Both the position numbers and the translations under genes were made by a program. DNA of 64,000 nucleotides from Porphyromonas sp. COT-290 OH3588. Its GTDB lineage: Bacteria > Bacteroidota > Bacteroidia > Bacteroidales > Porphyromonadaceae. The first letter of the stretch is position 1, and every line of letters begins with the position of its first letter. The notes beneath the pieces were generated by a model, which saw only the letters and a list, made by a program, of their open reading frames with translations, did no database searches and had not been told where the DNA came from. The stretch spans positions 1 to 64,000 of the forward strand of contig NZ_JRFC01000024.1 of NCBI RefSeq assembly GCF_000769075.1. The letters are read 5' to 3'. This document shows positions 1 through 64,000 of the stretch, one piece after another.

Positions 1-204
1 ATGTCGATACAGTTAATTACATATTAAAGATAGTAATAATCAGAGATATATACAACGTTTCTAACCGAAAAGAGGCAAAATGCCGTGCAACGGTCTCCTC
101 GAGCGACACCCCCAACTCTCCGACGCACAAAAACGAAGGCTGCAAGTCCGTACTAACGAACCTACAGCCCTCTACTATTTAATTAACTACTGATATATGC
201 TCAA

Positions 205-1866
205 TTACATTTCATCTAGCCCATCACCGATATTCTCCAGTTGCTCCTGTAACTCAGGGTAAGTCTCTAGAAGTACAGCAAACTCAGGCTCAATCTCCAC
301 CTTGAAGGCAAGAGTAGACTCCTTGCGAGCGGCCGAGAGTAGGCTTTCCTTAGCCTCTTCGAGCTTCTTCATACGGGCATAAACAATCGCACGCAGATAA
401 TCGGCCTTCCCAGTGGCTGTGATACGGTCGAGGAGCATAATCGCCTGATCGTTGTAGCCTAGAGCAGCCAAGCAGACTGCCGAGTTGTAGTCTGGATACT
501 GGTTAATGATGTTGAGTGCACCACGATAATCTCTCACTGCAAGCCTATCGAGGCCCTGTTGATAGATCGCTTGGTCGGCTTCGTCCAGACGAGATATAAG
601 CGTCTTGTCTACAAGGTCGTTCATACCCGACACAATAAAGTTGAGTGTATCGACACCGCCTTGATGCCAGCTACTCTGGTCCATCGCCGTAACACGTGTC
701 TCTACAATAACACTGAGCTTGCGCTGTAGATCTTCCGTTACATCAATATCTTGACTATACAAGTAGACAAAATCTTTACCCGTACGGATCGAGTCGGAGA
801 GTGCAGGGTTCTCAACCTCTGGGAAGCGCACGAGATGCCTGCGGTGAGTATCCTTATTTTTGATCTTGGACTCGTTTTGAGCAATGTCCTTGAAGAAATA
901 AGTATGCTTAGCAATGTTGGCACTATCCTTCTCGGTCAGAGATTTGTTCTTGAGCGAGTCAAGGGTAAAGTTCTTCTCAAAGTACTTTCTATAGTTCTTA
1001 GGTACCTTATCCACCGTCAAGGTGCTGAGCTTCTTGTCTAGGTAGTTCTTACGATGCTCTTCGTTGTATCTACCAGAGAAGCCACGATGCACCTTGCTAG
1101 AGTCTAGGCCATACAGATCATCGTTGTAGGCAGAGCCAAGCATCTCGATAGCCTTGTCGTTGAGGCGCTGATAGTACCGACCCTCTCTTCGTGCGTTCGC
1201 ATTCATGATGCGTACCTCAGCAATATGCTTCCACGCCTGATAGTCCTGCAACCTTTTGTACTCAGCCGTGTAGTGGTCTAGGTACTTGTGCTGGAGATTT
1301 TTGGTAAAGAGACTGTGCTTCTTTTGGTCAAAAAACTTCTTGTCATAGTCACTAGGATCAATGATATCCTTCTCGAACTTAGCAAACTTGGCGAACTCTT
1401 CGTCTTGCACCTTCTTGAACTGGCTGCCCTTGAGGACTACTGGTGGCAGAGCAGAGGTCTGATCGCCATTAATTAGGTGTGGCGTCAAAACAATCTGCCA
1501 ACGATTGTCCATGAAAGCCTTGGGGACTGTCATCAAAAACGTCAGATTGATTTTACCATTACGCACAGTAGAGATCTTCAACTTAGGTCTATCTGCAACC
1601 ACAGTAAAGGTTTCCAACGTCACACTCTTCATATCCTCGTCATCTAAGGCTGGCTTATGAGCTGGACGAATGGTGTCAATTTTCGTTTCGTACGACACAC
1701 GCTCGGAGAGAATGCCTCCCGACTTCTCCTCCTTGTTGGTAGGTAGATAAATATGAGGCCTACCCGATTGTAAGAACAAAGTTTTGGTAATCGGCCTAGA
1801 GCATGAAGCAATCATCAATAAGCCTGCAACACTAAAAAACAGCTTGTATGTCTGTTGTCGGTTCAT
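205..1866 (-). CDS. Large envelope lipoprotein with C-terminal TPR-like region, DUF3868-like
   Basis: A 553-residue protein with a lipoprotein signal (hydrophobic stretch ending in the lipobox-like LMIASC at about residues 17-22), so probably anchored in the outer membrane. Residues 80-150 read like a beta-rich domain (VVADRPKLKIS, WQIVLTPHLING) reminiscent of the DUF3868 proteins found beside DUF3575 genes in Bacteroidales fimbrial loci. The middle is long, charged and helical, and residues about 440-540 contain helix pairs typical of TPR-like repeats (GYNDQAIMLLDRI, KKLEEAKESLLSAA). It lies 35 bases downstream of the DUF3575-like gene and is probably co-transcribed with it from the promoter near 2640. 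The family assignment is inference from context and weak similarity; the lipoprotein nature is well supported. No fimbrillin gene is visible, but the window edge cuts the locus. Confidence 0.6.
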   Translation of the reverse strand: MNRQQTYKLFFSVAGLLMIASCSRPITKTLFLQSGRPHIYLPTNKEEKSGGILSERVSYETKIDTIRPAHKPALDDEDMKSVTLETFTVVADRPKLKISTVRNGKINLTFLMTVPKAFMDNRWQIVLTPHLINGDQTSALPPVVLKGSQFKKVQDEEFAKFAKFEKDIIDPSDYDKKFFDQKKHSLFTKNLQHKYLDHYTAEYKRLQDYQAWKHIAEVRIMNANARREGRYYQRLNDKAIEMLGSAYNDDLYGLDSSKVHRGFSGRYNEEHRKNYLDKKLSTLTVDKVPKNYRKYFEKNFTLDSLKNKSLTEKDSANIAKHTYFFKDIAQNESKIKNKDTHRRHLVRFPEVENPALSDSIRTGKDFVYLYSQDIDVTEDLQRKLSVIVETRVTAMDQSSWHQGGVDTLNFIVSGMNDLVDKTLISRLDEADQAIYQQGLDRLAVRDYRGALNIINQYPDYNSAVCLAALGYNDQAIMLLDRITATGKADYLRAIVYARMKKLEEAKESLLSAARKESTLAFKVEIEPEFAVLLETYPELQEQLENIGDGLDEM

Positions 1867-1901
1867 TTTTTATTCAATATCAAAATTTACTTTAATCTCA
1901 T

Positions 1902-2528
1902 CTACAGCAAATAAACAAGGTTAATACCACAGCGAGGGACAGCCCACGTAAAATCTCTATTGTGACTTAGCACTCTACTACTGCTGATACTTCTGCGATC
2001 ATAGAAGCGTACAACAGCTCCCAAGCCGAACTCAAACTCAAAGTTCCAATTGGGTGTGATAACCTTAGCGTACCCAATGGAAGCACCAGCCCCCACAGAA
2101 TATCCTTGTATATAATACGAGTATCTCTCGAATCCTCCATGCTTAAATATCTCCCCTATGCCAAACGCTCCAATAAATAGACCGTAGTTGTTGGAGAGTA
2201 GGGTCCAGTATCGCATACCCGGCTGAATACTAATGGACTGATCCGTTGCGATAGACTCGAATAGAGGTATCTCTCGCGAAGAATAACCATTGTTATTTTT
2301 CAGATTGTAGAGCCCAATCGAATAAGGAAGCCCCAAATTGGCAGGCCGAACAAAGAGAGGCAAGTGCAGCGACACATGCTTGGTTATAGAACTAGATATC
2401 TCAATATTAAAATTACCCGATAGGTTAGAGATCATGTCTGACCTAACGGCATAAGTCTGAGCTTTGAGCTCTCCACCACAACTCCACAGTCCGAGAAGAG
2501 AGAGCAAAGCGAATAGATACTTGTTCAT
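1902..2528 (-). CDS. DUF3575-like outer-membrane protein
   Basis: A 208-residue exported protein. The N-terminus has a signal segment that could be read either as a lipoprotein signal (LWSC) or as a type I signal ending near LKAQ. The body alternates short amphipathic beta strands with aromatic residues (MRYWTLLSNNYGLFIGAF, SVGAGASIGYA, FEFEFGLGAVVRFYD), the pattern of a small beta-barrel, and resembles the DUF3575 family, whose genes usually accompany DUF3868 and fimbrial subunit genes in Bacteroidales. It is the first gene of a two-gene unit with the lipoprotein downstream, and a TACCTTTG -7 element lies about 105 bases upstream. The barrel nature is reasonably supported; a role in fimbria assembly is inference. 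Confidence 0.6.
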   Translation of the reverse strand: MNKYLFALLSLLGLWSCGGELKAQTYAVRSDMISNLSGNFNIEISSSITKHVSLHLPLFVRPANLGLPYSIGLYNLKNNNGYSSREIPLFESIATDQSISIQPGMRYWTLLSNNYGLFIGAFGIGEIFKHGGFERYSYYIQGYSVGAGASIGYAKVITPNWNFEFEFGLGAVVRFYDRRSISSSRVLSHNRDFTWAVPRCGINLVYLL

Positions 2529-2632
2529 TGTTCAAGTAAGGGTAAAATTACATCATATTTGGAGGTTCATAGCATCACCCTTGACTTAATAAGTACACAC
2601 TATGCAAAGGGAGATACGTGATTTTCGACGCG

Positions 2633-2640
2633 CAAAGGTA
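2633..2640 (-). promoter_or_regulatory. Bacteroidetes-type -7 element for the DUF3575/lipoprotein pair
   Basis: The minus strand reads TACCTTTG, an exact match to TAnnTTTG. Transcription would start near 2626, giving a leader of about 100 bases. No TTG is found at the ideal -33 distance. The rest of 2641-3024 is AT-rich and holds nothing I recognise. Confidence 0.5.
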
Positions 2641-3024
2641 TATAAAATATTTTAATATCTCATACAACCCCATTCCCTAATTCACCTTAACAGGCTATTA
2701 GTGACAGAAATACAACCTTAACAGAAAGACCAAACCTCAAGCAAGAAAGGGCAATTGTACTATAAATCGGATGCTGCACAGCCCTCAGGAAACGGTGCTA
2801 AGTTACTCAAAAAACTAAAACAAAAAGTGTTAATGGTATATATCAAGATGATTACGGGCCTAGGAGTTCTTACGATGGAAACTCTTACTAAATAAATGGA
2901 GTTCGTGTGTGGAAAAGCTAGAGGGCACCTTGTCCTCGATCTCTACGATCGACCGCCAAGATACCCTCTAATGATTATTGGATAGGCTGCACTTTACCTA
3001 AGTAAAGAAACAACCCCACCGCAT

Positions 3025-4899
3025 CTAGCAACAGCTACGGCTATTACGTCTGCGTGTGACTGCATGACGAACCTCCTCGAGCTTCTCTACACGCTTGAGG
3101 CGTTCGGGTTCGCTCTCTATCCATAGCTCTTCCTGCTCACTAGGACGCACATAAGCGATCGCTTCGCCCTTGCGCACTGTGGCACCCTGAGCTAGGACTT
3201 CGGTCAGGCGACCAGTGAAGTTGCTAATCACTGGCTCCATATAGCCACCCACAGTTTGAATGTAGCAGATAGGCTCATTGGTCTTAACTGATGTACCCAC
3301 GGCTGGAGCAGTAGAGTAGTCTGTAGGATCAACCTCCCAGATGATGCTACCCGAGGCAGCTGCAATAATGGGCTCTGTACCTTGGCGCTTGATTTTGAGT
3401 GCATCGGCCTCGTTGTAGCCCTGCTTAGTAAGTTCAGCGGTACGAGCCTTCTCTACTTCTTCCATGAAGCGCTGCTTAGCTACACCGCTCTTGTAGTCGC
3501 GATACTGACGATCGTGCATGGCGAGCTCGAAGAGTTCTTCGTCGTCTTGACCATACTCCCAACCGTTCTCGTCCATCTCCTTGCGATATTCATCAAGTGC
3601 ATCGGGATAGTTGCTCTGTGGGTCTTCGTCTGTGAACTCCAATCCTTTCTCCTTCGCAAGAGCGATGATCTCTGGATCAAGTTTCCCGGGAAGACGACCT
3701 GACTTACCGAGAATCATGCCCCATGTATTATTGTCGATAGCGAGCCAACGCTCCTTACCCGTTACCATATTATATACGTTCATCAGCGCAACGTTCTTCA
3801 CATACTGGCTGAATGGCGTTACCAAAGGTGGATAGCCAAGACGTGGCCATACATACTCTACCTCATTGAAGAGCTTAACGAGCAGATCATCTACGCTTAG
3901 CTCCTTCTCGCCCTTGGCTCTGAGGTGCATGTTGATACCTGCGTGTACCCCCTTGAGGTCGGCCATCATAGACCCCATCATACCACCGGGTAGGCCACAG
4001 CCCACGAGCAGTGAGGTACAGAGATAGTTGCTCTTCTCGATGAATAGCCCAAGGAAGTCGTCGATGAACTCCTGTGTGAGCGAGCGAGCCCTCATGTATG
4101 CGTCCATATTGATCTCGGGCACCTTGAAACCTGCGTCGTGTAGCATCTCACGGATCGTGATGACGTCTGGGTGAATCTTACCCCAAGAGATGGGCTCCAT
4201 AGCTACGTCAATGATGTCTGCACCATTCTTACACACCTCAAGCATTGAGGCTACAGAGAAACCGGGACCAGAGTGCCCGTGGTACTCGATGATGACATTG
4301 GGGTGCTTATCCTTGATCGCCTTAACCAAACGACCGAGGAAAGCAGGACGACCCACACCTGCCATATCCTTGAGGCAGATCTCTGGAGCGCCAGCCTCGA
4401 TGAACTGATCGGCTAGAGCTGCATAGTACTCTACCGTATGTACTGGCGAATGCGTGATACAGAGCGTAGCCTGAGGGATCATGCCAGCCTCTAGAGCATA
4501 CTTGATTGAGGGGATTACGTTGCGTGCGTCGTTGAGACCATCGAAAATGCGTGTAATGTCTACGCCTTGAGCCTTCTTCACCTTGTACATCAGACGACGA
4601 ACATCGGCAGGCACTGGATACATACGTAGACCATTGAGCCCGCGGTCTAGCATGTGTGTCTGGATACCAGCTTCCTTGAGAGGTTTGGTGAAGGCTCTTA
4701 CTGCCTTATTAGGATTCTCGCCGTAGAGCAAGTTTACCTGTTCAAAAGCTCCACCATTAGTTTCTACACGGGCAAAGCAGCCCATCTCTACGATGACAGG
4801 GGCGATACGCTCGAGCTGATCCTTACGTGGCTGATACTTACCAGAGGACTGCCACATGTCGCGGTAGACTAGGCTAAATTTAATTTCTTTCTTTTCCAT
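3025..4899 (-). CDS. Carboxyltransferase-type enzyme (pyruvate carboxylase subunit B / oxaloacetate decarboxylase alpha family)
   Basis: A 624-residue cytoplasmic protein. Residues about 1-300 form the TIM-barrel carboxyltransferase domain of the family that moves carboxyl groups between biotin and oxaloacetate or pyruvate: YRDMWQSS opens the barrel, CLKDMAG carries the lysine that is carbamylated in homologues, and EYHGHSGPG carries the two metal-binding histidines. Residues 300-470 are the conserved PYC_OADA segment (YPPLVTPFSQYV). Residues about 525-595 fold like a biotinyl/lipoyl domain, but the usual EAMKM-type attachment motif is replaced by YIQTVGGYMEP, with no lysine at the tip. The enzyme may therefore act on a separate biotin carrier, or the tail may be structural. 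The protein ends in an odd basic tail with two cysteines. It lies 55 bases after rsmE on the same strand and is probably co-transcribed. The exact substrate cannot be decided from sequence. Confidence 0.85.
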   Translation of the reverse strand: MEKKEIKFSLVYRDMWQSSGKYQPRKDQLERIAPVIVEMGCFARVETNGGAFEQVNLLYGENPNKAVRAFTKPLKEAGIQTHMLDRGLNGLRMYPVPADVRRLMYKVKKAQGVDITRIFDGLNDARNVIPSIKYALEAGMIPQATLCITHSPVHTVEYYAALADQFIEAGAPEICLKDMAGVGRPAFLGRLVKAIKDKHPNVIIEYHGHSGPGFSVASMLEVCKNGADIIDVAMEPISWGKIHPDVITIREMLHDAGFKVPEINMDAYMRARSLTQEFIDDFLGLFIEKSNYLCTSLLVGCGLPGGMMGSMMADLKGVHAGINMHLRAKGEKELSVDDLLVKLFNEVEYVWPRLGYPPLVTPFSQYVKNVALMNVYNMVTGKERWLAIDNNTWGMILGKSGRLPGKLDPEIIALAKEKGLEFTDEDPQSNYPDALDEYRKEMDENGWEYGQDDEELFELAMHDRQYRDYKSGVAKQRFMEEVEKARTAELTKQGYNEADALKIKRQGTEPIIAAASGSIIWEVDPTDYSTAPAVGTSVKTNEPICYIQTVGGYMEPVISNFTGRLTEVLAQGATVRKGEAIAYVRPSEQEELWIESEPERLKRVEKLEEVRHAVTRRRNSRSCC

Positions 4900-4954
4900 A
4901 AGAATGATACGGTATTAAGCAGTAGTATTCTTTATTTTCTATGATTTCTATTCC

Positions 4955-5695
4955 TTATTGAGGGCTATCCTCTAGCAGCTGTAGGGTGTGCATCCACTGC
5001 AAGGCTACTAGAGCAGCCGTTTCTGTACGCAGGCGACTCTCGCCAAGGCTGATGCCATGGCCTCCATGCTCTTGAGCTTGGAGGATTTCCTCGACGGTAA
5101 AATCCCCCTCGGGGCCGATGAATATAGTCACGTCCTCGCTCGGGCGATAGTAATGGTTGGGGAGCTTGCGCTCTTGAATTCCCCCCTCCGATCTACGACA
5201 GTGAGCCAAAAGCAAGCAATCTCCATGGCACAGTTCGAAGGCTTGCGCCACTGCTTGCTCTGTGATGAGCTCGGGGAGGAAGGCCTTCTGCGACTGCTTC
5301 ATTGCGCTAAGCATGATGCGTTCCAGTCGCTCAGCATTGATATGCCTACGCTCCGAATGCTTGGCCTTGAGTAGGATAATACGGTCGATACCAACCTCTA
5401 CCGCTTTCTCCAGCAACCACTCCATACGCTCGATAGCTTTGGTAGGTGCTACTGCCAAGGTGATGCGTCCACGCCACGCTTTCTCCCATCTCTCCGCCTT
5501 AGTCAGCTCAACGCCACAACGCCGTTTGCTCACCTCTACAAGCCGTGCCTCGTAGAGCATACCACGGCCATCAGTGATGAGTATCTCATCACCCTCTTTG
5601 GCTCGCAGAACCCTCTGACAATGCCCAGCTTCTACTTCTGGGAGCTCCTGCCGTGTCGCTATATCAGGAGCATAAAAAAGTGGTAAATCTCGCAT
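4955..5695 (-). CDS. rsmE: 16S rRNA (uracil-1498-N3)-methyltransferase RsmE
   Basis: A 246-residue SPOUT-class methyltransferase that methylates U1498 of 16S rRNA using S-adenosylmethionine. An N-terminal PUA-like domain (about residues 1-70, with LFYAPDI and HCQRVLR) is followed by the knotted SPOUT domain, including the SAM-site signature FIGPEGDFT and the C-terminal LGESRLRTETAAL motif. I chose the ATG at 5695 because homologues begin with a similar MxxLFYAPDI. The longer frame up to 5770 would run through both promoters of the divergent rsmE/trmD region. The next gene downstream on the same strand is the carboxyltransferase gene. Confidence 0.95.
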   Translation of the reverse strand: MRDLPLFYAPDIATRQELPEVEAGHCQRVLRAKEGDEILITDGRGMLYEARLVEVSKRRCGVELTKAERWEKAWRGRITLAVAPTKAIERMEWLLEKAVEVGIDRIILLKAKHSERRHINAERLERIMLSAMKQSQKAFLPELITEQAVAQAFELCHGDCLLLAHCRRSEGGIQERKLPNHYYRPSEDVTIFIGPEGDFTVEEILQAQEHGGHGISLGESRLRTETAALVALQWMHTLQLLEDSPQ

Positions 5696-5726
5696 TGCGA
5701 CCACATCCATTTCATTTAACCAACAC

Positions 5727-5765
5727 CAAAGGTAAAGCATTATTGTGAGATAGTGGCTACCTTTG
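5727..5765. promoter_or_regulatory. Divergent back-to-back -7 elements for rsmE and trmD
   Basis: Two exact TACCTTTG elements face outward: minus strand 5734-5727 for rsmE and plus strand 5758-5765 for trmD, only 23 bases apart. The -33 regions must therefore overlap, so the two genes probably compete for or share polymerase. The positions fit short leaders of about 25-40 bases and support the ATG at 5695 and the GTG at 5808 as starts. Confidence 0.6.
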
Positions 5766-5807
5766 TACAAGAATTACAAACTTTTTTCCTCAATTGACTT
5801 CACGAGT

Positions 5808-6485
5808 GTGAGAATAGATATTATTACGGTATTACCCGAGATGCTGGAAGCTCCTATGTCTACCTCGATCATCGGGCGGACAAGGGCCAAAGGCCTTCTA
5901 GATCTGCACATACACAACCTGCGTGACTACTCGACAGACAAGTGGAAGCGTGTCGATGACTACCCCTTCGGCGGAGAGGCTGGTATGGTGCTACAAATCG
6001 AACCGATCGAGCGAGCAATCAACGCTCTCAAGGCACAACGTCACTACGATGAGGTAATCTTCACCTCGCCAGACGGCAAAACGTTTGACCAACCTATGGC
6101 CAACGAAATGAGCCTGCTGGAGAATATCATCATACTCTGCGGACACTATAAGGGGATCGACTACCGTGTGCGAGAGCACCTCATTACACGTGAGATCTCG
6201 ATAGGCGATTATGTACTCACAGGGGGCGAATTGGCAGCAGCCGTGATGACCGATGCCATAGCTCGTCTGCTACCGGGAGCGATCGGCGATGCTGAGAGTG
6301 CTCTGAGCGATACCTTCCAAGACAATCTCCTAGCCCCACCTATCTACACCCGCCCAGCCGACTACAAGGGCTGGCGTGTGCCTGATGTCCTGCTGAGCGG
6401 TCACGCTGCCAAAATCGAGCAATGGAAGATGGAGCAGGCCTTAGAACGCACCGAGCGACTTCGCCCAGACCTGCTACATAAATAA
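5808..6485 (+). CDS. trmD: tRNA (guanine-37-N1)-methyltransferase TrmD
   Basis: A 225-residue SPOUT methyltransferase that methylates G37 of tRNAs, suppressing +1 frameshifting. The start is [12 protein letters not shown], the canonical opening of the family. [15 protein letters not shown] and the trefoil-knot SAM site ([27 protein letters not shown]) are intact. The coding frame is open from 5763, but homologues start with xRIDIxTVxP, and 5763 lies inside the -7 element, so the GTG at 5808 is the likely initiator. The gene is divergent from rsmE and followed by a strong hairpin at 6617-6660. Confidence 0.95.
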
Positions 6486-6616
6486 ACGTAACGGCAGATG
6501 TAAACACCCCCATAGACCTACTATGCGCTAGACAGTGAGGTAAATGCCCAACCCTACCCTTCTGCCCTATCTCGCACCACTCTAGTGACTGCCGAGCGTA
6601 CAAGCTAGAAACCTAC

Positions 6617-6665
6617 TAAGCCTCTGCAATGCGATCTTATACGATCACTGCAGAGGCTTAGCTTT
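6617..6665 (+). terminator. Intrinsic terminator of trmD
   Basis: A perfect 12-bp stem (6617-6628 with 6649-6660, TAAGCCTCTGCA) is followed by GCTTTTT. It lies between trmD and the convergent LRR gene. The T-run on the plus strand points to trmD termination. Confidence 0.75.
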
Positions 6666-6691
6666 TTGACTAACGATATATAAGCGGGCAC

Positions 6692-9600
6692 TTAGCGGCA
6701 GAAGCGGTGGACTTGTGGACGAGCCACAGAGTAACCTACTGCAATGTAGCAACCACTTGATAGAGTGGTGAGGTCTAGCGAACCTCCCTCTACGACAAAG
6801 CGACCAACGCAGCCCCCCAATGCATCATATATCGCCACCTCTCGAATGCCTAATCCTATCTGCAAACGCCTCGTGGTGGCATCGTAGTAGAACTCGGACA
6901 GGGCAGTACCAATCTCATCTATCGAGAGAGTCTTGCCGGGAGTATTCGTAACCCCCCACCCCTTGGCTGTGGCCGCACTAATATCGACTAGATGACTACT
7001 AGGATTAAGGCTAATGTCTATTGTCTTGACCCAGCCTCTGTTGTTATCATTGACCTGTACTGCGCTCACATCGGGGAGGTCGGCTAAAAGTTTGGCGAGC
7101 TTGTCGGCCGGTATCTGGTTATCCTCAAGTCTGATGCCCTGTACACCTTGACAATGCTCTAGATTGATGCCAATAAGTTTATTGTGCCCTGCGAATAGCT
7201 TCTGTAAGTTGGTTTGTGCCGATAGGTCGAGCTGCGTCAGCCGATTACCCTCACACTCCAACCAAGAGATAGCAGGGCTGTGCTTGAGGTCTAGGCTCTG
7301 GAGCCTATTGCTATCGCACACGAGCCAAATCAGTCGCTTCTGTGCTTTGAGGTCTAGCTCCTCGAGGCGGTTGTTGCCTAGCCAGAGGATCGAGAGATCA
7401 GGATTGTGCGATAGGTCTATTTTCTCCAGCTCGTTGTCCGAGGCTTTGATTTGCTTGAGGCTAGGCTGTTGGCTCACATCTAGTGAGCGGAGCTTATTGC
7501 CACTGACAATGAGCCAAGTCAGCTTGGTATTGGCCGAGAGATCTATCTGAGCCAAGTCATTATCACCGAGATATAGGTCCTCTAGAAGCATATTAGCAGA
7601 TAGATCGATACTACTAAGTTCGTTATCGGTAAGCGTGAGAGTCTTTAGAACTTTATTGTGACGCAGGTCTATGGATCTGAGCTCATTGCTCACGGCGTAG
7701 AGCTTTGTCAGCTTAGTGTTTTGGCTCAAGTCAATACTCGTGAGCTTATTGTCGGCTACGCTTAACTCGGTCAGATCTGGCAGATGCAAAACTTTAAGGC
7801 TCGTGAGCTCATTGTCATCGCATACAATCTCTGTCAGCCCTTGCCCATTGTCGGGGAGTATAAGCTCGGTGAGCTTATTGCCGTGGCAGAACAGAGAGAT
7901 CAGCCCTTGGATATGCTTCAGATTCAGTTGTCCCGGTATCTGATTGCTGTGGCAGCTGATGACGTTCATCCTGCGCTGAGCCGATAGATTGAGCGGAGTC
8001 TTAATCTGATTGCGATCGCAGTAGAGCATATATAGATTCGGAGATTGGCTCACGTCTAGAGCCTCGAGCTTATTATTCATCACTTGTAGCCTCATGAGCT
8101 CCTTCGCTCCGCTAAGGTCTAGCTTGGTAATGCCCTGATCGTTGGCGATAAAGATCAAAATATCCTTGCCATATATCTTGACCTCTCGACCTGTGACTTG
8201 CTCGATAATCTTTTGGGCACCTGAGTATTCTTTGAGGCTGCCATCGCCGAAGTCGATAGAGAATTGGCTCCCCGATGCGCCACCAATAGTGAGGGTAATG
8301 GTCTGGTTCTCCTCTTCTAGAGTAAATCTAATGTTAGGATCGGAGGAGTTTCCTGAACCGAAGGCAATGGCTCCGGGATCAATGACGCCATTCCTAATGC
8401 GGTTATTGCCCAATAGATCTTGCTCTTCATTGACCTCGGGGACCAGATCTCCTTGGCCAATCAGTGAGCTTTTGGGGGCTAATGCCCAATTTGCCCTCAG
8501 TACTTCGGTGCGCCCGTCTACGTCTTTTTGGAATCCCGTGCTCCGAGAAGGGGCGACGAAGTTACTCAGATCAAGATCGTCCGCCACGAGATTGTTTCTT
8601 TGGATGCAGCCCTCCCCTAGGTCAAGGTTAGTAATAGGCTTATTAACTAGGCGGGCATTGCTCTGTACAATCGTAGAGTGATAGAGCTTACCTCCTGCTA
8701 TGAGCTCCACACCTCCACCACGGCTCCCGGCAGTACAGTTGGCAATAATAGAGCCAATGATCGTGGTATTGACCTTACCTAGAATGCCACCTCCTCGACC
8801 ACCGCCCGTATCCCCAAATGCAGGATCATCGGCATAGCAATTGATGATTTGACTGTGATGTATGACACTACCCTCGGAGTAAATACCCCCACCTACTAGG
8901 CCTCTACTATGAGCGATGAGGCAGGCCTCTATACGGCTATCTATAGCAGAGATAGTGCCACCTTTGGCGCCATAACAATCGTAGAAGTGACTGTTGCGCA
9001 CGGTACCGCCATGTATCGTAATAGCTCCGCCCTCGTCTACCCCCACACTACCTCGGAAGATGCAGTTCTCTACAATACCACCCTCCATGTAGACTGAGCC
9101 TCCACTAGCGCTCAACGTGGGTAGATAGGCTTGGTTATCCTCAAACAAACAGTTGCGTATCTGGGCCTCCTTGCCCTGACCAATGAAAACGGCTCCCCCG
9201 TGAAAAGCCAAATCTCCCTCCACACGAGTGTAGGTAGCATTGCGACGAATAATACTATTAACCAGCCGAATAGCTCCAGAAGCATAGAGAGCAGCTCCAG
9301 CAGACTTGGCTTGATATACATCGGCGTAAGCCCCCGTGAGAACGAAGCCATCGATCGTGATTGGCTTAGTCGCCTTCTTGTCCAAGTAGAGTAGATGGTT
9401 GGCATTACCTCTATTGCCAGAGATCTCCCACATATAGCGAGCAGTAGACCCCTCGGCGATCTTGCGCACCCATACGTCTTCTTCGGCGTCAATATCTGCA
9501 CTTAGGATAGTTTGATTTTTGAAAACAAAGTGCATAGGCGCTTCCACCTCAGCCCGAGCTCGATCATCTTTGCTTACCTCTACTCCAGAGAAGCCACCAT

Positions 9601-9877
9601 AGAGCGATACGCCATCCTTGAGTTTGAAAGTCAGAGAGCGCTTTTTACTAGACTTAATTAGCTCTGTCGGGTGATAGAGCCCAGCAGCAACCCAGACTTC
9701 ATCGCCCACGGACGAGGCATCTATCATTTTCTGTAGCTCACCCGAGGCATTAGTCCAAGAAGAGCCATCGCCAAAGCCACCAGCCTTGACGAACCGAACA
9801 GTTTTCTGTGCGCTGGCCCAAGGGCTAGCCAGCAGGATACTCAAGAGTAGTACCCAAGTACGTAATTGGTTTCTCAT
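6692..9877 (-). CDS. Secreted beta-helix plus leucine-rich-repeat protein with T9SS-type C-terminal tail
   Basis: A protein of about 1061 residues with a type I signal peptide (hydrophobic core then PWASAQ). Residues about 25-490 contain many short turns such as GGAVFIGQG, GGGIYSEGS and GGGRGGGILG, typical of a right-handed parallel beta-helix. The segment from about 510 resembles a small Ig/PKD-like or listerial-internalin-type spacer. Residues about 560-950 hold some 17 LRRs of the internalin type (NELSSIDLS, NKLRSLDVS, NRLEELDLK). The last 70 residues (VAIYDALGGCVGRF, LDLTTLSSGCYIAV) match the pattern of a T9SS sorting domain, which suggests surface attachment. The ATG at 9877 is chosen because the -7 element at 9910-9917 overlaps the upstream alternative start. 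Probably an adhesin; the overall layout is reminiscent of the P. gingivalis internalin-like InlJ in its LRR part. Confidence 0.85.
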   Translation of the reverse strand: MRNQLRTWVLLLSILLASPWASAQKTVRFVKAGGFGDGSSWTNASGELQKMIDASSVGDEVWVAAGLYHPTELIKSSKKRSLTFKLKDGVSLYGGFSGVEVSKDDRARAEVEAPMHFVFKNQTILSADIDAEEDVWVRKIAEGSTARYMWEISGNRGNANHLLYLDKKATKPITIDGFVLTGAYADVYQAKSAGAALYASGAIRLVNSIIRRNATYTRVEGDLAFHGGAVFIGQGKEAQIRNCLFEDNQAYLPTLSASGGSVYMEGGIVENCIFRGSVGVDEGGAITIHGGTVRNSHFYDCYGAKGGTISAIDSRIEACLIAHSRGLVGGGIYSEGSVIHHSQIINCYADDPAFGDTGGGRGGGILGKVNTTIIGSIIANCTAGSRGGGVELIAGGKLYHSTIVQSNARLVNKPITNLDLGEGCIQRNNLVADDLDLSNFVAPSRSTGFQKDVDGRTEVLRANWALAPKSSLIGQGDLVPEVNEEQDLLGNNRIRNGVIDPGAIAFGSGNSSDPNIRFTLEEENQTITLTIGGASGSQFSIDFGDGSLKEYSGAQKIIEQVTGREVKIYGKDILIFIANDQGITKLDLSGAKELMRLQVMNNKLEALDVSQSPNLYMLYCDRNQIKTPLNLSAQRRMNVISCHSNQIPGQLNLKHIQGLISLFCHGNKLTELILPDNGQGLTEIVCDDNELTSLKVLHLPDLTELSVADNKLTSIDLSQNTKLTKLYAVSNELRSIDLRHNKVLKTLTLTDNELSSIDLSANMLLEDLYLGDNDLAQIDLSANTKLTWLIVSGNKLRSLDVSQQPSLKQIKASDNELEKIDLSHNPDLSILWLGNNRLEELDLKAQKRLIWLVCDSNRLQSLDLKHSPAISWLECEGNRLTQLDLSAQTNLQKLFAGHNKLIGINLEHCQGVQGIRLEDNQIPADKLAKLLADLPDVSAVQVNDNNRGWVKTIDISLNPSSHLVDISAATAKGWGVTNTPGKTLSIDEIGTALSEFYYDATTRRLQIGLGIREVAIYDALGGCVGRFVVEGGSLDLTTLSSGCYIAVGYSVARPQVHRFCR

Positions 9878-9909
9878 AGATTTGTATTCTTTTGTATTTG
9901 TACTCGACA

Positions 9910-9917
9910 CAAATATA
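9910..9917 (-). promoter_or_regulatory. -7 element for the beta-helix/LRR gene
   Basis: The minus strand reads TATATTTG, 33 bases upstream of the chosen ATG. This gives a leader of about 25 bases and rules out the TTG at 9910 as the translational start. Confidence 0.5.
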
Positions 9918-10080
9918 TCAATAAAAGCGACTTATTAAATCAACCCACATCAAATACCCCGTCTTTTTTACTTGCACACGACGATCACAGAGTCAGTCTG
10001 CATGCAAGATATAAATCATCTGTTAAAATATATCAATGATCTTCGGGATAATTTGAGCCACACTACAAAGGCAAACTTGA

Positions 10081-10198
10081 AAATCGAAGGACTGATTTTA
10101 TCGGATTGATGGACTAATCCACTGCGATGTGTCCATCAATTCGAGAAAATTGATGGGAAGAAATAGTAGAGAATGAGCTTCAAACATATCAATCTGCA
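10081..10198 (+). repeat. Dispersed element, copy 1 (5' block only)
   Basis: These 118 bases match 13714-13831 except for three adjacent-region differences around 10143-10146. The hairpin stem ATTGATGGAC / GTCCATCAAT with a 16-nt loop is perfect here. The 3' half of the element seen in other copies is missing. The copy lies downstream of the lipoprotein gene at 10380 and in direct orientation with copy 2. Confidence 0.85.
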
Positions 10199-10273
10199 AA
10201 GGCCGTCGCATGGCACTTTGCTCCTTTTAGAGGTTGTGGTTATTAGTCGCTGGGAGAGTAGTTATGCCTACAT

Positions 10274-10327
10274 AAATGACTTCAGCCCCTCACTAGCTTA
10301 GAGGCTAGTGAGGGGCTGAAGTCATTT
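10274..10327 (-). terminator. Strong terminator of the lipoprotein cassette
   Basis: A perfect 24-bp stem (10274-10297 with 10304-10327) with a 6-nt loop, GC-rich in the centre and closed by AAATGAC/GTCATTT. On the minus strand it follows the lipoprotein gene and ends in ATTT. It may work in both directions. Confidence 0.7.
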
Positions 10328-10379
10328 AGTCATATACCTCCAAACCCAACGTTCTGAGGTATGTGATAGCAGACCAGAA

Positions 10380-12977
10380 TTAGCGCTGTTCTGGCCTAGA
10401 CGACATATATTTGTCTGGCTGACCTAGAGGCGTTCGCTCTTTTGCAAAATAGCGATATCGATGAAGATTCATAATCCTTCCTCCTGAGATACGGCCTGCA
10501 GCATCTATAGAAGCTAGCCATCTATAGCCTAAATCATTCCGATTTGCAAGTAGTTCCCAGTCATCGCTCCAAGAATCTGTTTCAACCCTCTTCGTACGAT
10601 AAGGAGCCATAAAAGGAAATACAACACCATCCTTACGCTTCTGGCTGTAATAGGAGGTTGTGGTTGCTACTTTATTAAACTCTTGCTTGTAGTCATATAG
10701 AGTGCCAGAGAAACCAAAACCACTCAATCCAATAGGAGCTGTAGTATCGATAACTTTCTTTTTTTTACCTTGCTGAGTAGTAAACAATTTAACCAATGCC
10801 AAACCATCCTTTACTTGAGTATTGTTACCACTATTGATGTCTAATACATTACTGTGACTGGTGCGTGCAAAATAGCGGAATCTCTTCTGAGCCAGATACC
10901 AAGAATTATATCGAGGATCACGAGGGAAGAAAGTCGGCCACCAAGACTTCAATTCTAGATGTGCGCTTTTTATTTCATAACCAGAAGCTCCGATCAGAAC
11001 AATCTGACCCGCAGCTAATAGCTTCTTTCCATTTTCTTCAAACTTATTGAAATATCTATTGACTGAGCCCACATACGTACCCGCATAAGCACTCTCTTTA
11101 GCTCCATATTCAACAGAGGCTTGATCATTATTAGGTTTGTAAATGGAAACCATATCAGATTCTTTTAGATCTTTAAGAAAGTAGAAATCAGCATCGCTCA
11201 AGTCCTCCAACCTGTCCGTAAATGTATTATCTGTTCTAAGATAACTCATTTTATTTCCATCAAACCTCAAACGAACAAGAGCATACTCATTGAGGTTAAT
11301 ATCTAGCTTAGACGGATTCTGAAGCTCAACTACAGAGTAGTTTTTTCCACTATCCTCTTTATATGTAAGCTCTGTAATCATGAGGTCGGTCGTTATCATG
11401 GCATGCAATCTAGGGGCCTTCCCAAGCTGATGACCAAACGTTGCATTGGTCTGGTGCACGACCACCATAGGTTGAGACCGAACATTTTTCTGTTTAAGAA
11501 AGAGTTCATACTCATCAGAGTCTTTTCCAGGAAATAGCTCTGTGATACTTTTTTTACTTGTGTAATATCCATCTTGATTGTGAGCCGAGTGTGCATTTAT
11601 CCAAAGATAGGTAAATGGCTTAGCTGGAACACTTTTCTTCGGTACAGCCCATTGTATATGATTGGCTACATCTGGGTAGTTGCCAGGAGGGTCATCGTAA
11701 GTACTCTCGGTCCTAGGCGTGGTCAAACCAACCGCCATCCCCACGAATTTTCCTCTGTATTGATCTGATGGTCTATATCCGTAGAATAATGCCATAGATA
11801 TGTCAGACTCTTTATAGGTTTCAGCCATCTTCTGCCCAACTTGTCCAGACCCTGCTGGCTCAAACAAATCGAAGATCTTAGGCATATCCCAAGGGAAACC
11901 CAAAGAGTAATCGTCTGAAGTGGCTTTATACATCTCAAATCCTATATAATTTTTCACTGCTGATTGCTGCCCCTCCCAGGCTGGAATACCAAATCCATGT
12001 GGATCTTTTTCATCGAAAGCCTTCCTGAGATTTTCCTCATCAAGCAAATATCTTCCTTGAAAATCAAAGACATTTGATACGATCCCCGCTCGCCTCATAT
12101 CAATGCCCTCAAACACGTTTGCTACAATCTGATAGTGCAGAAGCAACCCTTGGGGTTTAATGGTAAACGAATCTTCATTCTTGGCCAAACGAAACAGAGT
12201 ATTGGGTTCGTCTGGCACTCTGGGGTCAGTCGAAGGCTTGGCATTTTTTTGAATTTTGAGTTCCTTCCAATTAGAAATAAGAGGGATAGAGTGTCGCCCC
12301 ACCTCTTGACCATACCTTGCGACACGAAAAGTGTCCTTATCACCTGACCCTGCAGTTTGGTTCTTTCCTACAAACTCTACAATGCTACGCCCACTTCTAT
12401 TCAGATTCTCTCTATCTTCCTCTTCTTCTCCGAATACTGCTACCTGTTTGCCACTTTTATCAGTTATAGTCTTGTTGTCCGAGTTCATGATTATCATGGC
12501 ATGCCAAGTCTCTCCCTCCTCAAAGGTGAAAGGCAGATTATTTTTCTTCGGATTAGGCTTGCGAACCCAGATCCTTACCTTAGCTTTGTTAGAAGCCATC
12601 TCTGTTTCTTTGCCAGACCCATCAATTGGAATGACCTTAGCTACAGCCCTTTCTCGGATGAACTTAACATTCCCACCCTTCTCTCTTCTCAAGAGAAGCT
12701 CAACACTATTATCTCGCTTGCGAAATCGGATACGAGGGGAGAAAATTTTCGATTGGTCTCCAGTAGTATTGCTCAACCTATCAAAGCCTACCTGGAAGCC
12801 CTTTAATTGTTCCTCTGGGAGAGCCATCTCGGCCTCAAAAAGGGGGATAAAATCTTTCTCAATATTCTCCTCTGGACTAGGCTTAGAAAGAATATCTTCC
12901 TCCTGTCGAATCTTGTCTTGACAAGCAATGAGGCTTACCCCAAGCAAGCATGTGACAACAAATTTTATCAATTTCAT
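10380..12977 (-). CDS. Large surface lipoprotein, second gene of tiny-protein/lipoprotein cassette 1
   Basis: An 865-residue protein with a lipoprotein signal (LLGVSLIAC lipobox at about residues 11-19). The N-terminal 250 residues resemble fimbrillin-like beta-sandwich lipoproteins of Bacteroidales (VRIWVRKPNP, WHAMIIMNSDN). Around residues 535-580 the stretch VVELQNPSKLDINLNEYAL resembles a lamin-tail-like (LTD/DUF4876-type) domain found in secreted bacterial proteins. The remainder is tyrosine- and tryptophan-rich and not recognised. It lies 24 bases after a 59-codon gene, and the pair is bracketed by two direct repeats. Its size, lipobox and preceding tiny gene parallel the cassette at 59.7-62.2 kb, although the two large proteins are divergent. 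Surface adhesion or a fimbria-tip-like role is only inference. Confidence 0.65.
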   Translation of the reverse strand: MKLIKFVVTCLLGVSLIACQDKIRQEEDILSKPSPEENIEKDFIPLFEAEMALPEEQLKGFQVGFDRLSNTTGDQSKIFSPRIRFRKRDNSVELLLRREKGGNVKFIRERAVAKVIPIDGSGKETEMASNKAKVRIWVRKPNPKKNNLPFTFEEGETWHAMIIMNSDNKTITDKSGKQVAVFGEEEEDRENLNRSGRSIVEFVGKNQTAGSGDKDTFRVARYGQEVGRHSIPLISNWKELKIQKNAKPSTDPRVPDEPNTLFRLAKNEDSFTIKPQGLLLHYQIVANVFEGIDMRRAGIVSNVFDFQGRYLLDEENLRKAFDEKDPHGFGIPAWEGQQSAVKNYIGFEMYKATSDDYSLGFPWDMPKIFDLFEPAGSGQVGQKMAETYKESDISMALFYGYRPSDQYRGKFVGMAVGLTTPRTESTYDDPPGNYPDVANHIQWAVPKKSVPAKPFTYLWINAHSAHNQDGYYTSKKSITELFPGKDSDEYELFLKQKNVRSQPMVVVHQTNATFGHQLGKAPRLHAMITTDLMITELTYKEDSGKNYSVVELQNPSKLDINLNEYALVRLRFDGNKMSYLRTDNTFTDRLEDLSDADFYFLKDLKESDMVSIYKPNNDQASVEYGAKESAYAGTYVGSVNRYFNKFEENGKKLLAAGQIVLIGASGYEIKSAHLELKSWWPTFFPRDPRYNSWYLAQKRFRYFARTSHSNVLDINSGNNTQVKDGLALVKLFTTQQGKKKKVIDTTAPIGLSGFGFSGTLYDYKQEFNKVATTTSYYSQKRKDGVVFPFMAPYRTKRVETDSWSDDWELLANRNDLGYRWLASIDAAGRISGGRIMNLHRYRYFAKERTPLGQPDKYMSSRPEQR

Positions 12978-13001
12978 TCCTGTTTACTTTTAATCATTAC
13001 G

Positions 13002-13181
13002 TTAGTAGAAATCATCTCCATCTATAAAGTTCTCGGTTTCTCCGTCAATAGCAATGATTGAGTCAGAGGCATCTGTAAGCAAGCTTATAGGGGTGTGAAG
13101 ATTGTATAGCTCCACCTCTGGACCTTGATACTGCAACTTCCCTCCGGAGAAAGAGGGATTGATTGTTTTAGCTTTTGTCAT
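13002..13181 (-). CDS. Tiny acidic-tailed protein (59 aa), first gene of cassette 1
   Basis: An open frame of 59 codons (start MTKAKTINPSF, end ETENFIDGDDFY) between a -7 element at 13362-13369 and the lipoprotein gene, 24 bases ahead of the latter. The tail FIDGDDFY closely resembles the tail FIEGDDL of the 40-codon gene at 62055-62177, which sits in the same position before the other large lipoprotein. Both also share a central hydrophobic block (PISLLTDAS versus LQSLLVTLS). Conserved position and tail argue that the frame is real. There is no signal peptide and no known function. It could be a leader peptide, a small chaperone or a peptide precursor. Confidence 0.6.
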   Translation of the reverse strand: MTKAKTINPSFSGGKLQYQGPEVELYNLHTPISLLTDASDSIIAIDGETENFIDGDDFY

Positions 13182-13361
13182 ATTTACTTCTTAATTAGTA
13201 CCATATATTATAATTCTGAAAGATGAAAAATCATAACATGACCGCAAAGCCTATCTCTACTCCATGATCTACAAGAGTGCGGGCCTCATATAGGCACACA
13301 CTCTATAAAATCATCTGATGATAAATTAAGATAGTGCTTTGTATCAGTTTTAATTTGAGCG

Positions 13362-13369
13362 CAAAGATA
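13362..13369 (-). promoter_or_regulatory. -7 element for cassette 1
   Basis: The minus strand reads TATCTTTG. The predicted start near 13355 leaves an untranslated leader of about 170 bases before the tiny gene. No good -33 element is visible. Confidence 0.45.
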
Positions 13370-13396
13370 TTATTTTTTTCGCAAAGTAGCTTTCTA

Positions 13397-13528
13397 TTAT
13401 ACTATTAATTTTATAGCTTGTAGGTTTTTGAAGCCATCGCACCACTCAATTCCTCCCATAGTAGAGGCTTTTTGCAATGGTTTCAACTGAAGGATACTGG
13501 GAACTGGTTCGGTTGGTTTAGTTGCCAT
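13397..13528 (-). CDS. Possible small protein (43 aa), doubtful
   Basis: A 43-codon frame beginning MATKPTEPVPSI and ending LQAIKLIV, upstream of and on the same strand as cassette 1. No clear ribosome-binding site or promoter is visible, and it is not similar to the two tiny cassette proteins. It is listed only because the region otherwise has no gene; it may be chance or a decayed relative. Confidence 0.2.
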   Translation of the reverse strand: MATKPTEPVPSILQLKPLQKASTMGGIEWCDGFKNLQAIKLIV

Positions 13529-13713
13529 ATTGATACTGTCAATAGATATCAATATTTTATTTGTCAGTGATATACCCAACAAGCTTATCCCCAACAGGCA
13601 CACCACTCATACACCTAGTTTTGAGGTTGTTTGACCTATTTTGGGTGGTTTGCTTTCTAGTATATTCTTGCTAAGAGCTTTCGTTTTTCCTTTTTGTGGT
13701 AAAGTGTACTGAA

Positions 13714-14045
13714 AAATCGAAGGACTGATTTTATCGGATTGATGGACTAATCCACTGCGATGTGTCCATCAATTCAGAAAAATTGATGGGAAGAAATAGT
13801 AGAGAATGAGCTTCAAACATATCAATCTGCAGGAAATAGATATCTATATACAACTATATGAACGCATTACAAAAATCCATTCTAACCAACGATCTCCCCT
13901 AGACTAGAGGGTTGGCGCTCCAAACAGGTTAAGCCCCGTATAGAGCTTGCTAGAGAGCCAATACGAGGTCTACACAAGTTATCCACTACTTATGCACATC
14001 ATCCCATCAATCTGCAGAGAGATGGTCTAAAATATAAATTTGGGG
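13714..14045 (+). repeat. Dispersed element, copy 2 (full length)
   Basis: The 5' block (13714-13831) carries the perfect hairpin and is almost identical to copy 1. The middle block (ACGCATTACAAAAATCC) and the 3' block (AGAGCCAATACGAGGTCT, then GGTCTAAAATATAAATT near 14024-14040) align with copies 3 to 6. The element fills the gap between the tiny-gene cassette and the flippase gene. Confidence 0.75.
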
Positions 14046-14054
14046 ATCGGGAAT

Positions 14055-15560
14055 TTAACGCTTATTAAACCTTGCCAGTAGTGGCTTTAGCCCTCCGCTC
14101 GGGAGCTCTAGCTTCAGCACGACAAGTAGGTAAACAAGGCACATCAGCAGGTTGAAGGGTAGAGTTACCCAAACATAGTCGGTCACATACTCGGCCAGTA
14201 GCCATTCGGCTAGAAGCAGGCCTAGAGCTAGCCCTACGTATAGCCCTATCCGCCCCAATTCGTAGCGAATAGGATAGTATCTCTGAGCTAAGAAGTAAGA
14301 GAGTAGTGTAATCAGGCCATTGGACACGACGCTCGCCCAAGCGCAAGCCATATAGCTATAATGCGGTGTACCAAGCACGATGATCAGCACTGTCAAAATG
14401 CAGCCAACCACCGAGAGGATAGCTCCCCAATAGGTTCGGTCTGTGAGCTTGTACCAGAGGGAGAGATTGAAGTAAATACCGAAGAGAAGTTGCCCAGCCA
14501 TTACCCACGGTACCACAGCCAGACCACCTCTGAAGTCGGGCCCTACAAAGTACTGCAGCAACTCAAGGGTAGACATTACCCCAAGGAAGATGAATAGTGT
14601 GAAGATGATGTAATACTTCATCGACACAGCATAGGCAGATTTAGCCGACTCGCCTCCCTCTTTGCTCCGAGCAAAGACGAACGGATCGTAAGCGTAGCGA
14701 AACGCCTGTGTGAAGAGAATCATGATGACGGCAATCTTGTAGCAAGCACTATAGATGCCAAGCTCCGACTCGCCCAGAGCTCTATCGTCAAAGAGGCGAG
14801 GGAATAGTAGTTTATCCGCTTGGTTGTTGAAGCTACCCACCAAGCCAAGCAAGAGAATCGGCCAGCCATAGCTGAGCATACGCCTGAGCAGCCCCCAGTC
14901 GAAGCCATCACAAGCATGCTTAAACGTAGGCGAGAGCATCAAAATCTGGACGATATTGCCAATGAGATTAATCCCCATGATGTAGTACAAGCCATGCCCA
15001 GAGATTTCCCAGCCACCGAAGAGGCTCGGGAAACCCTCCGCCAGCCAAGGCAGGCCGTAGAAAGCCAAAAGGGTCAGCAAAATAGTCAGAAGAATAAAGC
15101 CCATACGTACCCCCATAAACCACCACGGCCTTTGGGCGTAACGCAGGTAGCCGAGCGGTATGGTAGCGAAAGCATCTAGAGCGACAATGCCGAGTAGCAT
15201 CGCCACAAGCCCCTCATCTCCCTCTCTCCCTAGATAGGCCGTGATGGGAGAGAGAAAAATCAAGCCCAAAATCAGAAAGAGAGCCGAAGTCGCACCGATA
15301 GCACGCAATACTGTGGAGTAGACCAAGCTGGGTCGCTCATGCGTCGAAGAGAAGCGGAAAAAGCTCGTCTCCATACCATAGGTCAGGACGATGAGCAGCA
15401 GTGCTATCACGGCATAGAGATTCGTCATCACACCAAACTCGCCCGTAAAGAGGACACGAGAATAAAGTGCCGTAAGCAGCCAATTAAGAAACCGCCCAAC
15501 CACAGAGCTAAGTCCGTAGACGGCGGTATCCTTAATAAGAGATTTGAGGGGGTTGGCCAT
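14055..15560 (-). CDS. Polysaccharide flippase (Wzx/MATE-like, MOP superfamily)
   Basis: A 501-residue integral membrane protein with about 14 hydrophobic segments. The N-terminus (SLIKDTAVYGLSSVVGRFLNW) is characteristic of lipid-linked oligosaccharide flippases that move O-antigen or capsule repeat units across the inner membrane. The ATG at 15560 is used because the extended start is a TTG only two codons upstream. The gene lies 24 bases after ruvB and 30 bases after an alpha/beta hydrolase gene plus ruvB in a three-gene unit on one strand. The transported glycan cannot be told from sequence. Confidence 0.85.
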   Translation of the reverse strand: MANPLKSLIKDTAVYGLSSVVGRFLNWLLTALYSRVLFTGEFGVMTNLYAVIALLLIVLTYGMETSFFRFSSTHERPSLVYSTVLRAIGATSALFLILGLIFLSPITAYLGREGDEGLVAMLLGIVALDAFATIPLGYLRYAQRPWWFMGVRMGFILLTILLTLLAFYGLPWLAEGFPSLFGGWEISGHGLYYIMGINLIGNIVQILMLSPTFKHACDGFDWGLLRRMLSYGWPILLLGLVGSFNNQADKLLFPRLFDDRALGESELGIYSACYKIAVIMILFTQAFRYAYDPFVFARSKEGGESAKSAYAVSMKYYIIFTLFIFLGVMSTLELLQYFVGPDFRGGLAVVPWVMAGQLLFGIYFNLSLWYKLTDRTYWGAILSVVGCILTVLIIVLGTPHYSYMACAWASVVSNGLITLLSYFLAQRYYPIRYELGRIGLYVGLALGLLLAEWLLAEYVTDYVWVTLPFNLLMCLVYLLVVLKLELPSGGLKPLLARFNKR

Positions 15561-15584
15561 ACTCAAGTTTATAGTACACAGATA

Positions 15585-16601
15585 TTAGTCAAATAGGTCG
15601 CCCATACGAGGCATGGCCGATCGCCCTAGATGAGCATAGGCACGCTCTGTAACCTCTCGGCCTCGTGGCGTACGCTTGAGGAAGCCTTCCTTGATCAGAA
15701 ATGGCTCATAGACCTCCTCCACCGTCCCGGGATCTTCGCCTAGGGCTGTGGCAATGGTCGTGAGCCCTACAGGCCCGCCTGCAAACTTGTCGATGATCGT
15801 ACCGAGGAGCTTATTGTCTATGTAGTCTAGACCATAGCGGTCGATGTTGAGGGACTCTAGGGCTACGCAGGCGATCTCTCGATCTATCGCCCCCGTCCCC
15901 TTGACTTGGGCAAAGTCCCGGACTCTGCGTAGTAGCGCATTGGCAATACGTGGCGTACCTCGGCTACGGCCAGCGACCTCAACCGCCGCCTCTGGGGTGC
16001 AGGGGGTCTGTAGAATCCGAGCAGAACGCATCAGAATGCCCGCCAAGGTATCCTTATCATAATACTCAAGGTGTAGATTGATCCCAAATCTAGCACGCAG
16101 GGGAGCCGTGAGGAGACCGCTACGTGTGGTAGCCCCAACTAGGGTGAACGGATTGAGGTCAATCTGTATCGAACGAGCGCTAGGCCCTTTGTCTAGCATG
16201 ATATCTATGCGGTAGTCCTCCATAGCCGAGTAGAGATACTCCTCTACCACTGGACTTAGGCGGTGGATCTCGTCGATGAACAGCACATCATTGGGCTCAA
16301 GAGAAGTCAGCAGACCAGCCAAATCCCCGGGTTTATCCAAGACGGGACCCGAGGTGATCTTGATCCCCACCCCTAGTTCATTGGCAATGATATGCGAGAG
16401 TGTGGTTTTGCCCAGCCCCGGAGGGCCATAGAGCAACACATGGTCTAGGGCATCTTGGCGCATACGTGCGGCCTCGACGAAGATTTTGAGGTTCTCTACG
16501 GCTTTGTCTTGTCCGCTGAAGCTATCGAATGAGAGAGGGCGAAGGGCATGGTCAGCCTCTTGCTCTCGTTGGCTCTCACGTATGTCGAAGTCTTGTATCA
16601 T
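15585..16601 (-). CDS. ruvB: Holliday junction DNA helicase RuvB
   Basis: A 338-residue AAA+ ATPase, the motor of RuvAB branch migration. Walker A is [13 protein letters not shown], Walker B is LFIDEIHRL, sensor 1 is GATTRSG, and the arginine-finger region is APLRARFGI. The C-terminal winged helix ([17 protein letters not shown]) is complete, and the length is normal for the family. It sits between the hydrolase gene (6 bases upstream) and the flippase gene. Confidence 0.97.
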
Positions 16602-16607
16602 CGAGGG

Positions 16608-17774
16608 CTATTTGGGCTCTTGGTAGAGTATGGGGAACTTGATATTGACCTTGCCTCCGAGGCTATCAGCCGATGTAACGGAGTGGTCCTCGATCGCACG
16701 CTCTACGACGGGGCGGCCATTGGCAATATCTCTGCGCTCCTGCGTTCTGAGCCAGAAGAAAAGGGTGTCGTAGGCCATCGTACGGGCTTGATCATCGGGC
16801 GAGAGGAATAGGTCATGTATCCCATTGGTGATCTTGGCGAAGTGTACCTCTCGACCTAGTCGAGAGCCATAGCGCCACATGTCCTCCACATCAAGCACCA
16901 AATCAGCCTTACCATAGCGAGGCTCCCACTGCCCTGCTCGAGGACGTATGCTAGCACCGCTACTCATAAGCAAGATAGGCACTTGGATATCTAAGCCCGC
17001 TTGTACTCGTCTATGTCCACGCTTAATAGCTCGTAGCCACGAGGTACGAATCGGATAGCCCTGCGGCATCTTCCAATCGGTGCGGTAGCTCCACTTGCCA
17101 TGCGCTGTTTTGAGCAGACTACTACTATAGTGGTCATATTCGTTTGGCTTGGAGGGGGGGATAATCACCATATTAGGAACGAGCCAAGCGACAGAAGTTA
17201 CTAGGGGCAAGAGGAAACGCTCGTTGAATGCGGTCGAATTGAAATCTATAAAAGGGCTATTGAGGATTAGGCCTCGAATGCCGTCCTTATTTCTCGTGTC
17301 GTGCAGATAGAGGGCAGAGATGAGACAGCCCGTAGAGTGTGCCATGAGATAGATCTCGCTGTGCCCCTCCTTGCGCATCAGCTCGAGTGCTAGAGAGATC
17401 TCAGCTTGGTACTCACGCACATCACGACACTCAAAAGCTCTCTGTCCGGGGCGAAGGGAACGCCCGTACTTGCGCAGGTCTAGGGCGTAGAAGTTGTACC
17501 GATGCTTGACAATACTATCGCCTAGCTCCGCCTGAAAAAAGTAATCATTGTAGCCATGAATATACAGCACAGCACGAGTAAAGCGTCTATCCAACTTGTG
17601 GCGAATGAGCGTCGCCTCCACGGGACCGCTATAGTCATCGGGCAAGCTAATAGTTCGGCTCTCGTACGGCTCGCCTAGTATATCAGGTTTGTAATGGCTC
17701 TGCGCCTTTAGGTTTGTCCCAAGACTGAGCAACAAACCAAGCCAATACAAGCAAATCAATCGAATTATCTTCAT
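16608..17774 (-). CDS. Exported alpha/beta hydrolase (serine aminopeptidase S33 / lysophospholipase-like)
   Basis: A protein of about 388 residues with a signal peptide (MKIIRLICLYWLGLLL then LKAQ). The hydrolase fold shows the oxyanion strand (AVLYIHGYNDY) and a nucleophile elbow MAHSTGC, i.e. HSxG with serine. A distal aspartate (DVEDMW) and a histidine (TNGIHDLFLS) complete a plausible triad. This resembles monoacylglycerol-lipase-type enzymes acting in the periplasm or outer membrane. The ATG at 17774 is preferred because the signal peptide follows directly. A -7 element TACCTTTG (17804-17811, minus) lies about 30 bases upstream. Confidence 0.8.
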   Translation of the reverse strand: MKIIRLICLYWLGLLLSLGTNLKAQSHYKPDILGEPYESRTISLPDDYSGPVEATLIRHKLDRRFTRAVLYIHGYNDYFFQAELGDSIVKHRYNFYALDLRKYGRSLRPGQRAFECRDVREYQAEISLALELMRKEGHSEIYLMAHSTGCLISALYLHDTRNKDGIRGLILNSPFIDFNSTAFNERFLLPLVTSVAWLVPNMVIIPPSKPNEYDHYSSSLLKTAHGKWSYRTDWKMPQGYPIRTSWLRAIKRGHRRVQAGLDIQVPILLMSSGASIRPRAGQWEPRYGKADLVLDVEDMWRYGSRLGREVHFAKITNGIHDLFLSPDDQARTMAYDTLFFWLRTQERRDIANGRPVVERAIEDHSVTSADSLGGKVNIKFPILYQEPK

Positions 17775-17803
17775 ACTTTGTCCAATCATCAATAATGATT
17801 AAA

Positions 17804-17811
17804 CAAAGGTA
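17804..17811 (-). promoter_or_regulatory. -7 element for the hydrolase-ruvB-flippase unit
   Basis: The minus strand reads TACCTTTG, 30 bases before the hydrolase ATG. A terminator for secA lies just upstream, so this is probably the sole promoter of the unit. Confidence 0.5.
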
Positions 17812-17860
17812 CAAAAAACACCAACACAGCTAAGATGACGAGGCGACATGGGCGAGAACA

Positions 17861-17904
17861 AAAAAGGATGAGGCAGAACCATAGTTCCACCTCATCCTTT
17901 TTAG
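17861..17904 (-). terminator. secA terminator
   Basis: The stem is AAAAGGATGAGG with its complement CCTCATCCTTTT. The inner arm (AGAAC/GTTC) is imperfect, and flanking T-runs occur on both sides. It lies 19 bases after the secA stop on the minus strand. Confidence 0.8.
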
Positions 17905-17922
17905 ATAAATGCATTCGCTAGG

Positions 17923-20900
17923 CTAAAGACCTCTGCCGTGGCATTGCTTGAACTTCTTGCCACTACCACAGGGGCAAGCATCATTGCGCCCAACTTTATG
18001 TTCGGCGCGTGCTGGCTGACGGCGTGCAGCTTCGGCCTCTTCCGCTGAGCGACTCTCGTGGTAGCGAGGTTGCTGACGGCGAGGAGCTGGTTCGTCCTGT
18101 CTAATCTCGACGTGACGAGGAGCTTCTTGCTCGGCAGGCTGCTCGGGAGCATGCAGATGCAGACGCATCAGCACAGAGGCGGTCTTGCGATTCATCTCGT
18201 CGAGCATCTTACGAAATAGCTCATAGCTCTCGAGCTTGTAGATCAAGAGCGGATCCTTATTTTCGTAGCTGGCGTTCTGCACAGAGTTGCGCAGTTCGTC
18301 CATTTCTCTGAGATGTTCCTTCCATGCCTCGTCAATCATGTGTAGCACGAGTACCTTCTCAAACTCCTTGACGATGCAAGCTCCATGCGTTTCGGCTGCT
18401 TCCTTGAGGTTGCAGCTCACATTGTAGAACATACGGCCGTCTGTGAGAGGAATCTGAATGCGCTCGTAGACATGGCCCGCTTCGGCGAAAACTTGCTGCA
18501 GTACTGGGTCTGCTTTCTCGGCAATAGCTCGTGTCTTACGAGCGAATGCCTCACTGACGGCATCGTAGAGCTCATCGGCTAGAGCCTCGGCACGACCACG
18601 GCGGAAGTGCTCTTCCTTAAACGGAGCTTCAATCGCCATATAACGCATGAGGTCTACACTGAAGGACTGATAGTCCTGTGTCTCAAGATGCGTATCGATG
18701 ATCGATCGACCTGCATCATAGAGTGTATTCATAACGTCCATCTCGATGCGCTCCCCCATTAGAGCATGGCGACGACGGCCGTAGATCACTTCACGCTGCG
18801 AATTCATCACGTCATCGTACTCAAGCAGACGCTTACGAATGCCGAAGTTATTCTCCTCAACCTTCTTCTGAGCACGCTCTACAGCAGAAGTCAGCATCTT
18901 GTGCTCAAGCATCTCGCCTTCCTCTAGACCGAGGCGATCCATCATAGTAGCCAAACGGTCAGAAGCAAACAAACGCATCAGATGGTCCTCTAGAGATACA
19001 TAGAAGACAGAGCTACCGGGATCTCCCTGACGACCAGAACGACCACGTAGTTGACGGTCTACACGACGAGATTCGTGACGCTCGGTACCGATGATGGCCA
19101 AACCTCCAGCTTCCTTAACTGCAGCGGGGAGCTTAATGTCCGTACCACGACCAGCCATATTGGTCGCAATAGTTACTACTCCGGGCTGACCAGCTAGAGC
19201 AACGATCTCAGCTTCCTTCTGGTGTAGTTTAGCGTTAAGTACGTTGTGAGGAATTTTGCGTAGCGTAAGCATCTTGCTGAGCAACTCGGAGATCTCGACC
19301 GATGTCGTACCTACAAGTACGGGGCGCTTCTGCTCGACCATGTGTACAACCTCCTCAATGACGGCGGCGTACTTCTCACGTGCAGTCTTGTAGATGCGGT
19401 CGTTGAGATCTTGGCGAGCGATAGGACGGTTGGTTGGGATCACCACCACATCTAGCTTGTAGATATCCCAGAGTTCTCCAGCCTCTGTCTCGGCAGTACC
19501 CGTCATACCAGCGAGCTTGTGGTACATACGGAAGTAGTTCTGCAGCGTAATAGTGGCGAAAGTCTGCGTCGCGGCCTCAACCTTCACACGCTCCTTGGCT
19601 TCAATCGCTTGGTGTAACCCGTCAGAGTAGCGACGGCCGTCCATGATACGGCCTGTCTGCTCGTCTACGATCATCACCTTATTGTCCATGACCACATACT
19701 GGTCGTTCTTCTCAAACAGAGCATAGGCCTTGAGGAGCTGATTGACCGTGTGTACACGTTCGCTCTTGATTGAGTAGTCGGCCAGTAGAGCTTCCTTACG
19801 CTCGGCCATCTCTTCGGTGCTTAGCCCTTGCTCCTCGAGCTCTGCTAGGCGCGAGGCGATGTCTGGCAGGACGAAGAATTGCGTATCGTCTGTACCACGA
19901 GTCAGCAGGTCAATACCCTTGTCCGTTAGCTCAATACTATTATGCTTCTCATCAATCACGAAGTAGAGTTCATCCGTTACAATCGGCATATTGCGCATAT
20001 TGTCCTGAATGTAGTACTCCTCGGTCTTGAGCATACCAGCCTTGATGCCGGGTTCGCTCAAGTACTTGATGAGAGCCTTATTCTTTGGTAAGCCCTTGAA
20101 GGTGCGGAAGAGTAATAGGAAGCCTTCCTCCTGCTCTTTCTTGTCTTCGCTGGCAATTTTCTTCTTGGCATCAATAAGGAGTTGCTGGGCTAGCTTGCGC
20201 TGTGCATCTACTACCTGCTCTACGTTGGGGAGGAACTGCTCGAAAAGCTGATCATCACCACGAGCCACAGGACCAGAGATAATGAGCGGCGTACGGGCAT
20301 CATCGATCAAGACGGAGTCCACCTCATCGACGATGGCGTAGTTATGCTTGCGCTGTACCAGATCCTCTGGGCTAGTCGCCATGTTGTCACGCAGATAGTC
20401 GAAGCCAAATTCGTTATTAGTACCGAAAGTGATGTCGGCGTTATATGCAGCACGACGCTCTGGTGTATTGGGACGATGCTTGTCAATGCAGTCTACAGTC
20501 AGACCGTGGAACATATACAGAGGTCCCATCCATTCGCTATCTCGCTTGGAGAGGTAGTCGTTTACCGTCACTACATGTACTCCATTCCCCGTAAGGGCAT
20601 TCAGGAATACTGGCAGTGTTGCCACAAGTGTCTTACCTTCCCCTGTAGCCATCTCGGCAATCTTACCCTTGTGCAGTACCGTACCTCCGATGAGCTGTAC
20701 GTCGTAGTGCACCATATCCCAAGTGAGCTCGTTACCACCAGCGAGCCAATGATTCTGATAAATCGCTGTATCGCCCTCGATCCGAACAAAGTCTTTGCTC
20801 ACAGCCAAAGCTCTATCTAGCTCTGTGGCACGTACTCGTATCTCTGGGTTCTGAGCGAAGCGACGAGCAGTATCTTTGACGATGGCGAAAGCCTGTGGCA

Positions 20901-21219
20901 TAATCTGGTCTAATGCCTCCTCCATTTTGTCGAGAATGGCCTTCTCGATCTTGTCTACCTTGCGCCAAATGTCCTCACGCTCATCTAGGTCTTTACCCTC
21001 TACCGAGGCCTTTAGCTCCTCTACTTCCTTGCGCTCTTCAGCTACATAGTCCTGCACCTGCTGGCGTAGCTTGGCTGTGCGCTCACGGATCTCGTCGTCG
21101 CTGAGGGCTTCGATCTCGCTGTACACAGCCTTTACTTTCTCCACCCAAGGCTTGATTTCCTTGAGATCTCGCTGTGATTTATTGCCGAATAGCTTCGACA
21201 AAAACTCATTTAATCCCAT
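17923..21219 (-). CDS. secA: Preprotein translocase ATPase SecA
   Basis: A 1098-residue motor of the Sec pathway. The features are Walker A ([14 protein letters not shown]), the DEAD-like [15 protein letters not shown], helicase motifs IV-VI ([34 protein letters not shown]), the scaffold domain, and a C-terminal zinc-binding SEC-C motif ([14 protein letters not shown]). An insertion of about 100 residues between the two halves of NBD1, typical of Bacteroidetes SecA, is present after residue about 340. The gene follows a phosphatase-like gene by 76 bases, with a small CCCC/GGGG hairpin between. Confidence 0.97.
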
Positions 21220-21295
21220 ATATTGTCTTGTTTTTATTTACTTGATATGACATTCCCCTCGTGGGGCTTAATTGATGTGCTCCGATCTGAGCGTA

Positions 21296-22855
21296 TTAGA
21301 TTGCTGCATTGGGCGGTCTAATCCTCAGCACCCACGAGATAGCCCGAACAATGTCGGTAGCCTCCTGCACTGGGAAGTCAAACCGCTTGGGATCTACCCC
21401 CGCTCCCATGAGAACAAAAGGAGAAGCAATCGCCGTAGTCGTAGCACGTTGCAGGGACGGATGTTCGGCTATCTCCTCGAGATACCAGCCCGGAGTAAGG
21501 CTCCAATAGACATCCGCTAGATGTTTATGATGAATGCTACGCCTGAGCGCTCGCTGCTGCCGATTGAGTGCATTGGAGGTTAGGATCTCATGTGCCGAAG
21601 TAGCTGAGCCAATCCCCTCGACCTGACGCAAGAATAGCGCGACCTCTTCCTGTAGATTGCGCAGGGCAATCTTCTTAGCTTCTGCCAGCTTACCATTGAG
21701 ATAGAGTCGCCCGTCTTGGACTTGCTCGATCCAACTGCCCGCCCCATGTAGAGCGGAGATATACATATTAAGTAGGGCTGTGGCCCTCTTGATGCTAAGT
21801 TGTCTGGCTAATTTGGCGCCAATCTGCGGTTTGGGCACTTCATAGCTTGTATAGCCTGTGCCCGATAGGCTGATGAGGCAGTTCTTGAGCCCTATCTTTT
21901 CCTCTAGGGCTTGGAAAATCTGCTCTAGATTTCGATCCAAACGCAGGTAGGTATCCGCATCTTCTACTTCTAGTTCTCCCGAGCCATGAGGGGCGGCGGA
22001 GTAGGATACAGAGAGCAGGCTAGGCGCCTTGCGATACTCGTAGCCGCCTTGTCTGATGAGCTGTAAGGCTAGAGTGGTAACCTCCTCGTTGGCGAGAGCA
22101 CTGCGCTTGTATGCTGCAGCCTCGTGGCCCTGATAGTACTTGGTGAAGTTCTTATGCCAAGAGGAGTAGCCGACAGCCTGATCTGCGTAGGAGCGTAGAG
22201 GCGACCAACGCATGGTTCCCGAGATAAGACGTCGGTTGGGTCCATCGTCTGACTTATTGTAACGATCGAGATACTGAGGCATACTCGGGTAAAAGCTCGA
22301 TGTAGACCAAGCTGCTACACGATCGTCTAGCCAGAAACAACCATCAGCCAGTACGCCCGCACCAGCCATTGCCTCCTCGGCATTGATGCCGACGCTATAG
22401 ACAAGGGCAGAACCCGATGATGCTTCCTTGAGCCTATCAGCTAGCGTATTAACTTGGATCGCACGAGGCGAGAGCCTCTCACGAGTGTAGACGCCGTGGA
22501 CGGACTCGTCCCAAAGTGTCGGCTGAACTTTGTTTTTGCTACGCAGATAGACCGAACGCCCCTCCACTCCGTGCATCTCTGGGTAGGCGGAGGTATAGAT
22601 TGATGTGGTCGCAGATGCGCCATCAATAGGCGTTAGAGGGAAGCGAACCGAGGGATAAACCTTGCCCTCTTGGAGCATGCGCTTGAAGCCTCCTTGGCTC
22701 ATCATAGGCTCTAGCTCGGTCAAATAGTCCGAGCGAAGCTGATCTACAGTGATGCACACGACCATATGAGGCAACTGCTGAGCACTTGCCTGCATCTGTA
22801 TGGCCACAAGGGCTACGAGCGATGAGAGTAGATATCTGATATGTCGCTGTTCCAT
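21296..22855 (-). CDS. Alkaline-phosphatase-superfamily protein, metal site partly degenerate
   Basis: A 519-residue exported protein (signal MEQRHIRYLL to QASAQQ). The first metal ligand is present in ITVDQLRSDYL, and the nucleophile region TPIDGASATTSIYT plus HGVEGR matches the type I phosphodiesterase/PafA group. Where active relatives carry a metal-binding D-H pair (xTADHG), this protein has ISLSGTGYTSYE, and the second aspartate site (usually STDxxGH) reads YSAAPHGSG. The metal centre may be lost, so a scaffold or altered activity is possible. The stop and start codons of this gene and the upstream DUF4105 gene are directly adjacent (TAA then ATG), indicating co-transcription. Confidence 0.75.
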   Translation of the reverse strand: MEQRHIRYLLSSLVALVAIQMQASAQQLPHMVVCITVDQLRSDYLTELEPMMSQGGFKRMLQEGKVYPSVRFPLTPIDGASATTSIYTSAYPEMHGVEGRSVYLRSKNKVQPTLWDESVHGVYTRERLSPRAIQVNTLADRLKEASSGSALVYSVGINAEEAMAGAGVLADGCFWLDDRVAAWSTSSFYPSMPQYLDRYNKSDDGPNRRLISGTMRWSPLRSYADQAVGYSSWHKNFTKYYQGHEAAAYKRSALANEEVTTLALQLIRQGGYEYRKAPSLLSVSYSAAPHGSGELEVEDADTYLRLDRNLEQIFQALEEKIGLKNCLISLSGTGYTSYEVPKPQIGAKLARQLSIKRATALLNMYISALHGAGSWIEQVQDGRLYLNGKLAEAKKIALRNLQEEVALFLRQVEGIGSATSAHEILTSNALNRQQRALRRSIHHKHLADVYWSLTPGWYLEEIAEHPSLQRATTTAIASPFVLMGAGVDPKRFDFPVQEATDIVRAISWVLRIRPPNAAI

Positions 22856-24256
22856 TTATCGTAAGTAGCTCTCCTGCGGCTCTATCGCCGAACGCTTGGT
22901 CTGTGACAGAGAAAGCAACAGAAGCGAGAGCGAGAGCAGGTAGACTGCTACGTTGAATGTCTGTGGCAAACACCATGCCAAAGCCAGAAACATTGCTTGA
23001 GCCACAAAGTTAGCAAAATGATAGCGATATGCCCAACGGGAGGATCTACCGAGAAGCATGAATGGGACAGCGAGGAGTAAGTGTAGAGGATGTAATACCC
23101 ACAGATTGAAGTTGGGCCATACGTGCGGATGCTCCGAGAGTATGGCTATATAGAAGAGCAGACAACCTGCCAGACCACTTACGGCAAAGATAAGCATGAT
23201 AAGCCAGCGACCTCCTCCCTTAATAAATATGTATAGCGAGAGCAGAGCCAAGAGGAGGAAGATTACTGTCGGGTGTATCAAGTAACTCTCCCATGGGCGA
23301 GACTCCAAGGGAGCCTGCTCTCCATGAGTATTCACATGAGCTATAATGCCTGCCTCCTGCTCGACGAGCGAGCGTCTAGACTCTACTACACCATCGCTCA
23401 GCCGTTCTTCATACTCTAGATACCAGCTCTTCTCTAGTGTTTCTTGCAATAGATGGGGCAGAAAAATACGCTCCGCATCGGCCATCACCTCATCTGTAGG
23501 CATTCCCAATGCTAAATCAGTCCCAAGGACCAACCACGGGAACTCACCCTCCAACTCGTTGATTAGGTCACGCCACGAGAGGTTATACTTATTCACACCC
23601 ACATCGACGCCTACGAGGGGGATATACGACCAAGGTTTGCGGGCATGTCCGTATGTATTCTGCTCAACCTCTGCCCCCGGGAGTTGCAGGCGATGTACCT
23701 TTCGGAGCATCTCTCCAGTTCCAGCTATGGGAGTTATTCGGTCTGTGCGTCTAATTGCATCGGCGCAGATCTGCACCAGACGAGTAGCGCAGTTGTCGTA
23801 GAAAAAGTTGTAGCGATAAGTTCGGTTCTCGGGCTGGACATTCCACAGCAGGTAGCGCCAAGCGTTTGCTCGCACCTCCGAGGAGAGATTGAGTACCAAC
23901 TCTGTGACCTGACTACCTCTACCCAAATACTCCTGCATATAGTCTTCGGTTCTCTGTGCCACGACTATGTAGTCTGTTTGCCCCTTGATGAATCTAGGCA
24001 AGAAGTCGTCGGAGAAATCGAATATCCCGTAGTTGAAGGTTACATCAACCCCCTGCTCTGGGTCTTGCACACGATAGCCAGCATGCCCATAGAGTGTGTA
24101 GACCTCCAGAGGACTCGGGCTGGCGACCAAAATGCTCATCTGCGCCCGAGTACTAAGCGAATCGGGCAAACCATAGTAACCCTCGGCACGTAGCACAACG
24201 CCCGAGAGCATCAATCCTATAGCGAAGCATAGTATCTTGATTTTGTCTAACATCAT
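22856..24256 (-). CDS. DUF4105 protein (Lnb N-terminal-like periplasmic domain plus membrane helices)
   Basis: A 466-residue protein with a signal peptide. Residues about 40-200 match the DUF4105/Lnb family of envelope proteins (LYGHAGYRVQ, FNYGIFDF, RYNFFYDNCATRL), where the conserved His and Cys suggest NlpC/P60-like thiol chemistry on lipids or proteins. Residues about 310-455 contain four to five hydrophobic helices. In Bifidobacteria-independent lineages the family is often linked to lipoprotein or peptidoglycan processing, but the role here is unproven. It is the third gene in a tight envelope run (protease, VanW, DUF4105, phosphatase, secA). Confidence 0.75.
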   Translation of the reverse strand: MMLDKIKILCFAIGLMLSGVVLRAEGYYGLPDSLSTRAQMSILVASPSPLEVYTLYGHAGYRVQDPEQGVDVTFNYGIFDFSDDFLPRFIKGQTDYIVVAQRTEDYMQEYLGRGSQVTELVLNLSSEVRANAWRYLLWNVQPENRTYRYNFFYDNCATRLVQICADAIRRTDRITPIAGTGEMLRKVHRLQLPGAEVEQNTYGHARKPWSYIPLVGVDVGVNKYNLSWRDLINELEGEFPWLVLGTDLALGMPTDEVMADAERIFLPHLLQETLEKSWYLEYEERLSDGVVESRRSLVEQEAGIIAHVNTHGEQAPLESRPWESYLIHPTVIFLLLALLSLYIFIKGGGRWLIMLIFAVSGLAGCLLFYIAILSEHPHVWPNFNLWVLHPLHLLLAVPFMLLGRSSRWAYRYHFANFVAQAMFLALAWCLPQTFNVAVYLLSLSLLLLSLSQTKRSAIEPQESYLR

Positions 24257-24310
24257 ATCTTGTCTTCTTTGGCTAAGTAGTGTTTTTAGCTTGGGGTTCT
24301 TCCATTAGGG

Positions 24311-25177
24311 TCATTGCTCTGTGGGCGGATAGAGGACTGGGTTGTACATCATCACAGCATGGTTCTCTACGAGGGGGCGTTCCTCTACCCTACCGTCTGG
24401 GTAGGTGACGACCTGCACAATACTATTGTGTCGTGTATAGCCACCCCACGGCTGAGCGACCACACGATGCCGACGCTCCTCGATGCGGTACTTGGCCTCG
24501 GCTGGGGCGGAGGCTCTGATGCGACCGTTGAGATACGTATCGTCTAGCCACAGCTCTAGGACGTAGGTATCCTCGGTTCTATTCTCCACCCGCAGATCAA
24601 TGTAATTGTACGAGAGTGTGGCCCCTGCACCAAAAGGAATGCTTCGGTTAGTGTCTGGGAAGACATCGAAGCTATGCCGATGCCGCTCTGTGATAGCTAG
24701 CGGCGTATGTGCAAATAGCCAAAAGAGCAAATTGCCTAGCTGGCACAACCCTCCTCCGATACCCTTATCTACCCGACCTTGGTTAAGCACCAAGCCCTCC
24801 AGATAGCCTTTGCGTGCCGAGGGGCGACCTACATTGCGCCACACCGAGAAAACTTCTCCGGGAGCGATGACTAAACCATTGAGCTCTGCAATCGCTAGCC
24901 GCAAGTTGGTGCGCTTATTCTCCTGCAAGTACATATCCACATCTTTGAGCGGACGCAAAATGATGGATCGATGCTCCTTGAGTGTATAGAGGCAACGAGG
25001 CAACGCACGTCGCTTAGCCCATTTGGTCGAGCCGAACAAATCCCGCAGACTTCTCCTGATGATGTAGTACTCACGCCCCAAGTACCGACGGAGGCGCCCC
25101 CTGATGCGTAGTTGCTCAACGTAATCCATGAGAGGTGCTATATAATATAGATACGTGTCATACTTCTTAGAAAGCAT
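24311..25177 (-). CDS. VanW family protein
   Basis: A 288-residue protein without a clear signal peptide. The VanW core spans residues about 115-240, with NGLVIAPGEVFSVWRNVG, the motif GGGLCQLGNLLFW and SFDVFPDTNRSIPFGAGAT. The family is linked by name to vancomycin-resistance clusters but is widespread, with no established biochemistry. I use the ATG at 25177, 25 bases after the protease stop. The longer frame starting at 25279 would overlap the upstream gene by 77 bases. Confidence 0.85.
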   Translation of the reverse strand: MLSKKYDTYLYYIAPLMDYVEQLRIRGRLRRYLGREYYIIRRSLRDLFGSTKWAKRRALPRCLYTLKEHRSIILRPLKDVDMYLQENKRTNLRLAIAELNGLVIAPGEVFSVWRNVGRPSARKGYLEGLVLNQGRVDKGIGGGLCQLGNLLFWLFAHTPLAITERHRHSFDVFPDTNRSIPFGAGATLSYNYIDLRVENRTEDTYVLELWLDDTYLNGRIRASAPAEAKYRIEERRHRVVAQPWGGYTRHNSIVQVVTYPDGRVEERPLVENHAVMMYNPVLYPPTEQ

Positions 25178-25202
25178 CAAGGTGGGTGTAGACAGCGCCC
25201 TT

Positions 25203-26570
25203 CTAGTATGGTATTTTGAGCGTAGTACGGCCACGGGCCGTCTTGGCCTGCAAGACAAGAGGGCGAGGAAATCCGTCAAGACTCACTTGGTAATCTCCAG
25301 AGGCAAATTCTCTGGAGAATATCAGCTCCCCTTGTAGGGTATAGGCCGATAGCTCCCCCCTGCTAGACAGAGAGAGGGCAAGGTATCCCGAGGCAATCTG
25401 CATCACGGGGTCTACAGCTACCATATTGGTTGCCGTAGTGCTCGACGAGGATTGAGTTACCGTAATGGTAACAGCCTTGTAGTGGTCCGTCCCAGCGATC
25501 TTGATATGCCCGGTACGACTCTGAGCACTAGTATTAGCCTCGACAGCAACGACCAAAGGCACATCATCGAGAGAGTAACTAGGGGACACCACACGTAGCC
25601 AAGGGACATCACTACTGGGCTGAAAGAACTCGCTCGTTCGAATCAAAACACTCACAGTCTGCGCCTGTGCTCCTACCTCAATCTGCTCACGCTCGGCATA
25701 GTAGCGAGGCTCTAGGTAGTCGCCAAAGCTAGCGACCTCGGCCAAACGCTCCTTGATCTTGCGAACACTATTCTCTCGCTCGGAGCCTAGCTGTACACCA
25801 CGCCAAACACTTTTGGGGCTAGAGAATATGGGAGCTAGCTCGGTAATATCGCCCACGGCAGCCCCCATAACACTATAGTATGGTGGGTTACCAACTCCCA
25901 CGGCGTAGGGGTGGTTCCCTGAGTCCTCTTGGATGCGCGAATGCTGACAGCCGAAGATATGTCCAATCTCGTGCGCAGCGGTGAGTGAGCTAAAAATACT
26001 CGTCACATGAATGCTGCTATATGCCGCCATACGATTTGCCTCTGGCACTGCTTTGCCACTAAGCCCATCGTAAAAGGGGTTGCTACACACGGTCACCAGA
26101 TCAGCCTTGTACTTGCGACGCATCTCTTGTACACTAGGGGAGCTCTGAATATTCAACCCTTGGTGAACACTGGGTATCTCCTCCTCTAGGAGCATAATAT
26201 GAGCGAGTCTAAGCTCAGCATTGATGTCGGAATTGCGAAATACCTCATTGACAGAGGTGACGATCTTGGCAGCAAAAATCTCTGCCCCACCCTTATCACT
26301 CATGTAGAGCTGAGCCGAGCGATCGAAGACAACCATATAGTCCAGCACCGTAGTCTTGGACTCATCTACCTCTGCGAGTGGAGATAAGTCTGCTGTGGTC
26401 ACGATACTATGGGTAGATCCCTGCAAGCAGGTACCACAGCGTATGGGTTCCAACTTTTGGCTTTGTAGGGTCACGGGTACAACCTGCTGAGCGCAGAGGC
26501 CTACCCCAGCAAATATGGCTAAACACAAATATGCGTATAGCTTGGTATTGATTAGATATTGACGAATCAT
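25203..26570 (-). CDS. Secreted zinc metalloprotease with BACON domain and T9SS-like tail
   Basis: A protein of about 455 residues with a signal peptide (LAIFAGVGLCAQQ). The catalytic zinc motif HEIGHIFGCQH (HExxHxxGxxH) sits at about residues 196-206, as in reprolysin-like and M43-type metzincins. Residues about 295-370 form a BACON-like beta-sandwich (SSDVPWLRVVSPSYS, HIKIAGTDHYKAVTITVTQ). The final 60 residues (ELSAYTLQGELIFSRE, YQVSLDGFPRPLVLQ) resemble a T9SS sorting domain. It is probably exported through T9SS and attached to the cell surface. The ATG at 26570 is preferred over an upstream TTG. Confidence 0.85.
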   Translation of the reverse strand: MIRQYLINTKLYAYLCLAIFAGVGLCAQQVVPVTLQSQKLEPIRCGTCLQGSTHSIVTTADLSPLAEVDESKTTVLDYMVVFDRSAQLYMSDKGGAEIFAAKIVTSVNEVFRNSDINAELRLAHIMLLEEEIPSVHQGLNIQSSPSVQEMRRKYKADLVTVCSNPFYDGLSGKAVPEANRMAAYSSIHVTSIFSSLTAAHEIGHIFGCQHSRIQEDSGNHPYAVGVGNPPYYSVMGAAVGDITELAPIFSSPKSVWRGVQLGSERENSVRKIKERLAEVASFGDYLEPRYYAEREQIEVGAQAQTVSVLIRTSEFFQPSSDVPWLRVVSPSYSLDDVPLVVAVEANTSAQSRTGHIKIAGTDHYKAVTITVTQSSSSTTATNMVAVDPVMQIASGYLALSLSSRGELSAYTLQGELIFSREFASGDYQVSLDGFPRPLVLQAKTARGRTTLKIPY

Positions 26571-26598
26571 TAATTGCAATTACCTAATTAGTCGTTGC

Positions 26599-26606
26599 CA
26601 AAGATA
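26599..26606 (-). promoter_or_regulatory. -7 element for the protease-VanW-DUF4105-phosphatase-secA run
   Basis: The minus strand reads TATCTTTG, 29 bases upstream of the protease ATG. The spacing between the five genes downstream is short (0-76 bases), and no terminator is seen before the one after secA, so this could drive all five. Confidence 0.5.
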
Positions 26607-26997
26607 CAACAAACCCTATCAATGAAAATAGGTTATCTCCACTGAAACACAGAGGGCCGTATTAAATACCGATCATCACAATCCTTCTAGCTACGCCATC
26701 GTTGTCAGTGCCGATAGCGATGTCTTGCTTAATCACTCCTGAATCCTGACATTACCCTCAACGACGAACTCATCGCTCCGCCCAATCCGTCGCCTTTCGA
26801 TTGGCTATTTTCGTCTTGTAGCAACGCAGTGAGCTGCGTTGAAATTTATCCACTCTTGTGCACTCGCTTCGCCCGAGGGGCGATGATGCTACAATCTATG
26901 GGGATCGACTTTGCACGTTTTTGGTTAAAGGGTGTAAACGGATTTGTACCCAATTGGACGAACCGAAGGCACATTTTGACGCAGCTATTCGCCTAGG
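26607..26997. other. Gene-free segment with small hairpins
   Basis: No credible gene on either strand. A short perfect hairpin (CAACGCAG/CTGCGTTG, 26822-26841) and another (TCGCCC/GGGCGA, near 26869) are present. Nothing else is recognised between the protease promoter and the dispersed element. Confidence 0.5.
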
Positions 26998-27300
26998 ATA
27001 GCAAATTGATGGGAGCATTTTCTGAGATTGTAGGACTAATCCAGCGCGGTGTGTCCACACATTTGGAGAGATTAATGGGAAGAAACTCCAAAATAATCGC
27101 CTTGCTTAGATGAAACTGCCCCAAAAACACCAACACACATCTGATTATCAATCCAATACAAAAAGCCCGTTTTAAGCACCTCTTTTCATGCGTCTGGGAA
27201 CTAAGTGCCAAAATGAGGCCAAACGCCGTACAGAGCCTCCTAGGAGGCAAATACGAGGTCTAGCATATCTTATCCAAAAGAGCCCTTATCTGCAAGGAAA
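26998..27300 (+). repeat. Dispersed element, copy 3
   Basis: The 5' block includes AAATTGATGGGA, then GGACTAATCCAGCGCGGTGT and ATTAATGGGAAGAAA. The hairpin stem is weaker here but keeps GGAC/GTCC and the 16-nt loop. The middle block (GTTTTAAGCACCTCTTTT, GGAACTAAGTGCCAAAATGA) and the 3' block with the palindrome GCCTCCTAGGAGGC and CAAATACGAGGTCTA are clear. It lies upstream of the SusC/SusD promoter. Confidence 0.75.
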
Positions 27301-27529
27301 CATGATCAATCTTCGCCAAAGATGTAAACTTTCATAAAAGAAAATCCCACAAAAGATCTCAGGTAGAGTAAATCGAGAGCTAGGGTACCCCTTATAGTCC
27401 TCTCCCTACTACCCTCCCAATTTTTCTTTCATGAGGCATAGAAACGGTACAACCAACAAGTCACGACCCTGCACAATTAAGGAGCAGTAATTTATACAGA
27501 TCTTGCTGTTTTTATCAAACGGAAGTATT

Positions 27530-27537
27530 TATATTTG
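27530..27537 (+). promoter_or_regulatory. -7 element for the SusC/SusD operon
   Basis: TATATTTG, with a predicted start near 27544 and a leader of about 130 bases. The -33 region (TTG at 27503-27505) is slightly too far away. A long leader is usual for these operons. Confidence 0.5.
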
Positions 27538-27675
27538 CATTAATAGAATAAAAAACTGCGTCATTTAATAAAGACATGAGCGCAATCTTTGATAACTTAG
27601 AAAACAAAATATAAGAAGCACATACTACGAAGTCGTACATCATACATTAAGTTATCCATTTAATACGCAACATTT

Positions 27676-30600
27676 ATGGCAAAAAATCTTTACTGCTTAG
27701 GAATGGCACTACTACTGACGACCCCTTGGGCTCAGGCTAGAGTGACTATCCCAGCCTCAGAGCACATCACTTTGATGCAGCAAGCCGAGAGCGTATGCCA
27801 AGGCGTGGTGAAAGATGCCAAAGGCGAACCACTCATCGGAGTCACAGTACTGGTCAAGGGAACCAATATCGGTGCTGTAACGGATCTGGACGGACAGTTC
27901 TCAATCCCCAAGGTTCAGCTCGGTAGCCAGCTAGAGTTCTCATCTATCGGGTATGTAACCCAGCAAGCGGTCTATCGAGGCCAAGCACTACAGATCGTCC
28001 TACTAGAGGATAATACACAGCTGGAGGAGCTAGTAGTCGTGGGGTATGGCGTGCAGAAGAAAGTCAATCTGACTGGAGCGGTATCCTCCGTCAAAGGCGG
28101 AGAGCTATCCCGTCGCCCTGTCACCAACGCCACCCAAAGTCTACAAGGGCTAGTCCCCGGGCTATTGGTCAGCAACAATCAGTCTGGGCGCCCCGGAGCA
28201 TCGGCCTCCCTATCCCTGCGTGGTCAAGGCAACCTATCTGGTAGCGCCAGCCCATACGTACTGGTAGACGGAGTAGAGATGAGTTTGGCGGAAGTAAACC
28301 CCAACGACATCGAAAACATCAGTGTACTCAAAGATGCCGCAGCGAGTGCTATCTACGGCGCCCGTGCCGCCTATGGAGTAATCCTTGTCACCACAAAGAG
28401 AGGAGATGTAGGCAAGATGCGCATCAGCTATCAGGGCAACGTGGGCTGGTCTACACCGACGGTACTACCCAAAATGGTCAATTCGGTAGACTTCGCTCAC
28501 TTCTGGAATGACGGTGCGACCAATGCAGGCGCACCTCGTAAGTATAGCCCAGAGCGTATAGCACTACTCGAGAAGTATATCAATGACCCCTCGAGTGTAG
28601 ACCCTTGGGCCGACCTCCCCAAAAACCACAGCATGAACCCCGCCTATGAGAATACGGAGAAGGGGATCGGCAACGTAGACTACTTCAAGCTCCACTACAA
28701 GGACTTGGCTCTCAAACACAATCACACTCTCAGCCTAAGTGGAGGGAGCAAAGCTGCCCAGTACTACGTATCTGGAGGCTACTACAATGAGCAAGGGATC
28801 CTACGCTATGCCGATATGGCATTCAGCCGATACAACTTCTCGGCCAGCCTCACCTCACAGCTCACCAAGTGGCTCAAGCTCAAGACCTCTACTAAATTCA
28901 TGCATACGGACGACCGTTCCCCATTCGGCCCGGGCGGATTGAGCAATGGATTTTTCCACAGCCTCGCTCGTTTCTTCCCGACTATCTCCGAGATCGACCC
29001 CAATGGCCGATTCACAGAGCTCAGTATGGTGCCCTATCTACAGAGCGGAACATACACTCATGGCAAAGACAACAACCTAAACCTCTCGGCAGGCATAGAG
29101 CTACAGCCGCTGAGGAACTGGTTCATCTTCCTCGACTACACGCATAGGCTCTCTCTACACGAGTACGAAGCACTCAACAAGGCTCCACTCATCTACGGAG
29201 CAGACGGCAAGTCTGTTTCTCTAGGCGTACGCTCGGAGCTTGGTATAGCTCGTGACGGCAGATTTACTCGCCAGTTCGATCGACACAAATACTCGTCGTT
29301 CAATCTGTACAGCAACTACCTCTTCTCACTAGGCGAGAAGCACGACTTCACGGTAATGGGAGGCTTCCAGCAGGAGAGCAGCCACAGCAGCTACCTCGGC
29401 AGCTCTATCACTGGGCTATTCTCCCAGACCAACCCCAACGTAGGTATGGGTACTGGCGACAAAGTGCCCACCGATGTGCGCAATGGCTGGGCTACACGAG
29501 GCTTCTTCGGCCGCCTCAACTACAGCTACGACGGCCGCTATCTACTAGAGCTCAATGGGCGCTACGACGGATCTTCCCGCTTTGCCGAGAATAGCCGCTG
29601 GGGCTTCTTCCCCTCCGCCTCGCTCGGATGGAACATACACAGGGAGCAATTTATGGAGTCGCTCTCTGGCACACTATCCAACTTCAAGCTCAGAGGTTCG
29701 TACGGTCTACTAGGCAACCAAGCTGGTGCCGCCCTATACACCTTCGCCTCTACGATGGAGCTAAGTCGTGGGCTAGGGCAATACATCTTCCCCGACGGCA
29801 GACATAGCTACACCAATGCCCCTAGAGTCATCAGCCCAACCACCACGTGGGAGAAGGTAGAGAGCATCAACGTAGGGCTAGACTTCGGCCTATGGGGGAA
29901 TAGCCTTACTGGGTCGATAGATCTCTTCCAGAGAGATACGAGAGATATGCTTGGCCCGGGGCTACCCTTCCCCGACTACTTCGGGGCAGACGCTCCCCAA
30001 ACCAACAACGCAAGTCTACGCAACAGAGGCTGGGAGCTATCGCTCGGCTATCAAGGACGGATTGGCAAAGACATCACGTATAAGGTCACGGGGATACTCT
30101 CGGACGCTACCTCTATCGTCACCAAATACGAGAACCCAACCAAGAGCGACCCACAAGGATCGTGGTACGAGGGTAGATCTGTAGGCGAGATCTGGGGATA
30201 TAGAGCCGACGGACTAATCCAAACAGCAGAAGAAGCCAAAGCCTACAATGACCAGCACGACCTCTCTTTCTTGAGCAAAAGACCTTGGACTCCGGGTGAC
30301 GTCAAGTATAGAGATCTGAACGGTGACGGTCGCATCAACAATGGCAAAAACAAAGTCGGCGACATGGGTGACCTCGATATCATCGGCGACACAACCCCTC
30401 GATACCAGTACTCGGTCAATGGTAGCATCAGCTACAAAGGACTTAGCCTGAGCTTCATGCTACAAGGCGTAGGCAAGCGGGACTGGAACCCCGGTGGGGC
30501 AGCCTACTTCTGGGGATCTGGAGCATACGCACAGGTAACGGTATTCAAAGAGCATCTAGACTACTGGAGAGAGGACAACCCCGGGGCATATTACCCCAAA

Positions 30601-30915
30601 CCCTATATCCACGGAGTGGGGGCGATCGGGTCGTTCCAGAGCAAAACCCGACAGACTTCCGACCGCTATCTACAGAATGCAGCCTATTGCCGTCTGAAAA
30701 ACCTCACCTTGAGCTACGATATTCCCCAAATGTGGGTCAATAAACTTGGCATCAACGGCCTGCAAGTCTTCTTCTCTGGAGAGAACCTGCTCACCTTCAC
30801 AAGCCTCAAGACCATGTTTGACCCAGAAGTGATTTTCGCAACAAGCGGATATAGTGCAGACAAGAACTATCCGATGAATCGCGTCCTCTCTTGTGGTCTT
30901 ACCGTTAATTTATAA
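27676..30915 (+). CDS. SusC/RagA-family TonB-linked outer-membrane protein
   Basis: A 1079-residue receptor. After the signal peptide comes a carboxypeptidase-D-regulatory-like domain (about residues 40-115: GVVKDAKGEPLIGVTVLVKG), the TonB box region EELVVVGYG, the plug domain with the SusC signature (YVLVDGVEMSLAEVNP, ENISVLKDAAASAIYGARA), and a long beta-barrel ending NRVLSCGLTVNL. It imports a polymer fragment or peptide bound by the partner SusD lipoprotein, whose gene starts 12 bases downstream. No glycosidase, sulfatase or protease gene follows, so the substrate is unknown. A RagA-like peptide importer is as likely as a glycan importer. Confidence 0.95.
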   Translation: MAKNLYCLGMALLLTTPWAQARVTIPASEHITLMQQAESVCQGVVKDAKGEPLIGVTVLVKGTNIGAVTDLDGQFSIPKVQLGSQLEFSSIGYVTQQAVYRGQALQIVLLEDNTQLEELVVVGYGVQKKVNLTGAVSSVKGGELSRRPVTNATQSLQGLVPGLLVSNNQSGRPGASASLSLRGQGNLSGSASPYVLVDGVEMSLAEVNPNDIENISVLKDAAASAIYGARAAYGVILVTTKRGDVGKMRISYQGNVGWSTPTVLPKMVNSVDFAHFWNDGATNAGAPRKYSPERIALLEKYINDPSSVDPWADLPKNHSMNPAYENTEKGIGNVDYFKLHYKDLALKHNHTLSLSGGSKAAQYYVSGGYYNEQGILRYADMAFSRYNFSASLTSQLTKWLKLKTSTKFMHTDDRSPFGPGGLSNGFFHSLARFFPTISEIDPNGRFTELSMVPYLQSGTYTHGKDNNLNLSAGIELQPLRNWFIFLDYTHRLSLHEYEALNKAPLIYGADGKSVSLGVRSELGIARDGRFTRQFDRHKYSSFNLYSNYLFSLGEKHDFTVMGGFQQESSHSSYLGSSITGLFSQTNPNVGMGTGDKVPTDVRNGWATRGFFGRLNYSYDGRYLLELNGRYDGSSRFAENSRWGFFPSASLGWNIHREQFMESLSGTLSNFKLRGSYGLLGNQAGAALYTFASTMELSRGLGQYIFPDGRHSYTNAPRVISPTTTWEKVESINVGLDFGLWGNSLTGSIDLFQRDTRDMLGPGLPFPDYFGADAPQTNNASLRNRGWELSLGYQGRIGKDITYKVTGILSDATSIVTKYENPTKSDPQGSWYEGRSVGEIWGYRADGLIQTAEEAKAYNDQHDLSFLSKRPWTPGDVKYRDLNGDGRINNGKNKVGDMGDLDIIGDTTPRYQYSVNGSISYKGLSLSFMLQGVGKRDWNPGGAAYFWGSGAYAQVTVFKEHLDYWREDNPGAYYPKPYIHGVGAIGSFQSKTRQTSDRYLQNAAYCRLKNLTLSYDIPQMWVNKLGINGLQVFFSGENLLTFTSLKTMFDPEVIFATSGYSADKNYPMNRVLSCGLTVNL

Positions 30916-30927
30916 TTTGCAACAGCG

Positions 30928-32757
30928 ATGAAACGTAACAATATAATCCTATCCCTATCCCTATCCCTGCTGGCTGCTGTCTGCACCACAGCGTGCAACA
31001 ATCTAGACCTCCAGCCAGAGGGCGTGCTGACAACCAACAGCCCCTTCATGAGTGTAGGGGAAATGCAGAACTACATCGACCAGTTCTATGAGTCGGGGCT
31101 CCGTCACCAAGGCTTCGGCCCCGGTGGTGGTGGCGGCATCGCTGGCAATGATGTGGCTAGCGACAATCTATCGGCAAGTGCTCCTAATACACGACTCAAC
31201 GGACAGCTGGCTCTAAGCAACGCCAGCAAACTCGAAGCCTACACGCAGATCCGCAATGTCAATTACCTGATTGCCAACCTTGGTCATGCAGCAGAGAAAG
31301 GGAGCGCACAGTACAACCACCTCGTAGGGGAGGCCTATTACTTCCGAGCTTGGTACTACTATCGTCTATTGGTAGACTACGGCCCCATCACTTGGCTCGA
31401 CCAACCACTAGAGGCCAAGCTAGAGGGTATAGACCGCCCTCGTGACAGCCGTACCTTTGTGGTGGACAAGATATTGGCAGATCTGGACACGGCTATCGAG
31501 AACCTAAGTGAGCAGAGTAGCTCCGCTACGATGCGGGTGCATAGAGATGTAGCACGTGCACTCAAGAGCGAGGTCGCACTCTTCGAAGCAACATGGGAGA
31601 AGTACCACAGGGCCGAGCAAGACCCATTCTTCGACCCCAGCATTACAGATGCCAAAATCAAGGACTATCTGACCCAAGCAGCCTCAGCCGCCAGAGCTAT
31701 TATGGATAGAAATGTATGGCGCATACACACGACGGGTAATCCGCTGAGCGACTATCGTGAGCTATTTGCCACGACAAATCTCTCCTCCAATAAGGAGGTG
31801 CTCTGGTTCAAGCGGTACGATGGCGACCAAGTAGGCAACAACGTCAATCGCTACCTCAACAATGGGGGCGGTAGCATCGGTGTGACGGCCTCGCTCGTAG
31901 ACGACTACCTAACCCTAGAGGGCAAACCCTTTGTAGGCGACGCCAAGCTCAACGCCAAGAAAGTCTTCGGCGAGGAGCTCAAACCTACCCTGCGTGACCC
32001 TCGCCTGTCACAAACAGTCTGTATGCCGGGGCAGAAGTTACGTCCAGATCAGCCAACCTACGTCGTACCACCTCTCAGGGGAAGCTCCTTCAACCAAAAC
32101 ATGACGGGCTACTCACTGCTTAAGCATGTGCAGATAGACTACACGGGCAATCTAGACGCAGAGTTTAAGGGGGCTACCCCGGGGATACAAGTACGCTATG
32201 CCGATGTACTGCTCAACTATGCAGAGGCCCTAGCCGAACTAGACGGAGCAGCCAATGCAGGCAAAATCGTCGAAGCCCTCCAGCCTCTTAGAGATCGTGT
32301 CGGTATGCCTAGTGTAGACTTCGACCGTGAGTACAATACCGAGGCCGACTATCCCTTCAGAGGCCTAGACAAATACATACAAGCCACTCGACGTGAGCGC
32401 CGCATAGAACAGGCTAGCGAGGGACGGCGCCTCTACGATATCTTGCGCTGGGCTGCAGCCGATGAGTTGATCGTAGGCAAGCGAGCCATGGGTGCGCTTT
32501 TCATCGGGAGCAATCTAAATGGGCACGAGAGCTACAAGGGACAGACCTTTGTCTACGACCAGCCTAAAAACAACAACCTCTTCCTCTCTGGCAAACCCGG
32601 CGACCCATATCGCTATATTCTGCCCATCAATCCAGCATCTGGCTATGAGGCAGGTTGGCAATTCGATGTGAAGCGTGACTATCTCTTGCCCATTCGCCTT
32701 GACATGATCGCTAGGACCAAAGGCAAATGGACGCAGAACCCCGGCTGGGGTATCTAA
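30928..32757 (+). CDS. SusD/RagB-family surface lipoprotein
   Basis: A 609-residue lipoprotein (lipobox-type segment CTTACNNLDLQP). The N-terminal SusD-like segment (YYFRAWYYYRLLVDYGPITW) is the conserved helix-turn region of SusD TPRs. The C-terminal part contains VRYADVLLNYAEALAEL, RRERRIEQASEGRRLYDILRW (split here by function, not by sequence) and the final IPKxxGWGI-type end (TQNPGWGI). It forms the lid of the SusC transporter encoded just upstream. A short run of CTATCC repeats occurs in the signal-peptide codons. Confidence 0.95.
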   Translation: MKRNNIILSLSLSLLAAVCTTACNNLDLQPEGVLTTNSPFMSVGEMQNYIDQFYESGLRHQGFGPGGGGGIAGNDVASDNLSASAPNTRLNGQLALSNASKLEAYTQIRNVNYLIANLGHAAEKGSAQYNHLVGEAYYFRAWYYYRLLVDYGPITWLDQPLEAKLEGIDRPRDSRTFVVDKILADLDTAIENLSEQSSSATMRVHRDVARALKSEVALFEATWEKYHRAEQDPFFDPSITDAKIKDYLTQAASAARAIMDRNVWRIHTTGNPLSDYRELFATTNLSSNKEVLWFKRYDGDQVGNNVNRYLNNGGGSIGVTASLVDDYLTLEGKPFVGDAKLNAKKVFGEELKPTLRDPRLSQTVCMPGQKLRPDQPTYVVPPLRGSSFNQNMTGYSLLKHVQIDYTGNLDAEFKGATPGIQVRYADVLLNYAEALAELDGAANAGKIVEALQPLRDRVGMPSVDFDREYNTEADYPFRGLDKYIQATRRERRIEQASEGRRLYDILRWAAADELIVGKRAMGALFIGSNLNGHESYKGQTFVYDQPKNNNLFLSGKPGDPYRYILPINPASGYEAGWQFDVKRDYLLPIRLDMIARTKGKWTQNPGWGI

Positions 32758-32789
32758 GAATCTGTCGCCAATCTCCGAGAGTGTGAATT

Positions 32790-32850
32790 CTCCGAGGGCT
32801 GTGTAAGCAACGTTCTTGCACAGCCCTCGGAGCATCTCGCATTAGTTTTT
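32790..32850 (+). terminator. Terminator of the SusC/SusD operon
   Basis: A perfect 14-bp stem (32790-32803 with 32819-32832, CTCCGAGGGCTGTG) and a 15-nt loop, followed 13 bases later by a run of six T. Confidence 0.7.
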
Positions 32851-32853
32851 TAG

Positions 32854-32861
32854 TATCTTTG
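32854..32861 (+). promoter_or_regulatory. -7 element of the cobalamin locus
   Basis: TATCTTTG immediately before the riboswitch. The predicted start near 32868 coincides with the 5' edge of the aptamer. Confidence 0.6.
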
Positions 32862-32867
32862 CCCCAG

Positions 32868-33056
32868 ATATGGTTAGTCCTATGGAGCTCTTGCGCTCTC
32901 ATGGACAAGGGAAACAGGTGTAAGCCCTGTGCAGTCGCGCTGCCGTAATTCTCCTGATCTCGAAGGTCAGAGGATACCCTCTCAGATGCCACTGCTGACT
33001 TAGCTCAGTGGGAAGGCGAGAGTGCGTTAGAGATAAGCCGGAAGACCTGCCATGTC
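32868..33056 (+). ncRNA. Cobalamin (B12) riboswitch
   Basis: Several conserved aptamer blocks are found in the right order: GGGAAACAGGTGTAAGCCC with GCAGTCGCGCTGCCGTAA (core and P4-P6), GCCACTG, GTGGGAAGGCGAG, and the B12-box-like AAGCCGGAAGACCTGCC near 33035-33051. It lies directly behind a promoter and upstream of the propeller-lipoprotein, BtuB and BtuG genes, so it should shut these off when adenosyl- or other cobalamin is plentiful. The expression platform is not obvious near the aptamer; see the hairpin at 33419-33455. Confidence 0.9.
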
Positions 33057-33418
33057 GGTCGATATTTTGTGCTTTCGCGGTATAGAGCATAAGGTTAGTA
33101 TTGAACCATCTCTAGAGGTTAAGCCCTCAACAAGAGGTTACGTTCGCTCATCAGAAGTAGGTAGTAAGCCCCCTATACCATATTATATTATATATAGGGA
33201 TCTCGAGCAACCACCAACTCCCAAACCTTACGCACGCACCTCTCGAATCCACAGTATATATCGACTCTCTTACAAGTGACCAACCTTGCTTGTGTGTTTA
33301 TATGAGCCTAAGCGCTACTAGCACGCACGGGGCATAGTCGCCGATTTGTCAAAAAAAGTGGAGTGGTATCACAGTTCCGCTATCTGGAGCCAAGCGATGT
33401 CATGACTTATACGAATAA
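33057..33418 (+). other. Long leader between the B12 aptamer and the first gene
   Basis: About 360 bases with no convincing gene. It contains several short palindromic stretches and an AT-only run (ATATTATATTATATATA near 33182). If transcription starts at 32868, the leader to the ATG at 33487 is about 620 bases, unusually long. Confidence 0.4.
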
Positions 33419-33455
33419 CTAGGAGCTAGACACTGAGCTCCTAGTATGCCTTTTT
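33419..33455 (+). terminator. Hairpin with T-run just ahead of the first cobalamin-locus gene
   Basis: The stem CTAGGAGCT/AGCTCCTAG (33419-33427 with 33436-33444) has an 8-nt loop and is followed by GTATGCCTTTTTAG. It lies 32 bases before the ATG at 33487 and downstream of the B12 riboswitch, so it could be the attenuator of the system or a processing site. Confidence 0.5.
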
Positions 33456-33486
33456 AGTAATCATTAAAATTAAAAACGAAAAAGCT

Positions 33487-34701
33487 ATGTCACTAAAGAA
33501 TCTACTACGGACGTCTTTACTAGCCTTGACACTTGGTCTAGGCCTAGCAGGCTGTCAGGCTGATGGCCCTCAAGTATCACAGAAGCCCAGCCTACCTACT
33601 CCCAATCGTCCTAGCGAAACAGGGCTAAACATCAACAACTGGGATGGAGTTTTAGTCCTCAGCGAAGGCAATATGAGCGACGGAGAAGGCGTCCTTGCCT
33701 TCATCGACAAAGCTAGCGGAGCAATCACTAGCGACGTGGTGCGTCAGGTCAACGGCAAGAGCCTAGGCAACGTGGCTCAAGATCTCTGCATCAGTAAGGA
33801 CAAGCTCTACATTGTCTGTCAGAATGGCGATAAGAGAGGTGATCTCAAACACATCAGTATCTTCGACAAGTCCTTCAAGCTACTAGACACCTTCACGCCA
33901 GATGTCATCGCTGCAAACAGCAAAGTATCGCCAACCCACCTCACGGTAGCCCACGACCTACTCTATTTCGTTACCAACGATGGTAAGCTCTACAGCCTCC
34001 CTCTGAACGCAACGGGTGCCGATCGTGAACGAGCTACACTCATCACTCAGGTTGCCAAGCCTCTATACGCTCGCCTATTTACTGTACACGAGCAGGGGGT
34101 AGAGGTCGTTTATGTAGCCGGAGCTCAGGCTTTGTATCGCATCGGCAAAGGCGGTCAAGTGGCCTCTCTAGCCTACCCCGAGGGTTATACTAGCCTCGGC
34201 ATTGCACCTTGCTACGATGTGGCGAACAAGAGTCAAGCGATTTGGATGATACAAGCCGAGAGCAAAAACAAGAAGACTCGCCTGGTGAAGGTTCAGAACC
34301 TAGAGGAAAAAGGAAGCTACGACCTAGGCGAACAGCTTGGCCTAAAGGGAGTATGGGCTGGTAGCTGCACACTCGCTGCAGCGCCTACTACAGAGGGGGC
34401 AATGATATTCTTGCGCACAGGCTCGGCTATATACAGCTTCAGCGAGCAGTCCAAGGAGCTCAAAAATATCTACTCCACTACTGAGATCCTATACGGCTAC
34501 ATAGGTGCTAGTGCGAGGAGCAAGGTAATTTATCTCTCTCAGCTACCTGCCTACAATCGCTACAAGGAGGCTAAAGTAATGGAAATGGCTTGGGATGGTA
34601 CAGCACAGAAGAGCTACCCAATCAAAAGTGAAGGGCAACCCGACGGCCTATACACTCCTTTCTGCGCCCTAATCTACCCAATAAGTAGCAGCCTCTACTA
34701 A
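33487..34701 (+). CDS. Beta-propeller surface lipoprotein (DUF5074/BtuG-like) of the B12 locus
   Basis: A 404-residue lipoprotein (lipobox LGLAGC). Repeated propeller blades appear as VLVLSEGNMSDGEGVLAFI, LGNVAQDLCISKDKLYIVCQNG and HLTVAHDLLYFVTNDGKLY. The N-terminal blade motif (EGNMxxxxGxLxFID) resembles the cobalamin-binding surface propeller BtuG of Bacteroides. Being the first gene after the B12 riboswitch, it probably helps capture cobalamin at the surface. It is distinct from the larger BtuG-like protein at 37367, so the locus carries two propellers. Confidence 0.75.
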   Translation: MSLKNLLRTSLLALTLGLGLAGCQADGPQVSQKPSLPTPNRPSETGLNINNWDGVLVLSEGNMSDGEGVLAFIDKASGAITSDVVRQVNGKSLGNVAQDLCISKDKLYIVCQNGDKRGDLKHISIFDKSFKLLDTFTPDVIAANSKVSPTHLTVAHDLLYFVTNDGKLYSLPLNATGADRERATLITQVAKPLYARLFTVHEQGVEVVYVAGAQALYRIGKGGQVASLAYPEGYTSLGIAPCYDVANKSQAIWMIQAESKNKKTRLVKVQNLEEKGSYDLGEQLGLKGVWAGSCTLAAAPTTEGAMIFLRTGSAIYSFSEQSKELKNIYSTTEILYGYIGASARSKVIYLSQLPAYNRYKEAKVMEMAWDGTAQKSYPIKSEGQPDGLYTPFCALIYPISSSLY

Positions 34702-34706
34702 ACTAG

Positions 34707-34985
34707 GGACAAATTATTCTACCACTGATCGAGGAGGTCGGGGCTAGAGGGTTTTACTTCGCCAAGGCACTCGAGCAGATATCTCTGCCAAATATCAAGA
34801 AGATTGGGAAGGTGGCTTTCGGCACCTCCGGCGTCAAAACTCTTGAGCTTGGTGACACTCCTCCCTAGATAGGCCAAAAGATATTCTCCCAGAAGGTAAC
34901 GATCGTTGTCCTCCCCCCAGAAAAGTATGCCGAGTGGGTTAAGAAGCACAATTTCAATGTGCATATTGCCCCAAAAGGCGAGTAA
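34707..34985 (+). pseudogene. Decayed fragment of a BspA-type LRR_5 protein
   Basis: The plus-strand frame starting at 34707 reads two LRR_5-like repeats (LPLIEEVGARGFYF, LEQISLPNIKKIGKVAF, VKTLELGDTPP). It then hits TAG at 34866-34868 and continues in the same frame with a typical BspA-type ending (VTIVVLPPEKYAEWV) to TAA at 34983. There is no start or signal peptide. This is a relic of a surface LRR protein, sitting between the first and second genes of the B12 locus. Confidence 0.7.
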
Positions 34986-35207
34986 CAACTGACGAAGCCC
35001 TTTCTGAAATATGACACCATCTCTCGATCGCTAGCAGAGTCTACTCCTAGAGCCTTGACCCTGCTGGCGATTGAGATTTCAAGCATACGATGCATATCAA
35101 TCGTATTCCCTCCGTCAAGGAACATACATTCTTTGTGAATCAACAATCCAATCTTTGTAAAATAAAATCGAACTCATCGGCTTGTAAACTTTGGAGGTAG
35201 TTTAGAT

Positions 35208-35270
35208 CTATATAGAGCAAACCTATCTCCATATAGAGCAAAGCTTCCTCTATATAAAGCAAGGCTTGCT
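35208..35270. repeat. Three 21-bp tandem units
   Basis: Three imperfect 21-base units with the shared core ATATAGAGCAAA or close variants, at 35208-35228, 35229-35249 and 35250-35270. On the minus strand they encode heptads such as ALLYIEE, ALLYMEI and GLLYIDL within a frame without a credible start. They lie in the gap between the LRR relic and btuB. The rest of 34986-35379 shows no gene. Confidence 0.7.
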
Positions 35271-35379
35271 CCCAAAAACAGGCTGGTGCCCGAGCAGGTT
35301 TGTTCACACGAACAGACAACTTACTTAGGCTAACCACCGACCAAGCAATACGGTCTATGATACCACTATCTAACGTGCA

Positions 35380-37380
35380 GTGAGCAGAACTCTAGCTTTC
35401 GTACTGATGTGCCTCTGGGCTATAGGTACGCTGATGGCCGAAGAACCATCGGTGCGTGACTCTGTGCACACTATCGACGAAATCGTCGTACATGCCCAGC
35501 AGAGGCGACTAACTCTGGCGCCCTCGCAGTTGCTTACTCGAGGCGAACTGACTCGCCTTGGTGCACTCTCGGTAGCCGATGTACTTAGGTACTACTCGGG
35601 CGTACAAATCAAGGACTACGGAGGCATAGGTGGGCTCAAAACAATCAACGTCCGTAGTATGGGCAGCCACCATGTCGGCGTATTCTACGACGGTGTGCAG
35701 CTAGGGAACGCCCAAAATGGTATCATCGACCTAGGACGTTTCTCACTTGAAAACATGGAGACCATCAGCGTCTACAATGGGCAAAAGAGCCAACTCCTAC
35801 AGTCGGCTCGTGACTATGCCTCCTCTAGTGCCCTCTATCTGCGCAGTCGTCGCCCGAGCTTTGACCTAGGGCGACAGCATAACATCAACGTAGGGCTACG
35901 AGTGGGGAGCTTCCACACCCTCAATCCTTCGCTCCTCTGGGAGCATCGCCTCTCGCCCCGCACCGACCTCTCGCTCTCGGGCGAATACCTCTATACCTCT
36001 GGGCAGTATCCTTTTCGCTATCGACGCAAAGACGGCTACGATACCACTGCCCTCAGACAGAACGGTGATGTACGTGCTCTGCGCACAGAGCTAGGGCTGT
36101 ATCACCACAGAGCTCACAGCCGCTACACGGGCAAGCTCTATCTATACAACTCCGAGCGAGGCTACCCCGGGGCTGTGGTGCGGGAAGTGCCGGGGCTATT
36201 TCGCAATCAGGACAGACAGTGGGATACCAACCTGCTCGTACAAGGCACTATGCAGTACGAACCCAAAGGGCGATATCAGATGCAAGTCCTAGGTAAGTAT
36301 GCCTACGACTACCTGCACTATATCTCCGACCCTCGCCTAGACGTAAGTACAATGTACATAGACAATCGCTACCATCAGCACGAGGCTTATCTATCCGTAG
36401 CCCAGCTCATAACCCTAGACCAAGGCTGGGGGCTAGCTCTCTCGACCGATGCTCAGTACAATGCTGTGCGTGCTGACCTTACAGACTTCGCCTATCCACA
36501 TCGAGCCCAGCTACTCTCCGCCCTCTCGGGCAGCTACTCTTCGCCTCGACTGAGCATACAAACGAGCCTCTTGCATACCCTCGTCAGAGATGCCACTAAG
36601 CACGATGCGCCCCAGTGGCGTAGCATTGTATCGCCGAGCATCGTGGCCTCGTGGCAGCCGTGGGTAAATCGAGGGCTAAGCCTACGTGCCTTCTATAAAC
36701 ATATCTTTCGCCTACCAACTCTAAGCGACCTCTACTACACCTTCATCGGCAACAAACTACTCAACCCAGAGTACACAGTACAGTACAATGTAGGGGCAGT
36801 ATGGCGTAGGAGCTATACCTCTACTCCTCTACGCACGCTAGAGCTACAAGCCGATGCATACTACAATCGAGTGCGAGACAAGATCGTTGCCATGCCAACG
36901 TCCAATCAGTTTCGCTGGACGATGCTCAACTTCGGTCTGGTCGATATCGTAGGCTTAGACCTCTCAGCCTCAGCTACCATACAGCTAGCTTCGCTTCGCC
37001 TCATGCCTCGTCTGAGCTATACCTACCAACAGGCTAGCGAACATACCGACACAACAAGCCCTTGGTACGGCGGGCAAATCCCCTACGTGCCTTGGCATGC
37101 TGGCTCCGTCACTGTGGGAGCGGACTGGCAGAGGTGGGTCTGGAGCTACAGCTTCATCTACACGGGAGAGCGTTACCACTCGGTGGCCAACCTACAAGAG
37201 TTCCACATACAGCCTTGGTACACGCACGACCTATCCCTCTCATACACTTGGCAGCTCTCGAGCCTAAAGCTCGTAGGGACGCTCGAGGTAAATAATCTCC
37301 TTAATCAGCAGTACGAGGTAGTCAAGAGCTACCCCATGCCCGGTACTAACTTTAGACTTAAACTCAATGCAATCTTTTAG
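35380..37380 (+). CDS. btuB: BtuB-like TonB-dependent cobalamin receptor
   Basis: A 666-residue receptor with a signal peptide (AFVLMCLWAIGTLMA) and no regulatory N-terminal domain. The plug runs over residues about 30-150 (TIDEIVVHAQ TonB-box region, SVADVLRYYSGVQIKDYGG, NVRSMGSHHVGVFYDGVQL) and is followed by a barrel that ends in an aromatic residue (RLKLNAIF). The compact BtuB/FepA-like layout and its place behind a B12 riboswitch next to a BtuG-type gene support cobalamin import. The start is GTG; the nearest upstream ATG is out of frame. The next gene starts inside its last codons (14-base overlap). Confidence 0.85.
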   Translation: MSRTLAFVLMCLWAIGTLMAEEPSVRDSVHTIDEIVVHAQQRRLTLAPSQLLTRGELTRLGALSVADVLRYYSGVQIKDYGGIGGLKTINVRSMGSHHVGVFYDGVQLGNAQNGIIDLGRFSLENMETISVYNGQKSQLLQSARDYASSSALYLRSRRPSFDLGRQHNINVGLRVGSFHTLNPSLLWEHRLSPRTDLSLSGEYLYTSGQYPFRYRRKDGYDTTALRQNGDVRALRTELGLYHHRAHSRYTGKLYLYNSERGYPGAVVREVPGLFRNQDRQWDTNLLVQGTMQYEPKGRYQMQVLGKYAYDYLHYISDPRLDVSTMYIDNRYHQHEAYLSVAQLITLDQGWGLALSTDAQYNAVRADLTDFAYPHRAQLLSALSGSYSSPRLSIQTSLLHTLVRDATKHDAPQWRSIVSPSIVASWQPWVNRGLSLRAFYKHIFRLPTLSDLYYTFIGNKLLNPEYTVQYNVGAVWRRSYTSTPLRTLELQADAYYNRVRDKIVAMPTSNQFRWTMLNFGLVDIVGLDLSASATIQLASLRLMPRLSYTYQQASEHTDTTSPWYGGQIPYVPWHAGSVTVGADWQRWVWSYSFIYTGERYHSVANLQEFHIQPWYTHDLSLSYTWQLSSLKLVGTLEVNNLLNQQYEVVKSYPMPGTNFRLKLNAIF

Positions 37381-39490
37381 CTTTCGCCTATTCATCACTT
37401 CGGCTTTGTTGATGATGCTCGGTCTACTGGCCTCATGTCGCAAGGAAGAGGTCGTCGTCCCCTCGGTGAGCAATCGTGTCACAGAGCCTAGCTCCATGGC
37501 ACGGCACTATCCGGGGCTCTATCTACTCAACGAAGGGACGATGGGGCGCAATACCGCCTCGCTCGATTACTTCGACTACACCACAGGTATCTATCGGCAC
37601 AACATCTTCGCAGAGCGTAACCCTATGGTAGTCAAGGAGCTGGGAGATGTAGCCAATGATCTCAAGCTCTATGGCGATCGGCTCTGGGCTGTGGTCAATG
37701 TGTCGAACCTCGTCGAAGTGATGTACGCCAAGAACGCCCGCCATATTGGGCAGATCTCTATCCCCAACTGTCGCCACATCACTTTCGACGGAGGGTTCGC
37801 CTATATCAGCTCGTATGCAGGCCCAATACAGATAGACCCCAATGCACGCCTAGGTAAAGTCATCAAGGTCGATACGGCAACACTACAGATCGTAGGCGAA
37901 TGCACGGTTGGCTATCAACCCGAGGAGCTTGTAGTAGTGGGCGATCGGCTCTATGTGGCTAACTCAGGCGGCTATCGTGCTCCCAACTACGACACTCGAC
38001 TATCGGTCATCGACCTAAAGACTTTCTCCGAAGTCAAGCACATTGAGGTGGGCATCAATCTACATCGCCTACGCCTAGACGAGCAGGGGCAACTCTGGAT
38101 CTCCTCTCGAGGCGACTATAAGACCATAGCACCGAACCTATACGTTCTCAACACGAAGACCGATCAACTCCTTACACCCGAGGGGCTGGGCATCGCCTGC
38201 TCCGATCTTGCCATCGTCGGGCATGACCTCTATCTCTACGGATATAGCCACCTACCGAACAGCCAGAAGACCAACTATGCCCTACTAGATACACGTACCC
38301 GAGCAATCAAGAGCGAGCGAATCCTCGACGGCACGGCAGCACGCATACGCACGCCCTATGGCATCGCTGTCAATCCCGAGACACGTGAGATCTTCGTGAC
38401 CGACGCAGGCGACTATGTAGCCCCCGGCAAGGTCTATTGCTTCTCGGCCTCGGGGCAATATCAATGGTCTACCGAGGCAGGTGTATTACCCTCCAAAATT
38501 GTCTTCACACCTTTTAGACTATCGGATAATACCGATATACCTAGTACCCCAGACACCTATCCCAAGGGACGTAACCCCTACGTCAGCAAAGTACTAGCGT
38601 ATGTACCAGCCCCCGGTCAGTTCGTCAATAAAATGCCCCGATCAGAGGCTGGAGATACACAGCAGACAATGAATGCCAAGGTCCTAGCCGCTATTGGCCG
38701 ACAGAGCCCTAAGCAAAAAAGGAACGAACTGATCACTCTAGGTGGCTGGGGTGGCTATGTCGTAGTGGGCTTCGACCATCGCATTGAGAACCGTGAGGGG
38801 CTGTGTGACTTTAGGGTACTGGGAAACGCCTTCGAGCGGGCGAGCGAAGCAGGTGTTATCATGGTGGCTAAGGATGAGAACGGCAATGGCCGCCCCGACG
38901 AGAACGAATGGTACGAGATAGCAGGTAGTGGGGAGCAACCCGAGCGAGAGGCATTCTACAATCAAGCACGCAAGGCTGGCAATGATCTAGGCATCTACCA
39001 TGATTATCGCCTTACCTACTATCGGCCTACTGACGAACCAGAAGCACCGTCCGATAGGACTATCGACTATATCCGCTGGACGGATAGCTTCGGTAAATCG
39101 GGCTATGTACAGAAGAATAGCTACCACACACAGAGCTACTACCCTACATGGCTTGGAAGAGAAATTAGCTTCGAGGGCACCAAGCTCCCTCACAACGTGA
39201 TCAATGAGAAACCTGAGAACCCCTATGATGGCCTCTTCGTTCGCCATAGCTTCCGCTATGGCTATGCCGATAACCACCCCAATACAGCCGACGGCTCTGC
39301 CATAGACATCGCTTGGGCAGTGGATCGTAACCGCAAGCCCGTGCAGCTCTCGGGGATAGACTTCATCAAGATCTACACGGGCGTGATGAGCGACAATGGC
39401 TGGATCGGCGAGAGCTCTACGGAGATCGAGGGCGTGGAAGACCTGCACCTGCTGGGCGTGTCTATCTCCAGCGCCAAGCTCGTGAAGTAG
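37367..39490 (+). CDS. btuG: BtuG-like cobalamin-capturing surface lipoprotein with extra C-terminal domain
   Basis: A 707-residue lipoprotein (lipobox LLASC). Residues about 45-370 form a seven-bladed YncE-like propeller highly typical of BtuG: GLYLLNEGTMGRN, ISIPNCRHITFDG, VGYQPEELVVVGDRLYVANSGGYR, INLHRLRLDEQG. Residues about 450-700 are a second domain starting with LGGWGGYVVVGFDH and containing the calcium-loop-like DENGNGRPDENEWYE. In better-known Bacteroides loci such domains often come as separate surface proteins, so this may be a fusion. BtuG-type lipoproteins strip B12 from host or bacterial carriers and hand it to BtuB. Translation is probably coupled to btuB through the 14-base overlap. 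Confidence 0.8.
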   Translation: MQSFSFRLFITSALLMMLGLLASCRKEEVVVPSVSNRVTEPSSMARHYPGLYLLNEGTMGRNTASLDYFDYTTGIYRHNIFAERNPMVVKELGDVANDLKLYGDRLWAVVNVSNLVEVMYAKNARHIGQISIPNCRHITFDGGFAYISSYAGPIQIDPNARLGKVIKVDTATLQIVGECTVGYQPEELVVVGDRLYVANSGGYRAPNYDTRLSVIDLKTFSEVKHIEVGINLHRLRLDEQGQLWISSRGDYKTIAPNLYVLNTKTDQLLTPEGLGIACSDLAIVGHDLYLYGYSHLPNSQKTNYALLDTRTRAIKSERILDGTAARIRTPYGIAVNPETREIFVTDAGDYVAPGKVYCFSASGQYQWSTEAGVLPSKIVFTPFRLSDNTDIPSTPDTYPKGRNPYVSKVLAYVPAPGQFVNKMPRSEAGDTQQTMNAKVLAAIGRQSPKQKRNELITLGGWGGYVVVGFDHRIENREGLCDFRVLGNAFERASEAGVIMVAKDENGNGRPDENEWYEIAGSGEQPEREAFYNQARKAGNDLGIYHDYRLTYYRPTDEPEAPSDRTIDYIRWTDSFGKSGYVQKNSYHTQSYYPTWLGREISFEGTKLPHNVINEKPENPYDGLFVRHSFRYGYADNHPNTADGSAIDIAWAVDRNRKPVQLSGIDFIKIYTGVMSDNGWIGESSTEIEGVEDLHLLGVSISSAKLVK

Positions 39491-39509
39491 CACGAAGGCA
39501 CTCAACAAA

Positions 39510-39558
39510 AACAAGCCCTGCCAACCTAACGTATCAGTCGAGGTTGGCAGGGCTTGTT
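39510..39558. terminator. Bidirectional terminator between btuG and the BI-1 gene
   Basis: A perfect 18-bp stem (AACAAGCCCTGCCAACCT with its complement, 39510-39527 and 39541-39558) and a 13-nt loop between the two convergent genes. Confidence 0.85.
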
Positions 39559-39588
39559 ACTAGTGGCCTGCTCTAGCAGATGCTACTA

Positions 39589-40314
39589 CTACTCGTTGCG
39601 TGAGCCTAGGAAGCGAAGCAGATATAGGAAGAGGTTGATGAAGTCTAGGTACAGCGTTAGCGCACCGATTACCGAGAGCTTTTTGGCGACCTCTTCGCTC
39701 TCTGCTTGATGGAGCATCAGCTTGATCTTCTGTGTATCGTAGGCGGTCAGACCCGTGAAGATAAGCACACCGACACCCGAAATAACGAGCTCAAACATAG
39801 AGTTCTTGAGGAAGATATTGACGACCGTAGCGATAATCAGACCTATGAGCGCCATCATCAAGATACTACCCATCTTGGATAGATCTCTCTTAGTTACATA
39901 CCCCACAAAGGCCATAGCGGCAAATGTCCCAGCAGTGACGAAGAAAGTCGTGGCGATAGACTGCATCGTATAGGCGGCAAAGATGAGGCTAAGCGTCACG
40001 CCATTGAGTATAGAATAGGCGGCAAAGAGTATCGTGGCGGTCATGAAGCTCATCTTCATCACACGTGAGCTTAGGTAAAAAACGATACCCAACTCGGCGA
40101 GCATCAACCCCCAAAAGAGGATGCTATTGCTCATCAACTCGTAGAAGAGCGAGCTGCTATAAGTCAGCATCGCTGTAAGCCCCGTGATTGAGAGCCCCAT
40201 AGTCATCCATAGAAACACACGCTGGATCAGTGAGCGCTGTACCACAGCGACATCTTGCTCGTAGATATAACCTCCCGAGCGAGATCCTTCTGGATAATAA
40301 TTTTGATTGTTCAT
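39589..40314 (-). CDS. Bax inhibitor-1/YccA family membrane protein
   Basis: A 241-residue inner-membrane protein with seven hydrophobic helices. Family signatures include LITGVGVLIFTGLTAYDTQKIK-type residues in helix 6 (here VGVLIFTGLTAYDTQ) and the C-terminal LYLDFINLFLYLLR. Bacterial members act as pH-gated calcium leak channels or FtsH modulators (YccA). A -7 element (TATATTTG, minus 40342-40349) is upstream, so it has its own transcript. Confidence 0.93.
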   Translation of the reverse strand: MNNQNYYPEGSRSGGYIYEQDVAVVQRSLIQRVFLWMTMGLSITGLTAMLTYSSSLFYELMSNSILFWGLMLAELGIVFYLSSRVMKMSFMTATILFAAYSILNGVTLSLIFAAYTMQSIATTFFVTAGTFAAMAFVGYVTKRDLSKMGSILMMALIGLIIATVVNIFLKNSMFELVISGVGVLIFTGLTAYDTQKIKLMLHQAESEEVAKKLSVIGALTLYLDFINLFLYLLRFLGSRNE

Positions 40315-40341
40315 ATCTTCGTTAATTATCGAATAGTTTTA

Positions 40342-40349
40342 CAAATATA
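40342..40349 (-). promoter_or_regulatory. -7 element for the BI-1 gene
   Basis: The minus strand reads TATATTTG, about 28 bases before the ATG. Confidence 0.45.
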
Positions 40350-40400
40350 ACAGGATCTCCGTATATATAGTTGCCCAGTGACTACTCCATGGATCCGAAA

Positions 40401-40440
40401 GAAGCAGAGGCAACCTCTCATAGTAGAGAAGTAGCCTCTG
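40401..40440 (-). terminator. Imperfect hairpin after the M16 protease gene
   Basis: Inverted arms CAGAGGC / GCCTCTG with an inner CTCT/AGAG pairing, 33 bases after the stop on the minus strand. The T-run is weak. Confidence 0.5.
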
Positions 40441-40472
40441 ACATTTATCTAGCTATGTCGTGGACAAGCGGC

Positions 40473-43397
40473 TTAGTCCTGCTTGTCATTGAAGAGATAG
40501 TCTACGTCTAACTTCTGGATCTGTCCATACTTCTTCATAAAGTCTAGGGGTAGATCGGACTCACGGCCGATAAGCACATAGGTGTAGTCGCTGCCCTTAA
40601 TGGACTTATTGAAGAAGGCAACTAGATCAGCTAGCGTCATCTTCTTGACCTCTTCATAGACTTGGCGGCGCATATCGTTGGGGATACCTAGACGTTTGAG
40701 CGACTCGTATTGCCAGAATATGTCTTGACGAGTGATGCGTTCGCTCTCGATATCTCGCAGTACAGATTCTTTGGCCGTCTCGAAGTTCTTCTCCGCCTCG
40801 GGCATATTCTGCACTAGGCCTTCCATGGCATTGAAGGCTTCGGTAAGTTTATTAGCCTGCGTACCAATGAATGCCTGTATGTAATTGTAGTCGCCGAGCT
40901 TCCTAGCTCCGCCATAATAGGCATATGCAGAGTAAGCCAAGCTCTTAGCCTCACGGATCTCTTGAAAGACGATAGACGACATACCCTCACCGAAGTAGGC
41001 ATTGAACATAGATGAGAGCGCCATCTCCTTGGCATCGTACTTAGCCACTCGGCGAAGCATCATCATCTGCGCCTGCACCATATCATAGTCGGCATAGTAA
41101 ATCTTGCCGCCTGTGGGCTGCTGCTGGTAGACGGTAGCCTTGGGATAGTCCTTAGTGCCAAACTTATGGTTACGCTTGAGGGATTTCTTGATGCCCTCGA
41201 CGTCATTGCCGTAGTAGAACACGCGATGCTTATAGTCCATAAGCCCTTTAATCAGATTGGTTAGCTCGGCAGCTTTGATCTGTTTGAGCTCACGAGTGGG
41301 GATAATATCCCTCTGAGGCGAATGCTCTCCGTACATCGCATAGTTTACTTCTGCACGGAAAATGGCTTGGCTACTCTTCTTATTATCCTCACGTGCCTTG
41401 ATCGTCTGAGCGATGTGTTCGTCTAAAATAGCCTGATCGGGCTTAGCACCACGCAGCAGATCCTCAAGCAGGCGAATACCTGCATCCATATTGCGCTTGA
41501 GCCCCGTGAGGATAATCTGCATGCGTTCACCCATAGAGCGTACCGAATAGCTAACACCTAGTTTATAGAACTCTTGGCGAATCTGCTGAGGTGTGAGCTT
41601 ATCTGTCCCGATTAGCCCAAGGTACTGAATGGCTAGGTCAAGCTTCTTATCGTTGTACTGCCCCATATCGAATAGGTAAGTCAGCTCAAAGAGGTCATTG
41701 TCTGGGTTAATGATATACTCGATGGTCTGCTTGCCAATCTGGGTACGCTTGATTTCCTTCTGGTAGTCGATATAGAGCGGATTGAGCCTTGGCGCTTGCT
41801 GGGCTAGTAGCTCCTTGCCGAAAGTAGACATAGTGCTACGATCCAGCTCTAGAGGTGTGATGCCGGGGTTCTGCACTCGGATCAGATCCTTGTTCTCTCC
41901 GATACGCTTGTAGACGGTGACATGGTTGTCTGCGTAGTGCTTCTTGACGAACTCGACGAGATCGGCCTTCTTGATCTTGCGCAGATTTTCGATGAACTTG
42001 AGGCGATCTCCCCACTTCTGCCCATGTATAAAAGCTGTATAGTGCTCAGTGGCTACATCGTTGGGCTCGGTCGTGGCACGGATCTTCTGTAGCTCAAGGT
42101 CGTTGATCGTAGCTTCGATGAGCCACTCAGGGAAGTCCCCTTGCTTGATCCGCTCAATCTGTGCCAATAGTAGCTCACGTACCTGCTCTAGAGTCTGTCC
42201 CTGCTTGGGCATACCAAAGAGCTGATGCACGCTGTATTCCTTGTGAATCATTGGGGACGAACCAGCCTGCATCACCTGCTGTGCTTGGTTGAGGTCTAGG
42301 TCGATCAGCCCAGCCTTACCATTAGCCAAAATCATATCTACCAATGTCAGATAGGCAGCGTCCATAGAGCCCGTACCACCGTCTAGGCGATAGGCTAGGA
42401 AGAGGTACTCGGGATCTTTGCTGTACACATCGTAGGTCTGAGCCTTGGCGATGGGTAGCTCACGTGCGAACTTTGGGTGTTCTAGAGGCTTAGCAGGCTT
42501 CTTGCCGAAGTATTTATCTACCAGAGCAATGGCCTTGTCGTACTCAAGGTCGCCCACCAGTACGATAGCATAGTTGTTGGGTACATAGTACTTGTAGAAA
42601 TAACGCTCAATGGCCTCGAGAGAGGGTGACTTGAGGTGCTCACTCGTCCCAATGGTCGTCTGCTGTCCGTAGGGGTGCGTTGGGAAGAGTGCCTTACCCA
42701 TCTGCTCGAAGACACGGCTACTGATACGATCCTGCCCCATATTAAATTCCTCGTAGACGGCTTCGATCTCGGTATGGAAGAGGCGTAGCACCAGTTCGCC
42801 AAATCGCTCGCTCTCGATCTGTAGCCAGCGCTCTAGCTCATTGGCGGGAATGTCGTTTTTGTAGACCGTTTCCTCTACCCAAGTGTGGGCATTGGTCCCT
42901 TGGGCTCCGATAGAGGTTGTTAGGCGGTCGTACTCATTGGCCGACACATACCCAGCAGCAATAGTAGAGATCGAGTCGATCTGATGATAGAGGCGACGGC
43001 GCTCTAGGCTATCGCTACTAGCTTTGTGCTGCTCGTAGAGATCGCTAATCTTCTTCAGCTCGACACGCTCTTTCTCCCAGTTGAGGGCGCCCAAACGACT
43101 GGTGCCTTTGAAGAGCATGTGCTCTAGATAGTGTGCCAGCCCTGTGTTGTCGGCTGGGTCATGGTTGGAGCCAGCACGCACCGGAATGTAGGTCTGGATA
43201 CGTGGTGTCTTGGGGTTGCGGCTAAGATACACGGTTAGGCCATTCTCCAGCGTGTAGACACGGGTGTGCGTGGGGTCGTCGGTGACCTCCTCGTACTTGT
43301 AGCCGGCAGGATCTGTTTTCTGGAGTGTCTTGTACTCCTGTGCGCTCAGGCCCGATAGGGTAAGCACACCTGTAAGGATCAGCATAGACTTTTTCAT
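40473..43397 (-). CDS. M16 family zinc protease (pitrilysin-like, two lobes)
   Basis: A 974-residue exported protease (signal MKKSMLILTGVLTLSGLSAQ). The first lobe has the inverted zinc motif HYLEH at about residue 94 (AHYLEHMLFKGT) and the downstream ligand glutamate in EAVYEEFNM. A second M16C-like lobe begins near residue 560 and shows the non-catalytic half (GMSSIVFQEIREAKSLAYSAYAYYGG). Such proteases act in the periplasm or on the surface on peptides and small proteins. It follows the response-regulator gene on the same strand but is separated from it by a terminator. Confidence 0.93.
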   Translation of the reverse strand: MKKSMLILTGVLTLSGLSAQEYKTLQKTDPAGYKYEEVTDDPTHTRVYTLENGLTVYLSRNPKTPRIQTYIPVRAGSNHDPADNTGLAHYLEHMLFKGTSRLGALNWEKERVELKKISDLYEQHKASSDSLERRRLYHQIDSISTIAAGYVSANEYDRLTTSIGAQGTNAHTWVEETVYKNDIPANELERWLQIESERFGELVLRLFHTEIEAVYEEFNMGQDRISSRVFEQMGKALFPTHPYGQQTTIGTSEHLKSPSLEAIERYFYKYYVPNNYAIVLVGDLEYDKAIALVDKYFGKKPAKPLEHPKFARELPIAKAQTYDVYSKDPEYLFLAYRLDGGTGSMDAAYLTLVDMILANGKAGLIDLDLNQAQQVMQAGSSPMIHKEYSVHQLFGMPKQGQTLEQVRELLLAQIERIKQGDFPEWLIEATINDLELQKIRATTEPNDVATEHYTAFIHGQKWGDRLKFIENLRKIKKADLVEFVKKHYADNHVTVYKRIGENKDLIRVQNPGITPLELDRSTMSTFGKELLAQQAPRLNPLYIDYQKEIKRTQIGKQTIEYIINPDNDLFELTYLFDMGQYNDKKLDLAIQYLGLIGTDKLTPQQIRQEFYKLGVSYSVRSMGERMQIILTGLKRNMDAGIRLLEDLLRGAKPDQAILDEHIAQTIKAREDNKKSSQAIFRAEVNYAMYGEHSPQRDIIPTRELKQIKAAELTNLIKGLMDYKHRVFYYGNDVEGIKKSLKRNHKFGTKDYPKATVYQQQPTGGKIYYADYDMVQAQMMMLRRVAKYDAKEMALSSMFNAYFGEGMSSIVFQEIREAKSLAYSAYAYYGGARKLGDYNYIQAFIGTQANKLTEAFNAMEGLVQNMPEAEKNFETAKESVLRDIESERITRQDIFWQYESLKRLGIPNDMRRQVYEEVKKMTLADLVAFFNKSIKGSDYTYVLIGRESDLPLDFMKKYGQIQKLDVDYLFNDKQD

Positions 43398-43428
43398 AAT
43401 CCTATATAATTAGTTGATGAAAAGAAAA

Positions 43429-43472
43429 TAGGACTGAGGTAGCAACTGGTTCTAGTCACTATCACAGTCCTA
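43429..43472 (-). terminator. Terminator of the histidine kinase/response regulator operon
   Basis: The outer stem TAGGACTG/CAGTCCTA plus an inner GGTAGC/ACTATC-type pairing is followed on the minus strand by TTTTCTTTTC. It lies 20 bases after the regulator stop. Confidence 0.75.
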
Positions 43473-43492
43473 CTCAATAGGTACTCAAATGA

Positions 43493-44230
43493 TTATTTAC
43501 GCTTGCGGACAGGAGGCACTACGAGCTTGTAGCCCTTACCGTGTACGTTCTTGATCTCAATGGTCGGATCAAGGTCTAGCATACGGCGTAGCTTAGTTAC
43601 ATAAACGTCCATACTACGCTGGGAGAAAGCATGCTCGGGATCTACCTGAGTTTCTGTGATGCCCCAAATCTCTCTGAGGGCATGGCTACGCTCGAGGGTC
43701 TTATTGGCAAACTGGCAGAGCAGGGTCAGTAGCTCGCTCTCCTTGGTAGTTAGGCGAATGATATGCTCACCGAGGCAAAGCTGCTGTGTGGTGGTATTGA
43801 AGCTGTATTTACCAAGCTGATACACCTCTTGTGGCTCATTCATATCCCTAGAGAGGGTGCCAGCACGACGAAGCAAGGCCTCGATACGCAACACAAGCTC
43901 CTCCATATTGAATGGCTTGGTGATATAGTCGTCAGCTCCAGCGTGGAAGCCCTCGAGGATATTCTCACGCATACCCATAGCTGTCAAGAAGATGATTGGC
44001 ATAGCCTTATTGACACCACGGATCTCTCTGGCGAGCGTCATACCGTCTTTCTGAGGCATCATGACGTCTAGCAAGCATAGGTCGTACTCCTTCTGCTGGA
44101 AGTGTTCCCAACCCTGCTGACCGTCACGACAATGATCTACCTCGAAGTTGTTCTTCTCTAGAAGCTCTACCAAGATGTTACCTATATTCTCCTCGTCCTC
44201 GCAGAGAAGAATTCTTAGTTGATTTCCCAT
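43493..44230 (-). CDS. rprY: OmpR/PhoB-type response regulator, RprY-like
   Basis: A 245-residue regulator. The receiver domain has an acidic pocket (CEDEEN), the phospho-acceptor Asp55 in LCLLDVMMPQ, a switch threonine (FLTAMG) and lysine (YITKPFN). The C-terminal winged helix ends with the characteristic MDVYVTKLRRML and NVHGKGYKLV. Length and motifs match RprY of Bacteroides and Porphyromonas. Its gene follows the kinase gene by 53 bases, so it should respond to that kinase. Confidence 0.85.
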   Translation of the reverse strand: MGNQLRILLCEDEENIGNILVELLEKNNFEVDHCRDGQQGWEHFQQKEYDLCLLDVMMPQKDGMTLAREIRGVNKAMPIIFLTAMGMRENILEGFHAGADDYITKPFNMEELVLRIEALLRRAGTLSRDMNEPQEVYQLGKYSFNTTTQQLCLGEHIIRLTTKESELLTLLCQFANKTLERSHALREIWGITETQVDPEHAFSQRSMDVYVTKLRRMLDLDPTIEIKNVHGKGYKLVVPPVRKRK

Positions 44231-44283
44231 AAGTTTACCCTATAATTAATTTATTGAAATATCCGTAACTAAACTACTTAACT

Positions 44284-45798
44284 CTATTGGCTCATATAGC
44301 TCCCTTGGCTCACGGGGAGTTTAATCACAATGCGTGTGCCACCCTCTGGCTTACTCTCTGCATAGATCCGCCCGTCAAACTGCTTGATGACGGAAGCCAC
44401 ATAGGCCAAGCCCAACCCAAAACCTTTGACGTCGTGCCTATGCCCCGTGGGGACACGATAGTACCGCTCGAAGACCTTCTTGAGGCTATCCTTGGGGATA
44501 CCGATACCGTTATCCTCGACCACGATCTTGATGTAGGACTCTACATTCTCGGTAGCCAGCCTAAGCTGTAGAGGTCTATCGGGGTGAGCATACTTGACCG
44601 AGTTGTCGAGCAGGTTGAAGATAACGTTGGTCAGGTGTACCTTATTGGCCTTGATCCATGTATCGTAGGCCTCCAAGTCGAGGGTCAGATCGCCTCCTTT
44701 GTTCTGCGCATGAGCCGTATAGATCTCAGCCACGGGGAGCAAAATCTCATTGAGCTCTAGCTCGCGCAGAGGCATTGGGTTAGTTTTACCGTCGAGCACG
44801 GAGAACTGCAATACCTTGTCGATAAGCAGCTGCATACGCCCCGTCTCGTGCTCAATGATAGAGATGAACTTGGAGCGCTTCTCTGGCTGCTCTATGACAT
44901 CTCTATCACGCAGACGCCCTGAGGCTAGCTTGATAGAGCTAACGGGAGTCTTGAGCTCGTGCGTCATATTGTTGATAAAGCTCGTCTTCATGCTCTGGAA
45001 GGATAGATGCCTTACCAGTATCGTAATCACGAAGCCTCCCAATATCAAAACGAAAATGGTAGAGATAAGCCCGGGGAGCGCAAAGCTCAGCATCTCACTA
45101 CGACTCGGACTAAAGTCTAGGGTCAAGCGCAGGAATGGGGTCATCTGGTTTGGGTTACTCTGCTTGACAAAGAGGCGCTGAATCACCACATCTTCGTTAT
45201 TACGATCCTTCTGTAGCATACCCGGCTGTGTAAACTCGTAGAGCTTGCGCCCCTTGGCGTCACAGAGCATGATGTTGTAAGCCTCGCAGACACCTTTGCT
45301 ATCGAGTCGTGTGCGTAGCTGCTGGGTCATGAAGCGAGGGTTGATGAGCTGAGGAATGCTATCGTAGGAGTACTCTTCGTAGAGATGCCTGAGCATATAC
45401 TCGTCTAGATGATCTCGGCGCATAAGATAGGTCTGCATCATGCGATTGCTAATGGCCGGCAGCTCCGAGTCTTCAAATGTTTCGCTAGAATTGCCATCTA
45501 TGGCTTGTATCCCCGTCAGCGTCGCCTTCTTCTCTTGCTGGTGTCTATAAGGCAGATGTATTGGAGAGGGTATCTGACCCTGCATGACCGATGCGTTGAG
45601 CTCTAGGTTTAGGTAGCGGATTAGCTCACGTAGCTCAATATCCCCAGCGACCTCGGCAAGCGCATCCTTGGCCATCTGACGCGTCTGCTCCTTTCGGATG
45701 CTGATGACACGCTGATAATAGGTGTACTGCAATCCAAACAGAACAATAAAGACGAGTAGTAGGGTGAAACCTACCCCTAAAATTGCCTTCTTCTTCAC
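44284..45798 (-). CDS. rprX: Sensor histidine kinase, RprX-like
   Basis: A 504-residue membrane kinase. TM1 lies at about residues 5-27 and TM2 at about 238-260, with a periplasmic sensor of about 210 residues between them. The HisKA box reads FINNMTHELKTPVSSIKL, the N box NVIFNLLDNSVKYAH, the G1 box EDNGIGIP, the F box VFERYYRVP, and G2 GFGLGLAYV. It is paired with the RprY-type regulator gene downstream. A well-spaced promoter (45949-45979) precedes it with a leader of about 140 bases. Confidence 0.85.
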   Translation of the reverse strand: MKKKAILGVGFTLLLVFIVLFGLQYTYYQRVISIRKEQTRQMAKDALAEVAGDIELRELIRYLNLELNASVMQGQIPSPIHLPYRHQQEKKATLTGIQAIDGNSSETFEDSELPAISNRMMQTYLMRRDHLDEYMLRHLYEEYSYDSIPQLINPRFMTQQLRTRLDSKGVCEAYNIMLCDAKGRKLYEFTQPGMLQKDRNNEDVVIQRLFVKQSNPNQMTPFLRLTLDFSPSRSEMLSFALPGLISTIFVLILGGFVITILVRHLSFQSMKTSFINNMTHELKTPVSSIKLASGRLRDRDVIEQPEKRSKFISIIEHETGRMQLLIDKVLQFSVLDGKTNPMPLRELELNEILLPVAEIYTAHAQNKGGDLTLDLEAYDTWIKANKVHLTNVIFNLLDNSVKYAHPDRPLQLRLATENVESYIKIVVEDNGIGIPKDSLKKVFERYYRVPTGHRHDVKGFGLGLAYVASVIKQFDGRIYAESKPEGGTRIVIKLPVSQGSYMSQ

Positions 45799-45948
45799 AG
45801 CTGAGCTCCTCTAGTCTAAAAATACTTTTTCCAAGACTTTGAACTTCTATCTACGTGGCTCGATCTTGAAGCTCATTACCCCGATTATGATCCTCCTATC
45901 AACTAAGCGCCTCTAGAACAGACTTTATACGCAGTCTATTAGTTTGCG

Positions 45949-45979
45949 CAAAAGTAATGAAAAACCATTGATTTTACAA
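45949..45979 (-). promoter_or_regulatory. Complete promoter for the kinase/regulator pair
   Basis: On the minus strand, TTG (45979-45977) and TACTTTTG (45956-45949) are separated by 20 bases, the ideal Bacteroidetes sigma factor geometry. Confidence 0.7.
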
Positions 45980-46149
45980 TTAGACAATTAACCCGCTAAT
46001 TATCAATCATAAATCATTTCTAAATAGCACATATATTAAACTATACAACCTCTTATAGCCCTTACTTTTTAGGTTTATCATAGATGAGAGAGAGCATATT
46101 TACTCAAATCCTGATGAAGTCCCAGTATTATCTATCCCATAACAGTGCC

Positions 46150-46214
46150 ATCAGCACACCTACCGAGCTCTCTTAACTAGTCACGAGAAGGGAATCTCTA
46201 ATCGGTGTGCTGAT
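46150..46214. repeat. 11-bp inverted repeat with long loop
   Basis: ATCAGCACACC (46150-46160) and its exact complement GGTGTGCTGAT (46204-46214) enclose 43 bases with further partial pairing. It sits in the gene-free stretch between the kinase promoter and the dispersed element. It could be an operator or a relic; no gene is visible here. Confidence 0.45.
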
Positions 46215-46317
46215 CATCTCGGCAAGGTCATTCTTGATCGAAATAAGTAAAAAAGTGCAAACGAACTATCCTCAAGAGAAACCCTCTCCAAGGGCCAGTT
46301 TGGAGCATTTTACCTAC

Positions 46318-46665
46318 ATCTTCGGCCAAATCGAAGGGAAGACTTTTTCGTTTCTATGGGCTCATCTACCAAGATGTGTGCACCAATCTGAGAGAATTGA
46401 TGGGAAGGAATGGCAAACAATAAGCCCCTAAATCTATAAAATCGGCTAAGAGAAGAATCTATACACATAGAGAACAGCGACTTACAAAACAAGCGTTTTA
46501 AGCGACTGTTTTCACTAGACTGAGTCGAAGTACACCAGCGCAGTCCGTCGCCATGTAGCGCCTCCTAGAGGGCAAATATGAGGCCTATACTTTTTCGTCT
46601 AAGCAACGAATACTTCCCCACCAACATTCTGAAAATTGGTCTAAAATATAAATTCAGGCAACGGA
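46318..46665 (+). repeat. Dispersed element, copy 4
   Basis: The 5' block is diverged but recognisable: the loop TCATCTACCAAGATGT has the same 16-nt length and the shared GATGT end, followed by AGAATTGATGGGAAGGAAT. The middle block (ACAAGCGTTTTAAGCGAC) and the 3' block (CGCCTCCTAGAGGGCAAAT, TTGGTCTAAAATATAAATT) align well with copies 2, 3 and 6. The stem pairing is largely lost in this copy. Confidence 0.65.
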
Positions 46666-46706
46666 ACAACGGGGCTAGATACTCCTCAAATTATGATAGA
46701 ACAATA

Positions 46707-46738
46707 TTTGCTTATTATCGACTAGTGGCTTACTTTTG
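46707..46738 (+). promoter_or_regulatory. Complete promoter for the antiporter-rel-bioD-anSME operon
   Basis: TTTG (46707-46710), then 20 bases, then TACTTTTG (46731-46738). Transcription should start near 46745, leaving a leader of about 130 bases. Confidence 0.7.
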
Positions 46739-46875
46739 TTACTCAAGGGGAGGATTGCTCGAGGAGTGAATCCGTATAAAATTGTTCGTGTCCTAATGCT
46801 CGAGCGAAAGATTTTCTCTGTGTAATTTTTCTGACATGCCACGTAATGGTTGATAAGGCTTAAAAACTCTATTTT

Positions 46876-47850
46876 ATGATAATTGACTTACTATTTTTTG
46901 TCCTAGGTATCGTATTGATTATTGGTGGTGCCAATTCGCTAACGGACGGCGCCGCAGCTCTAGCAAGGCGTATGGGGCTTAGTCCGCTTATGGTAGGCCT
47001 TACCGTAGTAGCCTTCGGGACTTCAGCCCCCGAGCTCGTAGTTAGCTTGACCTCTGCGCTCAAGGGTAGCGCAGACATCGCTATCGGCAATGTGGTTGGG
47101 AGCAACATCTTCAATATCCTAGCCATCGTAGGTATCACGGCTCTGGTAACGCCACTAAGCATCACTGCCAGCACTGTGCGCAAAGAAATACCTCTGCTCA
47201 TCTTGGCTTCGTGTGTCTTCGCCGTGATTGCTTGGGATACCCTATTTAGTGGCTTGATTGGCCAAGAAAACTTCCTCAGCAGAAGCGAGGGACTAGCACT
47301 ACTAGGCTTTTTCTTGATATTCCTGACCTATACATTCTCTATAGCTAAGTCTGCTGGTGAGATTGAGCAGGAGAGCGACCCAAGCAAGAAGCGTAAACCA
47401 ATGTGGCTACTCATCGCTCTCATCATAGGAGGGCTAGCAGGACTCATCTTCGGTGGGGATCTCTTCGTTTCTTCTTCGTCGTCTATTGCTCGCAGCTTCG
47501 GTGTTAGCGAGGCATTCATCGGTCTAACCCTTGTAGCTATGGGGACATCTCTGCCAGAGCTTGCCACCTCGGTCGTGGCTGCATTGAAAAAAGAACCCGA
47601 GCTTGCCGTGGGCAACGTAGTCGGTTCAGGGCTCTTCAACATCTTCTTTATCCTCGGCACTACCGCCACCGTAACACCGATCAAGATGTCGGGCGTCACG
47701 GTCGTGGACTTCCTCGTCATGGTGCTCTCGAGTATTCTCCTCTACGTCTTCGGCATATTCTTTGGGCAACGTACCATTACACGCCTAGAGGGAGGTATCC
47801 TATTCGCTTGCTTCATCGCCTACAATGCTTACCTTTTCAGCCAAATATAG
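46876..47850 (+). CDS. Calcium/sodium antiporter (CaCA family, YrbG-like)
   Basis: A 324-residue membrane protein with two homologous halves of opposite topology, each carrying the alpha-repeat signature: VAFGTSAPELVVS with GNVVGSNIFNI, and VAMGTSLPELATS with GNVVGSGLFNI. These motifs hold the ion-binding Glu and Asn residues of Na/Ca exchangers. A charged cytoplasmic loop separates the halves. It is the first gene of an operon, 32 bases upstream of the rel gene. Confidence 0.93.
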   Translation: MIIDLLFFVLGIVLIIGGANSLTDGAAALARRMGLSPLMVGLTVVAFGTSAPELVVSLTSALKGSADIAIGNVVGSNIFNILAIVGITALVTPLSITASTVRKEIPLLILASCVFAVIAWDTLFSGLIGQENFLSRSEGLALLGFFLIFLTYTFSIAKSAGEIEQESDPSKKRKPMWLLIALIIGGLAGLIFGGDLFVSSSSSIARSFGVSEAFIGLTLVAMGTSLPELATSVVAALKKEPELAVGNVVGSGLFNIFFILGTTATVTPIKMSGVTVVDFLVMVLSSILLYVFGIFFGQRTITRLEGGILFACFIAYNAYLFSQI

Positions 47851-47882
47851 CCTCGTCTAGTAACCTCTAATATCAGTCCGTC

Positions 47883-50186
47883 ATGGTCACCGATACCTAC
47901 GAACCCGTATTCTCCCCCGAGGAGGAGATGCGGATAGAGGAGGAGTACAAAGCCCTCCTAGATATTTACCTTGCGAGTAATCACCGCAAGAAGGTAGACA
48001 TCATCAACAGGGCCTTCACCCTAGCTCGCCTTGCCCACGGAGGTGTGAGGCGTCGTAGTGGAGAGCCCTATATCCTACACCCTATCTCCGTAGCACGCAT
48101 CATCTGCGAGGAGATGGGGCTAGGCTCTACCTCGATTTGCTGTGCCCTGCTACATGATGTGGTAGAGGACACAGAGTACACAGTCGAGGATATACGCATT
48201 CGCTTTGGGGATAATATAGCACGTATCGTAGACGGACTAACCAAAATATCGGGAGAGAACTTCCAAGCCACCGAGTCGATACAAGCAGAGAACTACCGCA
48301 AGCTACTGCTCACGATGAGCAATGATGCCCGTGTGATCCTCATCAAGATAGCCGACCGTCTGCATAATATGCGCACGCTCGGCTCAATGCTCCCCGCCAA
48401 GCAATACAAGATCATCGGCGAAACACTCTATGTCTATGCTCCACTGGCACATCGCTTCGGACTCTTCTCTATCAAAACCGAGCTGGAGGATCTGAGCTTC
48501 CGCTACGAGCAACCAGATCGCTACGCCTACATCAGCGAGAAAGTAGCAGCTAGCGAGGCCGGGCGACAAGACCTATTCGAGCGATTCTCCGCTCCAATCA
48601 TCTCCTCGCTACTGAAGAAAGGCATCGTTTTCGACATCAAGACCCGCACCAAGAGCAACTACTCGATCTGGCGCAAGATGCAGGAGAAGGGAGTTCCCTT
48701 CGAGGAAGTGTATGACCTATTCGCCGTGCGTATCGTTTTCGATAGCTCCGACGGCTACCCCGAGAAGAACCGCTGCTGGGATATCTACACTGCTATCACC
48801 GACATCTACCGTACTCACCCAGATCGGCTGAGGGACTGGCTCTCCAACCCCAAGGCCAACGGCTATCAGGCACTACACTCTACCTTCATGGGGCCAGACG
48901 GTCGCTGGATAGAGGTTCAGATCCGTAGCAAACGTATGGATGATATAGCAGAGCAAGGAGTGGCGGCTCACTGGCGTTACAAGGGAACTCAGGTAGAGGA
49001 GGATCGGGAGCTAGAGCAGTGGCTAGACACCATACGAGAAGTCCTGCAAGTACCTACGCCAAGTGCCATGGACTTCCTCGACAATCTCAAGCTCAGCCTC
49101 AACACGCAAGATATTTTGGTCTTCACGCCCAAGGGCCGTAGCCTAAGCCTGCCAGCTAATGCGACGGTACTAGACTTTGCATATGCCATTCACTCCGACC
49201 TAGGAGATCGATGTATCGGGGCGAAAGTCAATCACCACGTCAAACCCATCTCCACACGCCTCAACACAGGTGACCAAGTAGAGATCCTCGATAGCCAAAG
49301 CACCCGACCAGCCAAGGAGTGGCTAGAGTTCGTGGCGACGGCACGAGCCAAGTATAAGATTGAAGAAGCCCTGCGCCGACAGAGGAGAGAAGGGACACAG
49401 CGAGGCGAAGAGATGGTCACAGAACTCTTCCATGACAGAGGGGATACGGTGACAGCCTCCAAGATTGACCGACTCTCTCACTCGTATGGCTATGAGAAGA
49501 AAGATGACTTCTTCCACGCCGTGGGCGTTGGTGAGGTCAATCTGGACGAAGATACCCGCCTAATCATGAAAGATGAGCCAGAGGCACCGAACTATATCTC
49601 GCGTTTCCTCTCGCTCTTTGGGGTAAAAAACCAGAGTACTACGGCAGCTCGCAAAGCCGCCAAGGCTAAGCGCCAGACCAACGAGCCTACCTCCTCTGGC
49701 GTGATAGACAGAAAAAGCACGTATATACTAGAGGAGACGGAGGGACGCCTGAACTATCGAGTAGCTCTGTGCTGCCACCCAATACCGGGTGATGATGTTC
49801 TCGGCATCGTTTCGGACAAGAATATCGTCGAGGTGCATGACAAATCTTGCCAGAGAGCCATGCGCATCAAGAGCAGTCAGGGCGATAGACTCGTCTCCAC
49901 GGAGTGGGGCGAGCATCACGAGTCACTCTTCGAGGCAACGCTATCGGTCAAGGGAGTGGACTCGGCGGGCATCTTGCACTCGATCACTCAGACACTACTA
50001 GAGGAGTTTAAGGTCAATATCACCAGCATCAATATATGCGCCAAGGACGGTATCTTCGAGGGGCACGTAACCCTAATGGTACATCAGCTCTCGGAGCTTG
50101 ACCGTATCAGTCAAGTTCTGCTGCGCAACAACAGATCTTTGATGATGGTATCTCGTGTACACGGCACGGCGCAGCTCATGAGTTAA
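47883..50186 (+). CDS. Bifunctional (p)ppGpp synthetase/hydrolase, RelA/SpoT family
   Basis: A 767-residue stringent-response enzyme. The N-terminal HD hydrolase domain keeps its key residues (HPISVARI, ALLHDVVEDT, KIADRLHNMRT). The synthetase domain follows (RTKSNYSIWRKM, VYDLFAVRIVF, GYQALHSTF, EVQIRSKRMD), then TGS (DILVFTPKGRSLSLP) and a C-terminal ACT domain (SAGILHSITQTL, INICAKDGIFEG). Both activities look intact, so it should make and degrade (p)ppGpp. It sits in an operon with the antiporter, bioD and an anSME-type gene. Confidence 0.95.
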   Translation: MVTDTYEPVFSPEEEMRIEEEYKALLDIYLASNHRKKVDIINRAFTLARLAHGGVRRRSGEPYILHPISVARIICEEMGLGSTSICCALLHDVVEDTEYTVEDIRIRFGDNIARIVDGLTKISGENFQATESIQAENYRKLLLTMSNDARVILIKIADRLHNMRTLGSMLPAKQYKIIGETLYVYAPLAHRFGLFSIKTELEDLSFRYEQPDRYAYISEKVAASEAGRQDLFERFSAPIISSLLKKGIVFDIKTRTKSNYSIWRKMQEKGVPFEEVYDLFAVRIVFDSSDGYPEKNRCWDIYTAITDIYRTHPDRLRDWLSNPKANGYQALHSTFMGPDGRWIEVQIRSKRMDDIAEQGVAAHWRYKGTQVEEDRELEQWLDTIREVLQVPTPSAMDFLDNLKLSLNTQDILVFTPKGRSLSLPANATVLDFAYAIHSDLGDRCIGAKVNHHVKPISTRLNTGDQVEILDSQSTRPAKEWLEFVATARAKYKIEEALRRQRREGTQRGEEMVTELFHDRGDTVTASKIDRLSHSYGYEKKDDFFHAVGVGEVNLDEDTRLIMKDEPEAPNYISRFLSLFGVKNQSTTAARKAAKAKRQTNEPTSSGVIDRKSTYILEETEGRLNYRVALCCHPIPGDDVLGIVSDKNIVEVHDKSCQRAMRIKSSQGDRLVSTEWGEHHESLFEATLSVKGVDSAGILHSITQTLLEEFKVNITSINICAKDGIFEGHVTLMVHQLSELDRISQVLLRNNRSLMMVSRVHGTAQLMS

Positions 50187-50207
50187 TCGACATCCGTGGA
50201 GAGAACT

Positions 50208-50867
50208 ATGCAAAGAAAAGTACTATTCGTCAGCGGCATCGACACCAATATCGGCAAGAGCTACGGAACAGCTCTGCTCAAAAAGCTCTACTCCGACCGA
50301 GGAGTGAGGGCCATTACCCAAAAGATGATACAGACGGGCAACGATGATCGCTCGGAGGATATCGAGCTACACCGCCGGCTGCTTGGAGAGGGGTGGCAGG
50401 CTGCCGATGAGAGTGGAGCGACCGCCCCCATCATCTTCAGCTATCCAGCCTCGCCACATCTTGCGGCTCGTCTAGACAATCGGGAGATTGACCTCACCGT
50501 GATCGACAAAGCGACAGAGCGCCTACTCGGTGAGTATGGTTACGAGCTTGTACTGCTCGAGGGGGCAGGCGGACTGATGGTACCGATCACCGAAGACTAT
50601 CTAACCATTGACTTCGTCAAGGAGCGAGGCTACCCAATAGCTCTGGTGACTAGTGGCCGCCTCGGGAGCATCAACCATACGCTCCTGAGCCTAGAGGTTT
50701 GCCAATCTAGAGGCATCGAAGTGACCTATCTGATCTACAACAGATACCCCAAAGTAGATGAGCTGATTGAGGAAGATACGCTCAGCTATTTGGAGAAGTA
50801 TCTAGCCAAACACTTCCCCGAAACAGAGTTGATACAGATGCAAGCGTGGACGGAGGTCGCTCAATGA
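50208..50867 (+). CDS. bioD: Dethiobiotin synthetase BioD
   Basis: A protein of 219 residues that makes dethiobiotin from 7,8-diaminopelargonate, CO2 and ATP. P-loop: GIDTNIGKS (a variant of GTDTxVGKT). Other conserved parts are QKMIQTG, LLEGAGGLMVPI and VTSGRLGSINHTLL. The ATG at 50208 is used instead of the GTG at 50196 because MQRKVLFVSGIDTN is the natural opening. No other biotin gene is in the window. Its 3' end overlaps the next start codon (ATGA). Confidence 0.92.
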   Translation: MQRKVLFVSGIDTNIGKSYGTALLKKLYSDRGVRAITQKMIQTGNDDRSEDIELHRRLLGEGWQAADESGATAPIIFSYPASPHLAARLDNREIDLTVIDKATERLLGEYGYELVLLEGAGGLMVPITEDYLTIDFVKERGYPIALVTSGRLGSINHTLLSLEVCQSRGIEVTYLIYNRYPKVDELIEEDTLSYLEKYLAKHFPETELIQMQAWTEVAQ

Positions 50868-52147
50868 GTGCACAGACGATTTCGCCGTGGGCAAAGCCTT
50901 TCCACATCATGAGCAAGGCTCCGGGGGCTTCGTGCAATATGCGCTGCGACTATTGCTATTACTTACAGAAGGAGGAGCTCTTCACACCACAAAAGGCACC
51001 CCAAAAACTCTCCCGTATGAGCGAGGAAGTGCTGGAGGAGTTCATCAAACAGTATATCGAGGCTCAGCCTCAAGGTCAGACGATTGTCTTCACTTGGCAC
51101 GGAGGCGAGGCTCTGCTCTGCCCGATCTCGTACTACCAAAAAGCCATTGATCTACAACGCTTCTACGCGCGAGGCCGTAGGGTAGAGAATACGTTACAGA
51201 CCAATGGCATCTTGCTCAACGAGGCATGGTGCCGCTTCTTCGTTGAGCACAACTTCCTTATCGGGATATCCCTCGACGGGACAGAGGAGCAGCACGACCG
51301 CTACCGCCGTACGCAAGGAGGAGCGCCTAGCTTCGCTCGTGTGATGCGTGGCATTGAGCTGATGCAGCGCATGGGCGTGGAGTTTAATATTCTCTCGACG
51401 GTCAATCGCTTCAATGCCGACGAACCCGATCGCTACTACCAGTTCCTACGCCAGACGGGAGCTCAGTTCATTCAATTTACCCCCATTGTCGAGCGCATTC
51501 GCCGTGGCGCTAAGGCCTATCAGCAGGTAGAGGCGCCTTTCATTCATCGAGAGATTGAGCAGCGCTTGATGCATGATAGCGGCGAGATAGAGCTAGCACC
51601 ATACAGCGTGCTACCCGAGCAGTGGGGCGACTTCACGACGGGTGTTTTCGACCAATGGGTCAGACGAGATGTGGGTCAGATCTTCGTGCAGATGTTCGAC
51701 GCCACACTCGCTGGGTGGCTAGGTGTAGCCCCCGGAGTCTGTACGTTGGCCCCTGCCTGCGGCCATGCTGGAGTTATTGAGCATACGGGCGATGTATATA
51801 GCTGCGACCACTACGTCTACCCACGCTATCATCTAGGCAACGTGCTTGAGGGCTCTCTCGGGCAGATGATGAGCAGCGAGGAGCAGCTACGCTTCGGCAG
51901 AGCCAAACAAGAGGGGCTGACAGAGCAGTGCCGAACGTGCCTATACCTATTCGCCTGCAATGGGGAGTGCCCCAAAAATCGCTTCGCCAATAGCCGAGAT
52001 GGCGAGGCGGGACACAACTATCTCTGCGCTGGTTACTATCAGTTTTGGGAACACGTAGCCCCCTATATGGACTACATGAAGGCCTGCTTGATGCAAGGCA
52101 AACCCGCATCACTCGTCATGGAGGCAATCGCTCGTAGAGAGCTGTGA
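50864..52147 (+). CDS. Radical SAM maturase of the anSME/SPASM family
   Basis: A 427-residue enzyme. The radical SAM cluster motif CNMRCDYC (CxxxCxxC) is near residue 24, and GEALLCP and SLDGTEEQHDRYR belong to the SAM barrel. Two auxiliary cluster segments lie at the C-terminus: CTLAPACG with CDHYVYPRYHLGN, and CRTCLYLFACNGECPKN. This layout matches anaerobic sulfatase-maturing enzymes, which convert an active-site Cys or Ser of sulfatases to formylglycine. No sulfatase gene is in the window, so a remote target or another peptide substrate is possible. The start overlaps the bioD stop. Confidence 0.88.
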   Translation: MSAQTISPWAKPFHIMSKAPGASCNMRCDYCYYLQKEELFTPQKAPQKLSRMSEEVLEEFIKQYIEAQPQGQTIVFTWHGGEALLCPISYYQKAIDLQRFYARGRRVENTLQTNGILLNEAWCRFFVEHNFLIGISLDGTEEQHDRYRRTQGGAPSFARVMRGIELMQRMGVEFNILSTVNRFNADEPDRYYQFLRQTGAQFIQFTPIVERIRRGAKAYQQVEAPFIHREIEQRLMHDSGEIELAPYSVLPEQWGDFTTGVFDQWVRRDVGQIFVQMFDATLAGWLGVAPGVCTLAPACGHAGVIEHTGDVYSCDHYVYPRYHLGNVLEGSLGQMMSSEEQLRFGRAKQEGLTEQCRTCLYLFACNGECPKNRFANSRDGEAGHNYLCAGYYQFWEHVAPYMDYMKACLMQGKPASLVMEAIARREL

Positions 52148-52267
52148 AGCTCGATCGAGCACTTACACTAAGACAGAGGTTCTACCGAAATCTCTAGTAT
52201 CTCAGCCATATTATCCCGATGGTGGTGCGTCATAGCAAACTGCTGCGTTGTTTGCGTGTTGTGGCGC

Positions 52268-52602
52268 ACTGCCATTTTAGATTTTAGCTCAGATTTCAGC
52301 ATGTTGATGGGAACACATCTAAACAACTAGAAAAAAACACCAGACTGCGTATTTCCCCCCTAGAAAGCGCTACACGGCACCTGATCTCTTTGGCGCACCT
52401 CTCCCCTAGTAGCATGAAAACAACCGTCCAAAACGCCAGAAACACAAATGACTGCTAAACAATAATATAAATTAAATATCTGGGCGATCTCATAGATTTT
52501 CGGCTTATCGCTTGGCACTTCTTCCCATCAATTTTACTCGATTGGTGGGCACACCTTGGCTAATCAGTCCTCCAATGCCTCAAGATCTTCCCACCAATTT
52601 GC
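52268..52602 (-). repeat. Dispersed element, copy 5 (opposite strand)
   Basis: Read on the minus strand, the 5' block shows two AATTG(A/G)TGGGAAGA motifs flanking a hairpin with stem ATTGGAGGAC against GCCCACCAAT and a 16-nt loop TGATTAGCCAAGGTGT. The middle part carries AGCAGTCATTTGTG and TGCGCCAAAGAGATCAGG. The 3' block (CTTTCTAGGGGGGAAATACG, GAGCTAAAATCTAAAATGG) ends near 52270. It is the only copy in this orientation. The region 52148-52860 holds no gene. Confidence 0.7.
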
Positions 52603-52775
52603 ATCAAGTATACAACCAAGCTCCTCATAGGCGTCCTCTTACCTACCGCAATACGAGGGTTAATCCTTTACACTATTTAACTAAAAAGATGAAAAACGTA
52701 GCTCTCCCGTCAATCATATCCGCAGTGGATTGATCTTTACTGCTTAGACTCCTTGGCATTTACCCCTATCCGCTG

Positions 52776-52807
52776 TTTGTTTCTTGAATCAGAAAGGCGT
52801 AAATTTA
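52776..52807 (+). promoter_or_regulatory. Promoter for the M20 peptidase gene
   Basis: TTTG (52776-52779), then 20 bases, then TAAATTTA (52800-52807), one mismatch from TAnnTTTG. The start would be near 52814, 45 bases before the ATG. Confidence 0.55.
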
Positions 52808-52859
52808 CCCGAGTGAACAGGACATTAGCTATCAACTTCTTCCAAAATAATATCTTCCT

Positions 52860-54221
52860 ATGAGTCAAATTAAGGAATACATTGCAGCCAACGAGGAGCG
52901 ATTCCTTGAGGAGCTATTCGAGTTAATTCGCATTCCAAGCATCAGTGCCAAAGGAGAGCACAAGGGCGATATGCAACGCTGTGCCGAGCACTGGCGCCAG
53001 CACTTGCTTGCTCTCGGAGCGACCAAGGCAGAGATCTATCAGACCGAGGGACACCCGATTGTCTATGGAGAGTACATACAAGACCCCAATCTACCTAGTA
53101 TCCTCGTATATGCGCACTATGACGTCATGCCTGCAGAGCCTCTAGAGCTGTGGAAGAGTGGCCCCTTCGAGCCAGAGGTGCGTGAGGGACGTATCTGGGC
53201 TAGAGGTGCAGACGACGACAAAGGACAGTCGATGATCCAAGTCAAGGGATTCGAGACTGCACTTAAACTAGGATTGGTGCGTTGCAATGTCAAGTTCCTC
53301 TTCGAGGGCGAGGAGGAGATTGGCTCCACACATCTAGAAGCCTTCTTGCAGGAACACAAAGAGATGCTCTCGGCAGAGGCTATTATCGTCTCGGATACTA
53401 GTATGGTCAGCGACGAGATTCCCTCTCTGACCACTGGCCTGCGAGGGCTAGCCTACTGGGAACTAGAGGTAACTGGTCCGAATAGAGATCTACACTCTGG
53501 GCACTTCGGAGGTGCTGTGGGTAACCCAATCAACGAGCTGTGTAAGCTGATCGCCAAGATCCAAGACGAGCGAGGACGCATCACGATACCCGGCTTCTAC
53601 GACGACGTGGTAGACCTGACCCAAGAGGAGCGTGATATGATCGCACGTGTCCCCTTCGATGAAGCCAAATATCGAGCAGCGATAGATGTAGACGCCGTGT
53701 GGGGCGAGGAGGGTTACAGTACGCTCGAGCGCAATAGCTGCCGCCCTAGCTTCGATGTCTGCGGTATCTGGGGAGGCTATCAAGGAGAAGGGGCTAAGAC
53801 CGTCCTACCCAGCAAGGCATACGCCAAGGTAAGCTGTCGTCTAGTGGCTGCTCAGGATCACCACAAGATCAGCCAAGCATTTATGGACTACATCAAGGCG
53901 ATTGCTCCCAAGCACGTTCGCGTAGAGGTGAGGCCTACTCACGGAGGTGAGGCCTATCTCTGCCCCATTGACCTACCAGCCTATCGAGCTGCCGAGGAGG
54001 CGGTAGAGGTTGCCTTCGGGGTACGCCCATTGGCTGTGCGCCGAGGTGGTAGTATCCCTATTATTGCGGTCTTTGAGCGTGTCTTGGGCATCAAGACAGT
54101 ACTCATGGGCTTCGGTCTAGAGAGCAATGCCATTCACTCGCCCAACGAGAATATGCGCCTAGACTTCTTCCGCAAGGGGATCGAGTCTGTAGCAGAGTTC
54201 TACAAGCGATTTCCCAGATAG
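52860..54221 (+). CDS. M20 family dipeptidase
   Basis: A 453-residue cytoplasmic zinc peptidase. The first metal ligand histidine is in YAHYDVMPAEP, the bridging Asp in RGADDDKGQ, and the catalytic glutamates in FEGEEEIGS. The dimerisation-domain motif HSGHFGGAVGNP and the final ligand histidine (NAIHSPNENM) are intact. Members cleave dipeptides and small peptides, fitting an asaccharolytic, peptide-fed metabolism. The gene stands alone. Confidence 0.93.
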   Translation: MSQIKEYIAANEERFLEELFELIRIPSISAKGEHKGDMQRCAEHWRQHLLALGATKAEIYQTEGHPIVYGEYIQDPNLPSILVYAHYDVMPAEPLELWKSGPFEPEVREGRIWARGADDDKGQSMIQVKGFETALKLGLVRCNVKFLFEGEEEIGSTHLEAFLQEHKEMLSAEAIIVSDTSMVSDEIPSLTTGLRGLAYWELEVTGPNRDLHSGHFGGAVGNPINELCKLIAKIQDERGRITIPGFYDDVVDLTQEERDMIARVPFDEAKYRAAIDVDAVWGEEGYSTLERNSCRPSFDVCGIWGGYQGEGAKTVLPSKAYAKVSCRLVAAQDHHKISQAFMDYIKAIAPKHVRVEVRPTHGGEAYLCPIDLPAYRAAEEAVEVAFGVRPLAVRRGGSIPIIAVFERVLGIKTVLMGFGLESNAIHSPNENMRLDFFRKGIESVAEFYKRFPR

Positions 54222-54345
54222 GTAGGCACAATCATTGACAATTTATGCTCCATGGGGGTAGGGTTCATGATAACTCTATCCCCAATATTCTTTTGTGCAG
54301 AGGCTTGGAGTAAATATGATACCCGTGGGTATGAAGTTTTTGTAG

Positions 54346-54353
54346 TAAGTTTG
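54346..54353 (+). promoter_or_regulatory. -7 element for the tRNA nucleotidyltransferase gene
   Basis: TAAGTTTG, 20 bases before the ATG at 54374, so the leader is very short (about 14 bases). Confidence 0.45.
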
Positions 54354-54373
54354 CCGACAGAAGACAAACCAAA

Positions 54374-55825
54374 ATGATAGACGAAGAGCTTATATACGAC
54401 AAAATTGATACGCCGATCTTTCGCCTTATCGGAGAGGTTGCCGATGAGCTTGGGCTAGAAACATACGTGGTCGGAGGCTACGTGCGTGACCTATATCTAT
54501 ATAGGCCGAGCAAGGATATAGACATCGTTTCGGTGGGGCGAGGGATTGATTTGGCTAAGGCTGTAGTCGCTCGCCTCGGGCGTGGCGCTCATCTAGCTGT
54601 ATTCTCTCGCTTCGGGACTGCACAAGTCAAGCAAGGTGACTTGGAAATTGAGTTCGTGGGCGCTAGGCGAGAGAGCTATTCGTCCGATAGTCGCAAGCCT
54701 ATGGTCGAGGACGGGACACTGGAGGAAGATCAGCAGCGACGTGACTTCACGATCAATGCTTTGGCCATATGCCTCAATGCAGATCGCTACGGCGAGCTAG
54801 TAGACCCTTTCGATGGGCTAGGCGATATGGAGAACCTAACCATACGCACGCCTCTTGACCCAGATCTTACTTTCAGCGATGATCCGCTGAGAATGATGCG
54901 TGCCATTCGTTTTGCCTCTCAGCTTGGTTTTTTCATCGACCCCGATACATTCGCTGCCATTGGTCGCAATGCCAAGCGCATCGAGATCGTTTCTGCCGAA
55001 CGCATCGTAGTAGAGCTCAACAAAATCCTCCTCTCCCCTCGCCCATCGGTAGGTTTAGAGCTTTTTGAGCAGACAGGACTAATGGCGGAGGTCTTCCCTG
55101 AGTTGCTAGAGCTCAAAGGAGCAGAAACGAAGGACGGCGTAGGGCACAAGGACAACCTAACCCACACTTACAAGGTCGTGGATAATCTCGCCAAGGTACT
55201 TAATGCTCGTGGCAGACAAGACGGAGATCTGTGGCTACTCTGGTCGGCACTCCTACACGATATAGGCAAGCCCCGTACGAAGCGGTTTGATAGACGGCTA
55301 GGTTGGACGTTTCACAACCACAATTACGTCGGGGCTAAGATGCTCCCAAAGATCTTCCGTCGCCTTAGACTGCCCCTAGACGGCAAACTCAAGTATGTAC
55401 AGAAGCTCGTGGAGCTACACATGCGCCCTGCTACATTGGTGGACGAGGGGGTGAGCGACTCAGCCATTCGACGCCTACTCTTCGAGGCAGGGGACGACAT
55501 AGACGACCTGATGATGCTGGTCGAGGCTGACATCACGAGCAAGAATCCCGCTCGTGTCAAGAAGTACCTCGACAACTACGTCATCGTTAGGCAGAAGCTC
55601 AAGGATATAGAGGAGAAAGATCGCATACGCAACTTCCAGCCCCCTGTGGATGGTGCCTTGATCATGGAAGTCTTCGGGCTATCTCCCTGCAAGGAAGTGG
55701 GGCTAATCAAAGATGCAATCAAAGATGCGATCCTAGAGGGTGAGATCCCCAACGAGTATGATGCCGCATACAAGTATATGCTTGGCCAAGCGGAACAACT
55801 CGGGCTAAAGCCCAAGCAAGTCTAG
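54374..55825 (+). CDS. tRNA nucleotidyltransferase / poly(A) polymerase family with HD domain
   Basis: A 483-residue enzyme adding CCA to tRNA 3' ends or A-tails to RNA. The nucleotidyltransferase core has VVGGYVRDLYL with the metal aspartates in KDIDIVSVG, then RRDFTINALA and the ERxxxE-like region (AERIVVELNKIL). An HD phosphohydrolase-type domain follows (HTYKVVDNL, SALLHDIGKP). Residues in the HD motif are complete. Which of CCA addition or polyadenylation predominates cannot be read from sequence, but in Bacteroidales this is usually the sole CCA enzyme. Confidence 0.92.
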   Translation: MIDEELIYDKIDTPIFRLIGEVADELGLETYVVGGYVRDLYLYRPSKDIDIVSVGRGIDLAKAVVARLGRGAHLAVFSRFGTAQVKQGDLEIEFVGARRESYSSDSRKPMVEDGTLEEDQQRRDFTINALAICLNADRYGELVDPFDGLGDMENLTIRTPLDPDLTFSDDPLRMMRAIRFASQLGFFIDPDTFAAIGRNAKRIEIVSAERIVVELNKILLSPRPSVGLELFEQTGLMAEVFPELLELKGAETKDGVGHKDNLTHTYKVVDNLAKVLNARGRQDGDLWLLWSALLHDIGKPRTKRFDRRLGWTFHNHNYVGAKMLPKIFRRLRLPLDGKLKYVQKLVELHMRPATLVDEGVSDSAIRRLLFEAGDDIDDLMMLVEADITSKNPARVKKYLDNYVIVRQKLKDIEEKDRIRNFQPPVDGALIMEVFGLSPCKEVGLIKDAIKDAILEGEIPNEYDAAYKYMLGQAEQLGLKPKQV

Positions 55826-55850
55826 TCGACCCCAATTATGGACTATAAAT

Positions 55851-55879
55851 TAAGCTCTCGTAGGATCTACGGGAGCTTA
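55851..55879 (+). terminator. Terminator of the tRNA nucleotidyltransferase gene
   Basis: A near-perfect stem TAAGCTCTCGTAG with CTACGGGAGCTTA around a 3-nt loop, 26 bases after the stop. The T-run is short. Confidence 0.6.
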
Positions 55880-55962
55880 TTGCATACTACGATAGCCTAG
55901 AGTAACAAGCAGCTTGCTTGACAAACTGAATGCTAAAGTGGTGAAAATCGGGGATTTTGGCG

Positions 55963-55970
55963 TACCTTTG
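55963..55970 (+). promoter_or_regulatory. -7 element for the RNase R gene
   Basis: TACCTTTG. The predicted start near 55977 lies downstream of the GTG that would give the longest frame, which argues for the internal ATG at 56069. Confidence 0.55.
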
Positions 55971-56068
55971 TGGTGCCGTCCAATGGGATGTCGCCTTATT
56001 TGCATATTTCTAGGGGAGGCATCAGACCCATTAAGGGGCGTCATTTAGACACAAGACATAGAATTTAT

Positions 56069-58294
56069 ATGAGTAAAAAGAAAACACCCGTGAGGGGTCA
56101 AACGAAAGATAAAAAGACGAAGCACAAAGTAAGTTCACGGAAAACAGCCACAACCACCTCCACCCGATCTACTAGACGAGGCATTACAAATCTAGAAATC
56201 GAGGAGGCTATCCGCCGTTTGTTTGAGCAAGAACCTAATAAGGTATTCAACTACAAACAGGTTTGCTACCTATTTGGTCAGACCTCTATGGCACAGAAGC
56301 GACAGATCGTATCTGTGCTGGAGTCGCTCGTGATGTTTGGTTTACTTGAGGAGGTCGAGATGGGGCGCTATCGCCTCGCCGCACTTGGACAAACACTCGA
56401 GGGTCAATTTACTTGTCGCTCGGGTAGATACTACTTCGAGCCAGACAATGGTAGCGAGCCAATCCCTCTTAGCGAGCGAGCAGCAGGGAGAGCCCTGCAC
56501 GGAGATCGTGTGCGCATAAAAATCTCTACGCCCAAGGGCCGCCGCCGAGAGAGCGAAGTCATTATCGATGAGATTCTAGAGCGTAGCGAGCAGACCTATG
56601 TAGGCAACTTGCAGGTCAGCCGTGGCCATGCCTTCTTCGTCAGCGAAAGCCGAGAGCTACGCCAAGACATTTACATTCCTATCGACCAAATGAATGGAGC
56701 ACACAAGGGCGACAAAGTGATCGTGCGCATACTCGGTTGGGACAAGCGAGCCAAAAATCCGCATGGGACCGTTGTTGATGTGCTAGGAAAAGCTGGGGAC
56801 AACAATGCCGAGATGCACGCCATACTTGCAGAGTTTGGCTTGCCATATAGCTATCCCGAGGAGGTAGAGCGTGCTGCCGATGAGCTAACCGACGAGATTA
56901 CCCCCGAGGAGCTAGCACGCCGAGAGGACTTCCGTAGCGTTACGACCTTCACGATCGACCCACGAGATGCCAAGGACTTCGATGATGCGCTCTCTATCCG
57001 TCACCTAGACAACGGCTTAGTAGAGGTTGGGGTACACATCGCCGACGTGAGCTACTTCGTTCGTCCCGGTAGCAAGATAGATGATGAGGCCTACAAGCGA
57101 GCTACGAGTATCTATCTCGTAGACCGTACTATCCCGATGCTGCCCGAGCGTCTATGCAATCTGCTCTGCTCACTCCGCCCAGACGAAGACAAGTATAGCT
57201 ACAGTTGTGTCTTCACGATGAGCGCCGAGGCAGAGATTATAGACTCTCGCATTACACGAGGTGTAATCCGAAGCAACCGTCGCTTCACCTACGAAGAGGC
57301 TCAAGAGATGATCCAAGGAGCGGAAGGGGACTTCAAAGCGGAGGTACTAGAGCTCAATACACTAGCGCAGAAACTCAGGGCTAGACGCTTCGAGCATGGA
57401 AGTATCGCCTTCGATCGCCCAGAGGTTCGCTTCGAGATTGATGAGATGGGACGACCCGTATCTGTCTACATCAAGGAGAGCCTAGAGGCACATCAATTGA
57501 TTGAGGAGTTTATGCTACTAGCCAATAAGACCGTAGCTCTCGCTATTGGGCGACCAGAGTCTGGCAATGCTAAAACGTTCGTCTACCGAGTGCACGACCA
57601 GCCAGACCAAGAGAAGATGACTCAGCTGGCCGAGGTAGCAGGACGTCTTGGCTATCGCCTACGAGCGCAGGGCTCCAACCGGGCCATTAGCGACAGCCTC
57701 AATAAGCTCCTCGCCGATGCCAAGGGTAAGCCCGAGAATAATCTGCTCTCGACTATTGCTATTCGCACGATGGCCAAAGCCAAATACACGACTGAGAATA
57801 TCGGTCACTACGGTTTGTCATTCGACTTCTACACCCACTTTACCTCGCCCATTCGTCGCTACCCTGACCTCATGGTGCATCGTTTGCTTACTCGTTACTT
57901 AGTCGAGGGTGGCAAGTCCGCCGACAAAAAGACCACAGAGGAGGCCTGCGAACATTCGTCTGCCATGGAGCAGCTCGCCGCTCAAGCCGAGCGTTCGTCC
58001 ATTCGCTACAAGCAGGTGGAGTACATGAGTCGCTTCTTGGGTGAGGAGTTCGACGGCGTGATCTCTGGTGTAACCGAATGGGGTCTGTACGTAGAGCTTG
58101 ACGAAAACAAGTGCGAGGGCATGATCCCCACAAGGGATCTTACAGACGGCTATTACGAGCTGGACGAAGATTCCTTCACACTCATCGGCCGCCACACAAA
58201 GCGTCGCTTTACTTTAGGAGATAAGGTACGCATTCAGGTAGTCCAAGCCAATCTGGAGCGTAAGCAGCTAGACTTTGCTCTAGTGGAGGAGTAA
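56069..58294 (+). CDS. rnr: Ribonuclease R
   Basis: A protein of 741 residues, a processive 3'-5' exoribonuclease able to unwind structured RNA. A lysine-rich N-terminus (MSKKKTPVRG...) is followed by a winged-helix segment, cold-shock domains, the RNB catalytic domain with its four aspartates (DPRDAKDFDDAL), and a C-terminal S1 domain (GVISGVTEWGLYVEL). FTSPIRRYPDLMVHRLL is the family signature. The ATG at 56069 is chosen because the basic MSKKK start follows it and the promoter sits upstream. It has its own terminator. Confidence 0.95.
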   Translation: MSKKKTPVRGQTKDKKTKHKVSSRKTATTTSTRSTRRGITNLEIEEAIRRLFEQEPNKVFNYKQVCYLFGQTSMAQKRQIVSVLESLVMFGLLEEVEMGRYRLAALGQTLEGQFTCRSGRYYFEPDNGSEPIPLSERAAGRALHGDRVRIKISTPKGRRRESEVIIDEILERSEQTYVGNLQVSRGHAFFVSESRELRQDIYIPIDQMNGAHKGDKVIVRILGWDKRAKNPHGTVVDVLGKAGDNNAEMHAILAEFGLPYSYPEEVERAADELTDEITPEELARREDFRSVTTFTIDPRDAKDFDDALSIRHLDNGLVEVGVHIADVSYFVRPGSKIDDEAYKRATSIYLVDRTIPMLPERLCNLLCSLRPDEDKYSYSCVFTMSAEAEIIDSRITRGVIRSNRRFTYEEAQEMIQGAEGDFKAEVLELNTLAQKLRARRFEHGSIAFDRPEVRFEIDEMGRPVSVYIKESLEAHQLIEEFMLLANKTVALAIGRPESGNAKTFVYRVHDQPDQEKMTQLAEVAGRLGYRLRAQGSNRAISDSLNKLLADAKGKPENNLLSTIAIRTMAKAKYTTENIGHYGLSFDFYTHFTSPIRRYPDLMVHRLLTRYLVEGGKSADKKTTEEACEHSSAMEQLAAQAERSSIRYKQVEYMSRFLGEEFDGVISGVTEWGLYVELDENKCEGMIPTRDLTDGYYELDEDSFTLIGRHTKRRFTLGDKVRIQVVQANLERKQLDFALVEE

Positions 58295-58340
58295 TACAGT
58301 GCCAGAGCTGGGGAGCACAACCCCATTTAGCACAAGAGAG

Positions 58341-58374
58341 AGGGGACAGACAAGGGATATTTTGTCTATCCCCT
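58341..58374 (+). terminator. rnr terminator
   Basis: The stem AGGGGACAGACAA pairs with TTGTCTATCCCCT (one mismatch) around an 8-nt loop, 46 bases after the rnr stop. Confidence 0.65.
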
Positions 58375-58506
58375 CCTGCGTATTTATAGACCCATGGCCT
58401 CGGCCCTATCTCTTCTGTGCACCGATCTCCAGAGGCAAACGGTTACTAGGCCTACCATCGTAGGTCTATGCGCAGATATTATGAGTAAGAAATACAAACA
58501 GTTTAG

Positions 58507-58514
58507 TAACTTTG
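58507..58514 (+). promoter_or_regulatory. -7 element for the GH130 gene
   Basis: TAACTTTG, about 78 bases before the ATG at 58592. Confidence 0.45.
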
Positions 58515-58591
58515 CGTACAAATGAACGGAGGAACTCCCAAGAGCAACACCTCCATTTAGTTTGATATTTGGTATAATACAGGTAAAATCA

Positions 58592-59590
58592 ATGAGTAAA
58601 CTTAAGATCGTTGGGCAGGCAATGCCCGACATGCCTTGGGAGGATCGTCCCGCAGGCTCCAAAGAGGTTATGTGGCGCTACTCTGCCAACCCAATCATTC
58701 CTCGTGATTTGCTCCCCACCTCCAACAGTATTTTCAATAGTGCTGTGGTACGCTTCGGCGAGGGCTATGCAGGGGTGTTCCGCTGCGACGACACCAACAG
58801 ACGTATGCGTCTGCATGTGGGTTTCAGTGACGATGCGATCAACTGGAATATTAACCCCGAGCCACTCAAGTTTGAGTGCGACAACAAGGAGATCGGCGAA
58901 TGGGTGTATGGCTACGACCCTCGTGTCGTTTTCATCGAAGACCGCTACTATGTAACTTGGTGCAATGGCTACCATGGCCCAACGATTGGGGTAGCTTATA
59001 CCTTCGACTTCAAGACATTCCACCAGCTAGAGAATGCGTTCTTGCCATTTAACCGCAACGGCGTACTCTTCCCTCGCAAAATCAATGGCAACTTCGCCAT
59101 GCTTAGCCGTCCTAGTGACAATGGGCACACTCCATTTGGCGACATCTTCTATAGCGAATCACCTGAGCTTGAGTACTGGGGACGCCATCGCCACGTGATG
59201 AGCCCAGCTCCATTTGAGGATAGCGCTTGGCAGTGCACCAAGATCGGTGCGGGTCCTATCCCCATCGAGACTAGCGAAGGCTGGCTACTCATCTACCACG
59301 GTGTACTCAATAGCTGCAACGGCTTCGTTTATGCTTTCGGCTCGGCTATCCTAGATCTAGACGAGCCATGGAAAGTTAAGTTCCGTTCTGGTCCGTACCT
59401 CATCTCTCCACGTGAGATCTATGAGTGCATGGGCGATGTACCCAACGTAACATTCCCATGCGCTGCACTACACGACGCCGAGACTGGTCGCATCGCAGTG
59501 TACTATGGTTGCGCAGACACGGTGACGGGTCTTGCCTTCGGTTACATCGACGAGATCGTAGAGTTCACCAAGAAGCACTCGATCATCTAG
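58592..59590 (+). CDS. GH130 family glycoside phosphorylase/hydrolase
   Basis: A 332-residue cytoplasmic-looking five-bladed propeller enzyme (no signal peptide). GH130 landmarks include [39 protein letters not shown] (with the conserved catalytic-region Asp), [19 protein letters not shown] and the C-terminal [14 protein letters not shown]. The family mostly phosphorolyses or hydrolyses beta-mannosides, such as mannosyl-N-acetylglucosamine or mannobiose. The ATG at 58592 is preferred to a TTG at 58562. It is a single-gene unit ended by a 50-bp palindrome. Confidence 0.9.
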
Positions 59591-59609
59591 TAGCAGGCTA
59601 CCAAAGCCC

Positions 59610-59659
59610 CCAAATAATATCGCCACAAGTCTTGCAAGACTTGTGGCGATATTATTTGG
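59610..59659. terminator. 50-bp perfect palindrome, likely bidirectional terminator
   Basis: 25 bases and their exact complement with no spacer (centre between 59634 and 59635), beginning CCAAATAATATCGCC. It ends in TTATTTGG and lies between the convergent GH130 and lipoprotein genes. Confidence 0.75.
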
Positions 59660-59736
59660 TAGAGCCTCTTGGCCGCACTGATACTCTGCGATGAGTTATC
59701 AGGCTACTAGGGCTTCTTGCCCAGAGGTGGTGGGCA

Positions 59737-61977
59737 CTACTCTAGACGCCTGCGGCCATTGAGGAGATCATCTTTCTTAAACAATCTTACAGCCACACTT
59801 CTATTTCTTACTCCGAGACTCGTAAGAAAATTCACATGAAAATCCGACTCTGACTTTACTGGATAGAAAGATACACATCGGTACATACGAGATCCCTCAA
59901 CATCATGGCTGGAGAGCGACATATAGTACCCATCTAGCCCGGGGTTTAGCTCCGTTACATCTCGAGAGGAGTTTTTGGTCTGATTTTCGTAGTTAACTAG
60001 AGAGCCCGGAGCCGACAGTGTTCTATGTATGCTATGAGCCCCCTTCCAAAAAAGTTCGCCTTGATTAGCCAAATCCTGAAGCGTCATATTAGCTCCATTC
60101 TCTCCAAGATATACGACATCAATCACTAGAGCAGTGTTCTTGGAGTTTTGTCCTTCCCAGCATACATCCTCTCCAAGCACTGTATATCGGTAGGCACAGA
60201 GCATCGTATTGTCTGGGGCTGGAGTATGGAACTTCCTCTCTCCCTCAACGCTAAGATCAGTCGTGCACGTGTTATGCTTACCAAATCTCAGAGCATAGAC
60301 GACCTTCTTATTTGAAGCCGTCTTTCGGGGAGACGAATACTGGCTTGTATAGGTCTGACGCAAAACATCACAGATCTGCTCACCTTCACCAGTCGTCATA
60401 AACTCCTCAACAGAAGCAGGGTTCTCATTTTTCACAAAATGAATGGTGTCAGCCCTTGAGCCCGGAAAAGCTCCCCACCAATCCTCAATCCGTGGAATGC
60501 GGTATCTAGTATCTAGTCGTGGGGTTTCTAGGCAGGTACCTCCGTTATGGTCGAATATCCGATCTGAGATTTTCTCCGTAGAGAGGTTCCTACTTTGAGG
60601 ATTAAATATAGGATCATACGTCCCCGAGGCAACATACCAATTGTAGTATCCCGACTCATCATTCTTATGCGACCCGGCAAATCTCAGCAGACCAGAGTAT
60701 CGTTTGGACTGAGAGAGGTTCCCCCCTCCACTTGAATTGTTGGTATTAGGGATATCCACCACACCTGCCTCTCCACCTTGCAGGTTGTACTCGGTGAGGT
60801 ACTCTATGGGTAGAGCTACACGCTTCGTAATAGTTGTCGTCAGATGATGAACAGCATGGTTCTGAACCTGAGTATTCGGCTTCGGCATATAGGAGGTAAA
60901 GTACAGATGCGTGTAGTCGTGATGCCACTGATCACCACCTTTCGCCGTGCCTCTCACCAAAATTCTAGTCTTGAATTCTTCGGTTTCATCAGGCGAGATT
61001 GGATTATTTCCCGTTCCCATCACCCATGTATAGTAGGTCTGACTATACGATGTAGTCGAATTCTTTGTGCCAGCCTCGGCAGGGATCGTTTCGGGCTGAT
61101 TGAGCTTGTACTCCATGACTGGGTAGCAGCCTGCTCCACCCTTCCCCGTCCATACGGGCAGAGGCGTCGATTCGGGGTTATTAGCAAAACTAAATGTGCC
61201 TTGGTCTGTATAGGCCGAAGACCAAATCTGGAAGCCGGTCATCGTAAACTTCTTCTCCTCCGCAGGAGTATCCATTTGGGACACAACCCCCTTGACAAGT
61301 TCATTCCCAAACTTATATCCAATTACCGAGCCGAGAGGCTTGAATTTGACTTTGTGACTCGCCTTTCCATGTGCAACTATAGTCGAGAACTCTCGTTTGC
61401 TCGTTTCGAGCTGTACCCAAGGGAAAGCATAGGGGACCTCTAGCTTGACCTGATCACCAATATGGGATACACCAGTCAAGGTACGCGTAGGTTCAAATGT
61501 GATCTTTTTCCCCTCTAGCTTCCCTCCGATAATCCCCGACACATACCAGCGTCTGCTAGGATTATTAAAGACTGCTCCTTCGTTATCGAGGTGTATAGAG
61601 TTCGCCTCTAGGTTCGCTGTGTTAGTAGTTAGCTTGAGCGTTCGGCTGCTGGCTAGGTAAGTCCACTTGAGTGTCTTAACAGCCAAGATTCCGTCATTGC
61701 TACAAATAGCGGTATGCACATCAACAAGATCTCCATCTTGAAGTCTTGGACGGGGAAGACTATTCCTATTGCCCTGCTCTAAATAGAGAGGTAGCCCTTT
61801 GAGGCCCTCCAGATTAATCTCAAGATCTAACGCTACTGATGAGCTGCCACCACTCCCGAGCTCTACACTCGGCTCTCTCTGATTTTCCTTATCCTTGCAA
61901 GAAAAAAGAAGCCCCATACCCAATGCCAAAAGCATAAGGCGATAGGACAATGTTTGATTAAATAGTCTACGATACAT
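59737..61977 (-). CDS. Large surface lipoprotein, second gene of tiny-protein/lipoprotein cassette 2
   Basis: A protein of 746 residues with a lipoprotein signal (LALGMGLLFSC). The N-terminal half is a fimbrillin-like beta-sandwich (LDLEINLEGLKGL, LKLTTNTANLE, VAYPFWVQ-type strands). The C-terminal third has a lectin-like segment recalling the FISUMP/C-type-lectin-like fold: YYNWYVASGTYDP, TRYRIPRIEDWWGAFPG, and GYYMSLSSHDVEGSRMYRCVSF. It is therefore a possible fimbria-tip or adhesive lipoprotein. I start at the ATG at 61977 because a GAGAGAA ribosome-binding site and the lipoprotein signal follow; the frame is open to 62034. The tiny gene at 62055-62177 lies upstream. Confidence 0.65.
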   Translation of the reverse strand: MYRRLFNQTLSYRLMLLALGMGLLFSCKDKENQREPSVELGSGGSSSVALDLEINLEGLKGLPLYLEQGNRNSLPRPRLQDGDLVDVHTAICSNDGILAVKTLKWTYLASSRTLKLTTNTANLEANSIHLDNEGAVFNNPSRRWYVSGIIGGKLEGKKITFEPTRTLTGVSHIGDQVKLEVPYAFPWVQLETSKREFSTIVAHGKASHKVKFKPLGSVIGYKFGNELVKGVVSQMDTPAEEKKFTMTGFQIWSSAYTDQGTFSFANNPESTPLPVWTGKGGAGCYPVMEYKLNQPETIPAEAGTKNSTTSYSQTYYTWVMGTGNNPISPDETEEFKTRILVRGTAKGGDQWHHDYTHLYFTSYMPKPNTQVQNHAVHHLTTTITKRVALPIEYLTEYNLQGGEAGVVDIPNTNNSSGGGNLSQSKRYSGLLRFAGSHKNDESGYYNWYVASGTYDPIFNPQSRNLSTEKISDRIFDHNGGTCLETPRLDTRYRIPRIEDWWGAFPGSRADTIHFVKNENPASVEEFMTTGEGEQICDVLRQTYTSQYSSPRKTASNKKVVYALRFGKHNTCTTDLSVEGERKFHTPAPDNTMLCAYRYTVLGEDVCWEGQNSKNTALVIDVVYLGENGANMTLQDLANQGELFWKGAHSIHRTLSAPGSLVNYENQTKNSSRDVTELNPGLDGYYMSLSSHDVEGSRMYRCVSFYPVKSESDFHVNFLTSLGVRNRSVAVRLFKKDDLLNGRRRLE

Positions 61978-62054
61978 ATTTCTCTCGCTCTTTTTGCGAT
62001 ATATTTCAGTTTCCATTCTTCTCCAATTAAACATACAGATGCAACTCTCTGATC

Positions 62055-62177
62055 CTAGAGGTCATCTCCTTCTATAAAGTCTTCAATACATCCTTCCACC
62101 GAAAGAGTCACTAAAAGACTTTGAAGATTAGAGAACTCTAGGATCTCCCCCTGAGGCTTTACATACTCTTCTTTCAT
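62055..62177 (-). CDS. Tiny acidic-tailed protein (40 aa), first gene of cassette 2
   Basis: A 40-codon frame (MKEEYVKPQGEILEFS to CIEDFIEGDDL). Its tail FIEGDDL and its position before a large lipoprotein mirror the 59-codon gene at 13002-13181. The opening (KPxGEILEFSNLQSLL) also resembles small proteins common in Bacteroidales surface-protein loci. No signal peptide; function unknown. Confidence 0.6.
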   Translation of the reverse strand: MKEEYVKPQGEILEFSNLQSLLVTLSVEGCIEDFIEGDDL

Positions 62178-62222
62178 AATTTTTGAAAAATACCTAGTTA
62201 AACGAAAATGAAATAATTTTTC

Positions 62223-62230
62223 GCAAATTA
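62223..62230 (-). promoter_or_regulatory. Possible -7 element for cassette 2
   Basis: The minus strand reads TTAATTTG, a near match to TAnnTTTG, about 46 bases before the tiny gene. Confidence 0.3.
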
Positions 62231-62530
62231 ACAGACATTTTAGAATTAATCAAAATAAAACTATTGGAAATAAATTTTCACCAATGATCAGTTATATTGC
62301 TTGAAACATATTTTTTCGTAAATATTGTCTGAAAATCTATTATACAGAATGGGGGGCATTCGCAAAAACGCACAATTTACATGATACTTTCTCTAGCCGA
62401 AATCACCATTTTTATGATATAGTTCTTCTAGGAAAGCCCTCACCTTTCATGTTTTTGTTAAATACTGTAAATAATCTTACGTAGAATTTGTGCGAAGAGT
62501 CTAATGATCTACCAAGACTAGTGGGCTATG

Positions 62531-62870
62531 ACAGAAAAATTGAAGGACTAATCATTTTTGATTAGAGGACTAATCCGTTCTGGTGTGTCCACTAATCCGA
62601 CAAAATGAATGGGAAGAAATGGCCGAGCAGGCGACAAGAAGGCATAGAGTTACCCCCAACACACATCTCATACACCTGACCATTAGGAACTTACAGAAAA
62701 CCATTTTAGGCGGTTATTTTGGTTCGGCTCGGAACTAAGCGCCAAAACGAGGTCAAACTCAATCTAGAGCCTCCCAGAGGCCAAATACGCAGTCTAATAT
62801 TTTTCGGTCTTGTCCAAATCGATTTTCCCATCAACAATCGAAAAGTTGGTCTAAAATCTAAAATCCCGCC
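62531..62870 (+). repeat. Dispersed element, copy 6 (full length)
   Basis: The 5' block has stem ATTAGAGGAC against GTCCACTAAT around the loop TAATCCGTTCTGGTGT, then AATGAATGGGAAGAAAT. Compared with copies 1 and 2, two base pairs are changed on both sides of the stem, keeping pairing. The middle (ATTTTAGGCGGTTATTTT, GGAACTAAGCGCCAAAACGA) and the 3' block (GCCTCCCAGAGGC, CAAATACG, GTTGGTCTAAAATCTAAAAT) are complete. The rest of 62231-63140 shows no gene. Confidence 0.8.
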
Positions 62871-63143
62871 TTTACGAAAAGAAGCATCTTTGGCTTGTAA
62901 GAGTAACTCAGTCGCCTTTCTCAAAAGGGTGAGTACTAGGGCCAGTCAGGATTTGTATGTAATTTGCTTAGAGGCTAGCTACACACATCCCTTTATCACT
63001 CATAATAAAATATATAACAGGGGTATTAACCCGATAATTAGTCAATAGATTATATCTATAATACAGCATATTGGTACAAAACGCATACCTATATATGGGG
63101 ACAATAGCCAGAGATAAAAACCCCAAATACCTACAAATGGCGA

Positions 63144-63175
63144 TTGCCCTAGTAGGTGGTGGAGGAGTAATTTTG
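63144..63175 (+). promoter_or_regulatory. Promoter for the FecA-like receptor gene
   Basis: TTG (63144-63146), 21 bases, then TAATTTTG (63168-63175). The start near 63182 leaves a leader of about 80 bases. Confidence 0.6.
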
Positions 63176-63264
63176 CATCCAATGATTTAGTGCGGTGTAG
63201 TGTACGTAAAATTCTAGGAGAATATACTACGCTGCAATGTGAAAGAGTGATTAGCAATTAATAT

Positions 63265-64000
63265 ATGCGCATCAAATTACTAGTGGTACTGGCATGCTGT
63301 TCGCCTTTGCTTCTACTCGGGCAGAAATCCGAAGCTCAAGCCGATAGCATTCTCCAGCTCCAAGAGGTGGTAGTGCAGTCTAGACAAATCCTTGGTAGTA
63401 AGTTTCAGGCTCAGAACCGAACGGGGTCTGCTTATTACATCTCTCCGGCTGAGATTAAGAAGCTAGGCTATACCGACATCAACCGAATGCTCAAATCCGT
63501 CCCCGGCGTCAATATGTACGAAGAGGACGGTTTCGGCTTGCGTCCTAATATCAGCCTTAGAGGTACCAAGGCCGAGCGTAGTGAACGTATTACAATCATG
63601 GAGGATGGTATCCTTGCTGCTCCAGCACCATATTCCTCTCCTGCGGCCTATTACTTCCCCAATGCTGCTCGCATGCATGCGGTGGAGGTACTCAAGGGGA
63701 GCAGCCAAGTACAGTATGGGCCATTCACTACAGGGGGAGCTATTAATATGGTTTCAACTCCTATCCCCGCTAAGCTAGACGCCAAACTCTCTTTCTCTTA
63801 TGGGAGCTATGGTACACTCAAGGCACACGCTATGGTTGGTAATAGCCACCGCTACTACGGATATATGGTGGAGTACCTGCGTATGAAGTCTAATGGATTC
63901 AAACGCTACGCTGACAAGCATGGCGAGGGGCTAGACCGTAATGATATACTAGCTAAGTTTCGCGTAAATACAGATAATAGCTCGGGAGCGAACCATGCTG
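63265..64000 (+). CDS. FecA-like TonB-dependent receptor (partial, runs off the edge)
   Basis: The 5' end of a TonB receptor; 245 codons are visible and the frame is open to the window edge. Signal peptide MRIKLLVVLACCSPLLLL. The TonB-box-like region is LQEVVVQSRQIL. The plug contains LKSVPGVNMYEEDGFGLRP, ISLRGTKAERSERITIMEDG, APAPYSSPAAYYFP and EVLKGSSQVQYGPFTTGGAINMVS. The last motifs are typical of the FecA (ferric dicitrate) branch. The ligand is probably an iron chelate or haem, but siderophore specificity cannot be told without the barrel. It has no gene start conflict and a good promoter upstream. Confidence 0.85.
   Translation, partial: MRIKLLVVLACCSPLLLLGQKSEAQADSILQLQEVVVQSRQILGSKFQAQNRTGSAYYISPAEIKKLGYTDINRMLKSVPGVNMYEEDGFGLRPNISLRGTKAERSERITIMEDGILAAPAPYSSPAAYYFPNAARMHAVEVLKGSSQVQYGPFTTGGAINMVSTPIPAKLDAKLSFSYGSYGTLKAHAMVGNSHRYYGYMVEYLRMKSNGFKRYADKHGEGLDRNDILAKFRVNTDNSSGANHA

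Follow-up and report, generated by a model that had tools for sequence, protein, structure and literature searches.

The window analysed here is the whole 64-kb stretch of Porphyromonas DNA. It carries six copies of a dispersed repeat (Table 1). Ten of its ORFs were scanned, and the seven with Pfam matches differ in function. Copy 4 has a histidine kinase gene (minus strand) on one side and an Na/Ca exchanger gene (plus strand) on the other. All six copies were found at about the positions given in the preliminary description, and chance is excluded because their profile E-values range from 4e-31 (partial copy 1) to 6e-86. The extent of about 330 bp given there is too short. The element spans about 420 nt in a profile of copies from the same genome, and four of the window copies (3-6) start 71-93 nt further 5'. 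Copies 1 and 2 are 97% identical over 119 nt.

The 5' box of copy 6, GTTAAnnnnTGTAAA, is also found at 26924 (plus strand, copy 3) and 52681 (minus strand, copy 5). All three matches in the window are located at 5' ends of the element, for a shuffled expectation of 0.05 per strand; no exact match is present in the remaining window copies (1, 2 and 4). At the Rfam gathering threshold, the whole window contains a cobalamin riboswitch, located elsewhere, and no match to the element copies. Copy 2 had no match among plasmid records in a distant blastn search, nor did the exact element pattern in IMG/VR.

Table 1 Features of the repeat in the 64-kb window
Feature	Position	Strand	Description
Copy 1	10019..10197	+	5' half only, profile positions 12-211; E=4e-31
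Copy 2	13706..14041	+	Profile positions 87-422; E=3e-62; 5' box region unrecognisable
Copy 3	26910..27330	+	Full element, divergent genes either side; E=1e-82
Copy 4	46247..46654	+	Profile positions 15-421; E=9e-73
Copy 5	52276..52695	-	Full element; E=2e-80
Copy 6	62451..62862	+	Profile positions 9-419; E=6e-86
5' box GTTAAnnnnTGTAAA of copy 6	62457..62471	+	Exact match
Array region of copy 6	62535..62624	+	Quasi-palindromic sites at ~22-bp pitch; includes the hairpin first described
3' conserved block of copy 6	62698..62801	+	Region of model R2

A genome-wide family of nearly fixed length

Six copies had been counted, but the family is genome-wide, with at least 145 copies; copy totals in this work are minimum values, since 150 of 772 and 150 of 2457 candidates were scored. 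The copies of this genome scoring above 120 bits number 142. At least 90% of the profile is covered by 107 of them, of which 103 match its length within 2 nt. When the sister species is included, the aligned span is within 2 nt of the profile length in 178 of the 193 matches above 120 bits, the sister copies being less rigid (33 of 42 well-covered copies within 2 nt). Mean identity is about 56% (42 copies of this genome). The array segment is present twice in copies L163 and L178, as though sites had been gained in blocks. Besides these two, only three clearly partial matches score below 120 bits, and two of them are located at contig ends. As previously described, the copies share no common reading frame, with an average of 6.6 to 8.8 stops per copy in each of the six frames, and no transposase was found in the copies examined. 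Of the 193 copies, 20 overlap a mechanically called ORF of at least 100 aa.

The 3' half of the element is also conserved, which counts against the array reading proposed below, and it gives a weak 9.5-bp signal.

Base pairing and helical phasing within the element

Selection on a base-paired, covarying hairpin had been proposed for the 5' part of the element. Over the 142 copies of this genome, covariation is lacking at all 12 stem pairs (MI z -1.5 to 2.0) and the two arms vary independently. In the sister species the stem is broken: in 43 of 50 copies just 6-8 of the 12 pairs can form, and five pairs are mismatched in most copies. One stem pair reaches z 4.6 in these 50 copies, yet a T-T mismatch is the second most frequent state of this pair. 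Among the 45 strongest covarying column pairs, those at least 80% complementary number 0 in this genome, 12 in the sister copies and 2 when both are pooled, and none of the 12 belongs to the proposed stem. In addition, APC-corrected covariation revealed no helix, and alignment folding of sub-alignments A2 and A3 gave 6 and 3 pairs only. Overall, the first interpretation stands in part: the element is dispersed, ordered and non-coding, has no transposase in the copies examined and has the appearance of being selected, but selection on a paired hairpin finds no support.

A modest pairing signal was nevertheless obtained with the first 34 copies, where 84.2% of the stem cells are paired versus 81.7% after shuffling (0 of 500 shuffles as high) and the stem covariation score is reached in 3 of 500 shuffles. 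For 34 copies, RNAalifold gives -53 on the plus strand and -37 on the minus strand, as compared to -7.9 +/- 3.2 for ten column-shuffled alignments. G-T cells in the stem (194) outnumber A-C cells (117). This signal, the plus-strand fold, the G-T excess and the nearly fixed length are in line with a family of structured small RNAs transcribed from the 5' box, the reading implied by the preliminary description. We nevertheless hold this reading to be very improbable, given the lack of stem covariation in this genome, the broken sister stem and the lack of an Rfam match to the window copies. Moreover, TAnnTTTG, which we take to be the Bacteroidetes -7 promoter motif, has a density of just 0.40-0.46 per kb within the element.

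The palindromes of the element are better read as DNA half-sites than as hairpin arms. In the 5' half, sites follow each other at a 22-bp pitch and A/T tracts are phased at about 11 bp. The A/T-tract power at 11 bp in this half is 7.6 versus 1.75 for shuffled copies, and 205 repeats are counted at lag 22 in the elements of this genome, for a median of 22 per lag; the z-scores of the phasing are inflated because the copies are related. In the sister copies, clear phasing is confined to the first ~110 nt. The conservation profile of the element has no clear 10-11-bp period.

Placement on the chromosome and in relatives

On average, one copy is found about every 14 kb. The coefficient of variation (CV) of the spacing is 0.55, as compared to 0.97 +/- 0.09 under random placement, and 1 of 100 intervals is shorter than 4 kb where 24 are expected (minimum 12 in 2000 simulations), keeping in mind that undetected copies would add intervals to this test. 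Both neighbouring genes could be called for 166 copies of this genome and the sister; 95 of these copies lie in divergent, 68 in tandem and 3 in convergent gaps, whereas 9 of 82 gaps are convergent and 9 of 82 divergent in background stretches. In tandem gaps the two orientations of the element occur 38 and 30 times. Between the element and the adjacent gene, TAnnTTTG occurs in 117 of 144 cases and in 104 of 130. The copies are thus placed on the far side of promoters, leaving space for one on each flank.

Such a promoter-side position, together with dyad sites at helical pitch, would suit operator arrays of a global transcription regulator, whose dimer would bind beside each target promoter so that the copies would mark a large regulon. 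However, neither the mutual exclusion below 4 kb nor the near-equal orientations in tandem gaps is predicted by a regulon, and the seven Pfam-matched ORFs of the window have differing functions. We consider this explanation rather unlikely.

A flanking gene is common to an element of this genome and to a sister element at 37 of 51 sister elements, the chance level for shared flanking genes being an assumed one. Both sides match in 2 of these 37 sites, and only the opposite side in 9. We had expected orthologous elements to resemble each other more closely than paralogues do. This is not so, since the similarity at same-side shared sites is 0.516 versus 0.500 for all pairs (median rank 44 of 142). 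We take this as saturation of unconstrained positions, the alternative being that copies are replaced while their sites stay fixed.

Intergenic repeats at lag 22 and/or 44 were observed in seven other Porphyromonadaceae genomes (weakly in one), with palindromes that differ among the genomes where these were examined. They are absent in six of seven genomes from other families, and in E. coli. In genome G011, which has a different array, 4 of 140 intervals are shorter than 4 kb versus 31.5 expected (minimum 17 in 5000 simulations); the spacing CV of 0.85 is inside the simulated range, and over 200 kb, with placement restricted to non-convergent gaps, the spacing test gives P=0.03. A sample from genome G025 contains units of ~22-23 bp around ATTTGTATACAAAT, which, by resemblance, we take to be putative BrickBuilt units.

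Mobile elements, proposed docking sites and known systems

The possibility, raised earlier, of a catalogued MITE fails on both terminal inverted repeats (TIR) and target-site duplications (TSD). In the 50-nt ends, the best 15-mer match is 9.27 versus 9.18 for shuffled ends, and 0 of 141 copies have at least 13 of 15 positions matching (1 for shuffled ends). A clear TSD is absent at all end offsets tried, with at most 5 of 141 4-mers and 3 of 141 5-mers above expectation. Searched genome-wide, the Y1 transposase (PF01797) is absent from this genome (G000) and the sister (G023); of the 8 genomes searched 6 lack it, G011 has one match and G020 two. A REP/REPIN system, in which a RAYT (Y1) transposase moves the palindromes, would share with the present element species-specific palindromes in intergenic arrays. 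This system is set aside because the Y1 transposase is lacking, which largely refutes it for this genome, and we regard it as extremely improbable.

The numerous, dispersed and mostly intergenic copies could also derive from a domesticated or ageing MITE family with target immunity and a preference for the promoter side, the spacing being a relic of insertion exclusion. The recent 119-nt duplicate shared by copies 1 and 2 and the 9 sites matching on the opposite side only would fit, as would shared-site elements no more alike than random pairs, which copy replacement would also give. Also in line with this origin is BrickBuilt of P. gingivalis, described as a MITE with 23-nt arrays, IS5-like TIRs and some TSDs (PMC4596501). 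On the other hand, the lack of TIR and TSD, the near-fixed length with few partial copies, the absence of a Y1 transposase and the same pitch and exclusion in the different arrays of G011 all argue against this origin, which we judge unlikely.

Even spacing, and the different sequences that relatives carry at the same 22-letter rhythm, point to candidate docking sites at which a chromosome-organising protein would bind, and less to a jumping gene or an RNA hairpin. Our best explanation, held at somewhat short of even confidence, is that of selected, putatively protein-bound arrays with a role in chromosome organisation or promoter insulation. Each copy would serve as a stretch of DNA, almost constant in length, on which protein docks, as opposed to a gene, an RNA or a recent transposon. 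Its 5' half would form an array of dyad sites, the 22-bp pitch corresponding to two turns of slightly underwound B-DNA. Because the dyads are set at this pitch on an A/T background phased at ~11 bp, dimers of a DNA-binding protein could load cooperatively on one face and may bend or wrap the DNA. Placed outboard of promoters, ~14 kb apart, and many of them at sites common to the sister species, the copies would probably be nodes of chromosome organisation, such as a nucleoid anchor, a supercoil-domain boundary or a promoter insulator; negative supercoils would gather upstream of genes, where these nodes stand. The same pitch with other palindromes in family relatives is as if protein specificity and arrays changed together.

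A wider proposal, possible but doubtful, is a Porphyromonadaceae-wide lattice of protein-bound dyad arrays with a 22-bp pitch, ~10-15 kb apart on the promoter side of genes, whose sequence would be rewritten in concert in each species. The binding protein and its ~150 sites would co-evolve, and therefore spacing and pitch would be conserved and sequence would not. If true, this lattice would be a new kind of bacterial chromosome-organising system. Bacterial chromosomes comprise supercoil domains of about 10 kb, and, to our knowledge, fixed sequence boundaries of these domains are hardly known. The element family, with its near-fixed length, the mutual distance of its copies, their avoidance of convergent gene ends and its recurrence with a different sequence in relatives, provides a concrete, deletable candidate for such a boundary. 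It could also offer a bacterial example of joint change in a protein and ~150 of its sites.

Among systems known in general, plasmid iterons also have a ~22-bp pitch and are cooperative protein sites two helical turns apart. However, they are direct repeats at an origin, whereas the present sites are dyads at ~150 chromosomal places.

The BIME-2/REP arrays of E. coli are strong gyrase sites that, according to their description, might contribute to genome organisation (PMC6379681). They resemble the present element as intergenic palindrome arrays, and the gyrase motif also has a ~10-bp phased composition. In contrast, their unit and sequence are different, and the enrichment of gyrase sites is on the downstream side of transcribed operons (PMC6379681). 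The present elements are upstream of genes and avoid convergent gaps.

BrickBuilt (P. gingivalis; Klein et al. 2015, PMC4596501; also treated in PMC5771137 and PMC10969869) is likewise intergenic and dispersed, has tandem 23-nt units and comes from the same genus. Its units are framed by a leader and a tail. However, its 19 copies are very variable in length (84-991 nt), whereas the present element numbers at least 145 copies, almost uniform in length. Its IS5-like TIRs and some TSDs also set it apart, by description, from the present element, which has neither. The parts of PMC4596501 consulted mention neither regular spacing nor a pitch common to the genus, and among the open-licence PMC papers listed by our searches, none names regularly spaced or genus-wide arrays in its title or abstract opening.

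Extent, copy number and length of the element

The six copies that the preliminary description had placed in the window are all present where it located them, with E-values from 4e-31 to 6e-86 against a many-copy profile. Its ordered element holds, and its 5' end had been set too short: conserved sequence continues upstream to a box, GTTAAnnnnTGTAAA, which occurs three times in the window, every match at a copy's 5' end. The 3' limit lies near AAAATATAAAT, and copy 1 lacks the 3' half. Judging from their sequence, the 5' half of copies 1 and 2 was probably converted or duplicated recently.

Coordinates of individual features.
Feature	Location	Observation
Copies 1 and 2, 5' part	window 10075-10198 vs 13708-13831	96-97% identity over ~120 nt, divergent beyond
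Cobalamin riboswitch, RF00174	window 32854-33068 +	75.9 bits
Quasi-palindrome at array centre	L013 1314-1403	inverted vs other copies (by eye)
CTnDOT-like genes TraG, TraJ, TraM, PcfJ	C6 507000-533000 (L235, L236)	in longest element-free stretch of contig 6

The element is far from limited to six copies: a model of the 3' block built on sequence alone finds at least 145 in the genome (2.29 Mb, 48 contigs), with 150 of 772 candidates scored. Length was analysed on these copies together with part of those of the sister genome (G023), and 193 matches exceeded 120 bits (142 own, 51 sister). Of the 422-position profile, 107 own matches span 90% or more and 137 span 75% or more; 103 of these 107 differ by at most 2 nt from the profile length; in the sister, coverage reaches 90% in 42/51, of which 33 stay within 2 nt. 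Taken together, 178/193 aligned spans lie within 2 nt. The alignment stops before position 400 in 27 own matches, in agreement with the variation of 3' ends noted on visual inspection. Copies share on average 56% pairwise identity (42 own copies) or 67% (14 sister copies), and the scarcity of length changes at this divergence argues for selection on the element as a unit. As initially described, there is no shared reading frame, stops being present in all six frames; a coding gene is not supported.

The 19 matches at or below 120 bits, excluded from the set, comprise two extra array segments, three partial copies (window copy 1, L069, and two at contig ends, L232 and L211) and, for most of the remainder, antisense palindrome matches within copies already counted. 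The extra segments belong to L163 and L178, two own copies in which the array segment (the 22-bp-pitch sites of the 5' half) is doubled, so that site number can apparently grow as a unit. Template switching at a palindrome would produce an inversion like that in L013.

The palindrome and conservation in the sister

A covarying hairpin had been proposed for the 5' palindrome. In a 34-copy set the stem signal was modest, and RNAalifold favoured the plus strand. With 142 own copies, the covariation vanishes: none of the 12 stem pairs covaries (MI z -1.5 to 2.0), and G-T cells outnumber A-C cells (194 vs 117). In the sister (50 copies), the z of 4.6 seen at one stem pair comes with no complementary change. 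Five of the pairs are mismatches in the majority of copies, and 6-8 of the 12 pairs are formed in 43/50. Among the top 45 covarying column pairs, those at least 80% complementary number 0 (own), 12 (sister) and 2 (both together), none of them a hairpin-stem pair. Base-paired RNA is thus not supported; the palindrome makes more sense as a set of DNA half-sites, given a stem that does not covary and has mismatched pairs in the sister.

An exact pattern searched in 84,980 species genomes, from which the own genome is possibly absent, gave 24 matches, all in one MAG, 'Porphyromonadaceae bacterium isolate S17M_Sa_46', which we equate with G023. Model R2 (3' conserved block) found 146 own matches, 73 in G023 and a marginal one in G011 (E=0.04) among 26 genus genomes at E up to 0.1; R1, under stricter filters, found the same two genomes only among 61. 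A flanking gene (≥80% identity) is shared with an own element by 37/51 sister elements, against an assumed chance level: 28 on the same side and 9 on the opposite side only. Both sides match in 2 of the 28, a count limited by the short flanks, and own element L071 is paired with two sister elements. The flanking DNA compared is 84-95% identical, and elements at shared sites are hardly closer in sequence than random pairs, a pattern that may reflect saturation wherever positions are free to change, with selection maintaining the conserved ones. The sister consensus is distinct as a group, and some own copies carry similar variants.

Gene context and spacing

With both neighbours called (166 own and sister copies; one neighbour is uncalled in the other 27 of 193), 95 copies lie in divergent, 68 in tandem and 3 in convergent gaps; in background stretches, 9/82 gaps are convergent and 9/82 divergent. 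Mechanically called ORFs of 100 aa or more overlap 20/193 copies. TAnnTTTG, which we take to be the promoter motif of Bacteroidetes, stands between element and gene in 117/144 and 104/130 cases, seven- to eightfold denser there than antisense; its density within the element is 0.40-0.46 per kb.

The copies also keep apart. On eight contigs with 108 copies and 100 intervals, random placement would give a spacing CV of 0.97 ± 0.09 and 24 intervals below 4 kb; the observed values are 0.55 and 1. All 121 intervals average 14.4 kb, with a minimum of 3.4 kb. Gap content was inspected for the longest gap of contig 6 (68 kb), which holds no element copy: its later part contains a CTnDOT-like conjugative transposon, and its earlier part looks like ordinary genes.

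Helical pitch across the family and parallels

In the 5' half of own copies, A/T-tract power at 11 bp is 7.6 vs 1.75 in dinucleotide shuffles, phasing z-values being inflated because the copies are related; in sister copies, phasing is clear in the first ~110 nt only. Diverged forms were sought in 200 kb each of two relatives, G003 and G011, where neither R1 nor R2, nor the profile at the single orthologous locus tested, found the element. Both have linked intergenic repeat sets of their own (18/49 and 16/54 segments, respectively), including 22-bp-pitch palindrome arrays whose units resemble GACCAnTAnTGGTC in G003 and CTGAGGGATATCCCTCAG in G011; another relative, G020, carries TCCACGTGGA in 21-22-bp units. 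For exact 6-mer repeats, lags 22 and 44 are within the top three in 9/9 sets, the top lag being 21 in G020 and 41 in G025. Lag-22 segments number 1, 1, 1, 0, 0 and 0 in other families of the order, 3 vs 0.7 in G059 (also another family) and 0 in E. coli, in smaller outgroup samples of 40-50 kb.

Intergenic segments with exact 6-mer repeats at lag 22 in Porphyromonadaceae.
Genome	Lag 22	Mean, other lags	Further lag
G003	22	5.1	
G011	18	6.7	
G025	7	1.9	
G020	8	2.3	17 at lag 21
G022	7	3.4	12 at lag 44
G031	6	2.0	
G030	3	1.0	
Own window alone	2	1.4	5 at lag 44

The G011 chromosome (one contig) holds at least 140 distinct arrays (150 of 2457 candidates scored). On these, 4 intervals fall below 4 kb, where 31.5 are expected and none of 5000 simulations gave fewer than 17; the spacing CV of 0.85 is inside the simulated range; with placement limited to non-convergent gaps in 200 kb, spacing gives P=0.03. 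Convergent gaps hold 1/17 arrays in G011, where they make up 13/71 background gaps, and 1/12 arrays in G003, where they make up 9/56.

Other repeats were seen alongside. G003 has a MITE-like intergenic family (L290-L299; up to ~560-600 bp, 80-92% identity, internal inverted repeats) with several copies in 200 kb. G031, of another genus of the family, has intergenic lag-22 and lag-44 repeats (L325-L329); segment-vs-segment blastn gave just two two-segment matches, one tRNA-like. In G022 (L320-L324), ~190-bp repeats start with TGAGACTGTTGCAAAAGTC, with similar ones in G020 (L317, L319); this start resembles the TIR given for MITEPgRS/ISPg4 in PMC4596501.

For the element itself, a MITE is not supported, with no TIR and no TSD, and neither is a REPIN. 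Its near-constant length, its helical pitch, its position on the promoter side irrespective of orientation and the mutual exclusion of copies fit a putative protein-bound DNA platform, chromosome-organising or insulating; the protein, its binding mode and this role are what we infer. Parallels are the BIME-2/REP arrays that serve as gyrase sites (PMC6379681), the phased A-tracts involved in compacting the nucleoid (PMC3940949) and BrickBuilt (PMC4596501), which the G025 intergenic units resemble.
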